Notes under the pieces: generated by a model
Seen by the model: only the letters and a program-made list of their open reading frames with translations
What the model was told of the DNA's origin: nothing
The model's database searches: none
Part shown: positions 1-64,000 of the stretch, piece by piece
Numbering within the stretch: position 1 is the stretch's first letter
How the letters are laid out: every line of letters starts with the position of its first letter
Made by a program: the position numbers and the translations under genes
Source of the DNA: Massilia sp. erpn
GTDB taxonomy: Bacteria > Pseudomonadota > Gammaproteobacteria > Burkholderiales > Burkholderiaceae_D
Reading direction: 5' to 3'
Length of the DNA stretch: 64,000 nucleotides
NCBI RefSeq assembly: GCF_024400215.1
Contig: NZ_CP053748.1
Location: 3,410,001 to 3,474,000 of the forward strand

Positions 1-620
1 AGCATATGCGCGAGCTGCTGACCCAGTTCGGCACCATCAACGCCTCCGTCAAGTCGCTGCTGGACAACCCGGCTGCGGCGATCCTGGAAATCGACCGCCA
101 GGTGCTGGCCACCCAGCACGGCCTGTCGGCTGAAGAAACCAAGCAGTTCGGCGTGCCGCTGGCCGGCAACCTGATCCCGTGGATCGACAAGGATCTGGGC
201 AATGGCCAGTCGAAGGAAGAGTGGAAGGGCGGCGCCGAGACCAACAAGATCCTGGGCCGCGGCCTGGACTTCGGCAGCCAGCCGATTCCGGTCGATGGTC
301 TGTGCGTGCGCATCGGCGCCATGCGCTGCCACTCGCAGGCGCTGACCATCAAGCTGAAAAAGGATGTGCCGCTGGACGAGATCAACGACATCATCGCCAA
401 CGACAACCAGTGGGTGAAGTTCGTGCCGAACACGCGCGAAGCGTCGGCGCGCGACCTGACCCCGGCCGCCGTCACCGGCAGCCTGACCATCCCGGTCGGC
501 CGCGTGCGCAAGATGTCGATGGGCGGCGAATACATCTCGGCCTTCACCGTGGGCGACCAGCTGCTGTGGGGCGCGGCCGAACCGCTGCGCCGCATGCTGC
601 GCATCGTGCTCGATAAATAA
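1..620 (+). CDS. asd: Aspartate-semialdehyde dehydrogenase, C-terminal part
   Basis: This is the 3' part of asd, open from the window edge; about 206 residues are visible, so the N-terminal NADP-binding half lies outside. The enzyme reduces aspartyl phosphate to aspartate semialdehyde, the branch point to lysine, threonine and methionine, in the cytoplasm. The tail shows family landmarks: [11 protein letters not shown], the [10 protein letters not shown] stretch, the [17 protein letters not shown] segment containing the catalytic His region, and the C-terminal [28 protein letters not shown]. It precedes fimV, as in many Betaproteobacteria, and is followed by a hairpin terminator. Identification is secure; only the start is missing. 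Confidence 0.95.
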
Positions 621-662
621 GCAGTTTTCGCTGTATCAGGGGCCGTTTGCGGGCCCTTTCCG

Positions 663-696
663 AAAGGCCGATTTCATAGGGAAATCGGCCTTTTTT
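663..696 (+). terminator. Rho-independent terminator after asd
   Basis: A 13-base stem (AAAGGCCGATTTC paired with GAAATCGGCCTTT) with a 5-base loop is followed by a T run. It lies 43 bases after the asd stop and ahead of fimV, so fimV probably has its own promoter. Confidence 0.85.
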
Positions 697-843
697 CTTG
701 GCTTTGCACGCAGAATTCGGCATTGAGGGGACACCCGGGGCGCGGCGAGGGGGCGGAATGCTTGCACGCTTGATGCCATGATGTTATGTTGGGATATCCG
801 GGAAAGTAACTTTTCCCCTGTTAACCTATTTAAGCCCCACACT

Positions 844-3774
844 ATGCCTGTACAAAAACGCTCCAAGCTGGTTTCGTTCGCATTGAAAACTATCACCGGC
901 GCTGTCGCCAGCGCGGTTTTATTGTCTGCCTCTGCAAACGCCGCCGGTCTGGGCAAGTTGACTGTGCTGTCATCGCTGGGGCAGCCGCTGCGCGCCGAAA
1001 TCGAACTGACGGCCGTCACGCCGGAAGAGGCGGGCGAGCTGGCGGCCAAGCTGGCCTCGCCGGACGCCTTCCGCCAGGCCAATATCGACTTCAATCCAGC
1101 GCTGCTGTCGCTGAAATTCGACGTCGAGCAGCGCAGCGGCCGCCAGTTCATCCGCGTCAGCTCCAGCCAGCCGATCAACGAACCCTTCGTCGACATGCTG
1201 CTGGAACTGAGCTGGACCAATGGCCGCCTGGTGCGCGAATACACCTTCCTGCTCGATCCGGCCGACCTGCGCCCGGCCCAGTCGCCGCAGGCCGCACCGG
1301 CCGCCGCCGCGCCTACGGCAGCTGTGGCGGCGCCTGCTGCGCCCAGCGCTGCCGAACGCGCGGCCGCCGTGCGCGCCAGCCGTCCCGCGCCGGCCGCCAG
1401 TCCGGCCGCCAGCCCGGCCAAGCCGGCGGCGCAAGAGGACGAATACCGCGTCAAGCAGGGCGATACGCTGGGACGCATCGCGCGTCAGCTCAAGCCTTCC
1501 GATGTCTCGCTGGACATGATGCTGGTGGCGCTGTACCGCGCCAATCCGGAAGCCTTCTCCGGCAAGAATATGAACCGCCTGAAGTCGGGCACCATCCTGC
1601 GCGTGCCGGATGCCGACAGCGCGCGCGCCACTGCCCAGGGTGAGGCGCATGGCGTGGTGGTGGCGCATGCCGCCGACTTCAATGCCTACCGCGCCAAGCT
1701 GGCCGGCCAGGTCGCCTCCAGCACCCCGGCCAAGGAGCCGGAAGCGGCGCAAAGCGCCACCGGCAAAATCTCGGCGCGCGTGGAAGAGCAGGCGAAGCCG
1801 GCCAGCGAAGCGAAGGACAAGCTGAAGCTGTCGAAGGCCGGCGAGCAGTCGGCCCGCACCGGCAAGACCGGCAGTGCGGAAGACAAGATCGCCAAGGACC
1901 AGCAAGTGGCCGAGGCCAGCGAGCGTGTCAAGGAACTGGAAAAGAACGTCAGCGACCTGGAAAAGCTGATGGCGGTGAAGAGCAAGGCCGCGGCCGAGGC
2001 GCAGAACAAGGCGTCGGTGCCAGCCAAGCCGGAAGCCTCCGCCGCCGCGTCAGCCAAGGAACAGGCTTCGGCCGCGTCGGCGGAAGCTGCCGCGTCGGCC
2101 GCCGCTTCCGCCGCCAGCGAGCCTGAGGCCAAACCGGCCAAGCCGCCGCGCAGCGTGGTAGGCGCGGCCAAGTCGCCGGTGCAGGAACCGTCCCTGGTCG
2201 AGACCCTGACCGACAACGTGCAATACATCGGCGTTGCCCTGGCCGCGTTGCTGGGTGGTGCCTTCGTGCTGGCGCGCCGCCGCAAGCAGAAAGCCGAGAC
2301 GGCGGCGCCGCCGGAAGAGAGCAGTGTGCTGGGCGATCCCGGCGTGACGGCGCCGGCCATGTTCGCCGAAGCGGGCGGCCAGAGCGTGGACACCAGCAAC
2401 AGCGTATTCAACTCCAATTTCGCGCCCTCGGCCAGCCAGCTCGATACCAATGAAGTCGATCCGGTGGCCGAAGCCGACGTCTACATCGCTTATGGCCGCG
2501 ACGCCCAGGCCGAGGAAATCCTGAAGGAAGCGCTGCGCAACCATCCGGAACGCCATCCGGTGCGCCTGAAACTACTGGAAATCTACGCCAACCGCCGCGA
2601 TACGCGCGCCTTTGAAACCCAGGCCAGCGAGCTGTATTCGCAGACCAGCGGCGAGGGTGAGGAGTGGGCGCAGGCGGCGCAGCTGGGCCGCGGTATCGAT
2701 CCGGCGAATCCGCTGTACGCCGGTGCGGCTCCAGCCGCGGCGGGCGGCGAAGTGGCGGCCGGTCTCGGCCTGGCGGCCGCCGGTGCTGCCGGCGCCGCCG
2801 TGCTGGCCGACGACGATCTGTCCATCTTTGCCGCATCGCCGCCGGCGCAAGCCGCTGCCGAGGAAGGCCTCGACCTGGACCTGAGCAAGGACGCCACGGC
2901 CTTGGCCGCGCAGGCCGACAGCGGCCTCGATTTCGCCCTGGAGCAGACGGCGCTGCCGGCCGAACCCGCGCCGGCCACCGAGACGCCCGACTGGGCCTCG
3001 CCCGGCGCCGCCGAACCGGCGCGGGCGCAGTCGAGCGCCAAGGCGGAAAGCGATCCAAGCAGCTTCCTCGACTTCGACCTGGGGGGGCTGAGCTTCGACC
3101 CGGCCGCCGCCCCGGCGCCTGCCGCCGCCGAAACCGCATCCCGCCTGGCAGAGGAAAACAAGGCCGCACCGGACCTGGCGCTGGATATGCCGTTTGAAAG
3201 CGCCGCCGCGCCGGTTCCCGCGCCAGCCGACGACCTGGGTATGGACTTCAATCTGGAGCTGCCGGGCGAGACGCCCGCCCCGACGCCGGCCCCGGCCGCC
3301 GCGCCTGAAGCCCTGGCCGATCTGGATATGATGGACTTCGACCTGCCGGCCAGCGCCCCGGCGCCAACCGCCGCGCCGACCATTGCCGCGCCGGACCTGG
3401 ATGACCTGCGCCTGCCGGATATGGAGGACATGAAGCCCGCTGCGGCCGCCGCGCTGCCCGATATCGAAGACATGAAAATGGGCGGGGCCTTGGCCGATGC
3501 CCCGGCGCCCGCCGACTTCGACCTGAGCGGCATCGACCTGGACCTGCACGGCGGCGCCGCCCAGCCGGCCGAAGCGCTGACCGGCGCCCCGGTGGCCAGC
3601 GAGGAAGCCCTGTCGGCCCACCATATGGAGATGGACACCAAGCTCGATCTGGCCATCGCCTACCAGGAAATCGGCGACAAGGAAGGCGCGCGCGAGCTGC
3701 TCGATGAGGTTATCCGCGGCGGCAACGACGACCAGGTCGGCCGCGCCAGCTCCATGCGCGCCCTGCTGGGCTGA
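844..3774 (+). CDS. fimV: FimV-like polar hub/pilus assembly protein
   Basis: FimV-family inner-membrane protein of 976 residues; in Pseudomonas and relatives it binds peptidoglycan and organises type IV pili, type II secretion and cAMP signalling at the pole. Seen in the sequence: a signal peptide ending near ANA-AG, the FimV N-terminal domain (about residues 35-140, LGKLTVLSSLGQPLRAEIEL), an Ala/Pro linker, a LysM domain from about residue 200 (YRVKQGDTLGRIA), a charged coiled-coil-prone region, a membrane segment near 458-478 followed by RRRK, a long acidic Ala/Pro cytoplasmic region, and the conserved C-terminal FimV motif (KLDLAIAYQEIGDKEGARELL). I chose ATG 844 because it puts the signal peptide at the N-terminus; two ATGs at 778/781 would add 22 unlikely residues. 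The ribosome site is weak. Confidence 0.92.
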   Translation: MPVQKRSKLVSFALKTITGAVASAVLLSASANAAGLGKLTVLSSLGQPLRAEIELTAVTPEEAGELAAKLASPDAFRQANIDFNPALLSLKFDVEQRSGRQFIRVSSSQPINEPFVDMLLELSWTNGRLVREYTFLLDPADLRPAQSPQAAPAAAAPTAAVAAPAAPSAAERAAAVRASRPAPAASPAASPAKPAAQEDEYRVKQGDTLGRIARQLKPSDVSLDMMLVALYRANPEAFSGKNMNRLKSGTILRVPDADSARATAQGEAHGVVVAHAADFNAYRAKLAGQVASSTPAKEPEAAQSATGKISARVEEQAKPASEAKDKLKLSKAGEQSARTGKTGSAEDKIAKDQQVAEASERVKELEKNVSDLEKLMAVKSKAAAEAQNKASVPAKPEASAAASAKEQASAASAEAAASAAASAASEPEAKPAKPPRSVVGAAKSPVQEPSLVETLTDNVQYIGVALAALLGGAFVLARRRKQKAETAAPPEESSVLGDPGVTAPAMFAEAGGQSVDTSNSVFNSNFAPSASQLDTNEVDPVAEADVYIAYGRDAQAEEILKEALRNHPERHPVRLKLLEIYANRRDTRAFETQASELYSQTSGEGEEWAQAAQLGRGIDPANPLYAGAAPAAAGGEVAAGLGLAAAGAAGAAVLADDDLSIFAASPPAQAAAEEGLDLDLSKDATALAAQADSGLDFALEQTALPAEPAPATETPDWASPGAAEPARAQSSAKAESDPSSFLDFDLGGLSFDPAAAPAPAAAETASRLAEENKAAPDLALDMPFESAAAPVPAPADDLGMDFNLELPGETPAPTPAPAAAPEALADLDMMDFDLPASAPAPTAAPTIAAPDLDDLRLPDMEDMKPAAAAALPDIEDMKMGGALADAPAPADFDLSGIDLDLHGGAAQPAEALTGAPVASEEALSAHHMEMDTKLDLAIAYQEIGDKEGARELLDEVIRGGNDDQVGRASSMRALLG

Positions 3775-3837
3775 GCCGGAGCGCGAGGCGGCACGGCTGT
3801 ATAATGCCCCCTCGCAGACCACACCATAGAGCAGGAA

Positions 3838-4659
3838 TTGAAACGGATCGCATTAGGAGTCCAGTACAACGGCGCCGACTGGCACGGCTATCAGATACAG
3901 CCCCACGGCATCACCGTGCAGGACAAGCTGGAACAGGCGATCCAGCAATTCGCCTGCGCCCACCTGCCCACCACCTGCGCCGGCCGCACCGACGCCGGCG
4001 TGCATGCGCTGGGCCAGGTGGTCCATTTCGACACTGAACTGACGCGCGAGATCCATGCCTGGGTGCGCGGCATCAATGCTTTCCTGCCCGATTCCATCGG
4101 CGTGCGCTGGGCCAGGGAAGTGCAGGAGCTGGAACCGGTGGCCGAGGGCGAATACCGCGAAGGCGAATTCCACGCCCGCTTCAGCGCCCGTTCCCGCACC
4201 TACCACTATCTGCTGTACAACCACCAGGTGCGCTCGCCGCTGCTGGCGGGCCGCGCCGGCTTCTGCCACCGTCCGCTGGACGTGGAACTGATGCGCGCCG
4301 GCGCCGCCCACCTGATCGGCGAGCACGATTTCACGGCCTTCCGCGCTGCCCAATGCCAGGCCAAGACCCCGGTCAAGCAGATGTACGAGGTGAGCGTGGC
4401 GCGCCACGGCGACATGATCCTGTTCACCCTGCGCGCCAGCGCCTTCCTGCACCATATGGTGCGGAATCTGGTAGGCTCCCTGATCTATGTGGGGCAGGGC
4501 AGGGAAAAGCCGGAATGGATGGCCGAACTGCTGGCCGGCCGCGACCGCACTGTCGCCGCGCCCACTTTCATGCCGGATGGCTTGTATCTGGCGAATATCG
4601 AATACGATGAAAAATGGGGCTTGCCGGCCGAAGCGGCCAGCATCCTGCCCGCTTTTTAA
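3838..4659 (+). CDS. truA: tRNA pseudouridine(38-40) synthase TruA
   Basis: Converts uridines 38-40 of the tRNA anticodon stem to pseudouridine. The product is 273 residues, normal for TruA. The catalytic motif [14 protein letters not shown] places the nucleophilic Asp at residue 52, and the C-terminal [17 protein letters not shown] segment is typical. The start is TTG at 3838, supported by an AGCAGGA ribosome site 5-10 bases upstream and by the conserved N-terminus [18 protein letters not shown]; no ATG fits. It lies 63 bases after fimV and 13 bases before trpF, so truA-trpF-trpB are probably cotranscribed, an arrangement common in Betaproteobacteria. Confidence 0.97.
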
Positions 4660-4672
4660 AGGAAGAAGATAT

Positions 4673-5365
4673 ATGCAGCGTACCCGTATCAAGATTTGCG
4701 GCCTGACCCGCGAGGAAGACGTGCAGGCGGCGGTGGCCGCCGGCGCCGATGCGGTGGGCTTTGTCTTCTATCCCAAAAGTCCGCGCCATGTGACGCCGCA
4801 GCGCGCGGCCGAGCTGATTGCGCTGCTGCCGCCCTTCGTGACGGCGGTCGGCCTGTTCGTCAACGCCAGCGCGGAAGAGGTGGCGGCCACCGTGGCCGTG
4901 GCCCCGATCGGCCTCCTGCAATTCCACGGCGACGAGACGGCGCAGCAGTGCGCCGCGGCGGCGGCGGCCGTCAACCGGCCCTTTATGCGCGTGTTTCGCG
5001 TCAAGCCGGACAGTTCTTCCGCCGAACTGCTAGAATACGAACAACAGTGCCGCGCATCCAGCAAGCTATTCAATGGCTTGCTCTTCGATACCTTCGTGGA
5101 TGCATATGGCGGCGCAGGAAAGGTTTTCGATTGGTCTCTCATTCCAAAAGATCTCGCGCGTCGGGCCGTTTTGAGTGGTGGCTTGAACGCACAAAATGCG
5201 ACTGGCGCAGTGGTGCGCGTTCGCCCTTGCGCGGTTGACGTCAGTAGCGGCGTCGAAGCGGCCAAGGGTATTAAAGATTCCCGCCTGATCGACGGCTTCG
5301 TCCGCGCGGTCCGGGAAGCCGATGCCACTATCGAAAGAGAAACCTATCATGAAAGATCTGCCTGA
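4673..5365 (+). CDS. trpF: Phosphoribosylanthranilate isomerase
   Basis: Third step of tryptophan synthesis: converts phosphoribosylanthranilate to CdRP. It is a 230-residue single-domain TIM barrel, usual length. The N-terminal [18 protein letters not shown] motif carries the catalytic Cys of KICGLT. The phosphate-binding loop [12 protein letters not shown] is near the C-terminus. ATG 4673 follows a GGAAGAAG ribosome site. The 3' end overlaps trpB by 17 bases, which suggests translational coupling. Codon use in the last third (5130-5290) is less GC-biased than in its neighbours, but the frame is intact. Confidence 0.96.
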
Positions 5366-6590
5366 CGGCGTTTCCGCCCTGTTCCACACCCACGACTACC
5401 AGCAGCCCGACCTGAACGGCCACTTCGGCCCTTACGGCGGCTCCTTCGTTGCCGAAACCCTGACCTATGCGCTGGACGAGCTGAAAGCCGCCTATGCGCG
5501 CTACAGCAAAGACCCGATCTTCCTCGACGAATTCCGCTATGAACTGAAGCATTTCGTCGGCCGTCCCTCGCCGATCTACCACGCCAAGCGCTGGTCCGAC
5601 CTGGTGGGCGGCGCGCAGATCTACTTCAAGCGCGAAGACCTGAACCACACCGGCGCGCACAAGATCAACAACGTGATCGGCCAGGCCTTGCTGGCCAAGC
5701 GCATGGGCAAGCCGCGCATCATCGCCGAAACCGGCGCCGGCCAGCACGGCGTGGCGACCGCCACCATCTGCGCCCGCTTCGGCCTGGAATGCGTGGTGTA
5801 CATGGGTAGCGAGGACGTCAAGCGCCAGGCGCAGAACGTCTACCGCATGAAGCTCCTGGGCGCGACCGTGGTGCCGGTGGAATCCGGTTCCAAGACGCTC
5901 AAGGATGCGCTCAACGAGGCCATGCGCGACTGGGTCACGAATATCGAAAACACCTTCTACATCATCGGCACGGTGGCTGGTCCGCACCCGTATCCGATGA
6001 TGGTGCGCGACTTCCAGTCCGTGATCGGCGAGGAGTGCCTGCACCAGATGCCGGAGATGGCAGGCCGCCAGCCCGACTACGTGCTGGCCTGTATTGGCGG
6101 CGGCTCGAATGCCATGGGCATCTTCTATCCCTACCTCGACCATAAGGAAACGCAGCTGGTCGGCGTGGAAGCGGCGGGCGAGGGCCTGGACACGGGCAAG
6201 CACGCGGCCTCGCTGACGGCCGGCGTGCCGGGCGTCCTGCACGGCAACCGCACCTATCTGCTGCAGGACGGGAATGGACAGATCATCGATACCCATTCCG
6301 TCTCGGCCGGCCTGGATTATCCGGGCGTGGGACCGGAGCACGCCTATCTGAAGGATGCGGGACGGGCGCAATATGTCTCGATCACCGACGAGGAAGCGCT
6401 GAAAGCCTTCCACGACTGCTGCCATATCGAAGGCATCATCCCGGCGCTGGAATCCTCGCACGCCCTGGCCTATGCGGCCAAGCTGGCGGCCACGCTGCCC
6501 AAGGACAAGCTGGTGCTGGCCAATCTGTCCGGCCGGGGCGACAAGGATATGCACACAGTAGCGGCCCGCATGGGCCTGAACTTCAACTGA
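5349..6590 (+). CDS. trpB: Tryptophan synthase beta chain
   Basis: Condenses indole with serine to form tryptophan, as a heterotetramer with TrpA. It has 413 residues. Seen: the PLP lysine in [15 protein letters not shown] (K105), the catalytic Glu in [11 protein letters not shown] (E127), the phosphate-binding [10 protein letters not shown] loop, and NLSGRGDKD near the C-terminus. ATG 5349 lies inside the end of trpF, and the N-terminus [15 protein letters not shown] aligns with TrpB1-type enzymes. It is 76 bases ahead of trpA. Confidence 0.98.
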
Positions 6591-6666
6591 GCTGGCGCGC
6601 GGCCGGGACGGGTGTCCCGGTCCGCGCAACACCATTTCTGAATCCCATACTACTGAGAGCATAACC

Positions 6667-7798
<1,132 letters not shown>

Positions 7799-7800
7799 TC

Positions 7801-8028
7801 ATGCGAAAGCAAGCAGAACTGGATTGGAGCAAGGCGGTGAGAAACCCCCATGCGGAACAGCTCACTCAGCCTGTGACCGTGCGCCTTGACGAAGCGACGA
7901 TCCATTATTTTCAGCAGCATGCGGAAGAATTACGCATGCCATGGGAAAGCTTATTGGGACTATATTTGCGCAACTGCGCGCATTCCGGTTTCAAAATACC
8001 CTTCGAATGGGCGCAAGAGCAGCTGTGA
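7801..8028 (+). CDS. brnA: BrnA-like antitoxin
   Basis: Small 75-residue protein directly after the brnT remnant, with a strong AGGAGG ribosome site inside the end of brnT. The segment PVTVRLDEATIHYFQQHAEELRMPWESLLGLYLRNC resembles the ribbon-helix-helix DNA-binding region of BrnA/CopG antitoxins, which bind the toxin and repress their own operon. It is intact although its toxin is broken, a common end state for toxin-antitoxin loci. Family assignment rests on this motif and on position next to BrnT. Confidence 0.75.
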   Translation: MRKQAELDWSKAVRNPHAEQLTQPVTVRLDEATIHYFQQHAEELRMPWESLLGLYLRNCAHSGFKIPFEWAQEQL

Positions 8029-8065
8029 AGGCTTGTAATTTGCAAAAAGTTGCACGATTGCAATG

Positions 8066-8095
8066 TTCGACAGGGCAGGCAGAAACGGCTACACT
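8066..8095 (+). promoter_or_regulatory. Putative sigma70 promoter of accD
   Basis: TTCGAC (8066-8071) and TACACT (8090-8095) are spaced by 18 bases, about 30 bases before the accD start. It would restore transcription after the inserted toxin-antitoxin locus. Confidence 0.45.
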
Positions 8096-8126
8096 GCGGG
8101 CCTAAGTTAGTGCAAGAGGAGAAATT

Positions 8127-8999
8127 ATGAGCTGGTTGGAAAAACTGCTGCCCCCGCGCATTCAGCGTTCGGAAGCTGCCGCACGCAAGACCATGCCGGA
8201 AGGTCTGTGGGTCAAGTGCCCCTCCTGCGAGGCTGTTTTGTACCGTACCGATCTGGAATCGAACCTGCACGTCTGCCCGAAGTGCGACCACCATATGCGC
8301 ATCCGCGCCCGCGAGCGCCTCGACGCGCTGCTGGACGCCGGCGGCCGCTATGAAATCGGCCAGGAAATCCTGCCGGTCGATAGCCTCAAGTTTAAAGACA
8401 GCAAGAAATACCCGGACCGCCTGAAACAGGCGATGGAAGCCACCGGCGAGACCGACGCCATGGTCGCCATGGGCGGCACCATCATGAGCCTGCCGGTTGT
8501 CGTGGCTTGCTTCGAATTCGAATTCATGGCCGGCTCCATGGGCTCGGTCGTCGGCGAACGCTTCGCCCGCGCCGCCCAGACCGCGCTGGAACAGAAAGTG
8601 CCGTTCATTTGCTTTACCGCCACCGGCGGCGCGCGCATGCAGGAAGGCTTGCTGTCGCTGATGCAGATGGCGAAAACCACCTCCATGCTGACCAAGCTGT
8701 CCGAGAAGAAGCTGCCGTTCATCAGCGTGCTGACCGATCCGACCATGGGCGGCGTGTCCGCTTCCTTCGCCTTCATGGGCGACGTGGTGATGGCCGAGCC
8801 GAAGGCGCTGATCGGTTTCGCCGGCCCGCGCGTGATCGAAAACACCGTGCGCGAGAAGCTGCCGGAAGGCTTCCAGCGCGCCGAGTTCCTGGTGCAGAAG
8901 GGCGCCGTGGACATGATCGTCGACCGTCGCAAGATGCGCGAAGAAATCGCCCGCCTGCTGGCCCTGCTGCAAAATCAGGCTGTCGAGGTTCTGGCTTAA
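8127..8999 (+). CDS. accD: Acetyl-CoA carboxylase carboxyltransferase beta subunit
   Basis: Beta subunit of the carboxyltransferase that, with AccA, makes malonyl-CoA for fatty acid synthesis. It has 290 residues. The N-terminal four-cysteine zinc finger is complete (C31, C34, C50, C53 in CPSC...CPKC). The carboxyltransferase core has [18 protein letters not shown] and the [12 protein letters not shown] loop. ATG 8127 follows an AGAGGAG ribosome site. It sits ahead of folC, as in E. coli and Betaproteobacteria. Confidence 0.98.
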
Positions 9000-9074
9000 T
9001 CCAGTCCCGCCGCCTCCATCGGCACGCCAGCGGTTCCGCCGCCTGCGTGCCGATTGTTTTCTGAAGTCCCCGTC

Positions 9075-10364
9075 ATGACCAATCTCCCGACTACTCTGAA
9101 TGACTGGCTCGCGCTGCTGGAATCGCGCCATGCCGAAACCGTGATCAATATGGGCCTGGACCGCGTGCGCGCCGTCAAGGAACGCATGCAGCTGCAGTTC
9201 AGCTGTCCGGTCATCATGGTGGCCGGCACCAATGGCAAGGGTTCGACCTGCTCCATGCTGGAGTCGATCCTGATGCGCGCCGGTTACAAGACCGGCCTGT
9301 ATATCAAGCCGCACTTCCTGCACTTCAACGAGCGCGCCCGCCTGAATGGCGATATGGCCAGCGACGCCGACCTGGTGGCCAGCTTCAACGCGGTGGAAGC
9401 GGTGCGCGGCGATACGCCGCTGACCTATTTCGAATTCACCACCCTGGCCATCCTGCACCTGCTGGCGCACGCCGGCCTGGATGTGGCAATCCTGGAAGTG
9501 GGCCTGGGCGGCCGCCTGGACGCGGTGAACGTGATCGATGCCGACGTGTCCATCGTCACCAGCGTGGATATCGACCACGTCGATTACCTGGGCGGCACGC
9601 GCGAGCAGATCGGCTTCGAGAAGGCCGGTATTTTCCGCACCGGCAAAACGGCGATTTGCAGCGATCCGGTGCCGCCGCAGTCGCTGATCGACCATGCGAT
9701 GGAAATCGGCGCCGACTTGTGGCTGATGGGCCGCGATTTCAATTATTCGGGCGACAAGCAGCAGTGGAATTACGGCGGGCGCGGCATGCGCCGCAACTCG
9801 CTGGCCTATCCCAGCCTGCGCGGCGCCAACCAGCTGCTGAACGCTTCGGCCGCGCTGGCCGCGCTGGAAGCGCTCAAGCTGGAGCTGCCGGTGGGCGCGC
9901 AGGAAGTGCGCCATGGCCTGGTGACGGTGGAATTGCCGGGCCGCTTCCAGGTGCTGCCGGGCCGTCCGTCCGTGATCTACGATGTGGCGCACAATCCGCA
10001 CGCGGCGGCGGCGCTGAATCAGAATCTGGGCAATATGGGCTACCACCCTTACACCTACGCGGTGTTCGGCTCCATGCACGACAAGGATATCGACGGCGTG
10101 ATCAAGGCCATGTCCGAGCATGTCGACCACTGGTGCCTGTGCACCTTGCCCTCGCCGCGCGCGGCCACCGCCTCCGAGCTGGCGGCCAAGGTGCAGATGA
10201 TTCAGCCGGACCAGCATGAAAAAACCGTCAATATTTTCGATGATCCGGCCCAGGCGTTCGCAAATGCGATCAGCCGAGCCAGCGAGAATGATAGAATTGT
10301 GGTCTTTGGATCATTCCTGACTGTCGCCGGCGTCATGGCCGCGCAAAAATCCGCACTCCACTGA
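9075..10364 (+). CDS. folC: Bifunctional folylpolyglutamate/dihydrofolate synthase
   Basis: Adds glutamate to dihydropteroate and to folates. It has 429 residues with a Mur-ligase-like fold. Seen: the P-loop VAGTNGKGSTCSMLESIL, the KPHFLHFNERARLNG loop, ILEVGLGGRLDAVN, the DHVDYLGGTREQIGFEKAGIF block, and YDVAHNPHAAAALNQNL in the C-terminal domain. I prefer ATG 9075 (MTNLPTTLNDWLALLESRH) to the in-frame TTG at 9054. It lies 75 bases after accD and 24 bases before the SPOR gene. Confidence 0.96.
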   Translation: MTNLPTTLNDWLALLESRHAETVINMGLDRVRAVKERMQLQFSCPVIMVAGTNGKGSTCSMLESILMRAGYKTGLYIKPHFLHFNERARLNGDMASDADLVASFNAVEAVRGDTPLTYFEFTTLAILHLLAHAGLDVAILEVGLGGRLDAVNVIDADVSIVTSVDIDHVDYLGGTREQIGFEKAGIFRTGKTAICSDPVPPQSLIDHAMEIGADLWLMGRDFNYSGDKQQWNYGGRGMRRNSLAYPSLRGANQLLNASAALAALEALKLELPVGAQEVRHGLVTVELPGRFQVLPGRPSVIYDVAHNPHAAAALNQNLGNMGYHPYTYAVFGSMHDKDIDGVIKAMSEHVDHWCLCTLPSPRAATASELAAKVQMIQPDQHEKTVNIFDDPAQAFANAISRASENDRIVVFGSFLTVAGVMAAQKSALH

Positions 10365-10388
10365 CGCACTCGACTGAGATAATCACGC

Positions 10389-11435
10389 ATGGGCTTGTTC
10401 TCGAAATTTGGCAAAAACAAGCAAGAGTCCACTGGCGAAGACAGTGGCTATTACCGCGCAGCCGACGACCAGTCGGTGCTTGAAAAAACAGCCCGTTCCA
10501 AGCGTGCTTCGCACGCGGGCGGCGCCACCCGCGGCAGCCGCGCCCGCGCCGGCCGCGATGCCGCCGATCCCGTGCTGCCCGAGAAAAAACGCGCGCGCCG
10601 CCGCCTGGTCGGCGCCATCGCGCTGGCGCTGGCCGTCGTAATCGGCCTGCCCATGGTGCTGGACTCGGAACCGCGTCCGGTCGCCAACGATATTGCCCTG
10701 CAGATCCCGTCGAAAGACAAGCCGCTGGAGCAGGGTGCGCCCGCCGCGACGGCATCCGCCCCTGAATCGCGCGTGGCGCCGGGCGCCGCTCTCGATCAGA
10801 GCGAGGAAATCGTCAACGAGCCGCCGCGCGCAGCCGCGCCGGCCGCCAAGCCGGCAGTTACGCCGGCCGCACCCGCTGCGGCACAGGTGGCGCCAAGCGC
10901 CAAGCCGACCACCACGCCTACGGCGACCGCCGCCCACACCGTCAGCGAATTGAAGCTGGCCGATCCCGTCAAGCCGCCAAAAGCGGAAGTGAAAGAGGCG
11001 CCAAAAGCCGCCGAGACCAAGACTGCCAAGGCTGAACACAAGCCGGAAGCCAAAGAATCCAAAGACAAGCACGACAAGCCGGAAGCCAAGCCCGAACCGA
11101 AGCATGCCGAGGCCAAGCCGGAACCGAAGGACGCCAAACCCGCCCACAGCGAGGACGCGCGCGCCCTGGCCATCCTGGAAGGCAAGCCGGCCGCCGCCGA
11201 AAGCGCCAGCAAGTATGTGATCCAGGTGGCGGCGCTGGCGGCGCAGGACAAGGTGGACGAGCTGCAGGGCAAGCTCAGCGCAGCCGGCATCAAGTCCTAT
11301 TCGCAGAAGGTGAATACGGCCAACGGCGAACGCACCCGTGTCCGCGTCGGACCCTTTGCCAGCAAGGAGGAAGCGGAAAAAGTCCGCGCCAAGCTGAGCA
11401 AGATGGGCCTGAACGGCAGCCTGGTTCCCGTCTAA
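10389..11435 (+). CDS. SPOR-domain membrane protein (DedD-like)
   Basis: A 348-residue bitopic protein. A basic cytoplasmic N-terminus is followed by a membrane segment near residues 72-92 (LVGAIALALAVVIGLPMVL), a long Ala/Pro then Lys/Glu/Pro-rich periplasmic linker (about 110-265), and a C-terminal SPOR domain (about 275-348, YVIQVAALAAQDKVDELQGKL...VRVGPFASKEEAEKVRAKL). SPOR domains bind denuded septal glycan, so a cell-division role is likely. The folC-SPOR-cvpA-purF order matches the folC-dedD-cvpA-purF order of E. coli, which supports DedD-like identity by position; sequence similarity outside the SPOR domain cannot be judged. Confidence 0.9.
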   Translation: MGLFSKFGKNKQESTGEDSGYYRAADDQSVLEKTARSKRASHAGGATRGSRARAGRDAADPVLPEKKRARRRLVGAIALALAVVIGLPMVLDSEPRPVANDIALQIPSKDKPLEQGAPAATASAPESRVAPGAALDQSEEIVNEPPRAAAPAAKPAVTPAAPAAAQVAPSAKPTTTPTATAAHTVSELKLADPVKPPKAEVKEAPKAAETKTAKAEHKPEAKESKDKHDKPEAKPEPKHAEAKPEPKDAKPAHSEDARALAILEGKPAAAESASKYVIQVAALAAQDKVDELQGKLSAAGIKSYSQKVNTANGERTRVRVGPFASKEEAEKVRAKLSKMGLNGSLVPV

Positions 11436-11464
11436 GCCCCGCATACTGAACGGACCTGACTGAA

Positions 11465-11953
11465 GTGACGATTTTCGATTATCTGGTGATATTCGTGCTG
11501 ATCGCCTCAGTGGTCATCAGCACCATGCGCGGCCTGGTGCGCGAGATGCTCTCGCTGGCCAGCTGGATCGTCGCCTTTGTCGTCGCCAATGCCTACGGCG
11601 CCCAGCTGGCGCTGATGCTGCCGGACTCCGTGCCGGGCGAGGTGCTGCGCCTGATCCTGGCCTTCATCGCCCTGTTTATCGGCACGCGCATTTTGATGAG
11701 CCTTTTCACGCTGGCCGTCGACGCCCTGATCAAGGCTGGCGGCCTGACCCTGGCCGACCGTGGCCTGGGCAGCCTGTTTGGCTTCGGCCGCGGCTTGCTG
11801 ATCGTGCTGGCCGCCGTCATATTGTGCGGGATGACCACCATCCCGCAGCAGGATTTTTGGAAGAACGCGCTGTTGAGTCCCCTGGCGGAATCCGGCGTGC
11901 GCACCCTGAAACCCTTCCTGCCTGCTGAATACGCGCAGCATGTGCATTACTGA
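11465..11953 (+). CDS. cvpA: CvpA family membrane protein
   Basis: Inner-membrane protein of 162 residues with four predicted hydrophobic segments (beginning FDYLVIFVLIASVVIS). CvpA family members lie ahead of purF in E. coli, where the gene was found through colicin V production; the molecular function is poorly defined. The start is GTG at 11465 (MTIFDYLVIFV). The middle has the family's MRGLVREMLSLASWIVAFVVA segment. It is 29 bases after the SPOR gene and 39 bases before purF, so probably cotranscribed. Confidence 0.93.
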   Translation: MTIFDYLVIFVLIASVVISTMRGLVREMLSLASWIVAFVVANAYGAQLALMLPDSVPGEVLRLILAFIALFIGTRILMSLFTLAVDALIKAGGLTLADRGLGSLFGFGRGLLIVLAAVILCGMTTIPQQDFWKNALLSPLAESGVRTLKPFLPAEYAQHVHY

Positions 11954-11992
11954 ATTCTTTAAATCCGTAGCACCAGTCTAGGAGCAGCTCCC

Positions 11993-13516
11993 ATGTGTGG
12001 CATCGTCGGCGTCGTTTCCCATCAACCCGTCAATCAACTGCTGTATGACGCCTTGCTGCTGTTGCAGCACCGCGGCCAGGATGCGGCGGGCATCGCAACC
12101 AATCACAGCAGCATGTTCTCCATGCACAAGGCCAATGGCCTGGTGCGCGACGTGTTCCGCACCCGGAATATGCGCGCGCTGATGGGCAATTCCGGCATCG
12201 GCCATTGCCGCTATCCGACCGCCGGCTCGTCCAGCGAGGAAGAAGCGCAGCCGTTCTACGTCAACGCGCCGTTCGGCATCACCCTGGCCCACAACGGCAA
12301 CCTGACCAACTGGGAACAGCTCAAGAGCGAGATGTTCAAGAACGACCGTCGCCACATCAACACCGATTCCGACTCGGAAGTGCTGCTGAACGTGCTAGCC
12401 CACGAAATCCAGAAAGCCACCACCGGCTATTCGCTGGAACCGGCCACCCTGTTCCAGGCCGTGACGATGCTGAACCGCCGTGTGCGCGGCGGCTACGCGG
12501 CCGTGGCGCAGATCGCCGGCGTCGGCATGCTGGGCTTCCGCGATCCCTACGGCATCCGTCCGCTGTGCCTGGGCGTGAACGAAACCCCTGAAGGCATCGA
12601 GTACCTGATCGCCTCCGAATCGGTGGCGCTGGAAGGCGTGGGCTTCCGCTTCGTGCGCGACGTGGCGCCGGGCGAGGCCATCTTCATCGATGCCGAGAAC
12701 AAGCTGCATTCGCAGATCTGCGCCGACAACCCGTCGCTCAATCCCTGCGTCTTCGAATTCGTCTACCTGGCCCGTCCCGACTCCGTGATCGACGGCGCCT
12801 CGGTGTACGCCACCCGCCTGAAAATGGGCGAGTACCTGGCCGAGAAGATCAAACGCGAAATCCCGGATGGCGATATCGACGTGGTGATGCCGATCCCGGA
12901 CTCCTCGCGTCCTGCCGCCATCCAGCTGGCGCTGCGCCTGGGCGTGGAATACCGCGAAGGCTTCATCAAGAACCGCTACATCGGCCGCACCTTCATCATG
13001 CCGGGCCAGGCCGCGCGCAAGAAATCGGTGCGTCAGAAGCTGAACGCCATCGGCGACGAATTCAAGGACAAGAACGTGCTGCTGGTGGACGACTCCATCG
13101 TGCGTGGCACCACCAGCCGCGAGATCGTGCAGATGGCGCGCGAAGCCGGCGCCAAGAAAGTGATCTTCGCCTCCGCCGCGCCGCCGGTGATCTACCCGAA
13201 CGTGTACGGCATCGACATGCCGACGCGTGATGAGCTGATCGCCTACGGCCGCACCACCGAGGAAGTGTGCAAGGAAATCACCGCCGACTATCTGGTGTAC
13301 CAGGACATCGAAGCGCTGAAACAGTCCATTGCCGACGTCAATCCGGCCCTGACCAAGTTCGAGGCTTCCTGCTTCGACGGCGTGTATGTCACCGGCGACG
13401 TGTCGGCCGACTATCTGGACAAGCTGGAATACGCGCGCCACCATCCGAAAGAGAAGGGCGCCGAGGATGCCGCGCGCACCCAGCTCAATCTGAACATCGC
13501 CACCACGGAAGCGTAA
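11993..13516 (+). CDS. purF: Amidophosphoribosyltransferase
   Basis: First committed step of purine synthesis: PRPP plus glutamine gives phosphoribosylamine. It has 507 residues, close to E. coli PurF. The N-terminal nucleophile Cys follows the start Met ([14 protein letters not shown]). Glutaminase residues are visible in [11 protein letters not shown] and [19 protein letters not shown]. The PRPP-binding motif [20 protein letters not shown] is intact. ATG 11993 follows an AGGAGC ribosome site. The stop overlaps the next start by one base (TAATG). Confidence 0.98.
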
Positions 13517-14748
13517 TGAAGAAATACGGTTTCACCACCACCATCCTGCACAACGACCGTCAAAAGACGATCGAGCAGGGTTCGCTGCACAAGCCGGTGC
13601 ACACCTCGGTCGCCTTCGGCTATGCCGATGCGCGCCAGCTGGCATCGGTATTCCAGGGCAAGGAGCCGGGCTTCCGTTACGGTCGCCAGGGCAATCCCAC
13701 CGTGTCGGCGCTGGAGGACAAGGTCAACCAGATGGAGCAGGGCGTTGCCACGCTGTGCTTCTCGACCGGCATGGGCGCCATCGGCGCCGTGTTCCAGGCC
13801 TTGCTGCGCGCAGGCGACCATATGGTGTCGTCTGCCTTCCTGTTCGGGAATACCAACTCGATGTGGCAGACGGTGGCGGGGCAGGGCGTGGGCGTGGACT
13901 TTGTCGACGCCACCGACGTTGCCAATGTCGAAGCGGCGCTGAAGCCGGAAACGCGCATCGTCTTCGTTGAAACCGTGGCCAACCCGCGCACCCAGATCGC
14001 CGACCTGCAACGCATCGGCGAACTGTGCGCCCAGCGCGGCATCCTCTACGTGGTGGACAACACCATGACCACGCCCTATCTGTTCCGTCCCAAGGACGTG
14101 GGCGCGGGCCTGGTGGTCAATTCGCTGACCAAATCGATCGGCGGCCATGGCAACGCCCTGGGCGGCAGCCTGACCGATACCGGCGCCTACGACTGGAGCA
14201 AGTTCCCGAATATCTACGAGAACTACAAGAAGGCCGCGCCGGCGCAATGGGGCATCGCCCAGATCCGCGCCAAAGGCTTGCGCGACTTCGGCGCCGCGCT
14301 GGGACCGGAGGCGGCCCACCACATCGCCGTCGGCGCCGAGACCCTGGCCCTGCGCATGGAGCGCACCAGCGCCAATGCCCTGGCCCTGGCGCGCCTGCTG
14401 GAGCAGGACGAACGCGTGGCGGCCGTCTACTATCCCGGCCTGGCATCGCATCCCCAGCACGGCATCGCCAGCGCGCTGTTCAAGAGCTACGGCTCCCTGC
14501 TGAGCTTTGAGCTGAAAGACGGCATCGACTGCTTCGACTACCTGAACCGCCTGAAGCTGGCCGTGCCCGCCTCCAATCTGGGCGACACGCGCACTCTGGT
14601 GATTCCTGTCGCCCACACCATCTTCTACGAAATGGGTGCCGAGCGCCGCGCCTCCATGGGCATCGCCGAATCCCTGATCCGCGTCTCCGTCGGCATCGAA
14701 GATACTGCCGACCTGCTCGACGACTTCGCCAGCGCCCTCAACGCTTAA
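13516..14748 (+). CDS. Cys/Met-metabolism PLP-dependent enzyme (cystathionine gamma-synthase family)
   Basis: A 410-residue fold-type I PLP enzyme of the trans-sulfuration family. Seen: the substrate/PLP segment RYGRQGNPTVSALEDKVNQME, FSTGMGAIGAVFQALLRAGD, DNTMTTPYLFRP, and the PLP lysine in NSLTKSIGGHGNALGGS. Such enzymes act on activated homoserine, cystathionine or methionine, and specificity cannot be read from these motifs. Position after purF is where many Proteobacteria carry metZ (O-succinylhomoserine sulfhydrylase), but the N-terminus (KKYGFTTTILHNDRQKTIEQG) is unlike typical MetZ, so I give no symbol. TAATG overlap with purF indicates translational coupling. Confidence 0.85.
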   Translation: MKKYGFTTTILHNDRQKTIEQGSLHKPVHTSVAFGYADARQLASVFQGKEPGFRYGRQGNPTVSALEDKVNQMEQGVATLCFSTGMGAIGAVFQALLRAGDHMVSSAFLFGNTNSMWQTVAGQGVGVDFVDATDVANVEAALKPETRIVFVETVANPRTQIADLQRIGELCAQRGILYVVDNTMTTPYLFRPKDVGAGLVVNSLTKSIGGHGNALGGSLTDTGAYDWSKFPNIYENYKKAAPAQWGIAQIRAKGLRDFGAALGPEAAHHIAVGAETLALRMERTSANALALARLLEQDERVAAVYYPGLASHPQHGIASALFKSYGSLLSFELKDGIDCFDYLNRLKLAVPASNLGDTRTLVIPVAHTIFYEMGAERRASMGIAESLIRVSVGIEDTADLLDDFASALNA

Positions 14749-14753
14749 TACGG

Positions 14754-14875
14754 CCCAGCCCGTGTCCACCGTGGGGTCAGACCCCAATCGGACACGGACT
14801 CAGCCGTGGCCTGCCTCTTACTACAGCTCAGCTTGTGTCCGATTGGTGCCTGACCCCAATCGGACACGGGCTGGG
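14754..14875. repeat. REP-like nested palindrome, possible terminator
   Basis: Outer arms CCCAGCCCGTGTCC (14754-14767) and its exact complement (14862-14875) enclose GGGGTCAG/CTGACCCC pairs and a second 12-bp pair, CCAATCGGACAC with GTGTCCGATTGG. A T-rich run (TGTTTTTGTTTTT) follows, so it may also terminate the purF operon. A related element sits at 58131-58240; both share TGTCC and GTCAG/CTGAC modules. Confidence 0.75.
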
Positions 14876-14943
14876 CTGTTTTTGTTTTTCTTGCAAATGA
14901 AAAGTGATTAAATAGGCGCTATTGCAATCAAAACGAAAGGGAC

Positions 14944-15474
14944 ATGATGAAACGGATTACTCTGGCACTGCTGGCCATGGCTTGCCTATCGAATGCCTGG
15001 GCGGATGAGGCACGCGCGGCGCGCCAGGCGGATATCGATTTTTACGTGAGCCAGTATGAAGGCAGCGATGTGGAGCTGGAGAAGTTCCGGTGCGCGCTGC
15101 CGGTCTTCCCCGAACTGTCGCGCACCAAGGCGGAAATCGAGAAGGTGGGCCAGTCAGTCGATGCCTGGCTGGCTTGCTATAACCGCTTCGTCCAGGGCTT
15201 GAATGATTCGCTGCCGGTGGGGAAGGGCATTCCGGCCGAGCTGCAAGCCTTGATGACGCCGGCCGAACTGGCGCAGGCCAAGCAGCGCATGGGCCGGGTC
15301 TATCAGGTGGTGTCGGAGGAGGGCGAGGAGACGCTGAGAGCCGTGCTGGCCGCCAGCGCGTCCTGGAAGGAAAAGACCGATGCCTATGTCAACGCCGAGG
15401 CGGCCAAGCTGAGCACGGTCAAGAACCATCAGGACACGGCCGAGCGCATGCGCATCCTGAAGGGCAAGCAGTAA
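14944..15474 (+). CDS. Hypothetical exported protein
   Basis: I do not recognise this gene. The 176-residue product starts with a clear signal peptide (MMKRITLALLAMACLSNAWA-DE), so the mature chain of about 155 residues should be periplasmic. It is mostly helical and charged, with two Cys (in KFRCALP and WLACYNR) that could form a disulfide, and no membrane segment or obvious catalytic motif. A GAAAGGGAC ribosome site precedes ATG 14944; ATG 14947 is equally possible. It converges on lexA with only 6 bases between stops. Confidence 0.7.
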   Translation: MMKRITLALLAMACLSNAWADEARAARQADIDFYVSQYEGSDVELEKFRCALPVFPELSRTKAEIEKVGQSVDAWLACYNRFVQGLNDSLPVGKGIPAELQALMTPAELAQAKQRMGRVYQVVSEEGEETLRAVLAASASWKEKTDAYVNAEAAKLSTVKNHQDTAERMRILKGKQ

Positions 15475-15480
15475 GCTAGC

Positions 15481-16122
15481 TTAGTGCCAGCTGCGCAGCA
15501 GGCCGACGACCAGGCCTTCCAGCGCGAATTCATCGGCTTCGGGATGGACGGTGATGGTCTTGAAGTCGGGATTCTCGGGCAGCAGCTCGACGATGCTGCC
15601 GGTCTTGCGGTAGCGCTTGACCGTCACTTCGTTGCCGATGCGGGCCACGACGATCTGGCCGTTCTTGGCGCTGTCCACTTTTTTCACCGCCAGCAGATCG
15701 CCATCCATGATGCCGATGTCGCGCATCGATTCGCCGCGCACCTTGAGCAGGAAGTCGGGCTTGGCCGAGAACAGGGCCGGATCGACGTTGTAGCTGGTTT
15801 CCAGGTTTTCCTGCGCCAGGATGGGCGAGCCGGCGGCGACGCGGCCGATGAGCGGCAGGGCCAGCAGCGGCGTGGCGGGCGCGGCCGGGGCGGCCGGAGC
15901 ATCGGCATGGCTGCCCAAGAGGCGGATGCCGCGCGAGGTGCCGGCCGTGATTTCGATGGCGCCCTTGCGCGCCAGCGCCTTCAAATGCTCTTCGGCCGCG
16001 TTGGCGGACTTGAAGCCCAGCTCGGCCGCAATCTCGGCGCGGGTGGGCGGGAAGCCGGTATTGGTGATGGCATCCTTGATCAGGTTGAGAATTTGTTCTT
16101 GCCTTGCAGTGAGCTTGATCAT
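15481..16122 (-). CDS. lexA: LexA repressor
   Basis: SOS master repressor of 213 residues that self-cleaves when RecA filaments form. Seen: the N-terminal winged helix ([29 protein letters not shown]), the Ala97-Gly98 scissile bond (RVAAGSPI), catalytic Ser132 ([11 protein letters not shown]) and Lys169 (NEVTVKRY). ATG at 16122 (MIKLTARQ) is the conserved start; the longer frame to 16215 would run through the SOS box. An operator lies 28 bases upstream, so it is autoregulated. It converges on the exported protein gene. Confidence 0.98.
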
Positions 16123-16149
16123 GATGCGGTAGCTGTGGATATAGACAGA

Positions 16150-16165
16150 CTGTATTTTTGTACAG
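16150..16165 (-). promoter_or_regulatory. SOS box (LexA operator)
   Basis: CTGTATTTTTGTACAG matches the CTGT-N8-ACAG consensus exactly and lies 28 bases upstream of the lexA start codon, as expected for autoregulation. Confidence 0.93.
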
Positions 16166-16257
16166 TGGGACGCCGATTGCAAGGGGATTTCTTGTTTTTG
16201 GCGAAATATTTTCATCCTGCTTCCCTCTGGGGACGTGGCGCGGCGCCCCGCGGCGGC

Positions 16258-16286
16258 TTGAGTTGGCGCGCAAAAGCTGCTATGCT
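16258..16286 (+). promoter_or_regulatory. Sigma70 promoter of the rpsF operon
   Basis: TTGAGT (16258-16263), a 17-base spacer and TATGCT (16281-16286) form a good promoter about 75 bases before rpsF. It drives rpsF-priB-rpsR-rplI. Confidence 0.75.
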
Positions 16287-16302
16287 TGCGGGCTTACCTC
16301 TT

Positions 16303-16330
16303 CCCACACTCGTCTTGACGCCGGGGTGGG
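16303..16330 (+). promoter_or_regulatory. Possible S6:S18 autoregulatory leader hairpin
   Basis: In the 5' leader, CCCAC (16303-16307) can pair with GTGGG (16326-16330), leaving an unpaired GCCGG on the 3' side. Many bacteria carry a leader hairpin with an unpaired CCG that binds the S6:S18 complex upstream of rpsF. Location and the CCG fit; I have not verified the full covariance pattern. Confidence 0.45.
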
Positions 16331-16360
16331 CTATTTTTTACAGTCCTTAAGGGAGTTTTC

Positions 16361-16747
16361 ATGCGTCACTATGAAATCGTATTTATCGTCCATCCGGACC
16401 AAAGCGAGCAAGTGCCCGCGATGATCGAACGTTACAAAGCCAGCGTGACCTCGCGCGGCGGTAACGTGCACCGCGTGGAAGATTGGGGCCGCCGTCAAAT
16501 GGCGTACTCGATCCAGAAACTGGCTAAAGCACACTACATCTGCCTGAACATCGAGTGCGACAACGAGACCCTGGTCGAACTGGAAACCGCATTCAAATTC
16601 AATGATGCCGTGCTGCGTCACCTGACCGTGAAAATGAAGAAAGCGGAAACCGCTCCTTCGCCGATGATGAAATCGGTACAGCGTGAAGACGCGGCCAAGA
16701 GCCATCGCGCCGAAGCCCCAGCCGCTCCTGCTGCCGCTGCTGCTTAA
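16361..16747 (+). CDS. rpsF: 30S ribosomal protein S6
   Basis: Small-subunit protein S6, 128 residues, which pairs with S18 on 16S rRNA. The N-terminus [25 protein letters not shown] and [18 protein letters not shown] are typical. The C-terminal tail is Ala/Pro/Glu-rich ([16 protein letters not shown]), as often seen in Betaproteobacteria. It begins the rpsF-priB-rpsR-rplI operon, with a GGGAG ribosome site before ATG 16361. Confidence 0.98.
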
Positions 16748-16765
16748 TTCTGACCAGGAAAGCCA

Positions 16766-17056
16766 CTGAACCAGACACAGTTTGTCGCCCTCATCGCCGA
16801 ACGGGAAATGCTGCGGTATACCCCGGCCGGCCTGCCGATCGTGAATGCTGTTTTGCAGCACCGTTCGCAGCAGATGGAGGCCGGCATTGCCCGCCTGACC
16901 GAGTTTGAAATCGCCGCGGTTGCCGCTGGCGAGATTTCGAACCGCTTCAGCCAGGCAGCCCTCGGCGGCATGTATGAGTTCAGGGGATTTCTGGCCAAGA
17001 AAAGCCGCAATAGCAAAAGCCTGGTGTTTCACATCATTGATTTTCGTGCTGTTTAA
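16766..17056 (+). CDS. priB: Primosomal replication protein N (PriB), CTG start
   Basis: Single-stranded-DNA-binding OB-fold protein of the replication restart primosome, 96 residues. The frame downstream of ATG 16808 (LRYTPAGLPIVNAVLQHRS) lacks the first beta strand, whereas reading from CTG 16766 adds NQTQFVALIAERE, which matches PriB N-termini. An AGGAA ribosome site (16756-16760) is 5 bases before this CTG, and no ATG, GTG or TTG lies between 16748 and 16808 in frame. So a CTG start is the best reading. It sits between S6 and S18, as in E. coli. Confidence 0.9.
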   Translation: MNQTQFVALIAEREMLRYTPAGLPIVNAVLQHRSQQMEAGIARLTEFEIAAVAAGEISNRFSQAALGGMYEFRGFLAKKSRNSKSLVFHIIDFRAV

Positions 17057-17086
17057 CAGCGCAATTTTTAAATACAGGAGCCTAAA

Positions 17087-17377
17087 ATGGCATTCGGTAA
17101 AAAGTTCGACAAAAACAAGCTCAAGCTGAAAGAAAAGCGTAAGCAACAAAACCCTCTGTTCAAGCGTAAGAAGTTCTGCCGCTTCACCGCCGCTGGCGTG
17201 GTGCAAGTGGACTACAAAGATGTAGACACGCTGAAAGATTTCATCCAGGAAAACGGCAAGATCATGCCAGCCCGCCTGACCGGCACCAAGGCGCACTACC
17301 AGCGTCAAGTGGACACCGCTATCAAGCGCGCACGCTACCTGGCCCTGCTGCCTTACACCGATCTGCACCACGCTTAA
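17087..17377 (+). CDS. rpsR: 30S ribosomal protein S18
   Basis: S18, 96 residues, partner of S6 on the 30S platform. The core [50 protein letters not shown] is diagnostic. The N-terminus is Lys-rich. ATG 17087 follows an AGGAGCC ribosome site, 30 bases after priB. Confidence 0.98.
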
Positions 17378-17408
17378 TTAGCGGTCAGATAAGATCCTGG
17401 AGAGAACT

Positions 17409-17861
17409 ATGCAAATCATTCTGTTGGAAAAAGTTGTTAACGTCGGCAACCTGGGCGACGTGGTGAAAGTCAAGGACGGTTACGCCCGTAACTTCCTGAT
17501 CCCGCAAAAGCTGGCCCGCCGCGCTACCGCTGCAGCCGTGGCTGAATTCGAAGTCAAACGCGCTGAACTGGAAAAAGCCGCTGCCGAGAAACTGGCCGCT
17601 GCTCAAGCCCAAGGCGAAAAACTGGCTGGCATGACCGTGACCGTGTCGCAAAAAGCGGGCGTGGACGGCCGTCTGTTCGGTTCCGTGACCAACTTCGACA
17701 TCGCTGAAGCTCTGAGCAAAGCTGGCTTCGCCGTGGAAAAAGCTGCCGTGCGCATGCCAACCGGCCCGCTGAAGGTCGTGGGCGAGCACCCAGTGTCCGT
17801 GGCACTGCACACCGACGTCGTGGTCGAAGTGACCGTGGCCGTCGTGGGCGAAGCTGCCTAA
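17409..17861 (+). CDS. rplI: 50S ribosomal protein L9
   Basis: L9, 150 residues, two-domain protein of the large subunit. N-terminal [36 protein letters not shown] is diagnostic, followed by the long connecting helix rich in Ala/Glu/Lys and the C-terminal domain ([14 protein letters not shown]). It is the last gene of the operon, 31 bases after rpsR and followed by a strong terminator. Confidence 0.98.
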
Positions 17862-17906
17862 GTCTGGCCGGGATTTTCCTCCGCCAAGACTGTTGCACAA
17901 ATAAGA

Positions 17907-17931
17907 AAGCCGGGTTCGCCCGGCTTTTTTA
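17907..17931 (+). terminator. Terminator after rplI
   Basis: AAGCCGGG and CCCGGCTT pair around a TTCG tetraloop, followed by a T run. It separates the ribosomal operon from dnaB. Confidence 0.9.
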
Positions 17932-17969
17932 TTGCCAGCAAAAAACCAAATCCGAGCACCGAACGCAGG

Positions 17970-17975
17970 TATAAT
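17970..17975 (+). promoter_or_regulatory. -10 element abutting the dnaB start
   Basis: TATAAT lies only 7 bases before the dnaB ATG (17983), so transcription would start at or next to the A of the start codon. No clear -35 is seen. Confidence 0.55.
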
Positions 17976-17982
17976 TCGCGCC

Positions 17983-19371
17983 ATGAACGCCGCCCCATCC
18001 GACCCGCAAGTCGACTCCCTGCGCATCCCGCCGCATTCCATCGAAGCAGAACAGTCCGTCATCGGCGGCCTGCTGCGCGATAACGCGGCCTGGGACCGTA
18101 TTGCGGACTTCATGCACGCGGACGACTTTTACCGTTACGACCACCGCATCATCTTCGAACAGATGATCCGCCTGATCAATGCGGGCAAGCCGGCTGACGT
18201 CATCACCGTCTTCGAAGCCTTGACCATGCTGGGCAAGGCCGACGAGGTGGGGGGCTTGGTGTACCTGAACGCGATGGCGCAGAACACGCCGTCGGCGGCG
18301 AATATCCGGCGCTATGCCGAGATCGTGCGCGACCGCGGCGTGCTGCGCAAGCTGATCACGGTGGCCGATGAAATCTCCGGCAACGCCTTCAATCCCCAAG
18401 GCAAGGAAGTCAAGCAGATGCTGGACGAGGCGGAGTCGAAAATCTTCGCCATCGCCGAGCAGGGTGCGCGCGGCTCTTCGGGCTGGACGGCGGTGCAGCC
18501 GCTGCTGACCCAGGTGGTCGAGCGCATCGACGAACTGTACAGCCGCGAAAGCACCAGCGAGATCACGGGCGTGCCGACCGGCTTCATCGACCTGGACCGC
18601 ATGACCTCGGGCTTGCAGCCGGGCGACCTGGTGATCGTGGCCGGCCGTCCTTCCATGGGTAAAACCGCGTTCTCGGTGAATATCGGCGAGAACGTGGCGA
18701 TCGAAGCGGGCCTGCCGGTGGCCGTGTTCTCGATGGAGATGGGCGGCACCCAGCTGGCCATGCGTATGCTCGGTTCGGTCGGCCAGCTTGACCAGCACCG
18801 TTTGCGGACCGGCAAGCTGATCGACGAGGATTGGCCGCGCCTGACGCACGCCATCCAGAAGATGAACGAAGCCCAGCTCTATATCGACGAGACGCCGGCG
18901 CTGAACCCGATCGAGATGCGCGCCCGCGCGCGCCGTCTGGCGCGCCAGTGCGGCAAGCTCGGCCTGATTATCGTCGACTACCTGCAGCTGATGACGGGCA
19001 GCCAGGCCGGCGATAACCGCGCCGCCGAGATTTCCGAGATTTCGCGGAGCTTGAAAGGCCTGGCCAAGGAACTGCATTGTCCGGTCATCGCGCTGTCCCA
19101 GCTGAACCGCTCGCTGGAGCAGCGTCCCAACAAACGTCCCGTGATGTCCGACTTGCGCGAATCCGGCGCTATCGAACAGGATGCGGACGTCATCATCTTC
19201 CTGTACCGCGACGAGGTGTACAACCCCGATTCGCCGGACAAGGGGACCGCCGAGATCATTATCGGCAAACAGCGTAACGGTCCTATCGGCGCGATCCGTC
19301 TGACATGGATGGGCATGTATACCAAATTTGGCAATTACAGCGGCAATCTGTCTATCTATCAGGGCGACTAA
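17983..19371 (+). CDS. dnaB: Replicative DNA helicase DnaB
   Basis: Hexameric 5'-3' helicase at the replication fork, 462 residues. The N-terminal domain begins VDSLRIPPHSIEAEQSVIGGLL. The RecA-like domain has Walker A (GRPSMGKTAF), Walker B (LGLIIVDYLQLMTG), the SQLNRSLEQRPNKRPVMSDLRESGAIEQDAD block and the arginine-finger region GKQRNGPIG. No intein is present. ATG 17983 was chosen because the longer frame to 17932 starts in the rplI terminator. There is no ribosome site, and a TATAAT abuts the start, which suggests a leaderless or near-leaderless message. Confidence 0.98.
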   Translation: MNAAPSDPQVDSLRIPPHSIEAEQSVIGGLLRDNAAWDRIADFMHADDFYRYDHRIIFEQMIRLINAGKPADVITVFEALTMLGKADEVGGLVYLNAMAQNTPSAANIRRYAEIVRDRGVLRKLITVADEISGNAFNPQGKEVKQMLDEAESKIFAIAEQGARGSSGWTAVQPLLTQVVERIDELYSRESTSEITGVPTGFIDLDRMTSGLQPGDLVIVAGRPSMGKTAFSVNIGENVAIEAGLPVAVFSMEMGGTQLAMRMLGSVGQLDQHRLRTGKLIDEDWPRLTHAIQKMNEAQLYIDETPALNPIEMRARARRLARQCGKLGLIIVDYLQLMTGSQAGDNRAAEISEISRSLKGLAKELHCPVIALSQLNRSLEQRPNKRPVMSDLRESGAIEQDADVIIFLYRDEVYNPDSPDKGTAEIIIGKQRNGPIGAIRLTWMGMYTKFGNYSGNLSIYQGD

Positions 19372-19435
19372 TACCCCCAGGCGGCCATGGACGGCGGCCT
19401 GTAGCAGTAAAACGAATCAACCAACGGAGAATAAA

Positions 19436-20062
19436 ATGTTTGGACGCTTGATGCCCACCGAGGGCAAGTTCTTTGATCTGTTCAACCAGCACGCCGAACT
19501 GTGCGTGAAGGGCGCGAAAGAGATGCTCGGTCTGATGACCAATTTCGACGACCTGGAGAACCGCGTACACGCCATCGAAAGTATCGAAAAACAGGCCGAC
19601 AAGATCACCTACACCTGCGTCGACCTGCTGCACAAGACCTTCATCACCCCGATCGACCGCGACGACATCCACAAGCTGATCACGCGCATGGACGACATCC
19701 TGGACCTGATGGAAGACGCCGGCCAGACCGTGTCCCTGTACGACCTGCACTCCGTGACCCCGGAAGCCAAGCGCCTGGCCGAACTGGTGCTCGCTTGCAC
19801 CGAGAAGGTCAAGGAAGCCGTGGCCCTGCTGCACAATATGGACAATGCGCGCCAGATCGTCGCCATCTGCGAAGAGATCGACCGCCTGGAATCGGACGCC
19901 GACCACGTGATGCGCGCCGCCATGTCCAAGCTGTTCCGCGACGAGCCGGACGTGCGCAACCTGATCAAGATGAAAGCCATCTACGAAATCCTGGAAACGG
20001 TCACCGACCGCTGCGAGGACGTGGCCAATATCATCGAAGGCATCATCGTCGAGAACGCATAA
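19436..20062 (+). CDS. PhoU-like DUF47 protein
   Basis: A 208-residue all-helical protein of the DUF47/PhoU-like family, which is usually encoded with PiT phosphate transporters and thought to modulate them. Seen: MFGRLMPTEGKFFDLFNQHAE, and two repeats with acidic metal-binding patterns (LENRVHAIESIEKQADKITY and EEIDRLESDADHVM). ATG 19436 follows an ACGGAGA ribosome site. It lies 36 bases before the PiT gene, so the two are almost certainly one operon. Confidence 0.93.
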   Translation: MFGRLMPTEGKFFDLFNQHAELCVKGAKEMLGLMTNFDDLENRVHAIESIEKQADKITYTCVDLLHKTFITPIDRDDIHKLITRMDDILDLMEDAGQTVSLYDLHSVTPEAKRLAELVLACTEKVKEAVALLHNMDNARQIVAICEEIDRLESDADHVMRAAMSKLFRDEPDVRNLIKMKAIYEILETVTDRCEDVANIIEGIIVENA

Positions 20063-20098
20063 GCACGCGCCTGTCCTGAAAAGCTAAAAAAGATAACC

Positions 20099-21109
20099 AT
20101 GCAAACCCTCCAAATCAGCATCTATGCGCTGGCCTTGTTGATCTTCCTGGCGCTGGTGTTTGACTTCATGAACGGCTTCCATGATGCGGCCAATGCAATC
20201 GCCACGGTGGTCTCCACCGGCGTGCTGAAACCGCAGACCGCAGTGGCGATGGCGGCCTTCTTCAACTTCATTGCCATCTTCATCGTCGGCCTGAAAGTGG
20301 CGACGACCATCGGCAAGGGCACCATCGATCCGGCCGTGGTCGACCATTACGTGATCTTTGGCGCGCTGGTGGGCGCCATCGTGTGGAACCTGATCACCTG
20401 GTACTACGGCATTCCATCCTCGTCCTCGCACGCCCTGATCGGCGGCCTGGTGGGCGCGGCGGTGGCCAAGTCCGGCACCGGCGCCCTGATTTCCGGCGGC
20501 CTGATCAAGACCGTCACCTTCATCGTGCTGGCGCCGCTGCTGGGCTTCGTGCTCGGTTCGGTCATCATGCTGATCGTTTCCTGGATCTTCGTGAAATCCA
20601 CGCCGCGCAAGATCGACGGCTGGTTCCGCCGCCTGCAGCTGGCCTCGGCGGCCGGCTACAGCCTGGGCCACGGCGGCAACGATGCGCAGAAAACCATGGG
20701 CATCATCTGGATGCTGCTGATCGCTTCCGGCCACGTCGCCGCCAGCGACGCCACGCCGCCGACCTGGGTGATTGTTTCCTGCTACGCGGCGATCAGCTTC
20801 GGCACGCTGTTTGGCGGCTGGCGCATCGTGAAAACCATGGGCCAGAAGATTACCAAGCTGAAACCCGTGGGCGGCTTCTGCGCCGAAACCGGCGGCGCCA
20901 TCACCCTGCTGATGGCCTCGTTCTGGGGCGTACCCGTCTCGACCACCCACACCATCACCGGCGCGATTGTCGGCGTTGGCTCGGCGCAAAAGATGTCCGC
21001 CGTGCGTTGGGGCGTGGCCGGCAACATCGTCTGGGCCTGGATCTTCACCATTCCGGCCTCGGCTTTCGTGGCCGCGATCGCCTGGTGGATCGGCACCCAC
21101 ATCATGTAA
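20099..21109 (+). CDS. pit: PiT-family inorganic phosphate transporter
   Basis: Inner-membrane phosphate:cation symporter of 336 residues, the short bacterial form. Two PiT signature repeats are visible: DFMNGFHDAANAIATVVSTGVL in the N-terminal half and GHGGNDAQKTMGI in the C-terminal half, with about ten hydrophobic segments. SSSHALIGGLVGAAVAKSG and VSTTHTITGAIVGVGSA are further conserved loops. It forms a pair with the upstream PhoU-like gene and ends in a terminator. Confidence 0.95.
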   Translation: MQTLQISIYALALLIFLALVFDFMNGFHDAANAIATVVSTGVLKPQTAVAMAAFFNFIAIFIVGLKVATTIGKGTIDPAVVDHYVIFGALVGAIVWNLITWYYGIPSSSSHALIGGLVGAAVAKSGTGALISGGLIKTVTFIVLAPLLGFVLGSVIMLIVSWIFVKSTPRKIDGWFRRLQLASAAGYSLGHGGNDAQKTMGIIWMLLIASGHVAASDATPPTWVIVSCYAAISFGTLFGGWRIVKTMGQKITKLKPVGGFCAETGGAITLLMASFWGVPVSTTHTITGAIVGVGSAQKMSAVRWGVAGNIVWAWIFTIPASAFVAAIAWWIGTHIM

Positions 21110-21126
21110 GCAGCCAGTATCGGCAC

Positions 21127-21158
21127 AAAAAAGGGAGTCTTCGGACTCCCTTTTCTTT
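21127..21158 (+). terminator. Terminator after pit
   Basis: AAAAGGGAGTC and GACTCCCTTTT pair around a TTCG loop and are followed by a T-rich tract. Its A-rich 5' flank could also let it serve the converging gene on the minus strand. Confidence 0.88.
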
Positions 21159-21178
21159 TGAGCGCAAAGGCGTTGGTC

Positions 21179-22114
21179 TTAGTGGCTGCCGTAGACGATT
21201 TTGTCGTCGACCATATACAGCTGGCAGGCGCGGTGGGCGTAGTCCTGGCATAGCTGGAGGGCGCGGGCGCGCGGGTCGGCGGGGAGGGCGGGATTGTCGG
21301 GGTGGGTGCCGGCGACGGAGACGGAATAGCCATTGTCGGAGATGGCAAAGGCGCGCGGCAGGGGCTTTTGCAGGAAGAGGCGGAAGCGCTCCTGGCCCTT
21401 GGATGTCAGATGCGGCACCGGGTCGTCCACCGTCAGCGGCGCGAACGGCAGGGTCAGCGCGACCGGCTGGGCCGGCTGGCCGAGCAGTTCGTGCGAGAGC
21501 TGTTCGCTGCAGGCTTCGGACAGGGCGGTCAGCGCGCGCTTCAGACGCGCGGCCTGGTTGGCCAGCATCTCGTCGTAGGTGGGCGGCTGCAGCTTACGGT
21601 CGCTCTGGGCCTGGCAGCTGGCGTTGGCCAGCGATTTTTTCGTGGCGGTGTCGATCAGCCGGGCGCGCGCCCCGTATTCGACCTGATAGTGGCTGGTGTC
21701 CAGACCCAGATAGGCGAATTTCCAGCTGCCCTGGACGTCGACCAGCAGCCGGCTGTCCGGCGCCGGCGCGGCAAGGGCAGCGCCATCGCTGTCGTCCAGC
21801 ACCAGCGCCTGCGGGGCGGCGAGCATGCCGTAGCTGGCGGCCAGGCGCTGGGCGAGCGTGCGGCTCAGGCGTGGAGTGGGGTCTTCGATCTGGTTGTCGG
21901 CTACCAGCTTGTCGCCGCTTGAAACGCTGGATAGGGCGCCGAACACGCCAAACAAGGCATTCCCAGCGGAGAAGGCGGTGAAGCGGGGCGTCGGACGCTG
22001 CGTCGGCTGCACGGTCTGGCCGCTGAGCGTGGCGGCCAATTGCGGATCGAGGGCGGCAGCGCCGGCACCTTGGCTGGCGCCCAGCAGCAGGGCGAGGAGG
22101 GCGTGTGGTTTCAT
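21179..22114 (-). CDS. Hypothetical exported protein
   Basis: Not recognised. It encodes 311 residues with an N-terminal signal peptide (MKPHALLALLLGASQGAGA). The mature protein has an Ala/Leu-rich first half, a central part with beta character (LLVDVQGSWKFAYLGLDTSHYQVEYGARARLID) and a C-terminal segment RARALQLCQDYAHRACQLYMVDDKIVYG with two Cys, a layout seen at the ends of some periplasmic beta-sandwich proteins. No lipobox or catalytic motif is evident. It converges on the pit terminator and is divergent from the XRE-cupin regulator, sharing a short AT-rich intergenic region. Confidence 0.65.
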   Translation of the reverse strand: MKPHALLALLLGASQGAGAAALDPQLAATLSGQTVQPTQRPTPRFTAFSAGNALFGVFGALSSVSSGDKLVADNQIEDPTPRLSRTLAQRLAASYGMLAAPQALVLDDSDGAALAAPAPDSRLLVDVQGSWKFAYLGLDTSHYQVEYGARARLIDTATKKSLANASCQAQSDRKLQPPTYDEMLANQAARLKRALTALSEACSEQLSHELLGQPAQPVALTLPFAPLTVDDPVPHLTSKGQERFRLFLQKPLPRAFAISDNGYSVSVAGTHPDNPALPADPRARALQLCQDYAHRACQLYMVDDKIVYGSH

Positions 22115-22174
22115 GCATCCATGCTGTCATATTGTCATTATCAAATCAATACTCTTCTGGATGGTTTGTGTTGA

Positions 22175-22209
22175 TTCCCATAATTGAGATATGATCTCAA
22201 TTATGGGAA
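22175..22209. promoter_or_regulatory. Perfect 35-bp palindromic operator
   Basis: The 16-base arm 22175-22190 (TTCCCATAATTGAGAT) is exactly complementary to 22194-22209, around a 3-base centre. It overlaps a -10-like TATGAT (22190-22195) that pairs with TTGTGT (22166-22171) at an 18-base spacing. This layout is what an autorepressor needs; it lies directly upstream of the XRE-cupin gene and within reach of the divergent gene. Confidence 0.82.
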
Positions 22210-22217
22210 ATTCAAGC

Positions 22218-22766
22218 ATGGAAGAACGCCTGGTGCAGCGGCTGGCGGGGCTGCGCGAAGCGCGCGGCTGGTCACTGGAGGAATTGGCGGCGGCGAGCGG
22301 GATCAGCCGCGCCACCTTGTCGCGCCTGGAGCGCGGCGAGAGCAGCCCGACGGCGGCGCTGCTGGGCAAGCTGTGCGCGGTGTATGGCATGCCGATGTCG
22401 CGCCTGATCGCCGAGGCCGAGGCGCAGCCGGCGCAGCTGATCCGCCGGAGCGAGCAGGCCGAGTGGCGCGACCCGGCTACGGGTTTCGTGCGGCGCATGG
22501 TGTCGCCGCCGGCGCGCGGTTTCGGCGCGGAGCTGATCGAGGGCCGTCTGCCGGCCGGTGCCGTCATTGATTACGAGCAGCCGCCGGTGCGCGGCATGGA
22601 GCAGCATCTGTGGATGCTGGGCGGCGCGCTCGATTACACGCTGGAGGGCAAGGTCTACAGCCTGCAGCCCGGCGACTGCCTGCGCTTCCACCTGTTTGGC
22701 CCCACCCGTTTTTCCTGTCCCGGCCCGGCCGATGCCCACTACCTGATAGCCATATGCGAACCATAG
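22218..22766 (+). CDS. XRE-family regulator with C-terminal cupin domain
   Basis: A transcription factor of about 182 residues. The N-terminal helix-turn-helix (LREARGWSLEELAAASGISRATLSRLERGESSPTAALLGKL) is followed by a cupin domain (about 95-180, VRGMEQHLWMLGGALDYTLEGKVYSLQPGDCLRFH) that probably senses a small ligand. In-frame ATGs at 22191 and 22203 lie inside the palindrome and the -10 region, so I take ATG 22218, which has GGGA 9 bases upstream; 22203 is an alternative if the mRNA is leaderless. The next gene overlaps it by 13 bases, so the regulator and a GNAT enzyme form a unit. XRE-cupin/GNAT pairs often act in amine or amino acid metabolism, which is inference. Confidence 0.88.
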   Translation: MEERLVQRLAGLREARGWSLEELAAASGISRATLSRLERGESSPTAALLGKLCAVYGMPMSRLIAEAEAQPAQLIRRSEQAEWRDPATGFVRRMVSPPARGFGAELIEGRLPAGAVIDYEQPPVRGMEQHLWMLGGALDYTLEGKVYSLQPGDCLRFHLFGPTRFSCPGPADAHYLIAICEP

Positions 22767-23296
22767 AAGAACTGGACGGCGCCGGTCTGCGCGCCAATCT
22801 CGATGCCTTGGCCGAGGTGCTGCACGACTGCGTGCAGCATGGCGCCAGCGTCGGCTTTGTCTTTCCTTTCACGCTGGACGATGCGCGCGGCTTCTGGCGC
22901 GAGCTGGTCCCGCAGATCGAGAGCGGGGCGCGCAAGCTGCTGGTGGCGCGCGATGCCGATGGCGTGGTCTGCGCCACGGTGCAGCTGGGATTGGCGATGC
23001 CGCCCAACGGCCGCCACCGCGCCGACGTCAACAAGATGCTGGTGCATACGCGGGCGCGCCGCCAAGGCTTGGCCGGCAAGCTGCTGGCGGCGGCCGAGGA
23101 GCATGCGCGCGCGCTGGGCCGCAGCTTGCTGGTGCTCGATACCTGGAGCGGCAGTCCGGCCGAGGATTTGTACCGCAAGCAGGGCTACCAGCTGTGCGGC
23201 CAGATTCCGCAATACGCGCTGGCGGCCGAGGGCGGCCTCGGCGCGACCACGGTGATGTACAAGCTGCTGGCGCAGCCGTGCACGCTGGCGGAATAG
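22754..23296 (+). CDS. GNAT-family N-acetyltransferase
   Basis: A 180-residue acetyl-CoA-dependent acetyltransferase of unknown substrate. The GNAT core is visible: VCATVQLGLAMPPNGRHRADVNKMLVHTRARRQGLAGKLLAAAEEHAR, in which the RRQGLAG motif is the acetyl-CoA pyrophosphate-binding loop, followed by LLVLDTWSGSPAEDLYRKQGYQ. It begins within the end of the XRE-cupin gene (13-base overlap), so expression should follow that regulator. A MITE-like palindrome starts 5 bases after its stop. Confidence 0.9.
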   Translation: MRTIEELDGAGLRANLDALAEVLHDCVQHGASVGFVFPFTLDDARGFWRELVPQIESGARKLLVARDADGVVCATVQLGLAMPPNGRHRADVNKMLVHTRARRQGLAGKLLAAAEEHARALGRSLLVLDTWSGSPAEDLYRKQGYQLCGQIPQYALAAEGGLGATTVMYKLLAQPCTLAE

Positions 23297-23300
23297 GGTG

Positions 23301-23479
23301 CTACCCATCTTACTGCGAGGTATCGCCTCGTTTTGTCTCGTTGCGTCTCGCATTGTCTCGCCATCTTGCTTTTGCTGCGGCTTTTTGCCCAGGGCGTTCT
23401 GTGCCGGAGGAAAAAACGCGAGACAAAGCGCGGCACAACGAGACAAAACGAGGCGTTGGCTACCAGTAAGAAGGCATAG
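23301..23479. repeat. MITE-like nested inverted repeat
   Basis: A 179-bp non-coding element. The ends CTACCCATCTTACTG (23301-23315) and, inverted, 23464-23479 match over CTTACTG with further partial identity. Inside are a perfect 20-bp inverted repeat (CGCCTCGTTTTGTCTCGTTG at 23324-23343 against 23436-23455) and a 9-bp pair (23353-23361 against 23418-23426). TGTCTCG or CGTCTCG is repeated several times in each arm. It encodes nothing. A non-autonomous mobile element or REP-type mosaic is likely; no flanking target duplication is convincing. Confidence 0.7.
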
Positions 23480-23494
23480 TCCCTCTACCCCCGC

Positions 23495-25858
23495 TTACTT
23501 GATGCACACGGCCCGCACCATCTTGATGTCGGTAATGCCGAGCAGGACTTTCTCGATGCCATCCATCTTCAAGGTCAGCATGCCGTCTTCCAGCGCGGCG
23601 GCCAGCAGTTCGGCCACGCGCGCATGTTCCTGCAGCAGCTTCTTGACGCGGTCGGTGCCGAGCATCAGCTCATGCAGGCCGACGCGGCCCTTATAGCCTT
23701 TGTTGCACTCCTCGCAGCCCAGCGCGCGGTACAGGGTGAAACGCCCGTCCGCATCCCCATAGCGTTCGCGCCAGCCGGCCAGCACCGTGGCGCGGCTGGC
23801 TTTGGCATCCTTCTGGAAGCCGGCCGTATGCTGCAATTCGCTGCAAAACTCGGTCAGAAGCAGGTCCAGTTCCGCCGCGCCCGGATGGTAGGCCTGCTTG
23901 CATTTGCCGCACAGGCGCTTGGCCAGGCGCTGGGCCAGGATGCCGAGCAAGGCGTCGGCGAAATTGAAAGGGTCCATGCCCATATCGAGCAGGCGCACCA
24001 CCGATTCCGGCGCGCTGTTGGTGTGCAGGGTGGCGAACACCAGGTGGCCGGTGAGCGAGGCTTCGATGCCCATGCCCACGGTTTCCTTGTCGCGCATCTC
24101 GCCTACCATGATGATGTCGGGATCGGCGCGCAGGAAGGCGCGCATCACGGTGGCGAAATCGAGGCCGGCCTTGCGGTTGACCTGCACCTGGCGCAAGCCT
24201 TTCTGCGTGATTTCGACCGGGTCTTCGGCCGTCCAGATTTTCGTGTCCGGCGTGTTCAGGTAATTCAGCACCGAGTGCAGCGTGGTGGTCTTGCCCGAGC
24301 CGGTCGGGCCGCAGACGAAGAACAGGCCATACGGCTTTTCCACCGTGGCGCGCAGGCGGTCCAGGTTGAAGGGCAGCACGCCCAGCTTGTCGAGCGGGAT
24401 CGGTTCGCCCGCCGCCAGGATGCGCATCACCACATCTTCCACGCCGCCGGTGGAGGGGATGGTGGCCACGCGCAGCTCGATGTCCAGCGGGCCGTATTTC
24501 TTGAACTTGATCTTGCCGTCCTGCGGCTTGCGGCGCTCGGAAATATCGAGGTCGCACATGATCTTGATGCGCGCCACCAGCGCCGCGCGGTAGGCGGCGG
24601 GAATCTCGATGTACGGCACCAGCGTGCCGTCCTTGCGGAAGCGGATGCCGGTCTTGCCCTTGCCCGGCAGCGGTTCGATATGGATGTCGGACACGCCCTG
24701 GCGGTAGGCGTCGGTGATCACCTTGTTGAGCAGCTTGACCAGCTCATTTTCGACCGCCTCCGGCACTTCGGCGCTGTCGAATTCCTCGTCGCCTTCCTCC
24801 ATGCCCGAGAGCAGCTCGCCCACGCTGGAACTGTCGCCCGCCGCGTCGTAGAACTGGTCCACGGTCTGCTGGAATTCGCGCGCCGTCGTCACGCGGAACA
24901 GCAGCTTAGCCTTGGGGAAGATCTGGTTGACGACGCGCGCGCCCATCACCCGTTCCGGATCGTGGGCCAGCACGGTCAGGCCATCCTTGCCATCCTCCAG
25001 CGGCAGCCAGCCCGCTTCCTCCACGTACTGGCGCTTCAGGTTCTTCAGCAGCTCGACCGGTTTCAAGCGCTCGGCCTTGAACGGCTCGTAAGGCAGGTTG
25101 TGGAAGTGCGCCAGCGACTGGCCGATGTCGGGCAGGCGCACCTGGAACTGGTCGAGCAGCACCTCTTCCAACGCCAAGCCTTTCTGCCGCGCCGAGCGCA
25201 CCGCCAGTTCCAGCTCGCCCGCCGCCAGCACGCCGTCCGTCACCAGGCCGTCGTATTTGGTGCGCACCAGTTGCGGCGGTTTCATGCGCTGGCTGAAGGC
25301 CACCGACAGGGTTTCGCACAGCTCCTTCACGCCTTCCAGCACGATCGAGGAAAACGGCCCGCCGTCGCGGTTGTTGATGAACTGGACCACGCCCAGCAGA
25401 TCGTGCGATTCCACCGAGATCAGCGGCGCCACCAGCATTTCGCGCGTGCGGTAGCCGGTGCGCTGGTCCACGCCTTTCTGGAAGCGCAGGTCGGCCGAGA
25501 TGCGGTGCAGCTCTGCCTCGTCGTACACGTCAGCGATGTTCAGGGTTTCGCGCGTCAGCGCCACATAGCCGGCGATGCTGTGCGGCGAGACTGCCAGCTT
25601 CAGGTCGCGGAAGGTGGTCAGGCCGGTCTTGACCTTGGAGACGATGTAATCCTTTTCATGGTCCATCGCATACAGCGTGAAGCGGTCGCAATGCAGCAGG
25701 TCGCAGAATTCCATACCCAGGTCGAGCATGATTTCATCGAGATTGCTGGTGGCGTGGATCTTGGTGCTGACGGTCTGCAGCTTGCGGAAGAAGGCCAGAC
25801 GCAAGCTGGTGTCACTGGGTTCGCTGACGGGATCGCGGGGAATGTAGGCATCATTCAT
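23495..25858 (-). CDS. GAF-domain PilB/GspE-type secretion ATPase
   Basis: A 787-residue fusion. Residues about 20-190 form a GAF domain (KLQTVSTKIHATSNLDEIMLDL...LVAPLISVESHDLLGVVQFINN). About 205-340 resemble the MshEN/GspE N-terminal domain (LPYEPFKAERLKPVELL...DGLTVLAHDPERV), which binds c-di-GMP in some homologues. The rest is a type II/IV secretion ATPase: SDIHIEPLPGKGKTGIRFRKDG, Walker A GPTGSGKTTTLHS (about 515-527), the Asp box, Walker B FLRADPDIIMVGEMRD, the His box TGHLVFATLHTNSAPES and the four-Cys zinc site CGKC...CEEC. No pilin or secretin gene adjoins it, so its machine is unclear. It is 14 bases downstream of the MBL gene on the same strand. Confidence 0.92.
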   Translation of the reverse strand: MNDAYIPRDPVSEPSDTSLRLAFFRKLQTVSTKIHATSNLDEIMLDLGMEFCDLLHCDRFTLYAMDHEKDYIVSKVKTGLTTFRDLKLAVSPHSIAGYVALTRETLNIADVYDEAELHRISADLRFQKGVDQRTGYRTREMLVAPLISVESHDLLGVVQFINNRDGGPFSSIVLEGVKELCETLSVAFSQRMKPPQLVRTKYDGLVTDGVLAAGELELAVRSARQKGLALEEVLLDQFQVRLPDIGQSLAHFHNLPYEPFKAERLKPVELLKNLKRQYVEEAGWLPLEDGKDGLTVLAHDPERVMGARVVNQIFPKAKLLFRVTTAREFQQTVDQFYDAAGDSSSVGELLSGMEEGDEEFDSAEVPEAVENELVKLLNKVITDAYRQGVSDIHIEPLPGKGKTGIRFRKDGTLVPYIEIPAAYRAALVARIKIMCDLDISERRKPQDGKIKFKKYGPLDIELRVATIPSTGGVEDVVMRILAAGEPIPLDKLGVLPFNLDRLRATVEKPYGLFFVCGPTGSGKTTTLHSVLNYLNTPDTKIWTAEDPVEITQKGLRQVQVNRKAGLDFATVMRAFLRADPDIIMVGEMRDKETVGMGIEASLTGHLVFATLHTNSAPESVVRLLDMGMDPFNFADALLGILAQRLAKRLCGKCKQAYHPGAAELDLLLTEFCSELQHTAGFQKDAKASRATVLAGWRERYGDADGRFTLYRALGCEECNKGYKGRVGLHELMLGTDRVKKLLQEHARVAELLAAALEDGMLTLKMDGIEKVLLGITDIKMVRAVCIK

Positions 25859-25872
25859 CGGCTGCTCTGCTC

Positions 25873-26766
25873 TTAGAGTTCGACTTCCAGACCTTCATAG
25901 GCCAGAAAGACTTGCAGTCCTTCCGGCAGCGGCGCATGGCGCGCCATGACTTCAGCAAACACCGCTTCCAGCTCGTCGTCGCTGCGGGTCGGCTCGTGGT
26001 GGGTACAGTACAGGACCTTGGCGCCGGTGCGGATCGCCATGGCCAGCGCGGCGTCGAACGTGCCGTGGCCCCAGCCGCGCTTGGACGGATATTCTTCGCG
26101 CGTGTACGAGGAATCGATGATCAGCGCATCCACGCCCTGGGCCGCCGCGTCGATGGCGCGCGTGCGCTGGTCGACCTGCAACTGGCAGGCTGCGTGCTCG
26201 GGATGGCCGGCGGGGAAGAGGTTGTACAGCGGCTCGTGGTCGCCGGTGAAGAACAGCGACTTGCCGCCGCTCTCGATGCGGTAGCCCAGATCGGTGACGG
26301 GGTGGCTCATCACCACGTTGCCGACGCGCGCGTCGCCCACCTCCACCGTTTCGCCGATCTCCAGCGTGCGGTAATCGATGGTGGCGTCCATCTCGGCCTC
26401 GCCCACCGGGAAGTAGCTGTTCTGCAGCTGCACCCCCATCACATGGGCGATGCCGTTGCCGGTGGCCGGATCGCTGGCGCCGTAAATGCATACGCGGCTG
26501 CCCTTGATGAACAGCGGCGTGAAAAAAGGCAGGCCGTGGATATGGTCCCAATGGCTGTGGGTGATGAAGATATTCGCCTGCACCGGCGTCTTGCCCTCGG
26601 CCAGCAGTCCCTGGGCCAGCGCGAAAATGCCGGTGCCGGCGTCGAGCACAATCAGGGTGCCGTCGTCGCTGCGCACTTCGATGCAGGTGGTATTGCCGCC
26701 ATAGCGCACGGTGCGCGGGCCGGGGGAAGGAATCGAACCGCGCACCCCCCAGAATCGGAATTTCAT
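25873..26766 (-). CDS. MBL-fold metallohydrolase
   Basis: A 297-residue metallo-beta-lactamase-fold hydrolase. The metal motif is ITHSHWDHIHGLPFF, with further ligands in MSHPVTDLGYR, FFTGDHEPLYN and CTHHEPTRSDDELE. The N-terminus FRFWGVRGSIPSPGPRTVRYGGNTTCIEV defines a subgroup related to RNase Z and class II cyclic-nucleotide phosphodiesterases; the true substrate is not known to me. It is cotranscribed with the GAF-ATPase and divergent from the HD-GYP/cyclase genes, so a role in cyclic-nucleotide turnover is plausible, but this is inference. Confidence 0.88.
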   Translation of the reverse strand: MKFRFWGVRGSIPSPGPRTVRYGGNTTCIEVRSDDGTLIVLDAGTGIFALAQGLLAEGKTPVQANIFITHSHWDHIHGLPFFTPLFIKGSRVCIYGASDPATGNGIAHVMGVQLQNSYFPVGEAEMDATIDYRTLEIGETVEVGDARVGNVVMSHPVTDLGYRIESGGKSLFFTGDHEPLYNLFPAGHPEHAACQLQVDQRTRAIDAAAQGVDALIIDSSYTREEYPSKRGWGHGTFDAALAMAIRTGAKVLYCTHHEPTRSDDELEAVFAEVMARHAPLPEGLQVFLAYEGLEVEL

Positions 26767-26913
26767 TACCGGACTCCCTCCTTGCTGTCTCGCGTGTTTT
26801 TATGTTTTTGCCGTCTGTGTCGTGCATGGTAAAGACTTGCCGATGATAGCCTTTTTTTCACAATTTCTGGCTGATTCCTTGCGAATTTCCTGGCTTGCAG
26901 GCAGGATTTCAGT

Positions 26914-26929
26914 TGGTACGCCGCGTGCA
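26914..26929 (+). promoter_or_regulatory. Putative sigma54 promoter of the HD-GYP gene
   Basis: TGGTACG-N4-GTGCA has the -24 GG and -12 GC at the exact spacing of the sigma54 consensus TGGCACG-N4-TTGCA, with two mismatches in less critical positions. It lies 43 bases before the start codon. An enhancer-binding activator would be required. Confidence 0.55.
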
Positions 26930-26971
26930 GTACTGGCGCGGTGCGCATCGATATTGCCGAGGATAAACTTC

Positions 26972-28588
26972 ATGCATGAACCGACGCCCAGCCAGATCGC
27001 CCAGCGCCTCGACCAGCTCACGGAACTGAGCGTGGCCCTCGGCGCCAGCGAAGACACGACCCTGCTGCTGGAGCGCATCCTGCATGCGGCGCAAAGCCTG
27101 ACCCATGCCGACGGCGGCACGCTGTATCGTCCCAGCCGCGACCGGCGCAGCCTGCACTTCCACATCTCGGTCAACAACAGCCTGCAGCTGCGCCAGGGCG
27201 GCAGCAGCGGCGTGGCCGTGGATATCCCGCCCGTGCCGCTGTACGACGCCGAAGGGCGGCCGAACCTGGCCTCGGTGGCGGCGTGGTCGGCGCACCAGGG
27301 CCGCGCCGTGAATATCGAGGACGTGTATCTGGACGACGTCTTCAATTTCTCCGGCATGCGCAGCTTCGACCGCCAGTTCGGCTACCACTCGCAATCTTTC
27401 CTCACGGTGCCGATGCGCGACCATGAGGGCGCGCTGGTGGGCGTACTGCAGCTGGTGAATGCGCAAGACCCGGCCAGCGGGCGGGTGCAAGCGTTCAGCG
27501 CCACCGACCAGCGCTTTATCGAGGCGCTGGCGGCGCAGGCCGCGGTGGCGCTGACCAATCAGCAGCTCTTGCACCAGCTGGAAGAGCTGCTGCTGGCCCT
27601 GGTCAATCTGATCAATATCGGCATCGACGAGAAATCGCCTTACACCGGCCGCCACTGCCAGCTGGTGCCGGTGCTGACCATGATGCTGGCCGACGCCGTG
27701 CACCAGACCGATACCGGGCCGCTGGCCGATTTTCATATGAGCGACGCCACGCGGCGCGAGCTGTGGCTGGCCGGCCTGTTGCACGATTGCGGCAAGATCA
27801 CCACGCCGGTGCACGTGGTGGACAAGGCCACCAAACTGGAAACCCTGTTCGACCGCATCCACCTGATCGATACCCGCTTCGAAGTGCTGCTGCGCGATGC
27901 CGAACTGCGCGCCCTGCGCGCGGCGGCGACCGGTGGCGATGCGGACGCCATCCGCGTGGCGCTGGACCAGGAGTGCGCTGCCTTGCGCGCCGACCGCGCC
28001 TTCCTGCAGCATGCCAACGTCGGCGCGGAAAGCATGAGCAATGCCGACCAGGAGCGCGTGCGCCGTATTGGCGCGCGGCGCTGGGTCGGGCCGGATGGCC
28101 GGGAACAGCCCTTCCTCAGCGAGGATGAGCTGAAGAACCTGCACATCCGCGCCGGTACGCTGACCGAGGATGAGCGCAAGATCATCAACAACCACATCGT
28201 GATGACGGTGCGCATGCTGGAATCGCTGCCCTGGCCGCGGCATCTGCAGAACGTGCCGGAATTCGCGGGCGGCCACCACGAGCGCATGGACGGCAAGGGC
28301 TACCCACGCGGGCTGACCAAGGAGCAGATGTCGGTGCCGGCGCGCGTGATGGCGATTGCCGACATCTTCGAAGCGCTGACCGCGCGCGACCGGCCCTACA
28401 AGAAGGGCAAGATGCTGTCTGAGTCGCTGCACATCCTGGGCAAGTTCAGCGAGAACGGCCATATCGATCCCGACCTGTTCGATATTTTCATCCGCCGCAA
28501 GGTCTATCTCGACTATGCGCGCAAGCATATGGACCCGCGCCAGGTCGATGTGATCGACGAGGCGCTGATCCCCGGCTATACGCCATGA
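26972..28588 (+). CDS. GAF/HD-GYP domain phosphodiesterase
   Basis: Probable cyclic-di-GMP phosphodiesterase of 538 residues. An N-terminal GAF domain (about 15-190) is followed by an HD domain (LLHDCGKITTPVHVVDKATK, near 265) and the GYP signature (GHHERMDGKGYPRGLTKEQMSVPARVMAIADIFEALTARDRPYKKGK, near 433). About 165 residues separate HD from GYP where about 70 is usual, so this is a variant with an insertion of roughly 95 residues rich in Ala, Arg and Asp. ATG 26972 follows a GAGGA ribosome site. The stop overlaps the cyclase start (ATGA), so the two are translationally coupled. Confidence 0.93.
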   Translation: MHEPTPSQIAQRLDQLTELSVALGASEDTTLLLERILHAAQSLTHADGGTLYRPSRDRRSLHFHISVNNSLQLRQGGSSGVAVDIPPVPLYDAEGRPNLASVAAWSAHQGRAVNIEDVYLDDVFNFSGMRSFDRQFGYHSQSFLTVPMRDHEGALVGVLQLVNAQDPASGRVQAFSATDQRFIEALAAQAAVALTNQQLLHQLEELLLALVNLINIGIDEKSPYTGRHCQLVPVLTMMLADAVHQTDTGPLADFHMSDATRRELWLAGLLHDCGKITTPVHVVDKATKLETLFDRIHLIDTRFEVLLRDAELRALRAAATGGDADAIRVALDQECAALRADRAFLQHANVGAESMSNADQERVRRIGARRWVGPDGREQPFLSEDELKNLHIRAGTLTEDERKIINNHIVMTVRMLESLPWPRHLQNVPEFAGGHHERMDGKGYPRGLTKEQMSVPARVMAIADIFEALTARDRPYKKGKMLSESLHILGKFSENGHIDPDLFDIFIRRKVYLDYARKHMDPRQVDVIDEALIPGYTP

Positions 28589-30840
28589 AGCGCTTGGCGC
28601 TGCGCTATGGCGCGCGCTGGCTGCTGGGCCTGGGGCTGGCCCTCTTGGCAGGCCTGCAGGTGGCGGGCGTGCTGCACAGCGACGCGGTCGAGCGCATGGA
28701 CGCCTACTTCGCCGGCCTGCGCATGCGGGCCGAGGCACCGACGCTCGATCCGCGCATCGTCATCGTGGATATCGATGAGCGCAGCCTGGCCGAGGTGGGG
28801 CGCTTCCCCTGGAGCCGCGATGTGATGGCGCGCCTGGTGCAGCGTCTGACGACGGGCTACCAGGCCGCCGCCGTCGGCTTCGATATTTCCTTCCCCGAGG
28901 CGGACACCAGTTCCGGCTACGGCGTGCTGCAAGGCCTGGCCCAGCGCGAACTGAAAGGCGTGCCGGGCCTGGACGCGCAACTGGCGCGCCTGCAGCCCCA
29001 ACTCGACTACGACGGCCTGCTGGCTGCCGCCATGCGCGGCCAGCCCGTGGTGCTGGGCTATAACACCTCGGGCGGCTCGCCCAAGGGCGCGCTGCCCCAA
29101 CCGGCTTTCACCGCCGAGCTGCTGAACGGGCGCCGCCTGGACGCTTTCGAGTCCAGCGGTTACGAGGCGAATATCGAACGCCTGCAGCAGGCCGCGCGCG
29201 GCGCGGGCAGCTTCACCGTGCTGCCCGACAGCGACGGTGTGGTGCGCACCGTGCCGCTGCTGCGCAAGATCGGCGACGGCTATTATCCGGCCCTGGCGCT
29301 GGCCACCGCCGCCGTCGCCCTGCAGGCGCGCGCCATCGCGCCGGTGCTGGACAATACCGTCGACACCCTGTCGCATGCCGAACGCGAATACGGCGGGCTG
29401 GAAAGCATTGCCCTGTTCACGCCCGAGGGCATGCTCAGCATCCCGGTGGGGGAGGGCCTCAGCACCACCGTGCAGTTTCGCGGCAAGGGCGGGCCGCAGG
29501 GCGGCGCCTTCCGCTACCTGTCGGCCGCCGACGTGCTGCGCGGCGTCAGCGCGCCGCAGCTGCTGAACGGCGCCATCGTCCTGGTCGGCACCACCGCCCC
29601 CGGCTTGAACGATCTGCGCGCCACGCCGGTCAGCGCTGTGTATCCGGGGGTGGAAATCCATGCCAACATTATCAAATCCATCCTCGACGGCAGCTTCAAG
29701 GCGCGCCCCGATTTCGCGCTGGCGGCCGAGCTGTTGCAAGTGCTGCTGGCCGGGCTGTTGCTGAGCATCGTGCTGCCCTTGCTGGCCCCTTTCTGGACGG
29801 TGGCCCTGGCGGCGGCCAGCGCGGCGGTGGCGCTGGGCTGCAATTTCTGGCTGTACCGCGCCGCCGACGCGGTGCTGAATGTTTCGGCCATCCTGCTGCT
29901 GATCCTGGCCCTGTTCATCCTCAACCTGGCCTGGGGCTATTTCTTCGAGGTGCGCCGCGGCCGCGCCCTGGTGTCGCGCTTCGGCGAATACGTGGCGCCC
30001 GAGCTGGTGGCCGAAATGGCGCAGGACCCCGAGCAGTACAGCATGGAAGGCGAGAGCCGCGAGCTGACCGTGATGTTTGTCGACGTGCGCGGCTTCACCA
30101 CCATTTCCGAAGGCCTGCCGCCGCGCCAGCTGCGCGAATACATCAATCTGTATCTGACGGCCATGTCGCGCGATATCCGCGACAGCCATCGCGGCACCCT
30201 CGACAAATACATCGGCGACGCGGTCATGGCCTTCTGGGGCGCCCCCGTGCCTTTCGCCGACCATGCCAGCCGTGGCGTGGCGACGGCCTTGCTGATGCAG
30301 GCCAGCGCCCTCCGCCTTGACCAGAGCTTCCGCCAGCGTGGCTGGCCGCCGCTGCATATCGGCATCGGCCTGAACACGGGGCTGATGCATGTGGGCGATA
30401 TGGGTTCGGAAATCCGCCGCGCCTATACGGTGATGGGCGACGCCGTCAACCTGGCCTCGCGCCTGGAAGGCATCACCAAGGTGTATGGCGTGGGCATTGC
30501 GGTCGGCCAGGCCACGCGCGAGGCGGCGCCGGACTTCGTCTACCGCGAATTGGACCGGGTGCGCGTCAAGGGCAAGAACGAGCCGGTCGCCATCTTCGAG
30601 CCGCTGGCCCATGCCGGCCAGGCCGATGCCGCCGCCTTGGCGCAACTGGCACGCTGGCACGCTGCGCTGGCGCTGCTGCGCGATCAGCACTGGGACGGCG
30701 CTGCTGCCATTCTGCTGGAACTGCGCGCCGCCGATCCGGCCTGCCAGCTCTATCAGTTATACATGCAGCGCATGGACTATTACCGGCTTCATCCTCCCGG
30801 TGAGAACTGGGACGGCGTCACGAGCTTCGACAGCAAATAG
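28585..30840 (+). CDS. CHASE2-domain adenylate cyclase
   Basis: A 751-residue class III nucleotide cyclase. An N-terminal membrane segment leads to an extracytoplasmic CHASE2 sensor domain (about 35-350, LDPRIVIVDIDERSLAEVGRFPWSR), then three membrane segments (about 365-450) and a catalytic domain from about 490. The metal Asps are in VMFVDVRGFTTIS and KYIGDAVMAFWG. The Lys of LDKYIGD and the Thr of AYTVMGDAVNLASRLE are the residues that favour ATP, so cAMP is the likely product. Its start overlaps the HD-GYP stop by 4 bases. A two-partner secretion cluster follows. Confidence 0.94.
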   Translation: MKRLALRYGARWLLGLGLALLAGLQVAGVLHSDAVERMDAYFAGLRMRAEAPTLDPRIVIVDIDERSLAEVGRFPWSRDVMARLVQRLTTGYQAAAVGFDISFPEADTSSGYGVLQGLAQRELKGVPGLDAQLARLQPQLDYDGLLAAAMRGQPVVLGYNTSGGSPKGALPQPAFTAELLNGRRLDAFESSGYEANIERLQQAARGAGSFTVLPDSDGVVRTVPLLRKIGDGYYPALALATAAVALQARAIAPVLDNTVDTLSHAEREYGGLESIALFTPEGMLSIPVGEGLSTTVQFRGKGGPQGGAFRYLSAADVLRGVSAPQLLNGAIVLVGTTAPGLNDLRATPVSAVYPGVEIHANIIKSILDGSFKARPDFALAAELLQVLLAGLLLSIVLPLLAPFWTVALAAASAAVALGCNFWLYRAADAVLNVSAILLLILALFILNLAWGYFFEVRRGRALVSRFGEYVAPELVAEMAQDPEQYSMEGESRELTVMFVDVRGFTTISEGLPPRQLREYINLYLTAMSRDIRDSHRGTLDKYIGDAVMAFWGAPVPFADHASRGVATALLMQASALRLDQSFRQRGWPPLHIGIGLNTGLMHVGDMGSEIRRAYTVMGDAVNLASRLEGITKVYGVGIAVGQATREAAPDFVYRELDRVRVKGKNEPVAIFEPLAHAGQADAAALAQLARWHAALALLRDQHWDGAAAILLELRAADPACQLYQLYMQRMDYYRLHPPGENWDGVTSFDSK

Positions 30841-30971
30841 CGTTTCGCGCGCGCCACGCCGGCGAAAAATAATCCGCCGCGCCGCGCAAACGGGATTAAA
30901 CTTTAAAGTAACAACAATAACACTCCGCTTAAGCCGGAGAGAGTTTGTTGGGTAGACAGGAGGAGGCTCAA

Positions 30972-31664
30972 ATGACATCCTGCGACAAGCTCGTGCTGGC
31001 CGGCGCCGCATGCGTCGACCTGTTGGCTGTCCTTGCATCTTCAACTGCAATGGCGGCCCCGCCCGACCCCTTGCCCATCGGCGCACCCGGATATAGCAGC
31101 GTCTATACCCGCGATAAGCGCGACTGGAAATCCACTTTCGAAGTGAACAGCGAGCGCGCCCAGCCCGACGAATTCGGCATGCAGGCCGGCCCGCCGCCGG
31201 GTGGCTATACCGTGCGCCTGGCGGCCACGCTGACCCACTCGCTGCCGCGCGACTGGCAGCTGCGCGCCACCGTGAACGGGCAGTACACCAGCGAGGCGCC
31301 CAGCGAGCAGCAGCTGTATGGCGCGCCGGCCACGCGCGCGCTGCGCATCTACAGCTCGCGCGAGGTGCTCACCGACAGCGGCCTGGCGGGCAATCTGGAG
31401 CTGCACTCACCGAATCTGTGCGGCGGCTACCTGCGCAATGAATGCCGCGCCCTGATGTTCTACGACCGTACCTATTTCAGCCGCGTGCGCGAGGTGCATG
31501 GCGTGCTGCGTACGGGCTGGGTGCGCAGCGTGGGCGTTGGCCTGCGCATGAAAATGACGCGTCATACCGATCTGCAGCTCGATTATGGCCGCGTGCTCGG
31601 TAACAGCGCGGTGGGACCGGAAGACCGCAACCGCATCAATCTGCGCCTGGGCTTCTCCTTCTGA
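30972..31664 (+). CDS. Truncated TpsB-like outer-membrane protein (mini-TpsB)
   Basis: A 230-residue exported protein related only to the C-terminal barrel of the TpsB two genes on. It has its own strong ribosome site (AGGAGGAGG) and signal peptide (ending AMA-APP). Shared blocks are LPRDWQLRATVNGQYTSE, NLELHSPNLCGG, RALMFYDRTYF and TDLQLDYGRVLG. A 28-base stretch (31242-31269) is identical to 33037-33064, so duplication or gene conversion is recent. POTRA domains are absent and the VRGF tetrad of loop L6 is replaced (ALRIYS). It is probably not a working translocator; it could be a decaying copy or an accessory outer-membrane protein. Confidence 0.8.
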   Translation: MTSCDKLVLAGAACVDLLAVLASSTAMAAPPDPLPIGAPGYSSVYTRDKRDWKSTFEVNSERAQPDEFGMQAGPPPGGYTVRLAATLTHSLPRDWQLRATVNGQYTSEAPSEQQLYGAPATRALRIYSSREVLTDSGLAGNLELHSPNLCGGYLRNECRALMFYDRTYFSRVREVHGVLRTGWVRSVGVGLRMKMTRHTDLQLDYGRVLGNSAVGPEDRNRINLRLGFSF

Positions 31665-31884
31665 CCATTGCGCCCGCCGCCTTGCAAACAGGGAGGCGGG
31701 CCGCCTTGTCTGACCGTCATCGCGGCTGTCGCATGGACGGTACAAACTGTCGTATTCACGGCGAAAATTTCCTCAAAGCACGATCAAATCTAAGGCGCGC
31801 AGGCCGGGATGCGCAATAATTTTCCCATCGCCGCAGCGCTGCAGGATCTGGGTATTTTTATCCATATTGATCGTGAGACCATAG

Positions 31885-33459
31885 ATGACACACCGCTTCG
31901 CGCACTTTGCCGCCAGCACTGTCTTTGCCGCCGCCTGCTTTTCCGTCCAGGCCCAGGAGGGCGTGATCCGCTTCGAGATCAGCCGTTTCGACGTGCGCGG
32001 CAATACCCTGCTGGCGGAGGACGAGGTGGCGCGCATTCTGGCTCCCTTCACCGGCAGGCAGCGCGATTTCGGCGATGTGCAGCGCGCGCTGGAGGCGCTG
32101 GAAGCAGCCTTCCATGCGCGCGGCTATCAGGTGGTGACGGTGGAATTGCCGGAACAGGAGCTGGAGCAGGGCGTGGTGCGCCTGAATGTGGTGCAGACCC
32201 GCATCGGCCGCATCGCCGTCAAAAACAACCGCCACTTCGATGAAGCCAATGTGCGCCGCGCCTTGCCCGGGCTGCAGGAGGGGCGCACGCCGAATCTGCC
32301 GCAGGTCTCGAATAGCCTGAAACTGGCGAACGAAAATCCGGCGCGCAAGCTGACCCTGAAACTGCAAAGCGGCGGGCAGCATGACGAAGTCGACGCCGCC
32401 ATCGAGGTGGCGGACGAGAAGCCGTGGAAGGCCATGCTGAATGCCGACAACAGCGGCACCAGCCAGACCGGCCGCACCCATCTGGGCTTCGTGCTGCAGC
32501 ATGCCAACCTGTGGGGCCGCGACCATGTCGCCAGCCTGCAGTACACCACCACGGCGGAGGAACCGGGCCGGGTCAAGGTGTATGGCCTGGGCTACCATAT
32601 TCCGCTGTACGCGCAGGGCGATGCGCTGGACTTCTATGCCAGCTATTCGAATATCGATTCCGGCAATGTGGCAGCCGGTGTTCTCAGCCTGGCCGTCAGC
32701 GGCAAGGGCGCGGTGTACGGTACGCGCTATACCCATAATCTGGCCAAGCGCGGTGACTATGAATCGAAGCTGGTGTACGGACTCGACATCAAGGCCTTCA
32801 AGAACAGCGTGCAGTTCGAGGGGCTGGAGCTGGGCAACGATGTGACCGTGCATCCGCTCAGCATCACGTATGCGGGCGACTGGACTTTGCCGCAAGGGGA
32901 ACTGGATGTCTCGGCCACCCTGCTGCATAACATGCCCGGCGGCTCGCGCGGCGGCCAGGCCGACTTCACGCGTGCGCGCATCGGCGCGCGCGACAACTAC
33001 AACATCCTGCGCCTGGGGCTGAGCTATAGCCGCGTGCTGCCGCGCGACTGGCAGCTGCGCGCCATCGTCAACGGCCAGTACAGCAGCGATGCGCTGATCC
33101 CCGGTGAGCAGTTTGGCGCGGGCGGTGCCGGTTCGGTGCGCGGCTTTGCCGAGCGCGAACTGTCCAACGACGTCGGCCTCAACGCCAATCTGGAACTGTA
33201 CACGCCCAATCTTTGCGGCGGCGAAGGCCAGCGCCAATGCCGCCTGCTGGCGTTCTACGACAGCGCCTACCTCAAGCGCAACAAGGCCCTGGCGGGCGAG
33301 TTGCGCAGCACGTCCATCGGCAGCGCGGGTCTGGGCCTGCGGCTGCTGTTATCGAGTTATGCCAGCTTGCAGCTGGATTATGGCCATGTGCTCAAGGAGG
33401 GCGCCACCGCGCGCTCCGGCGGCAACCGCCTGCATGTGCGGCTTGGTCTGGCGTATTGA
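31885..33459 (+). CDS. TpsB two-partner secretion transporter (ShlB/FhaC family)
   Basis: Outer-membrane transporter of 524 residues that exports the TpsA protein encoded next. A signal peptide (FAASTVFAAACFSVQAQ) is followed by two POTRA domains (about 25-180, ISRFDVRGNTLLAEDEVARILAPFTG and TRIGRIAVKNNRHFDEANVRRAL) and a 16-strand barrel. The L6 motif VRGF is intact at about residue 417 (GAGSVRGFAERELSNDVG). The C-terminus ends RLHVRLGLAY with the aromatic residue expected for BAM recognition. It is 27 bases before the TpsA gene. Confidence 0.94.
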   Translation: MTHRFAHFAASTVFAAACFSVQAQEGVIRFEISRFDVRGNTLLAEDEVARILAPFTGRQRDFGDVQRALEALEAAFHARGYQVVTVELPEQELEQGVVRLNVVQTRIGRIAVKNNRHFDEANVRRALPGLQEGRTPNLPQVSNSLKLANENPARKLTLKLQSGGQHDEVDAAIEVADEKPWKAMLNADNSGTSQTGRTHLGFVLQHANLWGRDHVASLQYTTTAEEPGRVKVYGLGYHIPLYAQGDALDFYASYSNIDSGNVAAGVLSLAVSGKGAVYGTRYTHNLAKRGDYESKLVYGLDIKAFKNSVQFEGLELGNDVTVHPLSITYAGDWTLPQGELDVSATLLHNMPGGSRGGQADFTRARIGARDNYNILRLGLSYSRVLPRDWQLRAIVNGQYSSDALIPGEQFGAGGAGSVRGFAERELSNDVGLNANLELYTPNLCGGEGQRQCRLLAFYDSAYLKRNKALAGELRSTSIGSAGLGLRLLLSSYASLQLDYGHVLKEGATARSGGNRLHVRLGLAY

Positions 33460-33486
33460 CGGTTTATCGAGTAGCGGAGCAAGACC

Positions 33487-36400
33487 ATGATGCATCAGCG
33501 TTTCTCCTGCGCCGCGAGCCGGCGCCATCGTCTGCAGCGCACCATGCTGGCGGCGGCCATTGCCGCCGCTTTCGGCGCGGCGCAAGCCAATCCCACCTTG
33601 CCGCAAGTGGTGGCGGGACAGGCGGCATTCAGCCAGGATGGCAAAACCTTTTCGGTTCGCAATGCACCGAACGCCATCATCAACTGGCAAAGCTTCTCGA
33701 TTGCGAAGGACGAGATCACGCGTTTCATCCAGCAGGGGGCGGACAGCAAGGTGCTGAACCGTATCACCGGGCAAGACCCCAGCCAGATTTTGGGCGCGCT
33801 GCAATCGAATGGCCAGGTCTTCCTGATCAATCCCAACGGCGTCCTGTTCGGCCGGGATGCGCGCATCGACGTGCAGGGACTGGTGGCGTCCAGTCTGGCG
33901 ATTGCGAACGCCGACTTCCTGGCCGGGAAGCACAGCTTCAGCGGCGCATCCGGTGCCGGCAAGGTGGAAAACCAGGGCAGCATCGTGACGCCGCAGGGCG
34001 GCCGCGTATTCCTGATCGCGCCCAATGTGGCGAACAGCGGCATCATCGCTTCGCCGCAGGGCGAGGTGGTGCTGGCGGCCGGGCATAGCGTGCAGCTGGT
34101 GGATTCCGCCAATCCGGCCCTGCACGTGGTGGTGTCGGCGCCCGCTGACCAAGCGCTGAACCTGGGTCAGGTGGTGGCGCAGGGCGGCCGTATCGGTATC
34201 TATGGCGCCTTGCTCAGCCAGCGTGGCACGGTGAATGCCGACAGCGCAGTCGTTGGCGCCAATGGCCAGATCGTGCTCAAGGCCAGCAATACGGCCCTGC
34301 TGGAAGCGGGCAGCCGCACCTCGGCGACCGGCGCGGGCAAGGGCGGCGCCATCGAAGTGCTGGGCCAGCGCGTGGGCGTGATGGGCGATGCGCGCATCGA
34401 TGCCAGCGGCGGGCAGGGTGGTGGCAGCGTGCTGCTGGGCGGCGACTATCAGGGCAAGGCCAGCGCCGTGCGCGGTAATGCGCTGCAAAGCTATGTGGGC
34501 AAGGATGCCCGGGTGGCGGCCGACGCGCTGGAGACGGGCGACGGCGGCAAGATCATCGTCTGGGCCGACGACACCACGCGCGCTTATGGCAGCTTGTCGG
34601 CGCGCGGCGGCAAGGCTGGCGGCAAAGGCGGTCTGGTGGAGACCTCGGGCCATTACCTGGATGTGGCAGACGTCCGCGTCGATACCCGCGCCACCAAAGG
34701 CGCCACCGGCACGTGGCTGCTCGATCCTTACGACATCGAAGTGAAGGCTGGCGGCACTGCGTCGGTGGGCGATGTGGCGGCCTTCGCCGCAGGCGCATCG
34801 AGCGGCGTGACCCTGGTCGATCCGGCTTCGCTGGCCTCCACCGCCAGCAATGTGCTGCTGCAGGCCAGCAACGATCTGACCATCACCGATGCGCTCGACC
34901 TCACCACGCCGGGCCTGGAAATCAAGGCGCAGGCGGGCAATCACATCAATGTCAACGCGGCGCTCAAAACCACGGCGGGCCGCATCAGCCTGTGGGCCAA
35001 CGATGCGGGCGCGTCGGGTAGCGATCCGCTGCTGGGCAATCTGAATATCAATGCGCCTATCGATACGCGCGGCGGCACGCTGTCGCTGAGCGGCGCGAAT
35101 CTGAATCTGAACGCCATCGCCAGCATCGGCACCGGCAGCGCCGATCTGCGCACCAATGTGGCCGACGGTACGATCACGGTCGCAAGCACGGGCGGCGTGA
35201 ACGGCCTGGCCGCCGTTGCCAATCTGCCGGTGCTGTCCTTCCTTGCGAATAATGTGGTGCTCGATGGCAGCGTGAGCGCTGGCGGGCCAGGCGACAACAG
35301 CGTAGTGTCTTTCGCGCCGCTGGACAGTAGCCGTGCCTTGGTAATTGCGGCCAGCAAGACGGGCAGCAGTCTGATATTGAGCGCCGATGAACTGAACCGC
35401 ATCGCGGCCTCGGAGATCGTTCTTGGCAATTCCGTGCACAGCGGCGGCATCGCGGTATCGCAGACGACCAGCCTGCATGCCGAGGTGCGCAAGCTGTCGC
35501 TGCACACGGCCAAGGATGTGGTATTCAATCAGCCCCTGATCATGGCGAACGCCAACGGCAGCCTGGAGGCATCGGCCTATGGCAGTGCGGGACGCATCGC
35601 TTTCACTGGCATGGGCAAAGTAAGCGCGTCGGCCGTGAGCCTGCGCGCCGACAATATGGATCTGGGCAGTGCGGCAGGCACCGTGAGCGCCTCCAGCTAC
35701 GTGACGCTCGATACGGATACCGACAGCGCCGCCATCCGGTTGGGGCAGGGCGCCAGCGGCGGCACGGGAATCCTGGTGCTGGACGAGGCGGAGCTGAAGG
35801 CCATTTCCACACCCTTTCTGGGCATCGGCACGCGCGCCACCTACGGCGGTGCATTGAGCGTGGACGGGCCGCTTAATCTTGCATCCATCAGCAATCCCTC
35901 GCTGGCGGCGGCCATGCCGGATGCCAGCGGCGCTGCGCCGGCTGGCGTGCCAAACCGCGTCACCAGCGCCGGCGTGATAGGTGGTTCCGCCATCGCTTCC
36001 CTGAAGCTGCGCGGCGGCAGCCTCGCGCTGACGGGCGATATTGCCGTGACAAATGAACTGGGCTTGTCCAGCGCCGGTGCGATCAGCCAGGGCGGCAAAC
36101 TGACGGCGCAGAGCCTGAACGCCAGCGGCGCCTCGGTCGCACTGGAAGGCGACAACCAGATCGCCAATATCAGTGGCAGCGCCAGTAGCGGCGACTTCCT
36201 GCTGCGCACCAAGGCCGGCTTCCTGCGCGTCGGCAATGGCCAGACGGCGCAAGGCATCAGCGCCAGCGGCCGCATCAAACTGACCGCTGCCGGCCTTATC
36301 GGACAGTACGACAATGCGCCATTGAGCGCCGCCACGCTGTTGCTGTTTGCGCCGGACGGCGTGGATCTGATGGCAGCCAACAACCAGGTTGGCGCGGTGG

Positions 36401-39027
36401 CGGCGCAGAATGTGGCCCGCTTCAATTTCCGTAACGTCGGCGTGCTGAAGGTGGGCGTGGACGGCAAGGGCGTTTCGCTTTCGTCGGCCGGCAGCGCAAG
36501 CGGCACCAATGCGGCCCTGAATATCGATACCAGCGGCCAGCTGGATGTGACCGAGGCGGTGAATGGTGCCGGACAGGTAGTGCGTCTGGGCGGCAGCGCG
36601 GTCCACATCGGCAATGCCGGTGCGCCATCGCACGCCAGCGTCACCGGTTCGAACATCACACTGGATGCCAAGGGCGGCGCTGTTACATTGGATAGCGGCG
36701 CTACGGTGGCGGCACGCCGCGTAAACCTGATCGCGGGGCAGGTCAGCCTCGATCCGGCATCCGCCATCAGCGCCGAGGGCAGTGCGGCGACGGCCGATGG
36801 CGCCGTCACCATCATGCCGGGCAGTGGACGGCTGGTGAAGATCGGTGCGGGCGCTGTCGACGATGCATCCACTCTCGGTCTTTCCAGCGACGAACTCAAA
36901 ACCATCAGCGCCGACGCGCTGTTTGTGCAATCGGCTTCCGGCGGCAGCGGCACCAGCATCGCGGTCGATGGTCTCGACTTGAGCGGGGCCAAGCTGCGCA
37001 GCGGCCTTTGGCTGAATGCCAGCGACAATATCGATCTGAATGGCAGCGTGACTTTGCCGGTCGACCTGTTTGCAACGGCGGGTGGCTATATCGGCAGCAC
37101 CGGCCTGGTCACGGCGCGCAATATCCATTTGAACGCCAGCGATTTTCTGCTGGCCGGCGGCGCGGGCAAGGGCTTGGTGGCCAACGGCCAGACCGGCGTG
37201 GTGGTGCTCGATTCGGGTACTTCGTCCAAGGCCTTGCAGCTGGGCGGCGCAGGCGTGACCACCGGTTCCATCCTGTTGTCGCAGGAGATGCTGGCATCGA
37301 TTCAGGCGAATGAGGTGGCTCTGCTCTCGGCCAGTGCGATCAATGTGGCGGGCGATGTGAGTCTGCTGAATGCCAGCCTGGATTTGAAAGCGCCCACGCT
37401 GGGAGTGCAGGCCGCGCTGAGCGCAGGGAAAATCGATATTCGTACCGACAGTGCCGACATTGTGGGCAAACTGAAGGCCGATATCGTCAGCATCGCGCCC
37501 GTCACGGCGGGCAAGACGATTTCGGTTGGCGCATCCTGCGCCGGCTGCCTGTCGCTGACCCAATTGGCGAATATCGAAGCGCCTACTGTGGGCATCGGTT
37601 CCAGCGATCCGCAGAACGCGGCGGGTGCGATCAGCGTGGCTGGCATCGGCACGAATGCCGGCGCCAGCCAGCGTAATGCCCTCACTACCCGCATTGGCCT
37701 GATCACCGGCGCCGGTGTGCTGCAAACCGGTGCCATCGATGTACGCGACCTTGGTATCGATGCCGGCAATAGCGTTGTGCTGAACGATGCCGGCAACAAG
37801 GTGGAGAATCTGGCCGGTATGGTGAAGGGAGATTTCAGCTTCAAGAACAGCCAGGGTTTGACGATTTCCCGTCTGACGGGCGCCGCCGGCAGCCGCTCCC
37901 ACTACGATGTGAGCGGTCTGAAAGTGGATGGCAATGTGGTGCTGGACGTGGCCGGATCGCTCGCGCGCAGCGATGGCGCTACAGCTGCCGACAAGGGCGT
38001 GATCATGGCTAACCGGCTGGACATGAAGGCGGGCGGCAGTATTGGCGGCGCATCCCTGGCCATGCTGACCAGCGTGGCCGGCCTGTCGGCGGAGAGCACG
38101 GCCACCAGCGGCGCCATGCCGATCAACATCAGCAATGTCAACAACACCGCCTATGACAGCAAGCTCACGGTCTACAAGCTGAAACTGGCCGACGGCAATA
38201 CCGGCACCATCACCTTGAACAATACCGGCGCGACCGAAGTGCCAGCCGCTGGCCTGGTGCGCAGCGACAGCGGCAAGATCACGCTGGTGGCGCATAGCCC
38301 GCTCAGCATCGCCGGCACGGTCAGCAGCGCCAGTGGCGATATCGAGCTGGTGGCCGGCGCCAGCGGCTCTGCGGCGGATGTGCTGTCCTTCGCATCGGGC
38401 GCCCTGGTCACGTCCAGTAGCGGCACTATCAAGCTGGCGGCGGGCCAGTCGATTACCGGCGTGGATGCCACCACGGTGCAAGCCGCGCCGGGCAGGCTGC
38501 TTACGCTGCCGAACCAGAATACGGCGCCGCCGGTCGATCCGCCGCCCACCAATCCACCGCCGCCGGTGGAGCCGCCACCCGTGACGCCGCCGCCGCCGGT
38601 CGAGCCGCCCCCGACCAATCCGCCGCCGCCGGTGGAACCGCCGCCGGTGACGCCACCACCGCCGGTTGAACCGCCGCCGGTGAACCCGCCGCCGGTCGAG
38701 CCGCCTCCCGTGACGCCGCCGCCGGTTACGCCACCGGTCGGCGTCGACCTGTGCCAGCTCACGCCCTCGCTGCCGCTCTGCCAGGTGATTGCGCCACCCA
38801 CGGCGCAGGAGCCGGTCAAGCCGGTGCAGCAGGCGGTGAACCAGGTCGTCAGCGCCGTCAATACGCAGACGCAGATGCTGGCCGATGCATCCGGCTCAGG
38901 TTCGGCCGCTGCGAAGAGCGAGGACAAGAAGCCGGAGAAGAAGGACGAGGGCAGCAAGGGCAATTCCGCCACCGACAAGACTGGAAGCAAAAATGAGAAA
39001 GCCGCACCCAAAATGTATTGCAACTGA
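33487..39027 (+). CDS. TpsA exoprotein with filamentous hemagglutinin TPS domain
   Basis: A secreted beta-helical exoprotein of 1,846 residues. After an extended signal peptide (cleavage near AQA-NP, residue 35) comes the TPS secretion domain with the NPNGVLFG motif at 115-122, GQDPSQILGALQSNGQVFLI, and later DGGKIIVWADDTTRAYGSLSARGG...VETSGHYLDV. A long Ala/Ser/Gly-rich repeat-like beta-helix fills about 300-1,670. A Pro-rich region (about 1,680-1,752) and a short tail with Lys/Glu and a terminal MYCN follow. Few Cys occur before the tail. Function may be adhesion, contact or biofilm; no toxin domain is visible. ATGs 33487 and 33490 are both possible. Confidence 0.93.
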   Translation: MMHQRFSCAASRRHRLQRTMLAAAIAAAFGAAQANPTLPQVVAGQAAFSQDGKTFSVRNAPNAIINWQSFSIAKDEITRFIQQGADSKVLNRITGQDPSQILGALQSNGQVFLINPNGVLFGRDARIDVQGLVASSLAIANADFLAGKHSFSGASGAGKVENQGSIVTPQGGRVFLIAPNVANSGIIASPQGEVVLAAGHSVQLVDSANPALHVVVSAPADQALNLGQVVAQGGRIGIYGALLSQRGTVNADSAVVGANGQIVLKASNTALLEAGSRTSATGAGKGGAIEVLGQRVGVMGDARIDASGGQGGGSVLLGGDYQGKASAVRGNALQSYVGKDARVAADALETGDGGKIIVWADDTTRAYGSLSARGGKAGGKGGLVETSGHYLDVADVRVDTRATKGATGTWLLDPYDIEVKAGGTASVGDVAAFAAGASSGVTLVDPASLASTASNVLLQASNDLTITDALDLTTPGLEIKAQAGNHINVNAALKTTAGRISLWANDAGASGSDPLLGNLNINAPIDTRGGTLSLSGANLNLNAIASIGTGSADLRTNVADGTITVASTGGVNGLAAVANLPVLSFLANNVVLDGSVSAGGPGDNSVVSFAPLDSSRALVIAASKTGSSLILSADELNRIAASEIVLGNSVHSGGIAVSQTTSLHAEVRKLSLHTAKDVVFNQPLIMANANGSLEASAYGSAGRIAFTGMGKVSASAVSLRADNMDLGSAAGTVSASSYVTLDTDTDSAAIRLGQGASGGTGILVLDEAELKAISTPFLGIGTRATYGGALSVDGPLNLASISNPSLAAAMPDASGAAPAGVPNRVTSAGVIGGSAIASLKLRGGSLALTGDIAVTNELGLSSAGAISQGGKLTAQSLNASGASVALEGDNQIANISGSASSGDFLLRTKAGFLRVGNGQTAQGISASGRIKLTAAGLIGQYDNAPLSAATLLLFAPDGVDLMAANNQVGAVAAQNVARFNFRNVGVLKVGVDGKGVSLSSAGSASGTNAALNIDTSGQLDVTEAVNGAGQVVRLGGSAVHIGNAGAPSHASVTGSNITLDAKGGAVTLDSGATVAARRVNLIAGQVSLDPASAISAEGSAATADGAVTIMPGSGRLVKIGAGAVDDASTLGLSSDELKTISADALFVQSASGGSGTSIAVDGLDLSGAKLRSGLWLNASDNIDLNGSVTLPVDLFATAGGYIGSTGLVTARNIHLNASDFLLAGGAGKGLVANGQTGVVVLDSGTSSKALQLGGAGVTTGSILLSQEMLASIQANEVALLSASAINVAGDVSLLNASLDLKAPTLGVQAALSAGKIDIRTDSADIVGKLKADIVSIAPVTAGKTISVGASCAGCLSLTQLANIEAPTVGIGSSDPQNAAGAISVAGIGTNAGASQRNALTTRIGLITGAGVLQTGAIDVRDLGIDAGNSVVLNDAGNKVENLAGMVKGDFSFKNSQGLTISRLTGAAGSRSHYDVSGLKVDGNVVLDVAGSLARSDGATAADKGVIMANRLDMKAGGSIGGASLAMLTSVAGLSAESTATSGAMPINISNVNNTAYDSKLTVYKLKLADGNTGTITLNNTGATEVPAAGLVRSDSGKITLVAHSPLSIAGTVSSASGDIELVAGASGSAADVLSFASGALVTSSSGTIKLAAGQSITGVDATTVQAAPGRLLTLPNQNTAPPVDPPPTNPPPPVEPPPVTPPPPVEPPPTNPPPPVEPPPVTPPPPVEPPPVNPPPVEPPPVTPPPVTPPVGVDLCQLTPSLPLCQVIAPPTAQEPVKPVQQAVNQVVSAVNTQTQMLADASGSGSAAAKSEDKKPEKKDEGSKGNSATDKTGSKNEKAAPKMYCN
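38521..38745 (+). repeat. Proline-rich repeats in the TpsA tail
   Basis: Tandem PPPPVEPPPVT and PPPTNP units are encoded by CCG-rich repeats, about 72 residues in all. They would form an extended stalk between the beta-helix and the C-terminal tail. Such repeats are prone to length change by slippage. Confidence 0.85.
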
Positions 39028-39877
39028 GGCGGCCGGCCTTGGCCGCCTGCTGCTGCAGGCCGGCTTGTGCGCCGCCCTGTGGCTGACCGCGATGCAGGCC
39101 TGGGCGGCGGTGGCGGGCACGGTGGTGCAGTTGAGCGGGCCGCTGCTGGCGAAGAAAGCCAATGGCACGGTCAAGATCCTCTCGCTCAAATCCGAGGTGG
39201 AAAACGGCGACACCCTCGTCACCGAGAAAAACACCTACGCCATGCTGCGCTTCATCGACAACAGCGAAATCACACTGCGGCCCGCGTCCACCATGACGAT
39301 CGAGAACTTCAGCTTCGACAAGGGCAAGCCGGAAGGCGATCAGGCCCATTTCAGTCTGGTGAAGGGCGGCCTGCGTTCGATCACCGGCCTGCTGGGGCAG
39401 CGCAATAAGGAAAAATTCTCGCTCAAGACGCCGGCCGCCACCATCGGCATCCGCGGCACCACCTTTATCGTCGAGTATGTGGCGCCGGACGACGCGCCGG
39501 CCCTGGCCTCGGCCCGGCGCTTCCTGGGCGCCAGCACGGCGGCGCTGGCGCCGGACAGCCTGCCGCCCGCGCCGCTGCAGCTGGCCCAGATGGCGCAACC
39601 CTTGCCTCCTGCCGGTGGAGCGCGTCCCGCCGGCCTGTATGTGCAGGTGGTGGCGGGCCAGATCAATGTCAGCAACGGTGGTGGCGGGTTGAATTTCAGC
39701 GCCGGCCAGTTCGGCTACGTGCCCAGCACGACGCTGCCGCCCATTGTCTTGCCGGCCAATCCGGGCCTGCAATTCACCCCGCCGCCGGCCTTCAGTGCGG
39801 CCGCCAACCCGGCCGCCCAGGCCAATCCCGGCAGCGACAGCGGCAAGGGCAAAGCCGTCGATTGCGAGGTGCGCTGA
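38993..39877 (+). CDS. FecR-domain exported protein
   Basis: A 294-residue protein. An N-terminal signal peptide (LLLQAGLCAALWLTAMQAWA) precedes a FecR-type beta domain (about 40-165: GTVVQLSGPLLAKKANGTVKIL, RFIDNSEITLRPASTMTIENF, TPAATIGIRGTTFIVEYV). A Pro/Ala-rich tail follows. FecR domains occur in periplasmic regulators and in proteins encoded near CHASE2 cyclases and surface proteins. No membrane anchor typical of an anti-sigma FecR is present and no sigma factor gene adjoins. ATG 38993 lies within the TpsA gene (35-base overlap), so it is coupled to the exoprotein and may help its assembly or sensing. Confidence 0.88.
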   Translation: MRKPHPKCIATEAAGLGRLLLQAGLCAALWLTAMQAWAAVAGTVVQLSGPLLAKKANGTVKILSLKSEVENGDTLVTEKNTYAMLRFIDNSEITLRPASTMTIENFSFDKGKPEGDQAHFSLVKGGLRSITGLLGQRNKEKFSLKTPAATIGIRGTTFIVEYVAPDDAPALASARRFLGASTAALAPDSLPPAPLQLAQMAQPLPPAGGARPAGLYVQVVAGQINVSNGGGGLNFSAGQFGYVPSTTLPPIVLPANPGLQFTPPPAFSAAANPAAQANPGSDSGKGKAVDCEVR

Positions 39878-39896
39878 ACCGTTTTGCAAAAAATGC

Positions 39897-39927
39897 TTGA
39901 CCTTCCCATCATGGGATACTTGATGCT
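39897..39927 (+). promoter_or_regulatory. CueR-type copper promoter of copA
   Basis: TTGACC (39897-39902) and GATGCT (39922-39927) are separated by 19 bases, the long spacer typical of MerR-family promoters. The spacer holds a TCCCATCATGGGA dyad. The same -35 and TTCCC start recur before copZ (50473-50503). Confidence 0.85.
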
Positions 39928-39956
39928 GGCGTTATATTCAGGCAGAGGAGTATCCC

Positions 39957-42170
39957 GTGACGAGTTCCACCTATACCCAGACCGTCCGCATCGACGGCAT
40001 GACCTGCGCCTCCTGCGTTGCCCGCGTTGAAAAGGCCTTGGCCGCCGTGCCGGGCGTGGGCAAGGCCAGCGTCAACCTGGCGACCGAAACGGCCCGCATC
40101 GAGTCGGCCGATCCCCTGGAGTTTGGCCCCCTGCGCCAGGCCGTCGAAAAAGCCGGCTATGAAGCCGCGCCGGTGGCGCCCGATGCGCCGCCCAGCGCCG
40201 CCGCCAAGGACGCCGAAACGGCGTCGGCCCTGCCGCTCATCCTGTCCGCCCTGCTGTCCCTGCCGCTGATGGCGCCCATGGTGGCCGGCTGGTTCGGCGG
40301 CCACCTGATGCTGGACGGCTGGCTGCAATGGCTGCTGGCCACCCCCGTGCAATTCGTCTTCGGCGCGCGCTTCTATAAAGCCGGCTGGAAGGCGGCGCGT
40401 GCCGGCGCCGGCAATATGGACTTGCTGGTGGCCCTCGGCACCAGCGCCGCCTATGGCTTGAGCGTGTACCTGGTGCTGTCGGGCGGGGCCATGGCCCACC
40501 TGTATTTCGAGGCATCGGCCGTGGTCATTACCCTGGTCCTGCTGGGCAAATGGCTGGAAGCGCGTGCCAAGCGCCAGACCACGTCGGCCATCCGTGCCCT
40601 GCAGACCCTGCGCCCCGAGTCGGCGCGGGTGCGCGGCCCGCAAGGCGATGTGGATACGCCGATCGCCGAGGTGCGCCTGGGTGACCTGGTGGTGGTGCGG
40701 CCCGGCGAGCGCATCGCCGTCGATGGCGAGGTGGTGGAGGGCAGCAGCCATGTGGATGAATCCCTGATCACCGGCGAAAGCCTGCCGGTGGCGCGCCATG
40801 CGGGCGAGCGCGTGACGGGCGGCGCCATCAACGGAGATGGCCTGCTGCTGGTGCGCACCAGTGCCACCGGCGCGGAAACCACGCTGGCGCGCATCATCCG
40901 CCTGGTGGAAGACGCCCAGGCCGAGAAGGCGCCGGTGCAGCACCTGGTGGACCGCGTCAGCGCCGTCTTCGTGCCGGTGGTGCTGGTATTGGCCCTGCTT
41001 ACCTTGCTGGGCTGGTGGTTCGTCAGCGGCGATATCGAGCGCGCCACCATCAATGCGGTGGCGGTGCTGGTAATCGCCTGTCCCTGCGCTCTCGGCCTGG
41101 CTACGCCCGCCGCCATCATGGCAGGCACCGGCGTGGCGGCCCGTCGCGGTATCCTGATCAAGGACGCCGAAGCGCTGGAAATGGCCTACCAGGTAGGCAC
41201 CGTGGTGTTCGACAAGACCGGCACCCTGACCCAGGGCAAACCGGCGCTCGCGGCCCTGATCCCGCATGGCATTGAAAAAGCGCGCCTGCTGCAGCTGGCC
41301 GCCGCCGTGCAGCGCGGCAGCGAGCATTCGCTGGCGCGCGCCGTGCTGGATGCGGAACGCAGCGCCATCGAGGCGGGCGGCGCCCCGGCCAGCCTGGATG
41401 GCAGCGCCATCACCGCCCTGGCCGGACGCGGTCTGGCCGCCAGCGTGGATGGCATGCGCCTGCTGCTGGGCAGTACCCGCCTGCTGGAAGAGCAGAAGAT
41501 CGATACCGCGCCGCTGCAGGCCCGCGCCGAGGTGCTGGAGCGGGGCGGCCATACCGTGTCCTGGCTGGCCGACGCGCGCGGCAAGCAGTTGCTTGGCCTG
41601 CTGGCTTTTGCCGACCAGGTCAAGCCGCATGCCGCCGCCGCCGTGCGCCGCCTGCACAGCCGTGGCATCGCCACCGTCATGCTCACCGGCGACAACCAGG
41701 GCAGCGCCCAGGCGGTGGCCGCGCAGACCGGCGTGGGCAGCTTTGTCGCCGGCCTGCTGCCGGCCGACAAGACCCGGCACATCGAACGCATCAAGGCCGA
41801 AGGCCAGGCCGGCGCGCGCATCGCCATGGTGGGCGACGGCATCAACGACGCGCCGGCGCTGGCGGCGGCCGATGTGGGCATCGCCATGTCCACCGGCACC
41901 GACGTTGCCATGCACGCCGCCGGCATCACCCTGATGCGCGGCGATCCGCTGCTGGTGGCCGATGCCATCGACATCTCGCGCCGCACCTTCAACAAGATCC
42001 GCCAGAACCTGTTCTGGGCTTTCGTCTACAATCTGGCGGGTATTCCGCTGGCGGCGTTCGGCCTGCTGAATCCCATGCTGGCCGGCGCGGCGATGGCGCT
42101 CAGTTCCGTCAGCGTGATCAGCAACGCCTTGCTGCTGCGCCGCTGGCAAGCACTTAAGGAGCAGGAATGA
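39957..42170 (+). CDS. copA: Copper-exporting P1B-type ATPase
   Basis: Exports cytoplasmic Cu(I) across the inner membrane. It has 737 residues with a single N-terminal HMA domain (GMTCASC, Cys17 and Cys20), the CPC metal motif in [17 protein letters not shown], the phosphorylation loop [13 protein letters not shown], the His-Pro-like SEHSLARAV region, and the hinge [37 protein letters not shown]. The start is GTG at 39957 after a GCAGAGGAG ribosome site. The stop overlaps cueR (ATGA). A CueR-type promoter is directly upstream. Confidence 0.96.
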
Positions 42171-42562
42171 ATATAGGACAGGCGGCCACCGCATCGGGCG
42201 TCAGCGCCAAGATGATCCGCTATTACGAAAGCATAGGACTGGTCAGCGAGAGCAGGCGCAGCGACAGCGGCTACCGCATCTACGGCGACAAGGATCTGCA
42301 CGCGCTGCGCTTCATCAAGCGCGCGCGCAACCTGGGTTTTTCGCTGGAGCAGATCCGCGACCTGCTTTCGCTGTGGCAGAACAATGAACGCGCCAGTGCC
42401 GATGTCAAGGCCATCGCCCTGGCCCATGTCGATGAGCTGAACCAGCGCATCCGCGAACTCAGTGAAATGCGCGACACCCTGGCCAGCCTGGCCGATTCCT
42501 GCCACGGCGACCAGCGCCCCGACTGCCCCATCCTGCAGACCCTGGGCAAACCCTGCCACTAG
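42167..42562 (+). CDS. cueR: CueR, MerR-family copper-responsive regulator
   Basis: A 131-residue activator. The N-terminal winged helix ([26 protein letters not shown]) is followed by a dimerisation helix and a C-terminal Cu(I)-binding loop with two Cys ([14 protein letters not shown]), the spacing expected for CueR rather than ZntR or PbrR. It overlaps copA by 4 bases and so is expressed with it. It likely acts at the two 19-bp-spacer promoters in this window. Confidence 0.94.
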
Positions 42563-42583
42563 ACCGGCGCGTGTTAATAAACG

Positions 42584-42589
42584 TATAAT
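42584..42589 (+). promoter_or_regulatory. -10 element upstream of the cobalamin riboswitch
   Basis: TATAAT lies about 12 bases before the riboswitch begins. No good -35 was found at 16-18 bases upstream. Confidence 0.45.
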
Positions 42590-42599
42590 ATCCACCGTT

Positions 42600-42800
42600 T
42601 GGTGCCCGGGTGCGAATTCTCGCGCCCAGTTAAACGGGAAACACAGGCCGCAGCGCGGCCAAGGTGTGCTGCCCCCGCAACGGTAAGCAAGCGCCGTCTT
42701 CCGACGGCAGGCTCTCTCTCAACAACCACTGTGCATTTGGCATGGGAAGGTGGGATGGTCCGACTTGCCAGCCCGGATACCGGCCAGACAGGTGGAAGCG
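42600..42800 (+). ncRNA. Cobalamin riboswitch
   Basis: The leader of the TonB-dependent receptor gene carries class landmarks in order: GGTGCCCGGGTGCG, TTAAACGGGAAACACAGGCC, GGTGTGCTGCCCCCGCAACGGTAA, the GGCATGGGAAGGTGGGA region and the B12 box CAGCCCGGATACCGGCC (42769-42785). Just after it, GAAGCGCG (42795-42802) and CGCGCTTC (42809-42816) form a hairpin that may be the expression platform. Bound adenosylcobalamin should lower expression of the receptor. Confidence 0.95.
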
Positions 42801-42872
42801 CGCCATCCCGCGCTTCTGTTCAATCGCGCCCACGGGGAGGTGGGCCGGATTGCATTCAAAGATGGATTTTCC

Positions 42873-44939
42873 ATGACTGTGCGCAGCACCATTCTGGCCG
42901 CATCCCTGCTGGCCGCCTTCCCATACGCCCACGCCGCAGAGGCGGAGAAAACCGTTCCCGCCGTCCCGCTGGACGTGGTGGAAGTCACCGGCCATTACAA
43001 CAACAGCGTCGGCACCTCGGACGCCGCCAGCCAGGGCCAGGTCAAGGCCGCCCTGATCGCCAACCGTCCGGCCCTGCGCCCCGGCGAGCTGCTCGAATTC
43101 GTTCCCGGCGTGATCGTCACCCAGCACAGCGGCGACGGCAAGGCCAACCAATACTTCCTGCGCGGTTTCAATCTCGACCACGGCACCGACTTCGCCACCT
43201 TTGTCGACGGCATGCCGGTGAATATGCGCACCCATGCCCATGGCCAGGGCTATACCGACCTGAATTTCCTGATTCCTGAACTGGTGGAGCGCATCGCCTA
43301 CCGCAAAGGCCCATACTACGCGGAGGAAGGCGACTTCGCTTCGGCCGGCGCGGCACATATGTCCCTGTTCAACCAGCTGAAACAGAATATGGCGACCCTG
43401 ACCGTCGGTGAAAACCGCTATATGCGCGGCATGCTGGCCGGTTCCAGCGCGGCCGCCGGCGGTACGCTGCTGTATGGCCTGGAGCTGGCGCATAACGACG
43501 GTCCGTGGGTGCATCCCGAAGCCTTCCGCAAGAACAGCGGCGTGCTGCGCTACAGCACCGTGAGCGGCGCCGACCAGTATGCCGTCACGGCCATGGCGTA
43601 CAAGGGTTCCTGGCACGCCAGCAACCAGATTCCGCTGCGCGCGGTGGAAAGCGGGGCGCTGAACCCGTTCGACGCCATCGACCCGACGGACGGCGGCCGC
43701 ACCGCGCGTTACAGCCTGTCCGGAGAATGGAAGCGCCGCAGCGGCGAGGCGCAGAGCCAGGCCAATGTGTATGCCGTGCGCTCCGACCTGACCCTGTTCA
43801 ACAACCACACCTACTTCCTCGACGATCCGGAAAACGGTGACCAGAACCGCCAGACGGAGCGCCGCCGCATGCTGGGCTTTGCCGCCTCGCACAGCTGGCC
43901 GGCCACGCTGGGCGGTTTCAGCATGAGCCACAAGATCGGCGCGCAAGGGCGTTACGACCATATCTCGCCACTGTCGCTGCTGGCCACCAAGAACCAGCAG
44001 GTGCTGAGCACCGTCAGCGAATCGAAGGTGAAGGAAGCCAGCCTGGCCGCCTACTACGAGAACACCCTGCACTGGACGCCATGGCTGCGCAGCATCGCCG
44101 GCCTGCGCTACGACAGCTACCGCTTCGACGTCGCCAGCAATATCGCGGAAAACTCGGGCAAGGTGAACGCCCATATCACCTCGCCCAAGCTGTCCTTCGT
44201 GCTGGGACCATGGCAGAGCACCGAATTCTTCCTGAACTACGGTTCCGGCTTCCACAGCAACGACGCGCGCGGCACCACGGCCCACCTGTCGCCGAAGGAG
44301 CGCGAGCCGATCGAGCCGGTGACGCCGCTGGTGCGCACGCGCGGCGGGGAAATCGGCGTGCGCAGCGAAATGCTGCCCGGCCTGCAAAGCTCGCTGGCGC
44401 TGTGGAAGCTGCGTTCGGCCTCGGAACTGGTGTTCTCGGGCGACGCGGGCGACACGGCGCCGAGCCGCGCCAGCAAGCGTTCCGGCATCGAGCTGAATAA
44501 CCATTACGTGGCGCGCAGCTGGCTGCTGTTCGACCTGGACCTGGCATACTCGCGCGGCCGCTACAGCGAAGCCGATCCAGCCGGCGACCATATCCCCGGC
44601 GCGGTGGAGAAGGTGGCATCCTTTGGCGCCACGGTGAACGATATCGGCCCCTGGTCGGGCGCTTTCCAGATGCGCTATTTCGGCCCGCGTCCGCTGATCG
44701 AGGACAATAGCCAGCGTTCCAAGGGCACGGCGATTGCCTATCTGCGCGCGGGCTACCGCTTCAACCGCAACTGGCAGCTGTCGCTGGACGTGTTCAATCT
44801 GTTCGACCGCAAGGCCAGCGATATCGACTACTTCTACGCCTCGCGCCTGCCGGGCGAAGCGGCCGAAGGCGTGCAGGATGTGCATTACCACCCGGCCGAG
44901 CGGCGCAACTTCCGCCTGACCCTGCGCGCCAGCTTCTGA
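42873..44939 (+). CDS. TonB-dependent receptor, cobalamin-riboswitch controlled
   Basis: Outer-membrane active transporter of 688 residues. Signal peptide (STILAASLLAAFPYAHA), TonB-box-like segment (LDVVEVTG), plug domain (RPGELLEFVPGVIVTQHSGDGKANQYFLRGFNLDHGTDFATFVDGMPVN) and a 22-strand barrel ending FRLTLRASF. The upstream riboswitch implies uptake of cobalamin, a cobinamide-like precursor or a metal linked to B12 metabolism. It is longer than typical BtuB, and its plug resembles the iron/other-substrate type (His-rich loops MRTHAHGQGYTDLN), so I do not name it btuB. The longer frame to 42750 runs through the riboswitch and is rejected. Confidence 0.93.
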   Translation: MTVRSTILAASLLAAFPYAHAAEAEKTVPAVPLDVVEVTGHYNNSVGTSDAASQGQVKAALIANRPALRPGELLEFVPGVIVTQHSGDGKANQYFLRGFNLDHGTDFATFVDGMPVNMRTHAHGQGYTDLNFLIPELVERIAYRKGPYYAEEGDFASAGAAHMSLFNQLKQNMATLTVGENRYMRGMLAGSSAAAGGTLLYGLELAHNDGPWVHPEAFRKNSGVLRYSTVSGADQYAVTAMAYKGSWHASNQIPLRAVESGALNPFDAIDPTDGGRTARYSLSGEWKRRSGEAQSQANVYAVRSDLTLFNNHTYFLDDPENGDQNRQTERRRMLGFAASHSWPATLGGFSMSHKIGAQGRYDHISPLSLLATKNQQVLSTVSESKVKEASLAAYYENTLHWTPWLRSIAGLRYDSYRFDVASNIAENSGKVNAHITSPKLSFVLGPWQSTEFFLNYGSGFHSNDARGTTAHLSPKEREPIEPVTPLVRTRGGEIGVRSEMLPGLQSSLALWKLRSASELVFSGDAGDTAPSRASKRSGIELNNHYVARSWLLFDLDLAYSRGRYSEADPAGDHIPGAVEKVASFGATVNDIGPWSGAFQMRYFGPRPLIEDNSQRSKGTAIAYLRAGYRFNRNWQLSLDVFNLFDRKASDIDYFYASRLPGEAAEGVQDVHYHPAERRNFRLTLRASF

Positions 44940-44955
44940 GCCCGGGCGCGGACCG

Positions 44956-45717
44956 TCAGCGCAGGAACATATAGACGGTCAGCAGCGCGCCCACGATGAC
45001 GACGAAAATGCGCATCAGGCGCGGCGGCAGGCGGTAGATCAGCCAGGAGCCGGCCAGGCCGCCGGCAATGCCGCCCGCGCACAGGGCCAGCGCGGCGGGC
45101 CAGCTGATCAGGCTGGAAAAAGCGAAGATGGCGGTGGCCGCCGCGTTCATCGCCATCGCCAGCATATTCTTGGTGGCGGTGGCGGCGCGGATCTGCTGTC
45201 CGGCGATGGTCAGCGCGGCCAGCATCAGGAAGCCGATGCCGCCGCCGAAGTAGCCGCCATAGATGGCGATGCAGCTTTGCACCAGTATCAGCACGCCTTT
45301 CGGCATGCTGCTGGCGGCGTGCATGGGCTGCTTGCGGAAAGCGCCCCAGGCGAACATCGAGGTGGCGAACAGCACCAGCCAGGGCACCAGGCGCGCAAAG
45401 AAGGTCGGCGGCGTAATGCGCAGCAGGATGGCGCCCAGCACGCCGCCCACCACGCTGATCAGGAACATCTGGCGGAAAGTGAGCGGTCCCACATCGTCCA
45501 CCAGCTTGCGCCCGGCCACGGCGGACGTGGCCTGGCTGGGGAACATGGCGATGGTGGAGGTCATATTCGCCGCCAGCGGATTCAGGCCGGCCAGCAGCAG
45601 GGCGGGAAAGGTGATGAAGGAACCACCGCCGGCCAGCGCATTCTGTACCCCGGCGAACAGGCCGGCGGCGGCGATCAGGACGATGGTATGCAATTCCAGC
45701 GGCGGGACAGGAGGCAT
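44956..45717 (-). CDS. TauE/SafE-family membrane permease
   Basis: A 253-residue inner-membrane protein with about eight hydrophobic segments. The family signature appears twice: FAGVQNALAGGGSFITFPALLLAGLNPLAANMTST and YGGYFGGGIGFLMLAALTIAGQQ. The family exports or imports sulfite, sulfonates or related anions; substrate cannot be read here. It converges on the TonB-receptor gene with 16 bases between stops. No sulfur gene lies nearby. Confidence 0.92.
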   Translation of the reverse strand: MPPVPPLELHTIVLIAAAGLFAGVQNALAGGGSFITFPALLLAGLNPLAANMTSTIAMFPSQATSAVAGRKLVDDVGPLTFRQMFLISVVGGVLGAILLRITPPTFFARLVPWLVLFATSMFAWGAFRKQPMHAASSMPKGVLILVQSCIAIYGGYFGGGIGFLMLAALTIAGQQIRAATATKNMLAMAMNAAATAIFAFSSLISWPAALALCAGGIAGGLAGSWLIYRLPPRLMRIFVVIVGALLTVYMFLR

Positions 45718-45817
45718 GCGTGCTTTCGGTAGCGAAATTTCACACCCGATTATAACCGTGGCGCCTGCCGTGTCCTGTTGGGTTTGTCAATACGCAACAA
45801 TGCAAAAACAACCTTGT

Positions 45818-45868
45818 TGAAATTATTTCATTGAAATTATTGCATCGTTTTCGTGGCTGGGATACAGT
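45818..45868 (+). promoter_or_regulatory. Promoter with tandem AT-rich direct repeats
   Basis: TGAAATTATTTCAT (45818-45831) and TGAAATTATTGCAT (45832-45845) are back-to-back copies differing by one base; the first is also a TGAAAT-T-ATTTCA palindrome. The second overlaps a -35 TTGCAT (45840-45845), 17 bases before TACAGT (45863-45868). A regulator binding the repeats would affect the PEP-CTERM gene. Confidence 0.65.
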
Positions 45869-45927
45869 AAAAGCGTAGTGGCTTTTATCTTAAACAACGC
45901 ACTATCTAGAGAGGAGTTGCCTTGCTT

Positions 45928-46584
45928 ATGATGTCCCATACCTTTAAATCAATCGCCGTGGGTGCAATGCTGTTGGCTGCGGGCGCGGCCAATGCCGATA
46001 TCAAGGTGTATACCGACAAGTACGATTATCGCGGCGCTGTGACGGTGTCTGGCCTAGACAGCTTCAACGATATATCGGTTGACCCGATCCAGGGGCCGCT
46101 GTCGCGTTCCGCCGGTGCCTACAAGTACACCGCCAAAGTCGGCCCCAACTCGGATTCGTTCTGGGGCGGCACCGGCAGCAGCGTGGATGGCTGGCTGACC
46201 ACCGACAACCGCACCGACACCATCACCTTTACCGACTTTGGCGGCAAGGTGAATGGCGCCGGCCTGTTTGCCTTCGGCAGCAATTCGGCCGGTGTCTACG
46301 CAGCCGCCAACAGCATCACGCTGACCGCCAAGGACGAATTCGGCAAGCTGGCGACCTACACCATCAATAAACCGACCCAATCGTCCTTCATCGGCTTCGT
46401 CTCCACCGGCAAGCTGCTGGAACTGACGGTCAAGCTGACCGCGCAAGCGGGCGTATGGCCGACTGTGAACGATCTGTACCTGTCTTCCGTGACGGCCGTA
46501 CCGGAACCCGGCACCTACGCCATGCTGCTGGCAGGCCTGGGCATTGCCGGCGTGGCTGCGCGCCGCCGCCGCAACGCTCAGTAA
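45928..46584 (+). CDS. PEP-CTERM sorting domain protein
   Basis: A 218-residue exported protein. Signal peptide (SHTFKSIAVGAMLLAAGAANA) precedes a beta-rich domain (YDYRGAVTVSGLDSFNDISVD...ITFTDFGGKVNGAGLFAFGSN). The C-terminus VPEPGTYAMLLAGLGIAGVAARRRR is a PEP-CTERM signal: PEP motif, hydrophobic helix, Arg cluster, recognised by exosortase for surface delivery together with exopolysaccharide. No exosortase gene lies in the window. I chose ATG 45928 after the GAGGAG ribosome site; TTG 45922 and ATG 45931 are alternatives. Confidence 0.93.
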   Translation: MMSHTFKSIAVGAMLLAAGAANADIKVYTDKYDYRGAVTVSGLDSFNDISVDPIQGPLSRSAGAYKYTAKVGPNSDSFWGGTGSSVDGWLTTDNRTDTITFTDFGGKVNGAGLFAFGSNSAGVYAAANSITLTAKDEFGKLATYTINKPTQSSFIGFVSTGKLLELTVKLTAQAGVWPTVNDLYLSSVTAVPEPGTYAMLLAGLGIAGVAARRRRNAQ

Positions 46585-46589
46585 TCCCC

Positions 46590-47279
46590 TCATGCTGCGG
46601 CGCGCCCCCTTTGCGGGGCCAGCCGCAGTACCAGGCCATCCACGTCCGCCTCGGCGCGGGCGATGGATTGCGCCAGGCGCTCATCGCCGAATTCGTCGTA
46701 CTCGATGGCGGCGCCAAAACTCTCCCGTATCCCCATATAGCCGAAAGCTGTGCGCAGCGACGGCTCCACATGATTGATGGCGGCAATCCGCTCTCCCTCG
46801 CCGTAGCCATGGTCGCCGCGCGAGGACAGGACCACCAGCTTCTTGCCTGCTTGCGCCAGCAGCGGCCAGTATGGATCGCCGGCACGGCTGCGGTCGAAGC
46901 CGAAGGTGCGGCCGACGCGCACGATATTGTCGATATAGGCTTTGAATTGGGCGGGTGGGCCAAAGTTATACATCGGCACGCCGGCCACGATCACGTCGGC
47001 CTGCAGCAGTTCGTCGATCAGCGCATCGCTTTCGGCCAGCACCGCATGCATCCACGCTTCGCGTTTGGCGGGCGGCGTGAAGGCGGCATGTATCCAGTTG
47101 CCGGTGACCGGCGCGGGCGGCAGCGTGCCGACATCACGATAGATGATTTTCGCTTCAGGATCTTGCTCCCGCCAGCGGTCCACGAAGCGCTGGCTCAGGC
47201 GCCGCGTATGGGAGCCGTAAGGATCGCTGCCGGAACAGCCGGAGCGGGCGCTGGAATCAATATGCAGAAGGGTAGTCAT
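46590..47279 (-). CDS. azoR: FMN-dependent NADH:quinone/azo oxidoreductase
   Basis: A 229-residue flavodoxin-fold enzyme that reduces quinones and azo compounds. Seen: LLHIDSSAR at the N-terminus, VPMYNFGPPAQFKAYIDNIVRVGRTFGF in the FMN-binding and dimer region, and VVLSSRGDHGYGEGE. It is divergently transcribed from a LysR-type gene across a 118-base gap, so it is the likely target of that regulator. It converges on the PEP-CTERM gene with only 5 bases between. Confidence 0.9.
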   Translation of the reverse strand: MTTLLHIDSSARSGCSGSDPYGSHTRRLSQRFVDRWREQDPEAKIIYRDVGTLPPAPVTGNWIHAAFTPPAKREAWMHAVLAESDALIDELLQADVIVAGVPMYNFGPPAQFKAYIDNIVRVGRTFGFDRSRAGDPYWPLLAQAGKKLVVLSSRGDHGYGEGERIAAINHVEPSLRTAFGYMGIRESFGAAIEYDEFGDERLAQSIARAEADVDGLVLRLAPQRGRAAA

Positions 47280-47397
47280 AGTGTTTCATCCTTTTCTGTG
47301 AGGTCTCGATAGACTCTACTGTGGGGCTTGGCACGGATCCGGACAAACGATCATTTTTTTTCTTACGGATGAGTTTTGTTCAGGTATATTCAACGCC

Positions 47398-48300
47398 ATG
47401 AAACGACGCCTTCCCTCCCTCTCCGCGCTGCGCACCTTCGAAGCGGCGGCGCGCCTGCAAAGCTTCAAGATGGCGGCCGAGGAGCTGGCCGTCACCGCGA
47501 CCGCCGTCAGCCACCAGGTACGCGCGTTGGAAGAGGAACTGGGCTGCCCGCTGTTCCTGCGCAAGACGCGCGCTGTGGAATTGACGGCGGCAGGCCAGTT
47601 GCTGCTGCAAGCGGTACGGGAAGGGCTGGATGTGATGGCGGCCGGCGTCGAGCGCCTCAAGCAGCGCGCCCGCAGCACGGTCACGCTGTCCGTCATACCG
47701 GCCTTCGCCGCCAAGTGGCTGGTGCCAAGGCTGGCCGGCTTTCAGCAGGCGCATCCCCAGATCGATCTGCATGTGCAGGCCACCGGGCAGCCGGTTGATC
47801 TGCTGGGTGGCGCCGCCGATCTGGCCGTGCGCGGCGGCAGCGGCCATTATCCGGGACTGGATGCCGCCTGGCTGATGTCAGCCGGCTTTGCGCCGGTGGC
47901 GAGCACCCGTCTCAAGCTGCGCCGCCCCGCCGACCTGCTGCGCCAGAATCTGATCCACTTCGACTGGCAGCGCGGCTTTCGCGGCGCCCTGACCTGGGCG
48001 CGCTGGGCGCAGGCGGCAGGCATGACCCAGCTCGATACGGGCAGCGGCGTGCGCTATACCGATGAAAGTCACGCCATCCAGGCCGCCGTGGCGGGGCAGG
48101 GCGTGGCCCTGATCTCCCTGGCTCTGGTGCGGGATGAGATGGCGATGGGTTTGCTGCAAGCGCCTTTCGGTCCGGTGCTGGATAATTTCGCCTACTACCT
48201 GGTACATCCCTCCGGCCGCGAGCCCGCGCCCGCTGTGGCGGCAGTCGCAGCGTGGCTACAGGCGCAGGCGCAAGCCGCTACAATCGGCACGACGCGATAA
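47398..48300 (+). CDS. LysR-family transcriptional regulator (GcvA-like)
   Basis: A 300-residue regulator. The N-terminal helix-turn-helix is LPSLSALRTFEAAARLQSFKMAAEELAVTATAVSHQVRALEEELGCPLFLRKTRAVELTAAG, the pattern of the GcvA/AmpR branch, and the rest is a periplasmic-binding-type effector domain (VIPAFAAKWLVPRLAGFQQAHPQIDL). It lies divergent from azoR and 10 bases ahead of a GST gene. Control of these quinone and electrophile detoxification genes is likely by position. Confidence 0.92.
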   Translation: MKRRLPSLSALRTFEAAARLQSFKMAAEELAVTATAVSHQVRALEEELGCPLFLRKTRAVELTAAGQLLLQAVREGLDVMAAGVERLKQRARSTVTLSVIPAFAAKWLVPRLAGFQQAHPQIDLHVQATGQPVDLLGGAADLAVRGGSGHYPGLDAAWLMSAGFAPVASTRLKLRRPADLLRQNLIHFDWQRGFRGALTWARWAQAAGMTQLDTGSGVRYTDESHAIQAAVAGQGVALISLALVRDEMAMGLLQAPFGPVLDNFAYYLVHPSGREPAPAVAAVAAWLQAQAQAATIGTTR

Positions 48301-48310
48301 GGGGAGGCAT

Positions 48311-49030
48311 ATGCAGCCATACATCCTGTATTACTGGCCGAGCATTCAAGGACGGGGTGAGTTCGTGCGGCTGGCGCTGGAGGAGGCGGGCGTGCCTTAC
48401 CGCGATGTCGCGCGCGAACCCAAGGGCATGCCGCAGATGCTGGCAGCGATCGATCCGGCGCAGGCCAAGCATGCCTCGTATGCGCCACCGGTGCTCAAGG
48501 CGGGTAGCCTGCTGATCGGCCAGACCGCGAATATCCTGCTGTACCTGGGCGCGCATCATGGCCTGGCGCCGCGCAGCGAGGCGGGCCGACTGTGGTGCAA
48601 CCAGCTGCAGCTGACGATCGCCGACATCGTCAACGAAGCGCACGACTGCCATCACCCGATCTCCACCAATCTGTATTACGAAGACCAGAAAAAGGAAGCC
48701 CAGCAGCGCGCCCGCGACTTTACTACCGCGCGCATCCCCAAGTACCTCGGCTATTTCGAGCAGGTCTTGCAGGACAATCCAGGCCGTGGCGGCTTCATGG
48801 CGGGATCGCGCCTGTCTTATGTGGACCTGTCGCTCTTCCAGCTGATGGCAGGCTTGGGCTACGCCTTTCCCAAGGCGATGGCAGGCCAGCAAGCCGCCTG
48901 GCCCGGCCTGCTGGCCTTGCGCGACAAGGTGGCATGCCGTCCGCGCATTGCCGCCTATCTCGCGTCCGCAAGGCGCTTGCCCTTCAGCGAAGAAGGTATT
49001 TTCCGGCACTACGCGGTACTTGATGCTTGA
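48311..49030 (+). CDS. Glutathione S-transferase
   Basis: A 239-residue enzyme conjugating glutathione to electrophiles. Thioredoxin-like domain at 1-85 (ILYYWPSIQGRGEFVRLALEEAGVPY, with a Tyr near position 7 as in sigma/alpha types, and the PPVLKAGSLLIGQTANILLYLG glutathione site), then an all-helical domain (SYVDLSLFQLMAGLGYAFPKA). A GGGGAGG ribosome site precedes ATG 48311, 10 bases after the LysR stop, so it is probably cotranscribed with the regulator. Confidence 0.92.
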   Translation: MQPYILYYWPSIQGRGEFVRLALEEAGVPYRDVAREPKGMPQMLAAIDPAQAKHASYAPPVLKAGSLLIGQTANILLYLGAHHGLAPRSEAGRLWCNQLQLTIADIVNEAHDCHHPISTNLYYEDQKKEAQQRARDFTTARIPKYLGYFEQVLQDNPGRGGFMAGSRLSYVDLSLFQLMAGLGYAFPKAMAGQQAAWPGLLALRDKVACRPRIAAYLASARRLPFSEEGIFRHYAVLDA

Positions 49031-49112
49031 GAGTACTGCAAATTATATTTCTGAGGTACAATAAATTGCATTTATTCTATTTGTGCAATTAATGTAACTT
49101 TGGAGTATAACT

Positions 49113-50195
49113 ATGTCTCGATTTACGTTCGCAATTGGCGATCATACTTATCGCCTGGTTGAAGAGGCATTGGACTGGAGCGCCGCCAATGCCAACGCCA
49201 AACGCCTGGGAGGCCATCTGGCCACCATTACCTCCGCCGCTGAAAATACCGCGATCTATACGGCGGTGTCGAAACACCTCGTTTCCAACGGCCATGCTGG
49301 CGCGCCGGTCAGTGCGGATGGCGGCGATGCCTCTTACCTGTGGCTGGGCTTGAATGATATCGCCAGCGAAAATAACTGGGAGTGGAGCGACGGCACAGCT
49401 TTCTCGTACAGTAACTGGGGCCATGGTAAATGGGGCAGCGAGCCTGATAACAGCGGCGACCAGGACGCGGTCGGCATGGGGCTGGAAGCCTGGCCCGCAC
49501 CCGATGGCGGATTGGGCGTTGCCGGCCAATGGAATGATGTGAGCCAATATGGCCGCCTGTGGTCCATCGTGGAATATGAGCCATTTGCCAAAGTCACGGG
49601 TAGCGCGAACAACGATACGCTGGCGCCGACGGCTGCCAACAACAACATCGATGGCGGCGCCGGACTGGATACGCTGGGGCTGCAAGGCCTGCGCGCTGCG
49701 TACACGATTAACCGTAGCGACGCGGGTTTCAGCCTGGTCAGCGATGACGGTATTTTCAATCTGAGCAGTGTTGAGCGCGTGAAGTTCAAGGACGCCAATA
49801 TTGCCCTGGATATTGAGGGTAATGCGGGGAATATCTATCGCTTGTATCAGGCGGCATATAACCGCGTGCCTGACAAGGAAGGACTCGGTTTCTGGATGTC
49901 GTATATGGATAAGGGCATGACGATTGAGGAAGTCGGTAAATTCTTCATGTCGTCGCCGGAGGCGGTCCGCCTGTATGGCGAGAATCCGAGCCACGAGGAG
50001 CTGGTGAACAGGCTGTATGACAATGTGCTGCATCGTGCGCCTGAACCGGATGGCAAAAAGTTTTGGCTGGACGCGCTGAAAAATGGCACCACGGCGGCAC
50101 AGGCATTGAATTTCTTTGCTGACGGTCATGAAAACCGTGGCGCTCTGGCCGAGATTGTCGCCAAGGGGATTGAATATATCCCTTACGGCGGTTAA
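49113..50195 (+). CDS. C-type lectin fold plus DUF4214 protein
   Basis: A 360-residue protein with no signal peptide. Residues 1-155 are a C-type lectin-like domain (YRLVEEALDWSAANANAKRLGGHLATITSAAENTAIY, LGLNDIASENNWEWSDGTAFSYSNWG, WNDVSQYGRLWSIVEYE). A degenerate RTX-like stretch (NNNIDGGAGLDTLGLQG) follows, then a DUF4214 region with two copies (IYRLYQAAYNRVPDKEGLGFWMS, LVNRLYDNVLHRAPEPDGKKFW). This layout, with no signal peptide and an acidic pI, suggests a type I secretion substrate that binds surface or host glycans. No type I transporter is in the window. The upstream 82 bases are very AT-rich. Confidence 0.88.
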   Translation: MSRFTFAIGDHTYRLVEEALDWSAANANAKRLGGHLATITSAAENTAIYTAVSKHLVSNGHAGAPVSADGGDASYLWLGLNDIASENNWEWSDGTAFSYSNWGHGKWGSEPDNSGDQDAVGMGLEAWPAPDGGLGVAGQWNDVSQYGRLWSIVEYEPFAKVTGSANNDTLAPTAANNNIDGGAGLDTLGLQGLRAAYTINRSDAGFSLVSDDGIFNLSSVERVKFKDANIALDIEGNAGNIYRLYQAAYNRVPDKEGLGFWMSYMDKGMTIEEVGKFFMSSPEAVRLYGENPSHEELVNRLYDNVLHRAPEPDGKKFWLDALKNGTTAAQALNFFADGHENRGALAEIVAKGIEYIPYGG

Positions 50196-50240
50196 GGATG
50201 AAGCCGGTATGGCGCGCGCGCTCCATACCGGCACATTGCT

Positions 50241-50441
50241 TTAGATTGCAGCGCTAACGGGGTAGCCGGCTTGCACGATGGCCGCCTTCACCTCGTCCAG
50301 CGAGGCGCTGCTGTCCACCATCACTTTTTTGTTGGCCAGGTCGATTTCCACGCCGGCCGTCATGTCCAGCGCGCGTACCGCATCGCTGACCTTGGCGATG
50401 CAATGGCCGCAGCTCATGTTTTCCACTTGCAGTTCATACAT
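50241..50441 (-). CDS. copZ: Copper chaperone CopZ
   Basis: A 66-residue heavy-metal-associated domain protein that carries Cu(I) to CopA. The motif NMSCGHCIAKVSDAVR has the Cys pair (MSCGHC) and a ferredoxin-like fold. I chose ATG 50441 (MYELQVENMSC) with an AAAGGAGC ribosome site; the frame extends to 50489 but would include the promoter. It has its own CueR-type promoter, and so joins copA-cueR in one regulon. Confidence 0.94.
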   Translation of the reverse strand: MYELQVENMSCGHCIAKVSDAVRALDMTAGVEIDLANKKVMVDSSASLDEVKAAIVQAGYPVSAAI

Positions 50442-50472
50442 TTGAAGCTCCTTTCGCAGGGTTGATGGCGCC

Positions 50473-50503
50473 ACTGTAAGCCTTCCCACTGAGGGAAGGT
50501 CAA
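50473..50503 (-). promoter_or_regulatory. CueR-type copper promoter of copZ
   Basis: On the minus strand TTGACC (50503-50498), a 19-base spacer and TACAGT (50478-50473). The spacer and -35 hold an ACCTTCCC...GGGAAGGC dyad. It is 31 bases upstream of the copZ ATG and matches the copA promoter. Confidence 0.9.
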
Positions 50504-50504
50504 G

Positions 50505-51383
50505 CTAGGCCTGCGAATTTATCCAGTCGGCGATTTCCTGGCCGATGCGCTGGGCGTGGTCTTCCTGCACATAGTGGCGCCCCGCACCCAGGTCCACCAG
50601 CCGGCAGTTATGCAGCGCGGCGGCATAGGCTTGCGCCACGGCGGGCGGCGTCAGCACGCCAGGCGCGCTTTGGAACAGCAGCTTGGGATAGGTGGAGGCG
50701 CGCAGGGCACGGTCGTTGGCCGCGATCAGTTCAAAGACATCGGCCGGTTCGCCCGCGACCGGCAACTGGCGCGGCAAGGCCAGTATCGGGCGGCGCGACT
50801 CGGGTGTGGGGAAGGGCGCGCGGTAGGCCGCCATTTCCTCTTCATCCAGCTGGCGGATCACGGAACTGGGCAGCACTTTTTCGATGAAGACGTTCTGCTC
50901 CAGGATCAGCGCCTCGCCTTCGCCCGGTGTGCGGAATTGGCGGAACAGCTGCCGCACCTGGGGCTGCGGATGGAAGTCCTCCCAGGAGGATATGGGCCGC
51001 ATGAATTCCATGAAGGCCAGCCCCAGCACGCGCTGCGGATGGCGGGCGGCGAAGTGGAAGGCCAGCGCGCTGCCCCAGTCCTGCGCCACCAGATAAAAGC
51101 GCTGCAGTCCCATTTTTTCGATAAAGGCATCCAGATAGCGCGCCTGGTCTTGAAAACTGTAGGCGATGTCCGGCTTGCCAGACGCACCAAAGCCGATCAG
51201 GTCGGGCGCCACGCACCAGCGGCCCGGCGCCACCTCGGGCATGATGTCGCGCCAGATATGGGAGGAGGAGGGGTTCCCGTGCAAGAACAGCACCGGTGTG
51301 TCGCCGGCCCTGCCCAGCGCGCGGTAAGCCATGCTCGAATCCAGTACCGGCAGCGATGCCCTGATCCATTCGCGTATTTCCAT
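50505..51383 (-). CDS. dhaA: Haloalkane dehalogenase (HLD-II/DhaA-like)
   Basis: Alpha/beta-hydrolase of 292 residues that would hydrolyse carbon-halogen bonds of haloalkanes. The catalytic set is complete: nucleophile Asp102 with halide-binding Trp103 (VAQDWGSALAFH), Asn37 (LFLHGNPSSSHIWR), Glu126 (FMEFMRPI) and His270 (GAGRHYVQEDH). The WGS...MEFMRP, NVFIEKVLPSSVIRQL and PVAGEPADV blocks match the DhaA subgroup closely. A GGAGGCCTC ribosome site precedes ATG 51383. It is divergent from the DUF4349 lipoprotein gene. No haloacid or alcohol oxidation genes adjoin, so a role in defence or signalling chemistry is also possible. Confidence 0.92.
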   Translation of the reverse strand: MEIREWIRASLPVLDSSMAYRALGRAGDTPVLFLHGNPSSSHIWRDIMPEVAPGRWCVAPDLIGFGASGKPDIAYSFQDQARYLDAFIEKMGLQRFYLVAQDWGSALAFHFAARHPQRVLGLAFMEFMRPISSWEDFHPQPQVRQLFRQFRTPGEGEALILEQNVFIEKVLPSSVIRQLDEEEMAAYRAPFPTPESRRPILALPRQLPVAGEPADVFELIAANDRALRASTYPKLLFQSAPGVLTPPAVAQAYAAALHNCRLVDLGAGRHYVQEDHAQRIGQEIADWINSQA

Positions 51384-51527
51384 TTGAGGCCTCCTTGGGT
51401 TAGCGATGCTTTTGGGGTATTTTAGCTGCTTTTGCGCGCAATTTTGCTTATATGTTAACAGTTCATTGGGGGCGCGGAGGGGCAGGCGATTGCTGCTATG
51501 ATTTGTTTTTCATTCAAGGATTCTGCT

Positions 51528-52307
51528 GTGAAACGTTTTATTTTGATGGCGGCGCTGCTGGCGCTGCTGAGCGCCTGCTCCTCGAAACAGGAGGCGGGCG
51601 GCGCGCAAGGCGGCGCGGCCAGCGCGAGCCAGCCGCGCGGCAAGCACCTGGCTTATGAACACAGCATCGCCGTCGATGCCGCCGAAGACGCGGTCAAGCC
51701 ACTGATGGACAAGCTGGTTGCCGCCTGCAATGCCGAGGCGCAGCAAGGCTGCGTGCTGCTCGACGCCAGTCTGGATACGGGGCGCGACAAGCAGGCCCAT
51801 ATCCGCATGCGCGCCAAGCCGGAAGCCGTGGCGCGCCTGAGCGCCCTGGCCACGGCCGGCGGCACGGTGGCGCGCCAGGAGACGCGGGCCGAAGATCTGG
51901 CCCGTCCCATCGCCGACAGCGAAAAGCGCCTGGCCATGCTGCGCTCCTACCAGCGCAAGCTGGAAGACCTGGAAAGCCGCTCGGCCAATAACGCCGACAA
52001 TCTGATCAAGGTATCGAAAGAGCTGGCCGCCGTGCAATCGGAACTGGAGCAGGCCAGCGGCGAGAACGCGCGCCTGCTGGAGCGCGTCAACCTCGATGTG
52101 CTGAGCGTCGCCATCTACTCGCAGCGCAGCCGCTCCTTCTGGTCGCCCATCGCCCGCGCCTGCGACGAATTTGTCGGCAACCTCTCGCAAGGCATCGCCA
52201 GCGCGGTGGTGGGCCTGGCCTACATCATTCCCTGGAGCCTGATCCTGCTGGCGCTGTTCTTCGGCGGCCGCAAGCTGTGGCGCCGCGCGAAAAGCAGGCG
52301 CGCATGA
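51528..52307 (+). CDS. DUF4349 lipoprotein
   Basis: A 259-residue envelope protein. The start is GTG 51528 after a CAAGGA ribosome site, giving a lipoprotein signal (KRFILMAALLALLSAC, Cys17). The middle holds a helical region with predicted coiled coil (AEDLARPIADSEKRLAMLRSYQRKLEDLESR...AAVQSELEQASGENARLLERVNLD), the DUF4349 core, and the end has one membrane segment (VVGLAYIIPWSLILLALFFGGRKLWRR). Function is unknown; DUF4349 proteins bridge membrane and periplasm. It converges on phoH, with a terminator over its stop. Confidence 0.85.
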   Translation: MKRFILMAALLALLSACSSKQEAGGAQGGAASASQPRGKHLAYEHSIAVDAAEDAVKPLMDKLVAACNAEAQQGCVLLDASLDTGRDKQAHIRMRAKPEAVARLSALATAGGTVARQETRAEDLARPIADSEKRLAMLRSYQRKLEDLESRSANNADNLIKVSKELAAVQSELEQASGENARLLERVNLDVLSVAIYSQRSRSFWSPIARACDEFVGNLSQGIASAVVGLAYIIPWSLILLALFFGGRKLWRRAKSRRA

Positions 52308-52309
52308 AA

Positions 52310-52332
52310 AAGCCCCGCACTTGGCGGGGCTT
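52310..52332 (-). terminator. Terminator of the PhoH-family gene
   Basis: AAGCCCCGC and GCGGGGCTT pair around a 5-base loop; on the minus strand the stem is followed by a TTTTT run. It lies just after the DUF4349 stop. Confidence 0.8.
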
Positions 52333-52352
52333 GCAGATGCAGCGGGCGGCGC

Positions 52353-54161
52353 TTACAGCACGTCGCTCGCGTGGTCGGCCAGGCGTGAACGCTCGCCGCG
52401 CGCCAGGGTGACGTGGCCGCTGTGCGACCAGCCTTTGAAGCGGTCCACTACGTAGGTCAGGCCGCTCGAACCCTCGGTCAGGTAAGGCGTGTCGATCTGC
52501 GCGATATTGCCCAGGCAGAGGATCTTGGTGCCGGGACCGGCGCGCGTCACCAGGGTCTTGACCTGCTTCGGCGTCAGATTCTGCGCCTCGTCGATGATCA
52601 GGAACTTGTTGACGAAGGTGCGGCCGCGCATGAAGTTGAGCGACTTGATCTTGATGCGCGAACGGATCAGATCCTGGGTCGCGGCACGGCCCCATTCGCC
52701 GCCTTCGCCGTCGGACTTGTTGAGCACTTCGAGGTTGTCGTCGAAAGCGCCCATCCATGGCGACATCTTCTCTTCCTCGGTGCCGGGCAGGAAGCCGATA
52801 TCTTCGCCCACCGGTACCGTGACGCGGGTGACGATGATCTCGTTATACAGCTTGGTTTCCAGCACCTGCGCCAGGCCGGCGGCCAGGGCCAGCAGGGTCT
52901 TGCCGGTACCGGCCTGGCCCAGCAGAGTGACGAAATCGCACTCGGGATTCATCAACAGATTCAGCGCGAAGTTCTGCTCGCGGTTGCGCGCGGTCACGCC
53001 CCACACGCTGTTCTTGTTGTGGCTATAGTCGCGCAGGGTCTGCAGCACGGCGGTCTTGCCGTTGATCTGCTTGACCTGGCCGTAGAAAGGCGTTTCGCCG
53101 CTCTTCGGCTCCAGGAACACGAACTGGTTCACCAGCAGCGACGGCACGAACGGCCCGGTCACGCGGTAGAAGGTGGCGCTTTGGCCGTGCTTGTTCTCCT
53201 GCCACGACTCCATGTCCTTGCCATGCTTGTTCCAGAAATCGTCCGGCAGCTGGACGATGCCCGAGTACAGCAGGTCGGTGTCTTCCAGCACATGGTCGTT
53301 GAAGTAGTCCTCGGCCGGCAGACCGAGCGCGCGCGCCTTGATGCGCATATTGATGTCTTTCGACACCAGCACCACGGCGCGTCCCGGCTGCTCCGCTTCC
53401 AGCGAGCGCACCACGGCCAGGATCTGGTTGTCGGCCTTCCCTTGCGGCAGGCCTTCCGGCAGGTCGGCGACCTGCAGGCGGGTCTGGAAGTAGAGGCGGC
53501 CCTTGGCGTCCTTGTTGCCCAGCTTGGACAGCGGGATGCCTTGTTCGATGGCGCCGTCGTCGGTATTGGCGACCAGCGCGTCGAGGGTGCGCGAGACCTG
53601 GCGCGCATTGCGCGCCACCTCGGACATGCCCTTCTTGTGGTTGTCCAGCTCTTCCAGCGTCATCATCGGCAGATAGACGTCGTGCTCTTCGAAGCGGAAC
53701 AGCGAGGACGGGTCGTGCATCAGCACATTGGTGTCGAGTACGAACAGCTTGGTGATGCCGATCTGGTCGGCATGGCGGCTGGTGGACGACTTGAGCACCA
53801 CTTCCACCGGCTTGTGTTTGGCCGGATGCGGTGCTTCGGCCTTGAGTGGCGTGGCTTTGCCGCGCGCGGCCGGCGTGGCTTTGGCGCGGGCAGGAGCCGG
53901 CGCTTCGACCACGGGTGTGGCCGGCGCGACCAGGATGGCCGCCTTGCTCTTGCTGGTTTTCTTGGCCACGGCCGGTTCGGCCGCGGGCGTAACTGCTTTG
54001 GCTTTCACGGTTTTGGCAACCGCCTTGGTGGCCGCTTTCTTCGGCGCGGGCGCTGCTACTTCTTCGGCGGGGAAGGGGATCGGATTCGCTCCGCTCGCCT
54101 TCGGATAATCTTTGGCCAGCAGCAGGGTGGCTGGCTTGCTAGGCAGTTTTGGCAGTGGCAT
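52353..54161 (-). CDS. PIN-PhoH fusion protein (YlaK/PhoH2-like)
   Basis: A 602-residue RNA-acting ATPase. An N-terminal Ala/Lys/Pro-rich tail (1-130) precedes a PIN nuclease domain (about 135-320: KLFVLDTNVLMHDPSSLFRFEEHDVYLPMMTLEELDNHKKG, with acidic residues DTN and EELD) and a PhoH ATPase domain (about 400-602: Walker A LLGQAGTGKTLLALAAGL, Walker B FLIIDEAQNLTPKQVKTLVTRAG, CLGNIAQIDTPYLTEGSSGLTYVVDRFKGW). PhoH2-type proteins unwind and cleave RNA. The basic disordered tail is unusually long. It is transcribed alone on the minus strand. Confidence 0.94.
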   Translation of the reverse strand: MPLPKLPSKPATLLLAKDYPKASGANPIPFPAEEVAAPAPKKAATKAVAKTVKAKAVTPAAEPAVAKKTSKSKAAILVAPATPVVEAPAPARAKATPAARGKATPLKAEAPHPAKHKPVEVVLKSSTSRHADQIGITKLFVLDTNVLMHDPSSLFRFEEHDVYLPMMTLEELDNHKKGMSEVARNARQVSRTLDALVANTDDGAIEQGIPLSKLGNKDAKGRLYFQTRLQVADLPEGLPQGKADNQILAVVRSLEAEQPGRAVVLVSKDINMRIKARALGLPAEDYFNDHVLEDTDLLYSGIVQLPDDFWNKHGKDMESWQENKHGQSATFYRVTGPFVPSLLVNQFVFLEPKSGETPFYGQVKQINGKTAVLQTLRDYSHNKNSVWGVTARNREQNFALNLLMNPECDFVTLLGQAGTGKTLLALAAGLAQVLETKLYNEIIVTRVTVPVGEDIGFLPGTEEEKMSPWMGAFDDNLEVLNKSDGEGGEWGRAATQDLIRSRIKIKSLNFMRGRTFVNKFLIIDEAQNLTPKQVKTLVTRAGPGTKILCLGNIAQIDTPYLTEGSSGLTYVVDRFKGWSHSGHVTLARGERSRLADHASDVL

Positions 54162-54284
54162 CAGGATCTCAATCTGAAAAAGTTCCGCCCGCGCTTGGCC
54201 GCCACGGGGACGGAGCGCGGGATGGATGCGGTAAATCGGAATAATAAGGCTGCCTGCGGGCGCTGATCTGGCCCGTTAAACATA

Positions 54285-54311
54285 CCGGGTGGTGGCCCTG
54301 CGGCCACCGGG
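54285..54311. other. GC-rich hairpin between phoH and bcp
   Basis: In the 239-base gap upstream of the PhoH gene, GGTGGCC and GGCCACC pair around CTGC, with flanking ACCGGGT/ACCCGGT-type pairs. No T run follows on either strand, so it may be a weak terminator of bcp or a leader hairpin of phoH. Nothing else is evident in this gap. Confidence 0.4.
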
Positions 54312-54400
54312 TACAGTGAGAGGAAGAACTCTGTTGACTCAAAATGGTCTTTTATTTGCTGCGGTTTAGCACTCGTGCGGAGCCTGCAGCGCGCCCCTTA

Positions 54401-54871
54401 TCAAGCCTGGCTTGCCACAAATTCCAGCACTTCATCGACGTGACCTGGCACCTTCACGCCTCTCCATTCTTTCACTATTTTGCCGGTAGCGTCAATCACA
54501 AACGTGCTGCGCTCGATGCCGCGTACCTGCTTGCCATACATTTGTTTCAGCTTCATGACGCCGAACTGCTGGCATAAGGCTTCTTCCGGATCGGAGATCA
54601 GTTCGAAAGGCAGTTCCAGCTTGGCCTTGAAGTTCTCGTGCGAGCGCAGCGAATCGCGGCTGATGCCGTAGATCTCGGCGCCGGCCTTGGCGAACTGCTC
54701 GTGCAGGTCGCGGAAAGCCATGCTCTCGGTGGTGCAGCCCGGCGTATTGTCCTTCGGGTAGAAATACAGCACGGTGTATTGGGCCGGACGGCCGCTGAGC
54801 TGGAAGGTCTGGCCGCTGGTCATGGCAGCGGAAAAATCGGCTAAGGGGGCGAGGGTGGGGCGTTCAGCCAC
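54401..54871 (-). CDS. bcp: Thiol peroxidase Bcp/PrxQ
   Basis: A 156-residue peroxiredoxin that reduces hydrogen peroxide and organic peroxides with thioredoxin. The peroxidatic Cys46 is in YFYPKDNTPGCTTES. Position 51, where E. coli Bcp has its resolving Cys (CxxxxC), is Met here (CTTESM). The only other Cys is Cys100 (EEALCQQFGV), so it must be a 1-Cys type or use Cys100. The C-terminus STFVIDATGKIVKEWRGVKVPGHVDEVLEF is typical. It is 70 bases downstream of the Mth938-like gene on the same strand. Confidence 0.94.
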   Translation of the reverse strand: MAERPTLAPLADFSAAMTSGQTFQLSGRPAQYTVLYFYPKDNTPGCTTESMAFRDLHEQFAKAGAEIYGISRDSLRSHENFKAKLELPFELISDPEEALCQQFGVMKLKQMYGKQVRGIERSTFVIDATGKIVKEWRGVKVPGHVDEVLEFVASQA

Positions 54872-54941
54872 AGCGTTTCTCCTGGGCGGGGTGGTTGATG
54901 TTCTTGTTAGTGTTTTTATGTTGGGGCAACTCCAGCCGTTT

Positions 54942-55325
54942 TCAAGCAGCCGGTTTTTCGATGATCAGCGCGAGCATGGCCTTGCGCCCTTCACCCATCA
55001 GGATGTTATAGGTGCGGCAGGCGGCATTGGTGTCCATGCACTCGACGCCGATGCGGCGCTCGGTCAGGGGCGCGGTCAGTTTCGGATGCACGAAGCGCTG
55101 CCGCTCGCCGGTGCCGAGGATGACCACGTCGGGCGCGTCGGCCAGCATCTGCTCGAAGTGTTCCTGGCCCAGCTCCTCGAAGCGTGCCACATTCCAGGCG
55201 CGCGGCGCCGTTTCCGGCAGCACCAGCAGGCTGTAATCGAAAGGTTTGGCGTTGATTTCCACGCCGCCGGCGAAGTAGCCGGTCACGGTCTGGTATTGTT
55301 GGGTGCTGTTGGAATGGAGCTTCAT
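54942..55325 (-). CDS. Mth938-like domain protein
   Basis: A 127-residue protein of the Mth938-like (DUF498) family, whose eukaryotic member NDUFAF3 assists complex I assembly. Seen: GYFAGGVEINAKPFDYSLLVLPE, PDVVILGTGERQRFVHPKLTAPLTERRIGVECMDTNAACRTYNILMGEGRKAMLALI. It has one conserved Cys pair region (ECMDTNAAC). The bacterial role is not established. It is head-to-head with alaA. Confidence 0.9.
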   Translation of the reverse strand: MKLHSNSTQQYQTVTGYFAGGVEINAKPFDYSLLVLPETAPRAWNVARFEELGQEHFEQMLADAPDVVILGTGERQRFVHPKLTAPLTERRIGVECMDTNAACRTYNILMGEGRKAMLALIIEKPAA

Positions 55326-55514
55326 GGGGACTATTTCACGCCAGGCGGCGCGTATCTGTTCGCAAAAGAGCGCCTATTGTAACGTTTACCTTTTATTTAC
55401 GGACCCGGAAGGTTGATTAAATCAAGCGCTTTCGGCAGAATGGGTATTTTCGCAATGCAGCATCGGGCCGCGCGCCCGGCGCCATTGGGCCTCAGACGAG
55501 ATAGGGATGTGATT

Positions 55515-56738
55515 TTGCGACCGATTCAAAAATCGAACAAGCTGGCGGAAGTCTGTTATGAAATTCGTGGTCCGGTGCCGGAAAAGGCGCGCCAGATGGA
55601 GGAAGAGGGCCACAAGATCACCAAGCTGAATATCGGCAACCTGGCGGTGTTCGGCTTCGATCCGCCCGACGAAATCGTCCACGATATGATGGTCAACCTG
55701 CCCAATGCGGCCGGGTATACCGATTCCAAAGGCATGTTCGCGCCGCGCAAGGCCGTCATGCACTACACCCAGAGCAAGAACATCGCCGATGTCGGCATCG
55801 ACGACATCTACCTGGGCAATGGCGCCTCCGAGCTGATCGTGATGTCGATGAACGCGCTGCTCAACAACGGCGACGAAGTGCTGGTGCCGGCGCCCGACTA
55901 TCCGCTGTGGACGGCGGCGGTCAGCCTGTCCGGCGGCCGTCCGGTGCACTATATCTGCGACGAGCAGCAGGACTGGTTCCCCGACATCGAGGACATGCGC
56001 CGCAAGATCACCTCGAACACCAAGGCCATCGTCGTCATCAACCCCAACAACCCGACCGGGGCGCTGTACCCGGACGAGGTGCTGTTGCAGATCATCGAGC
56101 TGGCGCGCCAGCACCAGCTCATCATTTACGCCGACGAAATCTACGACAAGGTGCTGTACGACGGCAACCAGCACACCTCCATCGCCTCCCTGTGCGAGGA
56201 CGTGCTGTGCGTGACCTTCAACGGCCTGTCGAAGAACTACCGGTCCTGCGGCTACCGTGCCGGCTGGATGGTGGTATCGGGCGAAAAGAAGCATGCCAAA
56301 GACTATATCGAGGGCCTGAACATGCTGGCATCGATGCGTCTTTGCGCCAATGCACCGGGGCAGTTTGCCATCCAGACTGCACTCGGCGGCTACCAGAGCA
56401 TACAAGATTTGGTGGGGCCGGGCGGGCGCCTGCTCAAGCAACGCGATCTCGCTTACCAGCTGCTGACCGAGATTCCCGGCGTCAGCGTGGTCAAGCCGAA
56501 AGCGGCGCTGTACATGTTCCCGCGTCTCGATCCGAAGATCTACCCGATCGCGGATGACCAGCAGTTCGCTTACGACCTGCTGGCTGAAACAAAAGTCCTG
56601 ATCGTTCAAGGCACGGGTTTCAACTGGATCGCGCCGGACCACTTCCGCGTCGTGTTCCTGCCGAATACCGATGACATGAGCGACGCCTTCGGCCGCATCG
56701 CCCGCTTCCTGGACGGCTACCGAAAGCGACAGGGCTAA
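55515..56738 (+). CDS. alaA: Glutamate-pyruvate aminotransferase AlaA
   Basis: PLP aminotransferase of 407 residues that makes alanine from pyruvate and glutamate. It matches E. coli AlaA block for block: KSNKLAEVCYEIRGPV, KLNIGNLAVFGFDPPDEI, VPAPDYPLWTAAVSLSGG, INPNNPTGALY, YADEIYDKVLYD, the PLP lysine at K240 (NGLSKNYRSCG) and LNMLASMRLCANAPGQFAIQTALGGYQS. I take TTG 55515 (MRPIQKSNKL) with an AGGGA ribosome site 7 bases upstream; the open frame extends to 55413, but its extra 34 residues are not family-like. The 46-base gap to hom suggests one operon. Confidence 0.95.
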   Translation: MRPIQKSNKLAEVCYEIRGPVPEKARQMEEEGHKITKLNIGNLAVFGFDPPDEIVHDMMVNLPNAAGYTDSKGMFAPRKAVMHYTQSKNIADVGIDDIYLGNGASELIVMSMNALLNNGDEVLVPAPDYPLWTAAVSLSGGRPVHYICDEQQDWFPDIEDMRRKITSNTKAIVVINPNNPTGALYPDEVLLQIIELARQHQLIIYADEIYDKVLYDGNQHTSIASLCEDVLCVTFNGLSKNYRSCGYRAGWMVVSGEKKHAKDYIEGLNMLASMRLCANAPGQFAIQTALGGYQSIQDLVGPGGRLLKQRDLAYQLLTEIPGVSVVKPKAALYMFPRLDPKIYPIADDQQFAYDLLAETKVLIVQGTGFNWIAPDHFRVVFLPNTDDMSDAFGRIARFLDGYRKRQG

Positions 56739-56784
56739 CCGATCAACCGCGCCGGCCAGCCGGCGCCGTACTCAAACGAGATTT

Positions 56785-58107
56785 ATGAAACCCATCAAAG
56801 TAGGCCTGTTAGGCATTGGCACCGTCGGTTCCGGCACCTTCAACGTACTGTCCCGTAATCAGGAAGAGATTACGCGCCGCGCTGGCCGCGGCATTGAAAT
56901 CGTGGCCGTGGCCGACCTGAATACCACGCGTGCCACTGAACTGACCGGCGGCAAAGTGCGCGTGGTGGCGGACGGTAACGAGATCGTCAACGATCCCGAG
57001 ATCGACATCGTCATCGAGCTGATTGGCGGCTACGGCATCGCCAAGGAGCTGGTGCTGAAGGCGATCGCCAACGGCAAGCACGTCGTCACCGCCAACAAGG
57101 CACTGCTGGCCACCCATGGCAACGAAATCTTCGCCGCGGCGCAAGCCAAGGGCGTGATGGTCGCTTTCGAAGCGGCGGTTGCCGGCGGCATCCCCATCAT
57201 CAAGGCGCTGCGTGAAGGCCTGACCGCCAACCGCATCGAATGGATCGCCGGCATCATCAACGGCACCACCAACTTCATCCTGTCCGAGATGCGCGACAAG
57301 GGCCTGGATTTCGACACCGTGCTGAAGGAAGCGCAGAAGCTGGGCTATGCCGAAGCCGACCCCACCTTCGACATCGAAGGCGTGGACGCCGCGCACAAGG
57401 CCACCATCATGTCGGCCATCGCTTTCGGCATTCCGGTGCAATTCGCCAAAGCCCACGTGGAAGGCATCACAAAGCTGCAGGCGGTGGATATCAAATACGC
57501 CGAACAGCTGGGCTACCGCATCAAGCTGCTGGGCATCACCAAGCGCACCGTGGTCAACGGCACCGAAGGCATCGAACTGCGCGTGCACCCGACGCTGATT
57601 CCGGCCAAGCGCCTGATCGCCAATGTCGAAGGCGCGATGAACGCGGTGCTGGTGCACGGCGACGCCATCGGCGCCACGCTGTACTACGGCAAAGGCGCCG
57701 GCGCCGAGCCGACCGCCTCCGCCGTGATCGCCGACCTGGTCGACATCACCCGCCTGGCCACGGCCGATCCCGAGCACCGCGTGCCGCACCTGGCCTTCCA
57801 GCCGAATGCGCTGACCGATATCGCCATCCTGCCGATGAGCGAGATCACCAGCAGCTACTACCTGCGACTGCATGTGGCCGACCGTCCCGGCGTGTTGGCC
57901 GACCTGACCCGCATCCTGGCCGACGGTGGCATCTCGATCGACGCCATGCTGCAAAAAGAGCCGGCCGAAGGCGACACCCACACCGACATCATCATGCTGA
58001 CCCACCAGACCCAGGAAAAGCATGTCGACGCGGCCATCGCCAAGATGGAAGCCCTGCCGACCGTAGTCGGCAGCGTCACCCGCATCCGCCTCGAAAACCT
58101 CAGCTAA
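56785..58107 (+). CDS. hom: Homoserine dehydrogenase
   Basis: Reduces aspartate semialdehyde to homoserine, the step after Asd, toward threonine and methionine. It has 440 residues. The NAD(P) site is KVGLLGIGTVGSGTFNVL, followed by the VVTANKALLATHG block, the catalytic region GIINGTTNFILSEMRDKGLDF and YAEADPTFDIEGVDAAHK, and a C-terminal ACT domain (YYLRLHVADRPGVLADLTRILADGGISIDAMLQKEP) for feedback by threonine. It follows alaA directly, as in many Betaproteobacteria. A REP-like palindrome lies 23 bases after the stop. Confidence 0.97.
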   Translation: MKPIKVGLLGIGTVGSGTFNVLSRNQEEITRRAGRGIEIVAVADLNTTRATELTGGKVRVVADGNEIVNDPEIDIVIELIGGYGIAKELVLKAIANGKHVVTANKALLATHGNEIFAAAQAKGVMVAFEAAVAGGIPIIKALREGLTANRIEWIAGIINGTTNFILSEMRDKGLDFDTVLKEAQKLGYAEADPTFDIEGVDAAHKATIMSAIAFGIPVQFAKAHVEGITKLQAVDIKYAEQLGYRIKLLGITKRTVVNGTEGIELRVHPTLIPAKRLIANVEGAMNAVLVHGDAIGATLYYGKGAGAEPTASAVIADLVDITRLATADPEHRVPHLAFQPNALTDIAILPMSEITSSYYLRLHVADRPGVLADLTRILADGGISIDAMLQKEPAEGDTHTDIIMLTHQTQEKHVDAAIAKMEALPTVVGSVTRIRLENLS

Positions 58108-58130
58108 GGGCTCCCGCCCCGTTTGCGCCA

Positions 58131-58240
58131 AATCAAACAATGTCCACCCTGGTGTCAGGCACTGGAGTCGGACATTCTTTGATTTAGATCAGCAAATGTC
58201 CGACCTTGGTGCCTGACACCAGGGTGGACATTGTTTGATT
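58131..58240. repeat. REP-like near-perfect 110-bp palindrome
   Basis: The 31-base arm 58131-58161 (containing CAATGTCCACCCTGGTGTCAG) is an exact complement of 58210-58240. Inner segments AGTCGGACATT and AATGTCCGACCT also pair. TGTCC, GGTGTCAG and GCCTGACACC modules recall the 14754-14875 element. Like that one, it is directly downstream of a biosynthetic gene and may act as a terminator or mRNA stabiliser. Confidence 0.85.
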
Positions 58241-58277
58241 AATGTCAAAGAGTCCTTTTGCCCTTGCCTCCCCCCCC

Positions 58278-58312
58278 AAAAAAAAGCGGGCGCTGTCGGT
58301 GAACAGCGCCCG
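58278..58312 (-). terminator. Terminator of the BON-domain gene
   Basis: CGGGCGCTGT (58287-58296) pairs with ACAGCGCCCG (58303-58312). On the minus strand the stem is followed by a run of eight or more T. Repeats of ACTACGGG (58353-58380) lie between it and the stop. Confidence 0.8.
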
Positions 58313-58391
58313 GTAAGGGGAGGTACTTCTACTACTCTCTGGGTACAACTCACTGCGGTACTACGGGCACTACGGGTACAACGGGGAAAGC

Positions 58392-58709
58392 TTATTTGCT
58401 GGCGACGGTCAGTTCGCTTTTCACTTCCTTGACCCCAGCCACGGCGGAGGCAGCCTGAATCGCCTTGGTGCCGACATCGGTGTTGGCGACAGTGCCGCTC
58501 AGTACGACCACGCCTTGGGTGCTGCTGACGTTGATCTGTTTCTGGTCGGCCAGAGCGGCCTTCACTTTCGCGGCCAGCGCGGCATCGGTGGTGGCGCCTG
58601 CGCCTGCCAGGGCGGCGTCTTGTTGCGGATCAGCGGCAACGGCGGCCAGCGAAGCGGTGCCCAGGGCGGCGGCGGTCAGCAGGGTAGCGATCAGATTGGT
58701 TTTACGCAT
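58392..58709 (-). CDS. BON-domain periplasmic protein (OsmY-like)
   Basis: A 105-residue protein. Signal peptide (MRKTNLIATLLTAAALGTASLAAVAA) and one BON domain (DAALAAKVKAALADQKQINVSSTQGVVVLSGTVANTDVGTKAIQAASAVAGVKEVKSEL). BON proteins such as OsmY bind lipid surfaces and rise under osmotic stress. ATG 58709 follows an AAAGGAGAT ribosome site. It has its own terminator and a 212-base upstream region with a hairpin. Confidence 0.93.
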   Translation of the reverse strand: MRKTNLIATLLTAAALGTASLAAVAADPQQDAALAGAGATTDAALAAKVKAALADQKQINVSSTQGVVVLSGTVANTDVGTKAIQAASAVAGVKEVKSELTVASK

Positions 58710-58858
58710 GCTCTTATCTCCTTTGAGTGGATGGAAACGCCGTGTGACGTTACTGCTCATATAGCAAAGGGCGTGCCAGCTTTAAAAATTTCCATGAAAT
58801 CAAGGACTTGAGGCGGTGGGCTGATTTTGCAGCGGAATTCGGGGCGGAAAACCCGGCG

Positions 58859-58884
58859 AATCTGTCGTGATACAGCGACAGATT
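58859..58884. other. 9-bp inverted repeat between glrR and the BON gene
   Basis: AATCTGTCG (58859-58867) is the exact complement of CGACAGATT (58876-58884). There is no T run, so it may be a weak glrR terminator or an operator for the BON gene. Confidence 0.4.
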
Positions 58885-58921
58885 TCACCGTCCTACGATT
58901 AAGTGCTTGATATTGCAAGAG

Positions 58922-60301
58922 TTATTCCTGTCGCTCCGGGGCGACAGCGGCGTTTTCGGTGCGGAATTGACTGGCGTTCAGGTCGTATTTCTGCAGTAGG
59001 CGGTAGAACTCCGTGCGGTTGCGCTCGGCCAGGCGGGCGGCGTCGGCGACATTGCCATCGGTCAGCTTGAGCAGCTGCACCAGGTAATTGCGCTCGAAGC
59101 GCTGCTTGGCCTCGGTATAGCTGAGCACCTCCAGCGAGGGCACGCGCAGGGCGCGCTGCACCAGCGAGAGCGGCACCAGCGGCGCCGTCGCCAGCGCGCA
59201 GACGTGTTCCACCACGTTATACAGCTGGCGCACATTGCCGGGCCAGGAAGCCCGCGTCAGCGCTTCCAGCGCGTCGGGCGCATAGCCTTTCACCGATTTC
59301 TGGTACTTGGCGGCCAGCGCGTGCAGGAAGCGCGTCGCCAGCAGGCCGATATCTTCGCGCCGCTGTGCCAGCGGCGGCAGGGTCAGGGTGATCACGTTCA
59401 AACGGTAGTACAGGTCTTCGCGGAACTGGCCTTCCAGCATGGCCGCGTCCAGGTCGCGGTGGGTGGCGGACAGGATGCGCACATCGACCGGCCGCCCCGC
59501 ATCGGAGCCGAGCTGGCGCACTACGCGCTCCTGCAGCACGCGCAGCAGCTTCACCTGCAGCAGCAGCGGCATATCGCCGATCTCGTCGAGGAAGAGGGTG
59601 CCGCCATCGGCCGCCTGCACCAGGCCTTCGCGGCTGGCCACCGCGCCGGTGTAGGCACCTTTTACATGACCGAATAGTTCGGATTCGAGCAGCTGCTCGG
59701 GAATCGCGCCGCAGTTGACGGCGATGAAGGGCGCGGTGGCGCGCCGGCTGGCGCGGTGGATGGCGCGCGCCAGCAATTCCTTGCCGGTGCCGCTTTCGCC
59801 GCGTATCAGCACGCTGGCGTCGGAGACGGCCACCAGGCGCGCTTCGGCCAGCAGCTCGGCCATGGACTGGCTGCGGCTGACGATCTCCTCGCGCCAGCTC
59901 TCGTCGCTGGATGGCGTGGCGGCCGGCGGGGCGCTCAGGCTCAGGGCCTGCTCGATGCGCTCCAGCAGCAGCTTGGCGTCGAAAGGTTTGGTCAGGTAGG
60001 CGTAGGCGCCCAGTGTGGTCGCTTCCACCGCGTCGGGAATGGTGCCGTGGGCGGTGAGCAGGATCACCGGCAGGGCGGGGTATTGCTGGCGGATCTGCTG
60101 GAACAGCGCCATGCCGTCGCGCCCCGGCAGGCGGACATCGCTGATGACCAGCGAAGGCAGCTCGATCGAGAGCCGCGCCAGCGCCGCTTCCGCACTGTCC
60201 ACGCCCGTCACGCGGTAGCCGTTGGCCGACAGGCGCATCGACAAAAGGCGCAGCAGGTCGGCGTCGTCGTCCACCAGCAGCAGGCGCGGTCCGTGTTCCA
60301 T
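58922..60301 (-). CDS. glrR: Sigma54-dependent response regulator (GlrR-like)
   Basis: A 459-residue enhancer-binding protein. Receiver domain (LLLVDDDADLLRLLSMRL, phosphoacceptor in VISDVRLPG, TKPF Lys), AAA+ domain with Walker A (RGESGTGKELLARAIHR), the sigma54-contact loop GAYTGA (Phe of GAFTGA replaced by Tyr), LDEIGDMPLLLQVKLLRVLQE, and a C-terminal helix-turn-helix (LKLTDGNVADAARLAERNRTEFYRLLQK). This matches E. coli GlrR. It is the last gene of the glrK-qseG-glrR set; ATG 60301 is 5 bases from the QseG-like stop. Confidence 0.94.
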   Translation of the reverse strand: MEHGPRLLLVDDDADLLRLLSMRLSANGYRVTGVDSAEAALARLSIELPSLVISDVRLPGRDGMALFQQIRQQYPALPVILLTAHGTIPDAVEATTLGAYAYLTKPFDAKLLLERIEQALSLSAPPAATPSSDESWREEIVSRSQSMAELLAEARLVAVSDASVLIRGESGTGKELLARAIHRASRRATAPFIAVNCGAIPEQLLESELFGHVKGAYTGAVASREGLVQAADGGTLFLDEIGDMPLLLQVKLLRVLQERVVRQLGSDAGRPVDVRILSATHRDLDAAMLEGQFREDLYYRLNVITLTLPPLAQRREDIGLLATRFLHALAAKYQKSVKGYAPDALEALTRASWPGNVRQLYNVVEHVCALATAPLVPLSLVQRALRVPSLEVLSYTEAKQRFERNYLVQLLKLTDGNVADAARLAERNRTEFYRLLQKYDLNASQFRTENAAVAPERQE

Positions 60302-60306
60302 GGCGC

Positions 60307-60918
60307 TCACCCCTTGCTCCCGCCGCCCGCGCCGGTGCCGGCGGACGGCCGTACCGGCAGGCCGCGCTCGATGGCTTTCAGCGCTTCCAGCGTATCGTTG
60401 AGCTGTTCGGTCTTGCGCTGGTTGTCCTTCAACTGCACTTGCAGCTTCTCGTTCTGTTCGGACAGACGGCGCGCTTCGGCGCAATGGCTGGACATGAGCT
60501 GGGCCAGTGGCTTGAGCGTCACGGCTTCGGCCTCGCCGGCGCCGGCCACGCTGTCGAACAGGGATTGGGCGCGGGCCAGGTCGCCGCCGCCGCGCGTGAG
60601 CATCAGGATCATGCCGGTCTGCAGCGCGATCTTGGGTGTTTTCTGCTGCAGACTGATGCCGCTCAATTCCTTCAGCAGCTCGCCCTGGGTCATGCGCCGC
60701 AGCGACTGGTGATAGGCCAGCAGCGGCGCCACCTCGTCCGGCGGCGCCACCGGCAGCATGGCTTGCGCCTGCGGTGCGACGGCGGGCAGCGCCGGCATGG
60801 CCGATGGCTGCGGGCGTGGATGGTAGGCGCAGGCGCTCAACAGCGCCAGGCAAAGCGGCAGCAGGCCTAGCCAGCGGCCGGAGGGAGGCAACGCGATGGT
60901 GCGGAGTTTAGTCGTCAT
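60307..60918 (-). CDS. QseG/YfhG-like lipoprotein
   Basis: A 203-residue lipoprotein (lipobox LALLSAC) with a Pro/Ala-rich segment, a helical domain with repeats (LAYHQSLRRMTQGELLKELSGI...LARAQSLFDSVAG) and a C-terminal coiled coil (ARRLSEQNEKLQVQLKDNQRKTEQLNDTLEALKAI). Gene order glrK-this-glrR matches E. coli glrK-qseG-glrR, where QseG activates the kinase in the envelope. Its start overlaps the glrK stop by 11 bases. Sequence similarity to QseG is by layout only. Confidence 0.78.
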   Translation of the reverse strand: MTTKLRTIALPPSGRWLGLLPLCLALLSACAYHPRPQPSAMPALPAVAPQAQAMLPVAPPDEVAPLLAYHQSLRRMTQGELLKELSGISLQQKTPKIALQTGMILMLTRGGGDLARAQSLFDSVAGAGEAEAVTLKPLAQLMSSHCAEARRLSEQNEKLQVQLKDNQRKTEQLNDTLEALKAIERGLPVRPSAGTGAGGGSKG

Positions 60919-62329
60919 AAGGCAGTTCGAGATGGAAGTGCGCTCCTTGCAGGGAGGGCAGGAGTTGCAAGCTGCCGCCGTGCGCCGCGATGTACTCGCG
61001 CACGATGGACAGGCCTATGCCATTGCCGCGGCGCGCGCCCTGCGGCTGGCGTTCGCCCTGATAGAAGGGCTCGAAAATATGTTCGGCGTCGGCCGGCGCC
61101 ACGCCCGCGCCCTGGTCCATGCAGTCCAGGTGCAGGCGGCCGCCATGCTCGGCCAGCGCAAAGCGCACCGTGCCGCCGCGCGGGCTGAAACGCACGGCGT
61201 TCGACAGCAGATTGCCGATCACCACGGCCAGTTTGTCGGCATCGACGGTGATGGGGGACGCGGCGCCTTCCAGTGCCACGCTCACGCCTTGCGCCTGCCA
61301 TTGCAGGCGCTGGCTGTCCACCACGCGCTGCAGCAGGGCCGCCATATCGGTGCTGGTGCGGTGCAGATGCTGGGCGTCGAAGGTGGCGGCGTTGTAGCGC
61401 AGCAGGTCTTCGATCTGGTTTTGCAGCGAGCCGGTGTTCTGGCGCAGGATGGCGGCGATTTCGCGCTGGTTCGGCGTCAAAGGGCCGGCCACCTGGTCTT
61501 CCAGCAGGGAGACGCCTTCCACCAGTGCTGCCAGTGGGGTCTTCAGCTCGTGCGAGATATGGCGCAGGAAGCGTTCCTTGTCGGCTTCCAGGCCGGCCAG
61601 GCGCTGGCGCAGCCAGTCCAGGTGGCGGCCCAGGTGCTGCAGATCATCCGGTCCCTGCACCTCGACCGGCAGGTCGTAGCGCCGCCCGCCCAACTGGCCG
61701 ATGGCGCTTTCGATCTGGCGCAGAGGGCGCGACAGCCACATGCCGAAGCCCAGAGCCAGGGCCGCAGCCAGCGCGATGGAGAACAGCACCTGCCCGGTCA
61801 GCACATTGCGGCGCTGCTCCAGTTCGGCCAGCAGCAGGCCGTTGCGGCGCTCGACTTCGCGTTTGACCTCGTCGGCCAGCGTGTCGTTCAGCACGGGCAG
61901 GCGGGTCAGGGCCTGGTTCAGGATCTGCTGGCGCGTGCCGCGCCGCCCTTTGGCCGTTTGCAGCACGGCCCATGCGGCTTCGCCATGCTGGCGCCACTCG
62001 GCAAAGGCAGGCGCGGCCTCGCCGGGCAGGCCGGCGGCCAGCGCGTCGAGGGCGAGGCGGGCGTCGCGCCAGGCTTCGACATAGCGTTCGCGGAAGGCGG
62101 CGTCGTCCAGCACCAGGAACTGGCGCGCGCTGCGTTCCATGGCGATGCTGCGCTCGGCCAGGCGCTGGGCGCTGGCGCTCAGGGCCAGCGCATCCTGGCC
62201 CATGGCGCGGCTGTGCGCGGCCAGCCGGTCCAGCGTCAGCAGGGCGTGGATCGAGGAGGCGCTCAGCAATAGGGCTATCAGCAGGAAGGCGCCCAGCAGC
62301 AATTGGCGAAACGAGAGTTTCGTGAACAT
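60908..62329 (-). CDS. glrK: Sensor histidine kinase (GlrK/QseE-like)
   Basis: A 473-residue inner-membrane kinase. First membrane segment (LLLGAFLLIALLLSASSIHALLTL), periplasmic sensor with helical repeats, second membrane segment (VLFSIALAAALALGFGMWLSRPL), HAMP-like linker, H-box HISHELKTPLAALVEGVS, N-box region (DADKLAVVIGNLLSNAVRFSPRGG) and G boxes (DQGAGVAP, GNGIGLSIVREYIAAHGG). It starts the three-gene operon; phosphorylation of GlrR would activate sigma54 promoters. Confidence 0.93.
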   Translation of the reverse strand: MFTKLSFRQLLLGAFLLIALLLSASSIHALLTLDRLAAHSRAMGQDALALSASAQRLAERSIAMERSARQFLVLDDAAFRERYVEAWRDARLALDALAAGLPGEAAPAFAEWRQHGEAAWAVLQTAKGRRGTRQQILNQALTRLPVLNDTLADEVKREVERRNGLLLAELEQRRNVLTGQVLFSIALAAALALGFGMWLSRPLRQIESAIGQLGGRRYDLPVEVQGPDDLQHLGRHLDWLRQRLAGLEADKERFLRHISHELKTPLAALVEGVSLLEDQVAGPLTPNQREIAAILRQNTGSLQNQIEDLLRYNAATFDAQHLHRTSTDMAALLQRVVDSQRLQWQAQGVSVALEGAASPITVDADKLAVVIGNLLSNAVRFSPRGGTVRFALAEHGGRLHLDCMDQGAGVAPADAEHIFEPFYQGERQPQGARRGNGIGLSIVREYIAAHGGSLQLLPSLQGAHFHLELPYDD

Positions 62330-62403
62330 GAAGATGGCGGGCTTGGAAGCGTTAACCCGGTCATCTTAGACAAGTCGGCTGAAATCCGGCGTCCGATTGG
62401 CGG

Positions 62404-62431
62404 ATGCCGGAAGGCTTATGCCGGAAGGCTT
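62404..62431. repeat. Tandem 14-bp duplication
   Basis: ATGCCGGAAGGCTT occurs twice in a row (62404-62417, 62418-62431); the second copy ends in the stop codon of the TonB-family gene. It is probably a recent slippage product. Confidence 0.6.
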
Positions 62432-63083
62432 ACTCGTCCAGGTTCCACACATACTGCATGCGGGTCCAGGATTCCTGGGCCACTCCATCCACCGTGCCCG
62501 GCTTGAAGCGGCACAGGCCCAGCCCGGCCTGGGCGGCGCGGTCCAGCTCACGCGAGCCGCTCGATTTCTCGACGCGCGCCTCTTTCACCTTGCCATCCAC
62601 GCCGATCAGGAAGGCCAACATGACGGTGCCAGTGTCGCCGTTGCGCAGCGCCTTGGCTGGGTACTCGGGCTTGGCGCAGGCGCTGGCGTCCACCACGGCG
62701 GCCACGTGCAGCGGAGCGCGCGGCGTTTCCCTGGCGGCGGGCGCTACCTCTGTTGCGGAGCCGCTGCGCGTGCGGCTTTCCGGCGGCGGCGTATCGTCGG
62801 CGGGGCGGGTGCGGATGACCGGCTCGCTCGACGGAGTGACGTTGTCTGGCAGGGGCGGTGCTACCGGTGCCGGCGGCTGGCGCAGATTGTCCAGCGGTTC
62901 GGGCTGCGGCTCCGGCGGCTTGGGTTCCTCCCAGGGCGTGTCCACCAGGTTGACGACATGGGGCGGTGTCCGGGGCAGGCGGATGGTGTTGTTGTGCAGC
63001 AGGAAGCCGAAGGCGGCCAGATGCAAAAGGGCGATGGCGACGGCGCTGCTTTTATTGCGCGGCTGCTGGAGGAAATAGCTCAT
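62430..63083 (-). CDS. TonB-family energy transducer
   Basis: A 217-residue protein with an N-terminal membrane segment (SAVAIALLHLAAFGFLL), a Pro-rich periplasmic stalk (about 45-125, EEPKPPEPQPEPLDN) and a C-terminal TonB domain (about 135-215, CAKPEYPAKALRNGDTGTVMLAFLIGVDGKVKEARVEKSSGSRELDRAA). The YP motif and GTVMLAFLIGVDG strand are typical. It would energise outer-membrane receptors. No exbB/exbD adjoins, so it shares motor proteins encoded elsewhere. Confidence 0.9.
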   Translation of the reverse strand: MSYFLQQPRNKSSAVAIALLHLAAFGFLLHNNTIRLPRTPPHVVNLVDTPWEEPKPPEPQPEPLDNLRQPPAPVAPPLPDNVTPSSEPVIRTRPADDTPPPESRTRSGSATEVAPAARETPRAPLHVAAVVDASACAKPEYPAKALRNGDTGTVMLAFLIGVDGKVKEARVEKSSGSRELDRAAQAGLGLCRFKPGTVDGVAQESWTRMQYVWNLDE

Positions 63084-63235
63084 GCCGGACTCCTTGGGTG
63101 GTTATGGAAGAATGAATTGCTAGTTCATGGAAGAATATTATTCCAGTAAATGGTAATTGAAAAGGGGTTTTTCTGGCATTGCTATGGTGAGATAATCTTC
63201 CTTTACATAGAAATCCAATTTCCTTTAGGTGGAAG

Positions 63236-63886
63236 ATGAAGAAGAAAAATACAGCCGTGCGGGTATTGCTGGCCGACGACCATCCTGTCGTGATGACGGG
63301 TTTTGCCCTGTCCCTGTCCGAGCAGGGCGTCGAGGTGGTGGCGCAGGCGCGCTCGCCGCAGGAAGCGCTGGAGCAGTGCGCCGCACTGCAGCCCGACGTG
63401 GCGATTCTGGATATCCGCTTTGGCGCTGAACTGACCGGCCTGGACGTGGCGCGCCAGCTGCTGGCCGAGGACGGCAACGCCCGCATCGTTTTCCTGACCC
63501 AGTTCGACCAGGACAGCATGATCCGCGAGGCTTACCGCATCGGCGCGCGCGCGTTCATCACCAAGGACTGTGATCCGGCCGAACTGGCCGCCGCCGTGCA
63601 GCGCGCGCACCAGGGCGAGCTGTATTTCATGCCGCGCATTGCCGAACGTCTGGCCACGCTCTCGGTCAGCGGCGACCAGTCGCCGCAATCGCAGCTCGAC
63701 GAGCGCTCGCTGGAGATTTTCACCATGATGGCCGAGGGTTTGACCAATACTGAAATCGCCGAGCGGCTGGACGTATCGAGCAAGACCATCAGCAATACCA
63801 GCCAGGCCATCAAGGAAAAGCTGGGCGTGCACCGCGCGGCCGACATCACGCGGCTGGCGGTGCGCCATGGCCTGATCCAGGCCTGA
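63236..63886 (+). CDS. LuxR-family (NarL-type) response regulator
   Basis: A 216-residue two-component regulator. Receiver domain (VLLADDHPVVMTGFALSLSEQG, phosphoacceptor Asp59 in VAILDIRFG, ARAFITKDCDP) followed by a LuxR-type helix-turn-helix (LDERSLEIFTMMAEGLTNTEIAERLDVSSKTISNTSQAIKEKLGVHRAADITRLAVRHGL). ATG 63236 has a weak AGGTGGAAG ribosome site. The next gene starts 1 base after the stop and probably encodes its sensor kinase. Confidence 0.94.
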   Translation: MKKKNTAVRVLLADDHPVVMTGFALSLSEQGVEVVAQARSPQEALEQCAALQPDVAILDIRFGAELTGLDVARQLLAEDGNARIVFLTQFDQDSMIREAYRIGARAFITKDCDPAELAAAVQRAHQGELYFMPRIAERLATLSVSGDQSPQSQLDERSLEIFTMMAEGLTNTEIAERLDVSSKTISNTSQAIKEKLGVHRAADITRLAVRHGLIQA

Positions 63887-63887
63887 G

Positions 63888-64000
63888 ATGGCGGGCCTTG
63901 CCACCTTGCGCGTCCGCTTCTGGATGCGCTGGAGCACGCGCACCCGCCTGCTGCTGATCACCGTGCTGCCGGTGACGGCCATGTGCCTGACCCTGGTCTG
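63888..64000 (+). CDS. Probable sensor kinase, N-terminal fragment
   Basis: The frame opens at ATG 63888, one base after the upstream response regulator stop, and runs off the window. The 37 visible residues (MAGLATLRVRFWMRWSTRTRLLLITVLPVTAMC...) show a basic cytoplasmic start and a first membrane segment. Position directly after a NarL-type regulator suggests its partner histidine kinase; no kinase motif is visible here. Confidence 0.6.
   Translation, partial: MAGLATLRVRFWMRWSTRTRLLLITVLPVTAMCLTLV

Follow-up and report, generated by a model that had tools for sequence, protein, structure and literature searches.

Comparison of gene neighbourhoods shows that the genes predicted to encode a GAF/HD-GYP protein, a CHASE2 adenylate cyclase, the two-partner secretion (TPS) proteins TpsB and TpsA and a FecR-domain protein form a cohesive unit in the window (the whole 64 kb stretch of DNA analysed) and its relatives, with an MBL-fold hydrolase, a GAF-PilB-type ATPase and a mini-TpsB as looser partners. 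It is very probable that the locus works as a single functional module. We propose, with a probability of roughly one half, that it is an inherited envelope-signalling module in which the TPS pair and FecR feed the cyclase.

Results

Gene content and layout

Open reading frames and Pfam domains place eight genes at 23495..39877, two on the minus strand followed by six on the plus strand (Table 1). The HD-GYP and cyclase genes overlap at 28585-28588, and tpsA and the FecR gene overlap by 35 bases, given a FecR start, read from the sequence, at ATG 38993. Gaps of 14 (GspE/MBL), 131 (cyclase/mini-TpsB), 220 (mini-TpsB/TpsB) and 27 bases (TpsB/TpsA) separate other neighbours. Gene number, overlaps and gaps thus agree with those given in an earlier note on this DNA, and only starts needed refinement: the longest HD-GYP frame, from GTG 26711, runs into the MBL gene, so that a start at ATG 26843 or 26972 is likely, and mini-TpsB likely begins at ATG 30972, just 3' of an AGGAGG. 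A P-type ATPase gene flanks the locus downstream.

Table 1. Predicted genes of the locus, with positions in the window
Gene product	Position	Strand	Basis of assignment
GAF-MshEN-T2SSE ATPase, PilB/GspE kind	23495..25858	-	Pfam GAF, MshEN and T2SSE
MBL-fold hydrolase	25873..26766	-	Pfam Lactamase_B_2
GAF/HD-GYP protein	26843..28588 (start 26843 or 26972)	+	Pfam GAF and HD_5
CHASE2 class III adenylate cyclase	28585..30840	+	Pfam CHASE2 and Guanylate_cyc
Mini-TpsB	30972..31664	+	Homology to C-terminal part of TpsB
TpsB transporter	31885..33459	+	Pfam POTRA_2 and ShlB
TpsA exoprotein	33487..39027	+	Pfam TPS domain
FecR-domain protein	38993..39877	+	Pfam FecR

Linkage of the TPS genes with the cyclase

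The gene set is more than a chance assembly, because it recurs in relatives. In a genus sample of 60 genomes, the window's own included, the cyclase and a TpsB orthologue were co-present in the same 49, TpsB being found in 49/49 cyclase-positive and 0/11 cyclase-negative genomes; such presence counts share ancestry, so that a combinatorial figure drawn from them is no probability. HD-GYP was present in 47 of the 60, every one cyclase-positive, and absent from 2 of the 49 cyclase-positive genomes. A family sample of 145 genomes yielded 44 TpsB matches, of which 33 were near the cyclase (within 16 kb and on its strand), 6 lay on contigs apart from it and 5 came from genomes in which no strong match to the cyclase was found; in none of the 44 was TpsB distant from the cyclase on one contig. 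The earlier note's view of one linked system is borne out by these counts, and the first result that it named as refuting, TPS homologues occurring mostly without the signalling genes, was not found in either sample.

Individual members differ in how closely they follow the unit. Among 40 genus loci, MBL was present in 40, TpsA in 39, HD-GYP in 38, mini-TpsB in 9 and a CHASE2 kinase in none, and FecR occurred in all 31 loci whose stretch is not cut before its position. Matches to the GAF-PilB/GspE ATPase at E <= 1e-150 were found in 26 of the 60 genus genomes, all cyclase-positive; this ATPase is an optional member. The eight-gene set as originally described therefore holds for HD-GYP, cyclase, TpsB, TpsA and FecR, and is loose for GspE (26/60) and mini-TpsB (9/40).

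HD-GYP, cyclase, full-length TpsB, TpsA and FecR are all missing from the stretch next to the P-type ATPase in every one of the 11 cyclase-negative genomes, while MBL (in 6 of the 11), a GspE-like gene or mini-TpsB is sometimes retained there. A mobile island is not favoured and was set aside, since the flanking ATPase is common to relatives. The same stability of the site, with the P-type ATPase in 26 of 40 genus loci (stretches extending no more than 14 kb beyond the start of the cyclase) and a relative of it in 11/11 negatives, would suit linkage without function, in which a neighbourhood of the ancestral chromosome is passed on and lost en bloc. That explanation is nevertheless very improbable: gene order has shifted several times with linkage kept (L016, L038, L159 and L160 exemplify the different orders), and partial losses hit one recurrent set of five genes, whereas other genes can survive them. 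Across the relatives of Massilia and Janthinobacterium, the linkage thus outlasts both rearrangements and joint losses, so that the exoprotein may belong to a sensor and not be cargo alone.

The TPS pair and FecR

TpsA carries an N-terminal TPS domain (PF05860, 99 bits; TIGR01901, 84 bits) and is the sole PF05860 match of the genome, and TpsB, encoded 27 bases away, combines a POTRA domain (PF08479) with a barrel (PF03865), which assigns the pair to type Vb secretion. The closest solved structure to TpsB by sequence is CdiB (6wim); TpsA matches 2odl, labelled Adhesin (1.2e-51), and EtpA (3.5e-43). The locus thus shares with two-partner secretion of the HMW1/HMW1B and EtpA/EtpB type a TPS domain and a TpsB from the same families, and differs from them in being tied to messenger enzymes and FecR and in the TpsA terminus. 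Behind its HMW1/EtpA-like TPS domain, TpsA has a proline-rich C-terminal part ending in YCN, and [YF]CN closes 35 of 37 complete TpsA relatives. This conservation is not a by-product of the FecR overlap, as the end is equally kept where TpsB, not FecR, comes next (L034, L038, L040, L041, L048, L050-L052, L055). The FecR protein (Pfam FecR, 44 bits) has a signal-peptide-like start, and no FecI-type sigma factor was found by Pfam among the eight locus proteins.

Messenger enzymes and the GAF-PilB ATPase

The cyclase combines CHASE2 (193 bits) with Guanylate_cyc (65 bits), its best PDB sequence matches are labelled adenylate cyclase or CyaB, and catalytic motifs can be read in its sequence. The HD-GYP protein contains HDxGK and HHExxDGxGYP, both of which occur in 73 of 85 relatives, and is a candidate c-di-GMP phosphodiesterase. 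The MBL protein is a candidate cyclic-nucleotide phosphodiesterase. It matches Lactamase_B_2 (70 bits) and not PDEase_II in Pfam, a model that another MBL type does match; it scores 42 bits against NF041851 (cut-off 400 bits). Its metal ligands (HSHWDH, H155 and D176) are invariant in 12 aligned rows, and the folds nearest to its model are RNase Z, YhfI and PhnP, with yeast PDE1 at rank 34.

In PDB sequence searches, the GAF region of the GspE-like ATPase (T2SSE, 373 bits, plus GAF and MshEN) hit 1ykd, an entry labelled adenylate cyclase, at E 2.6e-19 with a best stretch of 29-170, and the GAF of the HD-GYP protein hit PDE5-type chains; these hits suggested a cAMP loop back onto PilB and HD-GYP. 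The strict NKFDE motif of cyclic-nucleotide-binding GAF domains was found in 0/64 GspE and 0/85 HD-GYP proteins (first 330 residues), and the loop was kept as a lead alone. Similarly, RLGxxL, the repeat motif of c-di-GMP-binding MshEN domains of PilB, was absent from the residues read in the window ATPase, and among 61 relatives a single one had [RK]LGxxL within residues 181-280, which leaves MshEN-mediated c-di-GMP control of the ATPase unsupported.

Mini-TpsB

By sequence comparison, mini-TpsB is a single-origin, POTRA-less relative of TpsB under purifying selection. It joins a signal-peptide-like start to the C-terminal barrel region of TpsB, with 37% identity across the shared part; the alignment is confined to that part, and neither a POTRA nor any other Pfam match was found in it, or in the orphan copy L148. 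At the column of VRGF, the VRGF/Y motif of the L6 loop of TpsB transporters, the window copy reads ALRIY, and VRGF is retained in the longer copies L020, L031 and L032. All copies form one clade in the tree, and an orphan mini-TpsB persists in three genomes without a locus TPS system. Decay of the gene was rejected because dN/dS is low, at 0.07-0.15 in six close-relative pairs (TpsB, 0.10-0.14) and 0.18-0.25 in three pairs of orphans. A point on the other side is its rapid change from one subclade to another: dN/dS is 0.61-0.68 when the window copy is compared with L023 and L035 (TpsB there, 0.34-0.36) and 0.67-0.75 against the orphans, at dS of 0.8-1.0. AlphaFold gave a poor model of the protein (pLDDT 54), which matched nothing in the PDB at E <= 0.001.

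Cyclase neighbourhoods in other families of the order

Among 58 order-level loci from other families, the cyclase often stands with a CHASE2 kinase, PP2C, FHA, MBL, GAF-PilB and HD-GYP; all seven genes occur in 30 loci and kinase/PP2C/FHA in 37. Because other families pair the cyclase with this set, the surface cassette looks to have been exchanged on a messenger chassis. A Slam-like barrel was found in 6 of the 58 loci and FecR in 8, FecR with an outer-membrane partner thus recurring beside CHASE2 cyclases. No TPS genes were found in the stretch fetched around the cyclase in any of the 58, and both architectures occur inside the window's family (L161 versus L159). That the cyclase answers an unrelated cue, with the TPS genes as passengers settled alongside, would accord with its occurrence without them in those 58 stretches and in L161; it is also very improbable, however, given that among the 44 family TpsB matches none shared a contig with a distant cyclase.

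Discussion

The exact content of the locus was not found in the literature searched, in line with the earlier note, but a related core has been published, in the available text of one report (PMC9239204): a Campylobacterota cluster of CHASE2 adenylate cyclase, cAMP phosphodiesterase, FecR and TPR proteins, for which the authors propose a single pathway. There, as here, a CHASE2 cyclase adjoins a FecR protein and a (here candidate) cyclic-nucleotide phosphodiesterase; our locus differs in that a TPS pair replaces the TPR protein (Pfam found no TPR domain in its eight proteins) and in having an extra HD-GYP, an optional GAF-PilB ATPase and mini-TpsB. In the portions available of two reports on Sinorhizobium meliloti (PMC13001267, PMC7529298), the outer-membrane barrel NsrA acts upstream of the CHASE2 cyclases CyaK, CyaD1 and CyaD2 in a pathway with Clr. 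This pairing of an outer-membrane beta-barrel protein with inner-membrane CHASE2 cyclases resembles the locus, although those accounts present NsrA as one receptor acting singly and the locus has a TPS pair. The BiofilmReg operon of Burkholderiales also sets a FecR-domain protein beside a CHASE2 sensor, which, in the available part of that account (PMC5192318), is a histidine kinase with a response regulator, and neither cyclase nor TPS is mentioned; Pfam found no such kinase and regulator among the eight locus proteins.

In the mechanism we propose, TpsB would export TpsA, an HMW1/EtpA-type exoprotein, onto the surface, where TpsA or its export state would report surface contact or envelope state. 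FecR would act as the periplasmic relay of this signal to CHASE2, cAMP would be made by the cyclase and removed by the MBL enzyme, the GAF/HD-GYP enzyme would lower c-di-GMP in step with the cAMP signal, and the GAF-PilB-type ATPase, where present, would be an output. TPS/FecR would accordingly be the cassette that supplies input to a messenger chassis, which in other families bears CHASE2 kinase/PP2C/FHA or a Slam-like barrel with FecR. More tentatively, a cAMP/c-di-GMP pathway would have the TPS system as its receptor arm, with TpsA at the surface, TpsB and FecR spanning the envelope and the CHASE2 cyclase inside. The TPS system would be an exchangeable input cassette fitted to a chassis of cyclase, MBL hydrolase, GAF-PilB and HD-GYP, which in other parts of the order bears a CHASE2 Ser/Thr kinase with PP2C and FHA, and truncation of a TpsB may have given rise, next to it, to a new small outer-membrane barrel viable without the locus TPS.

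We favour this direction, at about even odds, over one in which the messengers tune display. In the latter, put forward in the earlier note, the cyclase and HD-GYP would sense the envelope and tune TpsA synthesis or export, with FecR and mini-TpsB assisting display. Adhesins are often under c-di-GMP and cAMP control, and six same-strand genes run head to tail with overlaps at HD-GYP/cyclase and TpsA/FecR. We nonetheless judge it unlikely: weak scans of 23-40.5 kb returned no CRP-like site under two mismatches and no sigma-70-like match (shuffled sequence averaged 3.1), and the closest worked example, NsrA, runs from outer membrane to cyclase in the available accounts. Two-mismatch CRP-like sites numbered three in 23-40.5 kb and 10 across the whole 64 kb; all three were intragenic, and a CRP route for cyclase control was rejected as evidence.

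The signals perceived by CHASE2 domains are for the most part an open question, according to the available text of PMC5192318, and the locus offers TpsB/TpsA and FecR as candidate CHASE2 partners. Genomes that keep the neighbouring gene and are missing just the unit of five provide natural controls, and the kinase/cyclase/PilB/HD-GYP operon of other families is apparently a large messenger hub in this order that has been little studied. If the TPS pair does provide input to the cyclase, a receptor role would be added to the export function of two-partner secretion, and a function could be assigned to those FecR-domain proteins that have no sigma factor.

The eight genes and their surroundings

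ORF analysis, Pfam and other domain profiles, and reading of the sequence bore out the positions that the earlier note had claimed for eight genes of the window (GAF-GspE/PilB ATPase, MBL, HD-GYP, CHASE2 adenylate cyclase, mini-TpsB, TpsB, TpsA and FecR), and the sequence likewise contains the overlaps that it had described between the HD-GYP and cyclase genes and between the TpsA and FecR genes. Two starts were corrected, that of HD-GYP probably to 26843 or 26972 and that of mini-TpsB probably to 30972. TpsA is the sole PF05860 match in the whole genome, which encodes two CHASE2 proteins, both cyclases, and 18 T2SSE matches above cut-off. The P-type ATPase downstream of FecR recurs in 26 of 40 loci from the genus, and a relative of the HTH_3 and/or GNAT gene in 8 of these 40 stretches.

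Flanking genes in the window and a representative kinase/cyclase operon
Feature	Location	Strand	Remark
HTH_3 regulator and GNAT acetyltransferase	window 22191-23296	+	upstream of GspE gene
Heavy-metal P-type ATPase (HMA, E1-E2)	window 39957-42170	+	after FecR; marks the site
Representative kinase/cyclase operon	L094:8580-18212		

The motifs expected of such a cyclase are present in the window protein; motif patterns matched 91, 115 and 64 of 120 cyclases from the fetched loci, counts that vary with pattern strictness. HDxGK is present in 85/85 HD-GYP proteins, and 73 have HHExxDGxGYP as well. The best matches of the MBL model (pLDDT 79.7) were RNase Z, YhfI and PhnP, with yeast PDE1 at rank 34.

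The [YF]CN end of TpsA is found in 35 of 37 complete frames, the exceptions being L057, which ends in MCT, and L049, in which an arginine-rich tail replaces YCN and may represent a frame change or an assembly error. A C-x8-C pair lies within the last 250 residues in 21 of the 37, 81-112 residues from the end. The TPS domain is nearest to EtpA and 2odl, labelled Adhesin, which we take to be HMW1. As HMW1 is retained at the surface via C-terminal cysteines, TpsA is, by analogy, likely tethered there.

Linkage within the genus and family

Comparison among relatives shows a single module with a cohesive five-gene unit (HD-GYP, cyclase, TpsB, TpsA and FecR). Among 60 genomes of the genus, that of the window included, the cyclase (E <= 1e-60) occurs in 49, and TpsB at 59-100% identity in exactly those 49; of the 11 cyclase-negative genomes, nine gave no TpsB match at E <= 1e-60, and in two the sole match reached just 36% identity. 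HD-GYP (E <= 1e-100; 47/60, absent from G032 and G046) and GAF-GspE (E <= 1e-150; 26/60) were confined to cyclase-positive genomes. The best-scoring 40 of the 48 relatives' cyclase loci all encode the window-type MBL, and 38 encode HD-GYP, 37 TpsB (the other three stop at contig edges), 39 TpsA (the remaining one at a contig edge), 31 FecR (five stop at contig edges and four inside TpsA) and 23 a GspE above 600 bits; kinase, PP2C and FHA genes were each found in none of the 40.

Searching 145 genomes of the family with mini-TpsB gave 46 rows. Two of these were short mini frames, the only ones in this sample, from the window's own genome and from G053 of the same genus; once they were set aside, 43 genomes with a total of 44 TpsB matches remained. 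Measured against cyclase positions taken at E <= 1e-130, 33 of the 44 are on the cyclase's strand and no more than 16 kb away from it, six on other contigs of draft genomes and five in genomes without a cyclase at that threshold; none lies beyond 16 kb on the same contig. Because mini-TpsB detects TpsB poorly (G237 was missed although its stretch L057 contains one), the count covers TpsB matches and not absences.

Cyclase-negative genomes and mini-TpsB

The corresponding site in the 11 cyclase-negative genomes, which may be closely related to one another, was located via the downstream P-type ATPase; in L157 and L158 the ATPase alone, at ~60% identity, suggested the same site. No HD-GYP, cyclase, TpsA or FecR was detected (tblastn, E <= 1e-8) in these 11 ATPase-linked stretches, to which the absence of TpsA and FecR refers, and TpsB matches fell solely at mini genes. 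MBL is retained in 6/11, a GspE-like gene in 7/11 and mini-TpsB in 3/11, one stretch (L149) being only 7.3 kb long. In L023, L028 and L148-L154 the gene at the GspE place is a divergent GAF-GspE homologue, sharing 45-52% identity across roughly 180-460 residues.

Mini-TpsB, a small POTRA-less relative of TpsB, is present in 9/40 genus loci (205-393 residues) besides these three stretches. A single branch with support 95/82, present in 97% of bootstrap trees, separates the 13 copies, including that of the window, from 37 full TpsB. Among close relatives dN/dS is 0.07-0.15 for mini-TpsB versus 0.10-0.14 for TpsB, and 0.18-0.25 for the three orphan copies; between subclades mini-TpsB evolves faster (0.61-0.68 versus 0.34-0.36). 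Its retention without the TPS set of the five-gene unit argues that it does not serve that unit's TpsA alone. In L020, L031 and L032 a longer mini-TpsB (376-393 aa) immediately precedes a TpsA at ~8.3-9.6 kb in cyclase orientation, and full TpsB lies beyond FecR.

A proposed wider messenger chassis

At the level of the order, presumably Burkholderiales to judge from the named loci, 112 genomes had a cyclase match, and 60 loci were hand-picked, not randomly, from near-full-length rows. Two (L056 and L057) belong to the window's family; the other 58, from 27 family codes, give lower bounds, some stretches stopping at contig edges. Kinase, PP2C and FHA occur together in 37/58, and MBL2 (the other MBL type), GspE and HD-GYP in 34/58; all six accompany the cyclase in 30 loci of 19 family codes, co-directional in 30/30 and with a pilin-like start within the stretch in 22/30. 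The operon reads CHASE2-Ser/Thr kinase, PP2C, FHA, CHASE2 cyclase, MBL, GAF-PilB and HD-GYP, often followed by a pilin-like gene (L058-L099). In one representative, L094, Pfam confirmed the CHASE2 kinase, PP2C, FHA, cyclase, MBL2 and GspE; MBL2 of L094 and L159 scores above cut-off against PDEase_II, the profile of class II cAMP phosphodiesterases.

FecR was found in eight and a Slam-like gene in six of the 58 order-level loci, and TPS genes in none. The Slam-like TPR/barrel gene adjoins FecR beside the CHASE2 cyclase (L060, L066, L087, L098, L102 and L110); of the two scanned against SlipAM (cut-off 22), L087 passes (30.6) and L110 is just below (21.1). Among 20 loci hand-picked from 155 matching genomes of the phylum, HD-GYP occurs in ten, FecR in four, a Slam-like gene in one and TPS genes in none; six contained none of the genes sought. 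Within the window's family, L159 combines TpsB-TpsA-FecR with GspE (reversed), MBL2, HD-GYP and cyclase, L160 has cyclase-TpsB-TpsA-FecR with MBL2 (reversed) and HD-GYP, and L161 carries the kinase operon with no HD-GYP within the stretch; Pfam confirmed TpsB, TpsA, FecR and MBL2 of L159 and the kinase of L161. TpsA ends in FCN in L159 and MCT in L160. From gene content, we read these differing loci as a probable exchange of the input cassette.

Proposed direction of signalling

Published papers describe a FecR/CHASE2-kinase operon (PMC5192318), a FecR-domain protein as one target of the cAMP regulator Clr (PMC5498481) and, in S. meliloti, the outer-membrane barrel NsrA placed upstream of CHASE2 cyclases (PMC13001267, PMC7529298). 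Literature searches, which covered few subscription papers, returned three papers with both CHASE2 and FecR, and found no paper combining 'CHASE2' with 'two-partner secretion', no TPS version of the CHASE2-cyclase locus, no kinase/cyclase/PilB/HD-GYP operon and no POTRA-less TpsB of the mini-TpsB kind.

The earlier note had proposed that the cyclase and HD-GYP tune surface display of TpsA, which is a live rival to the direction that we favour, in which TPS/FecR would signal to the CHASE2 domain of the cyclase. We prefer the latter on three grounds: CHASE2 domains sense extracytoplasmic signals, CHASE2 cyclases repeatedly have FecR together with varied outer-membrane partners as neighbours, and the single worked example runs from the outer membrane to the cyclase.
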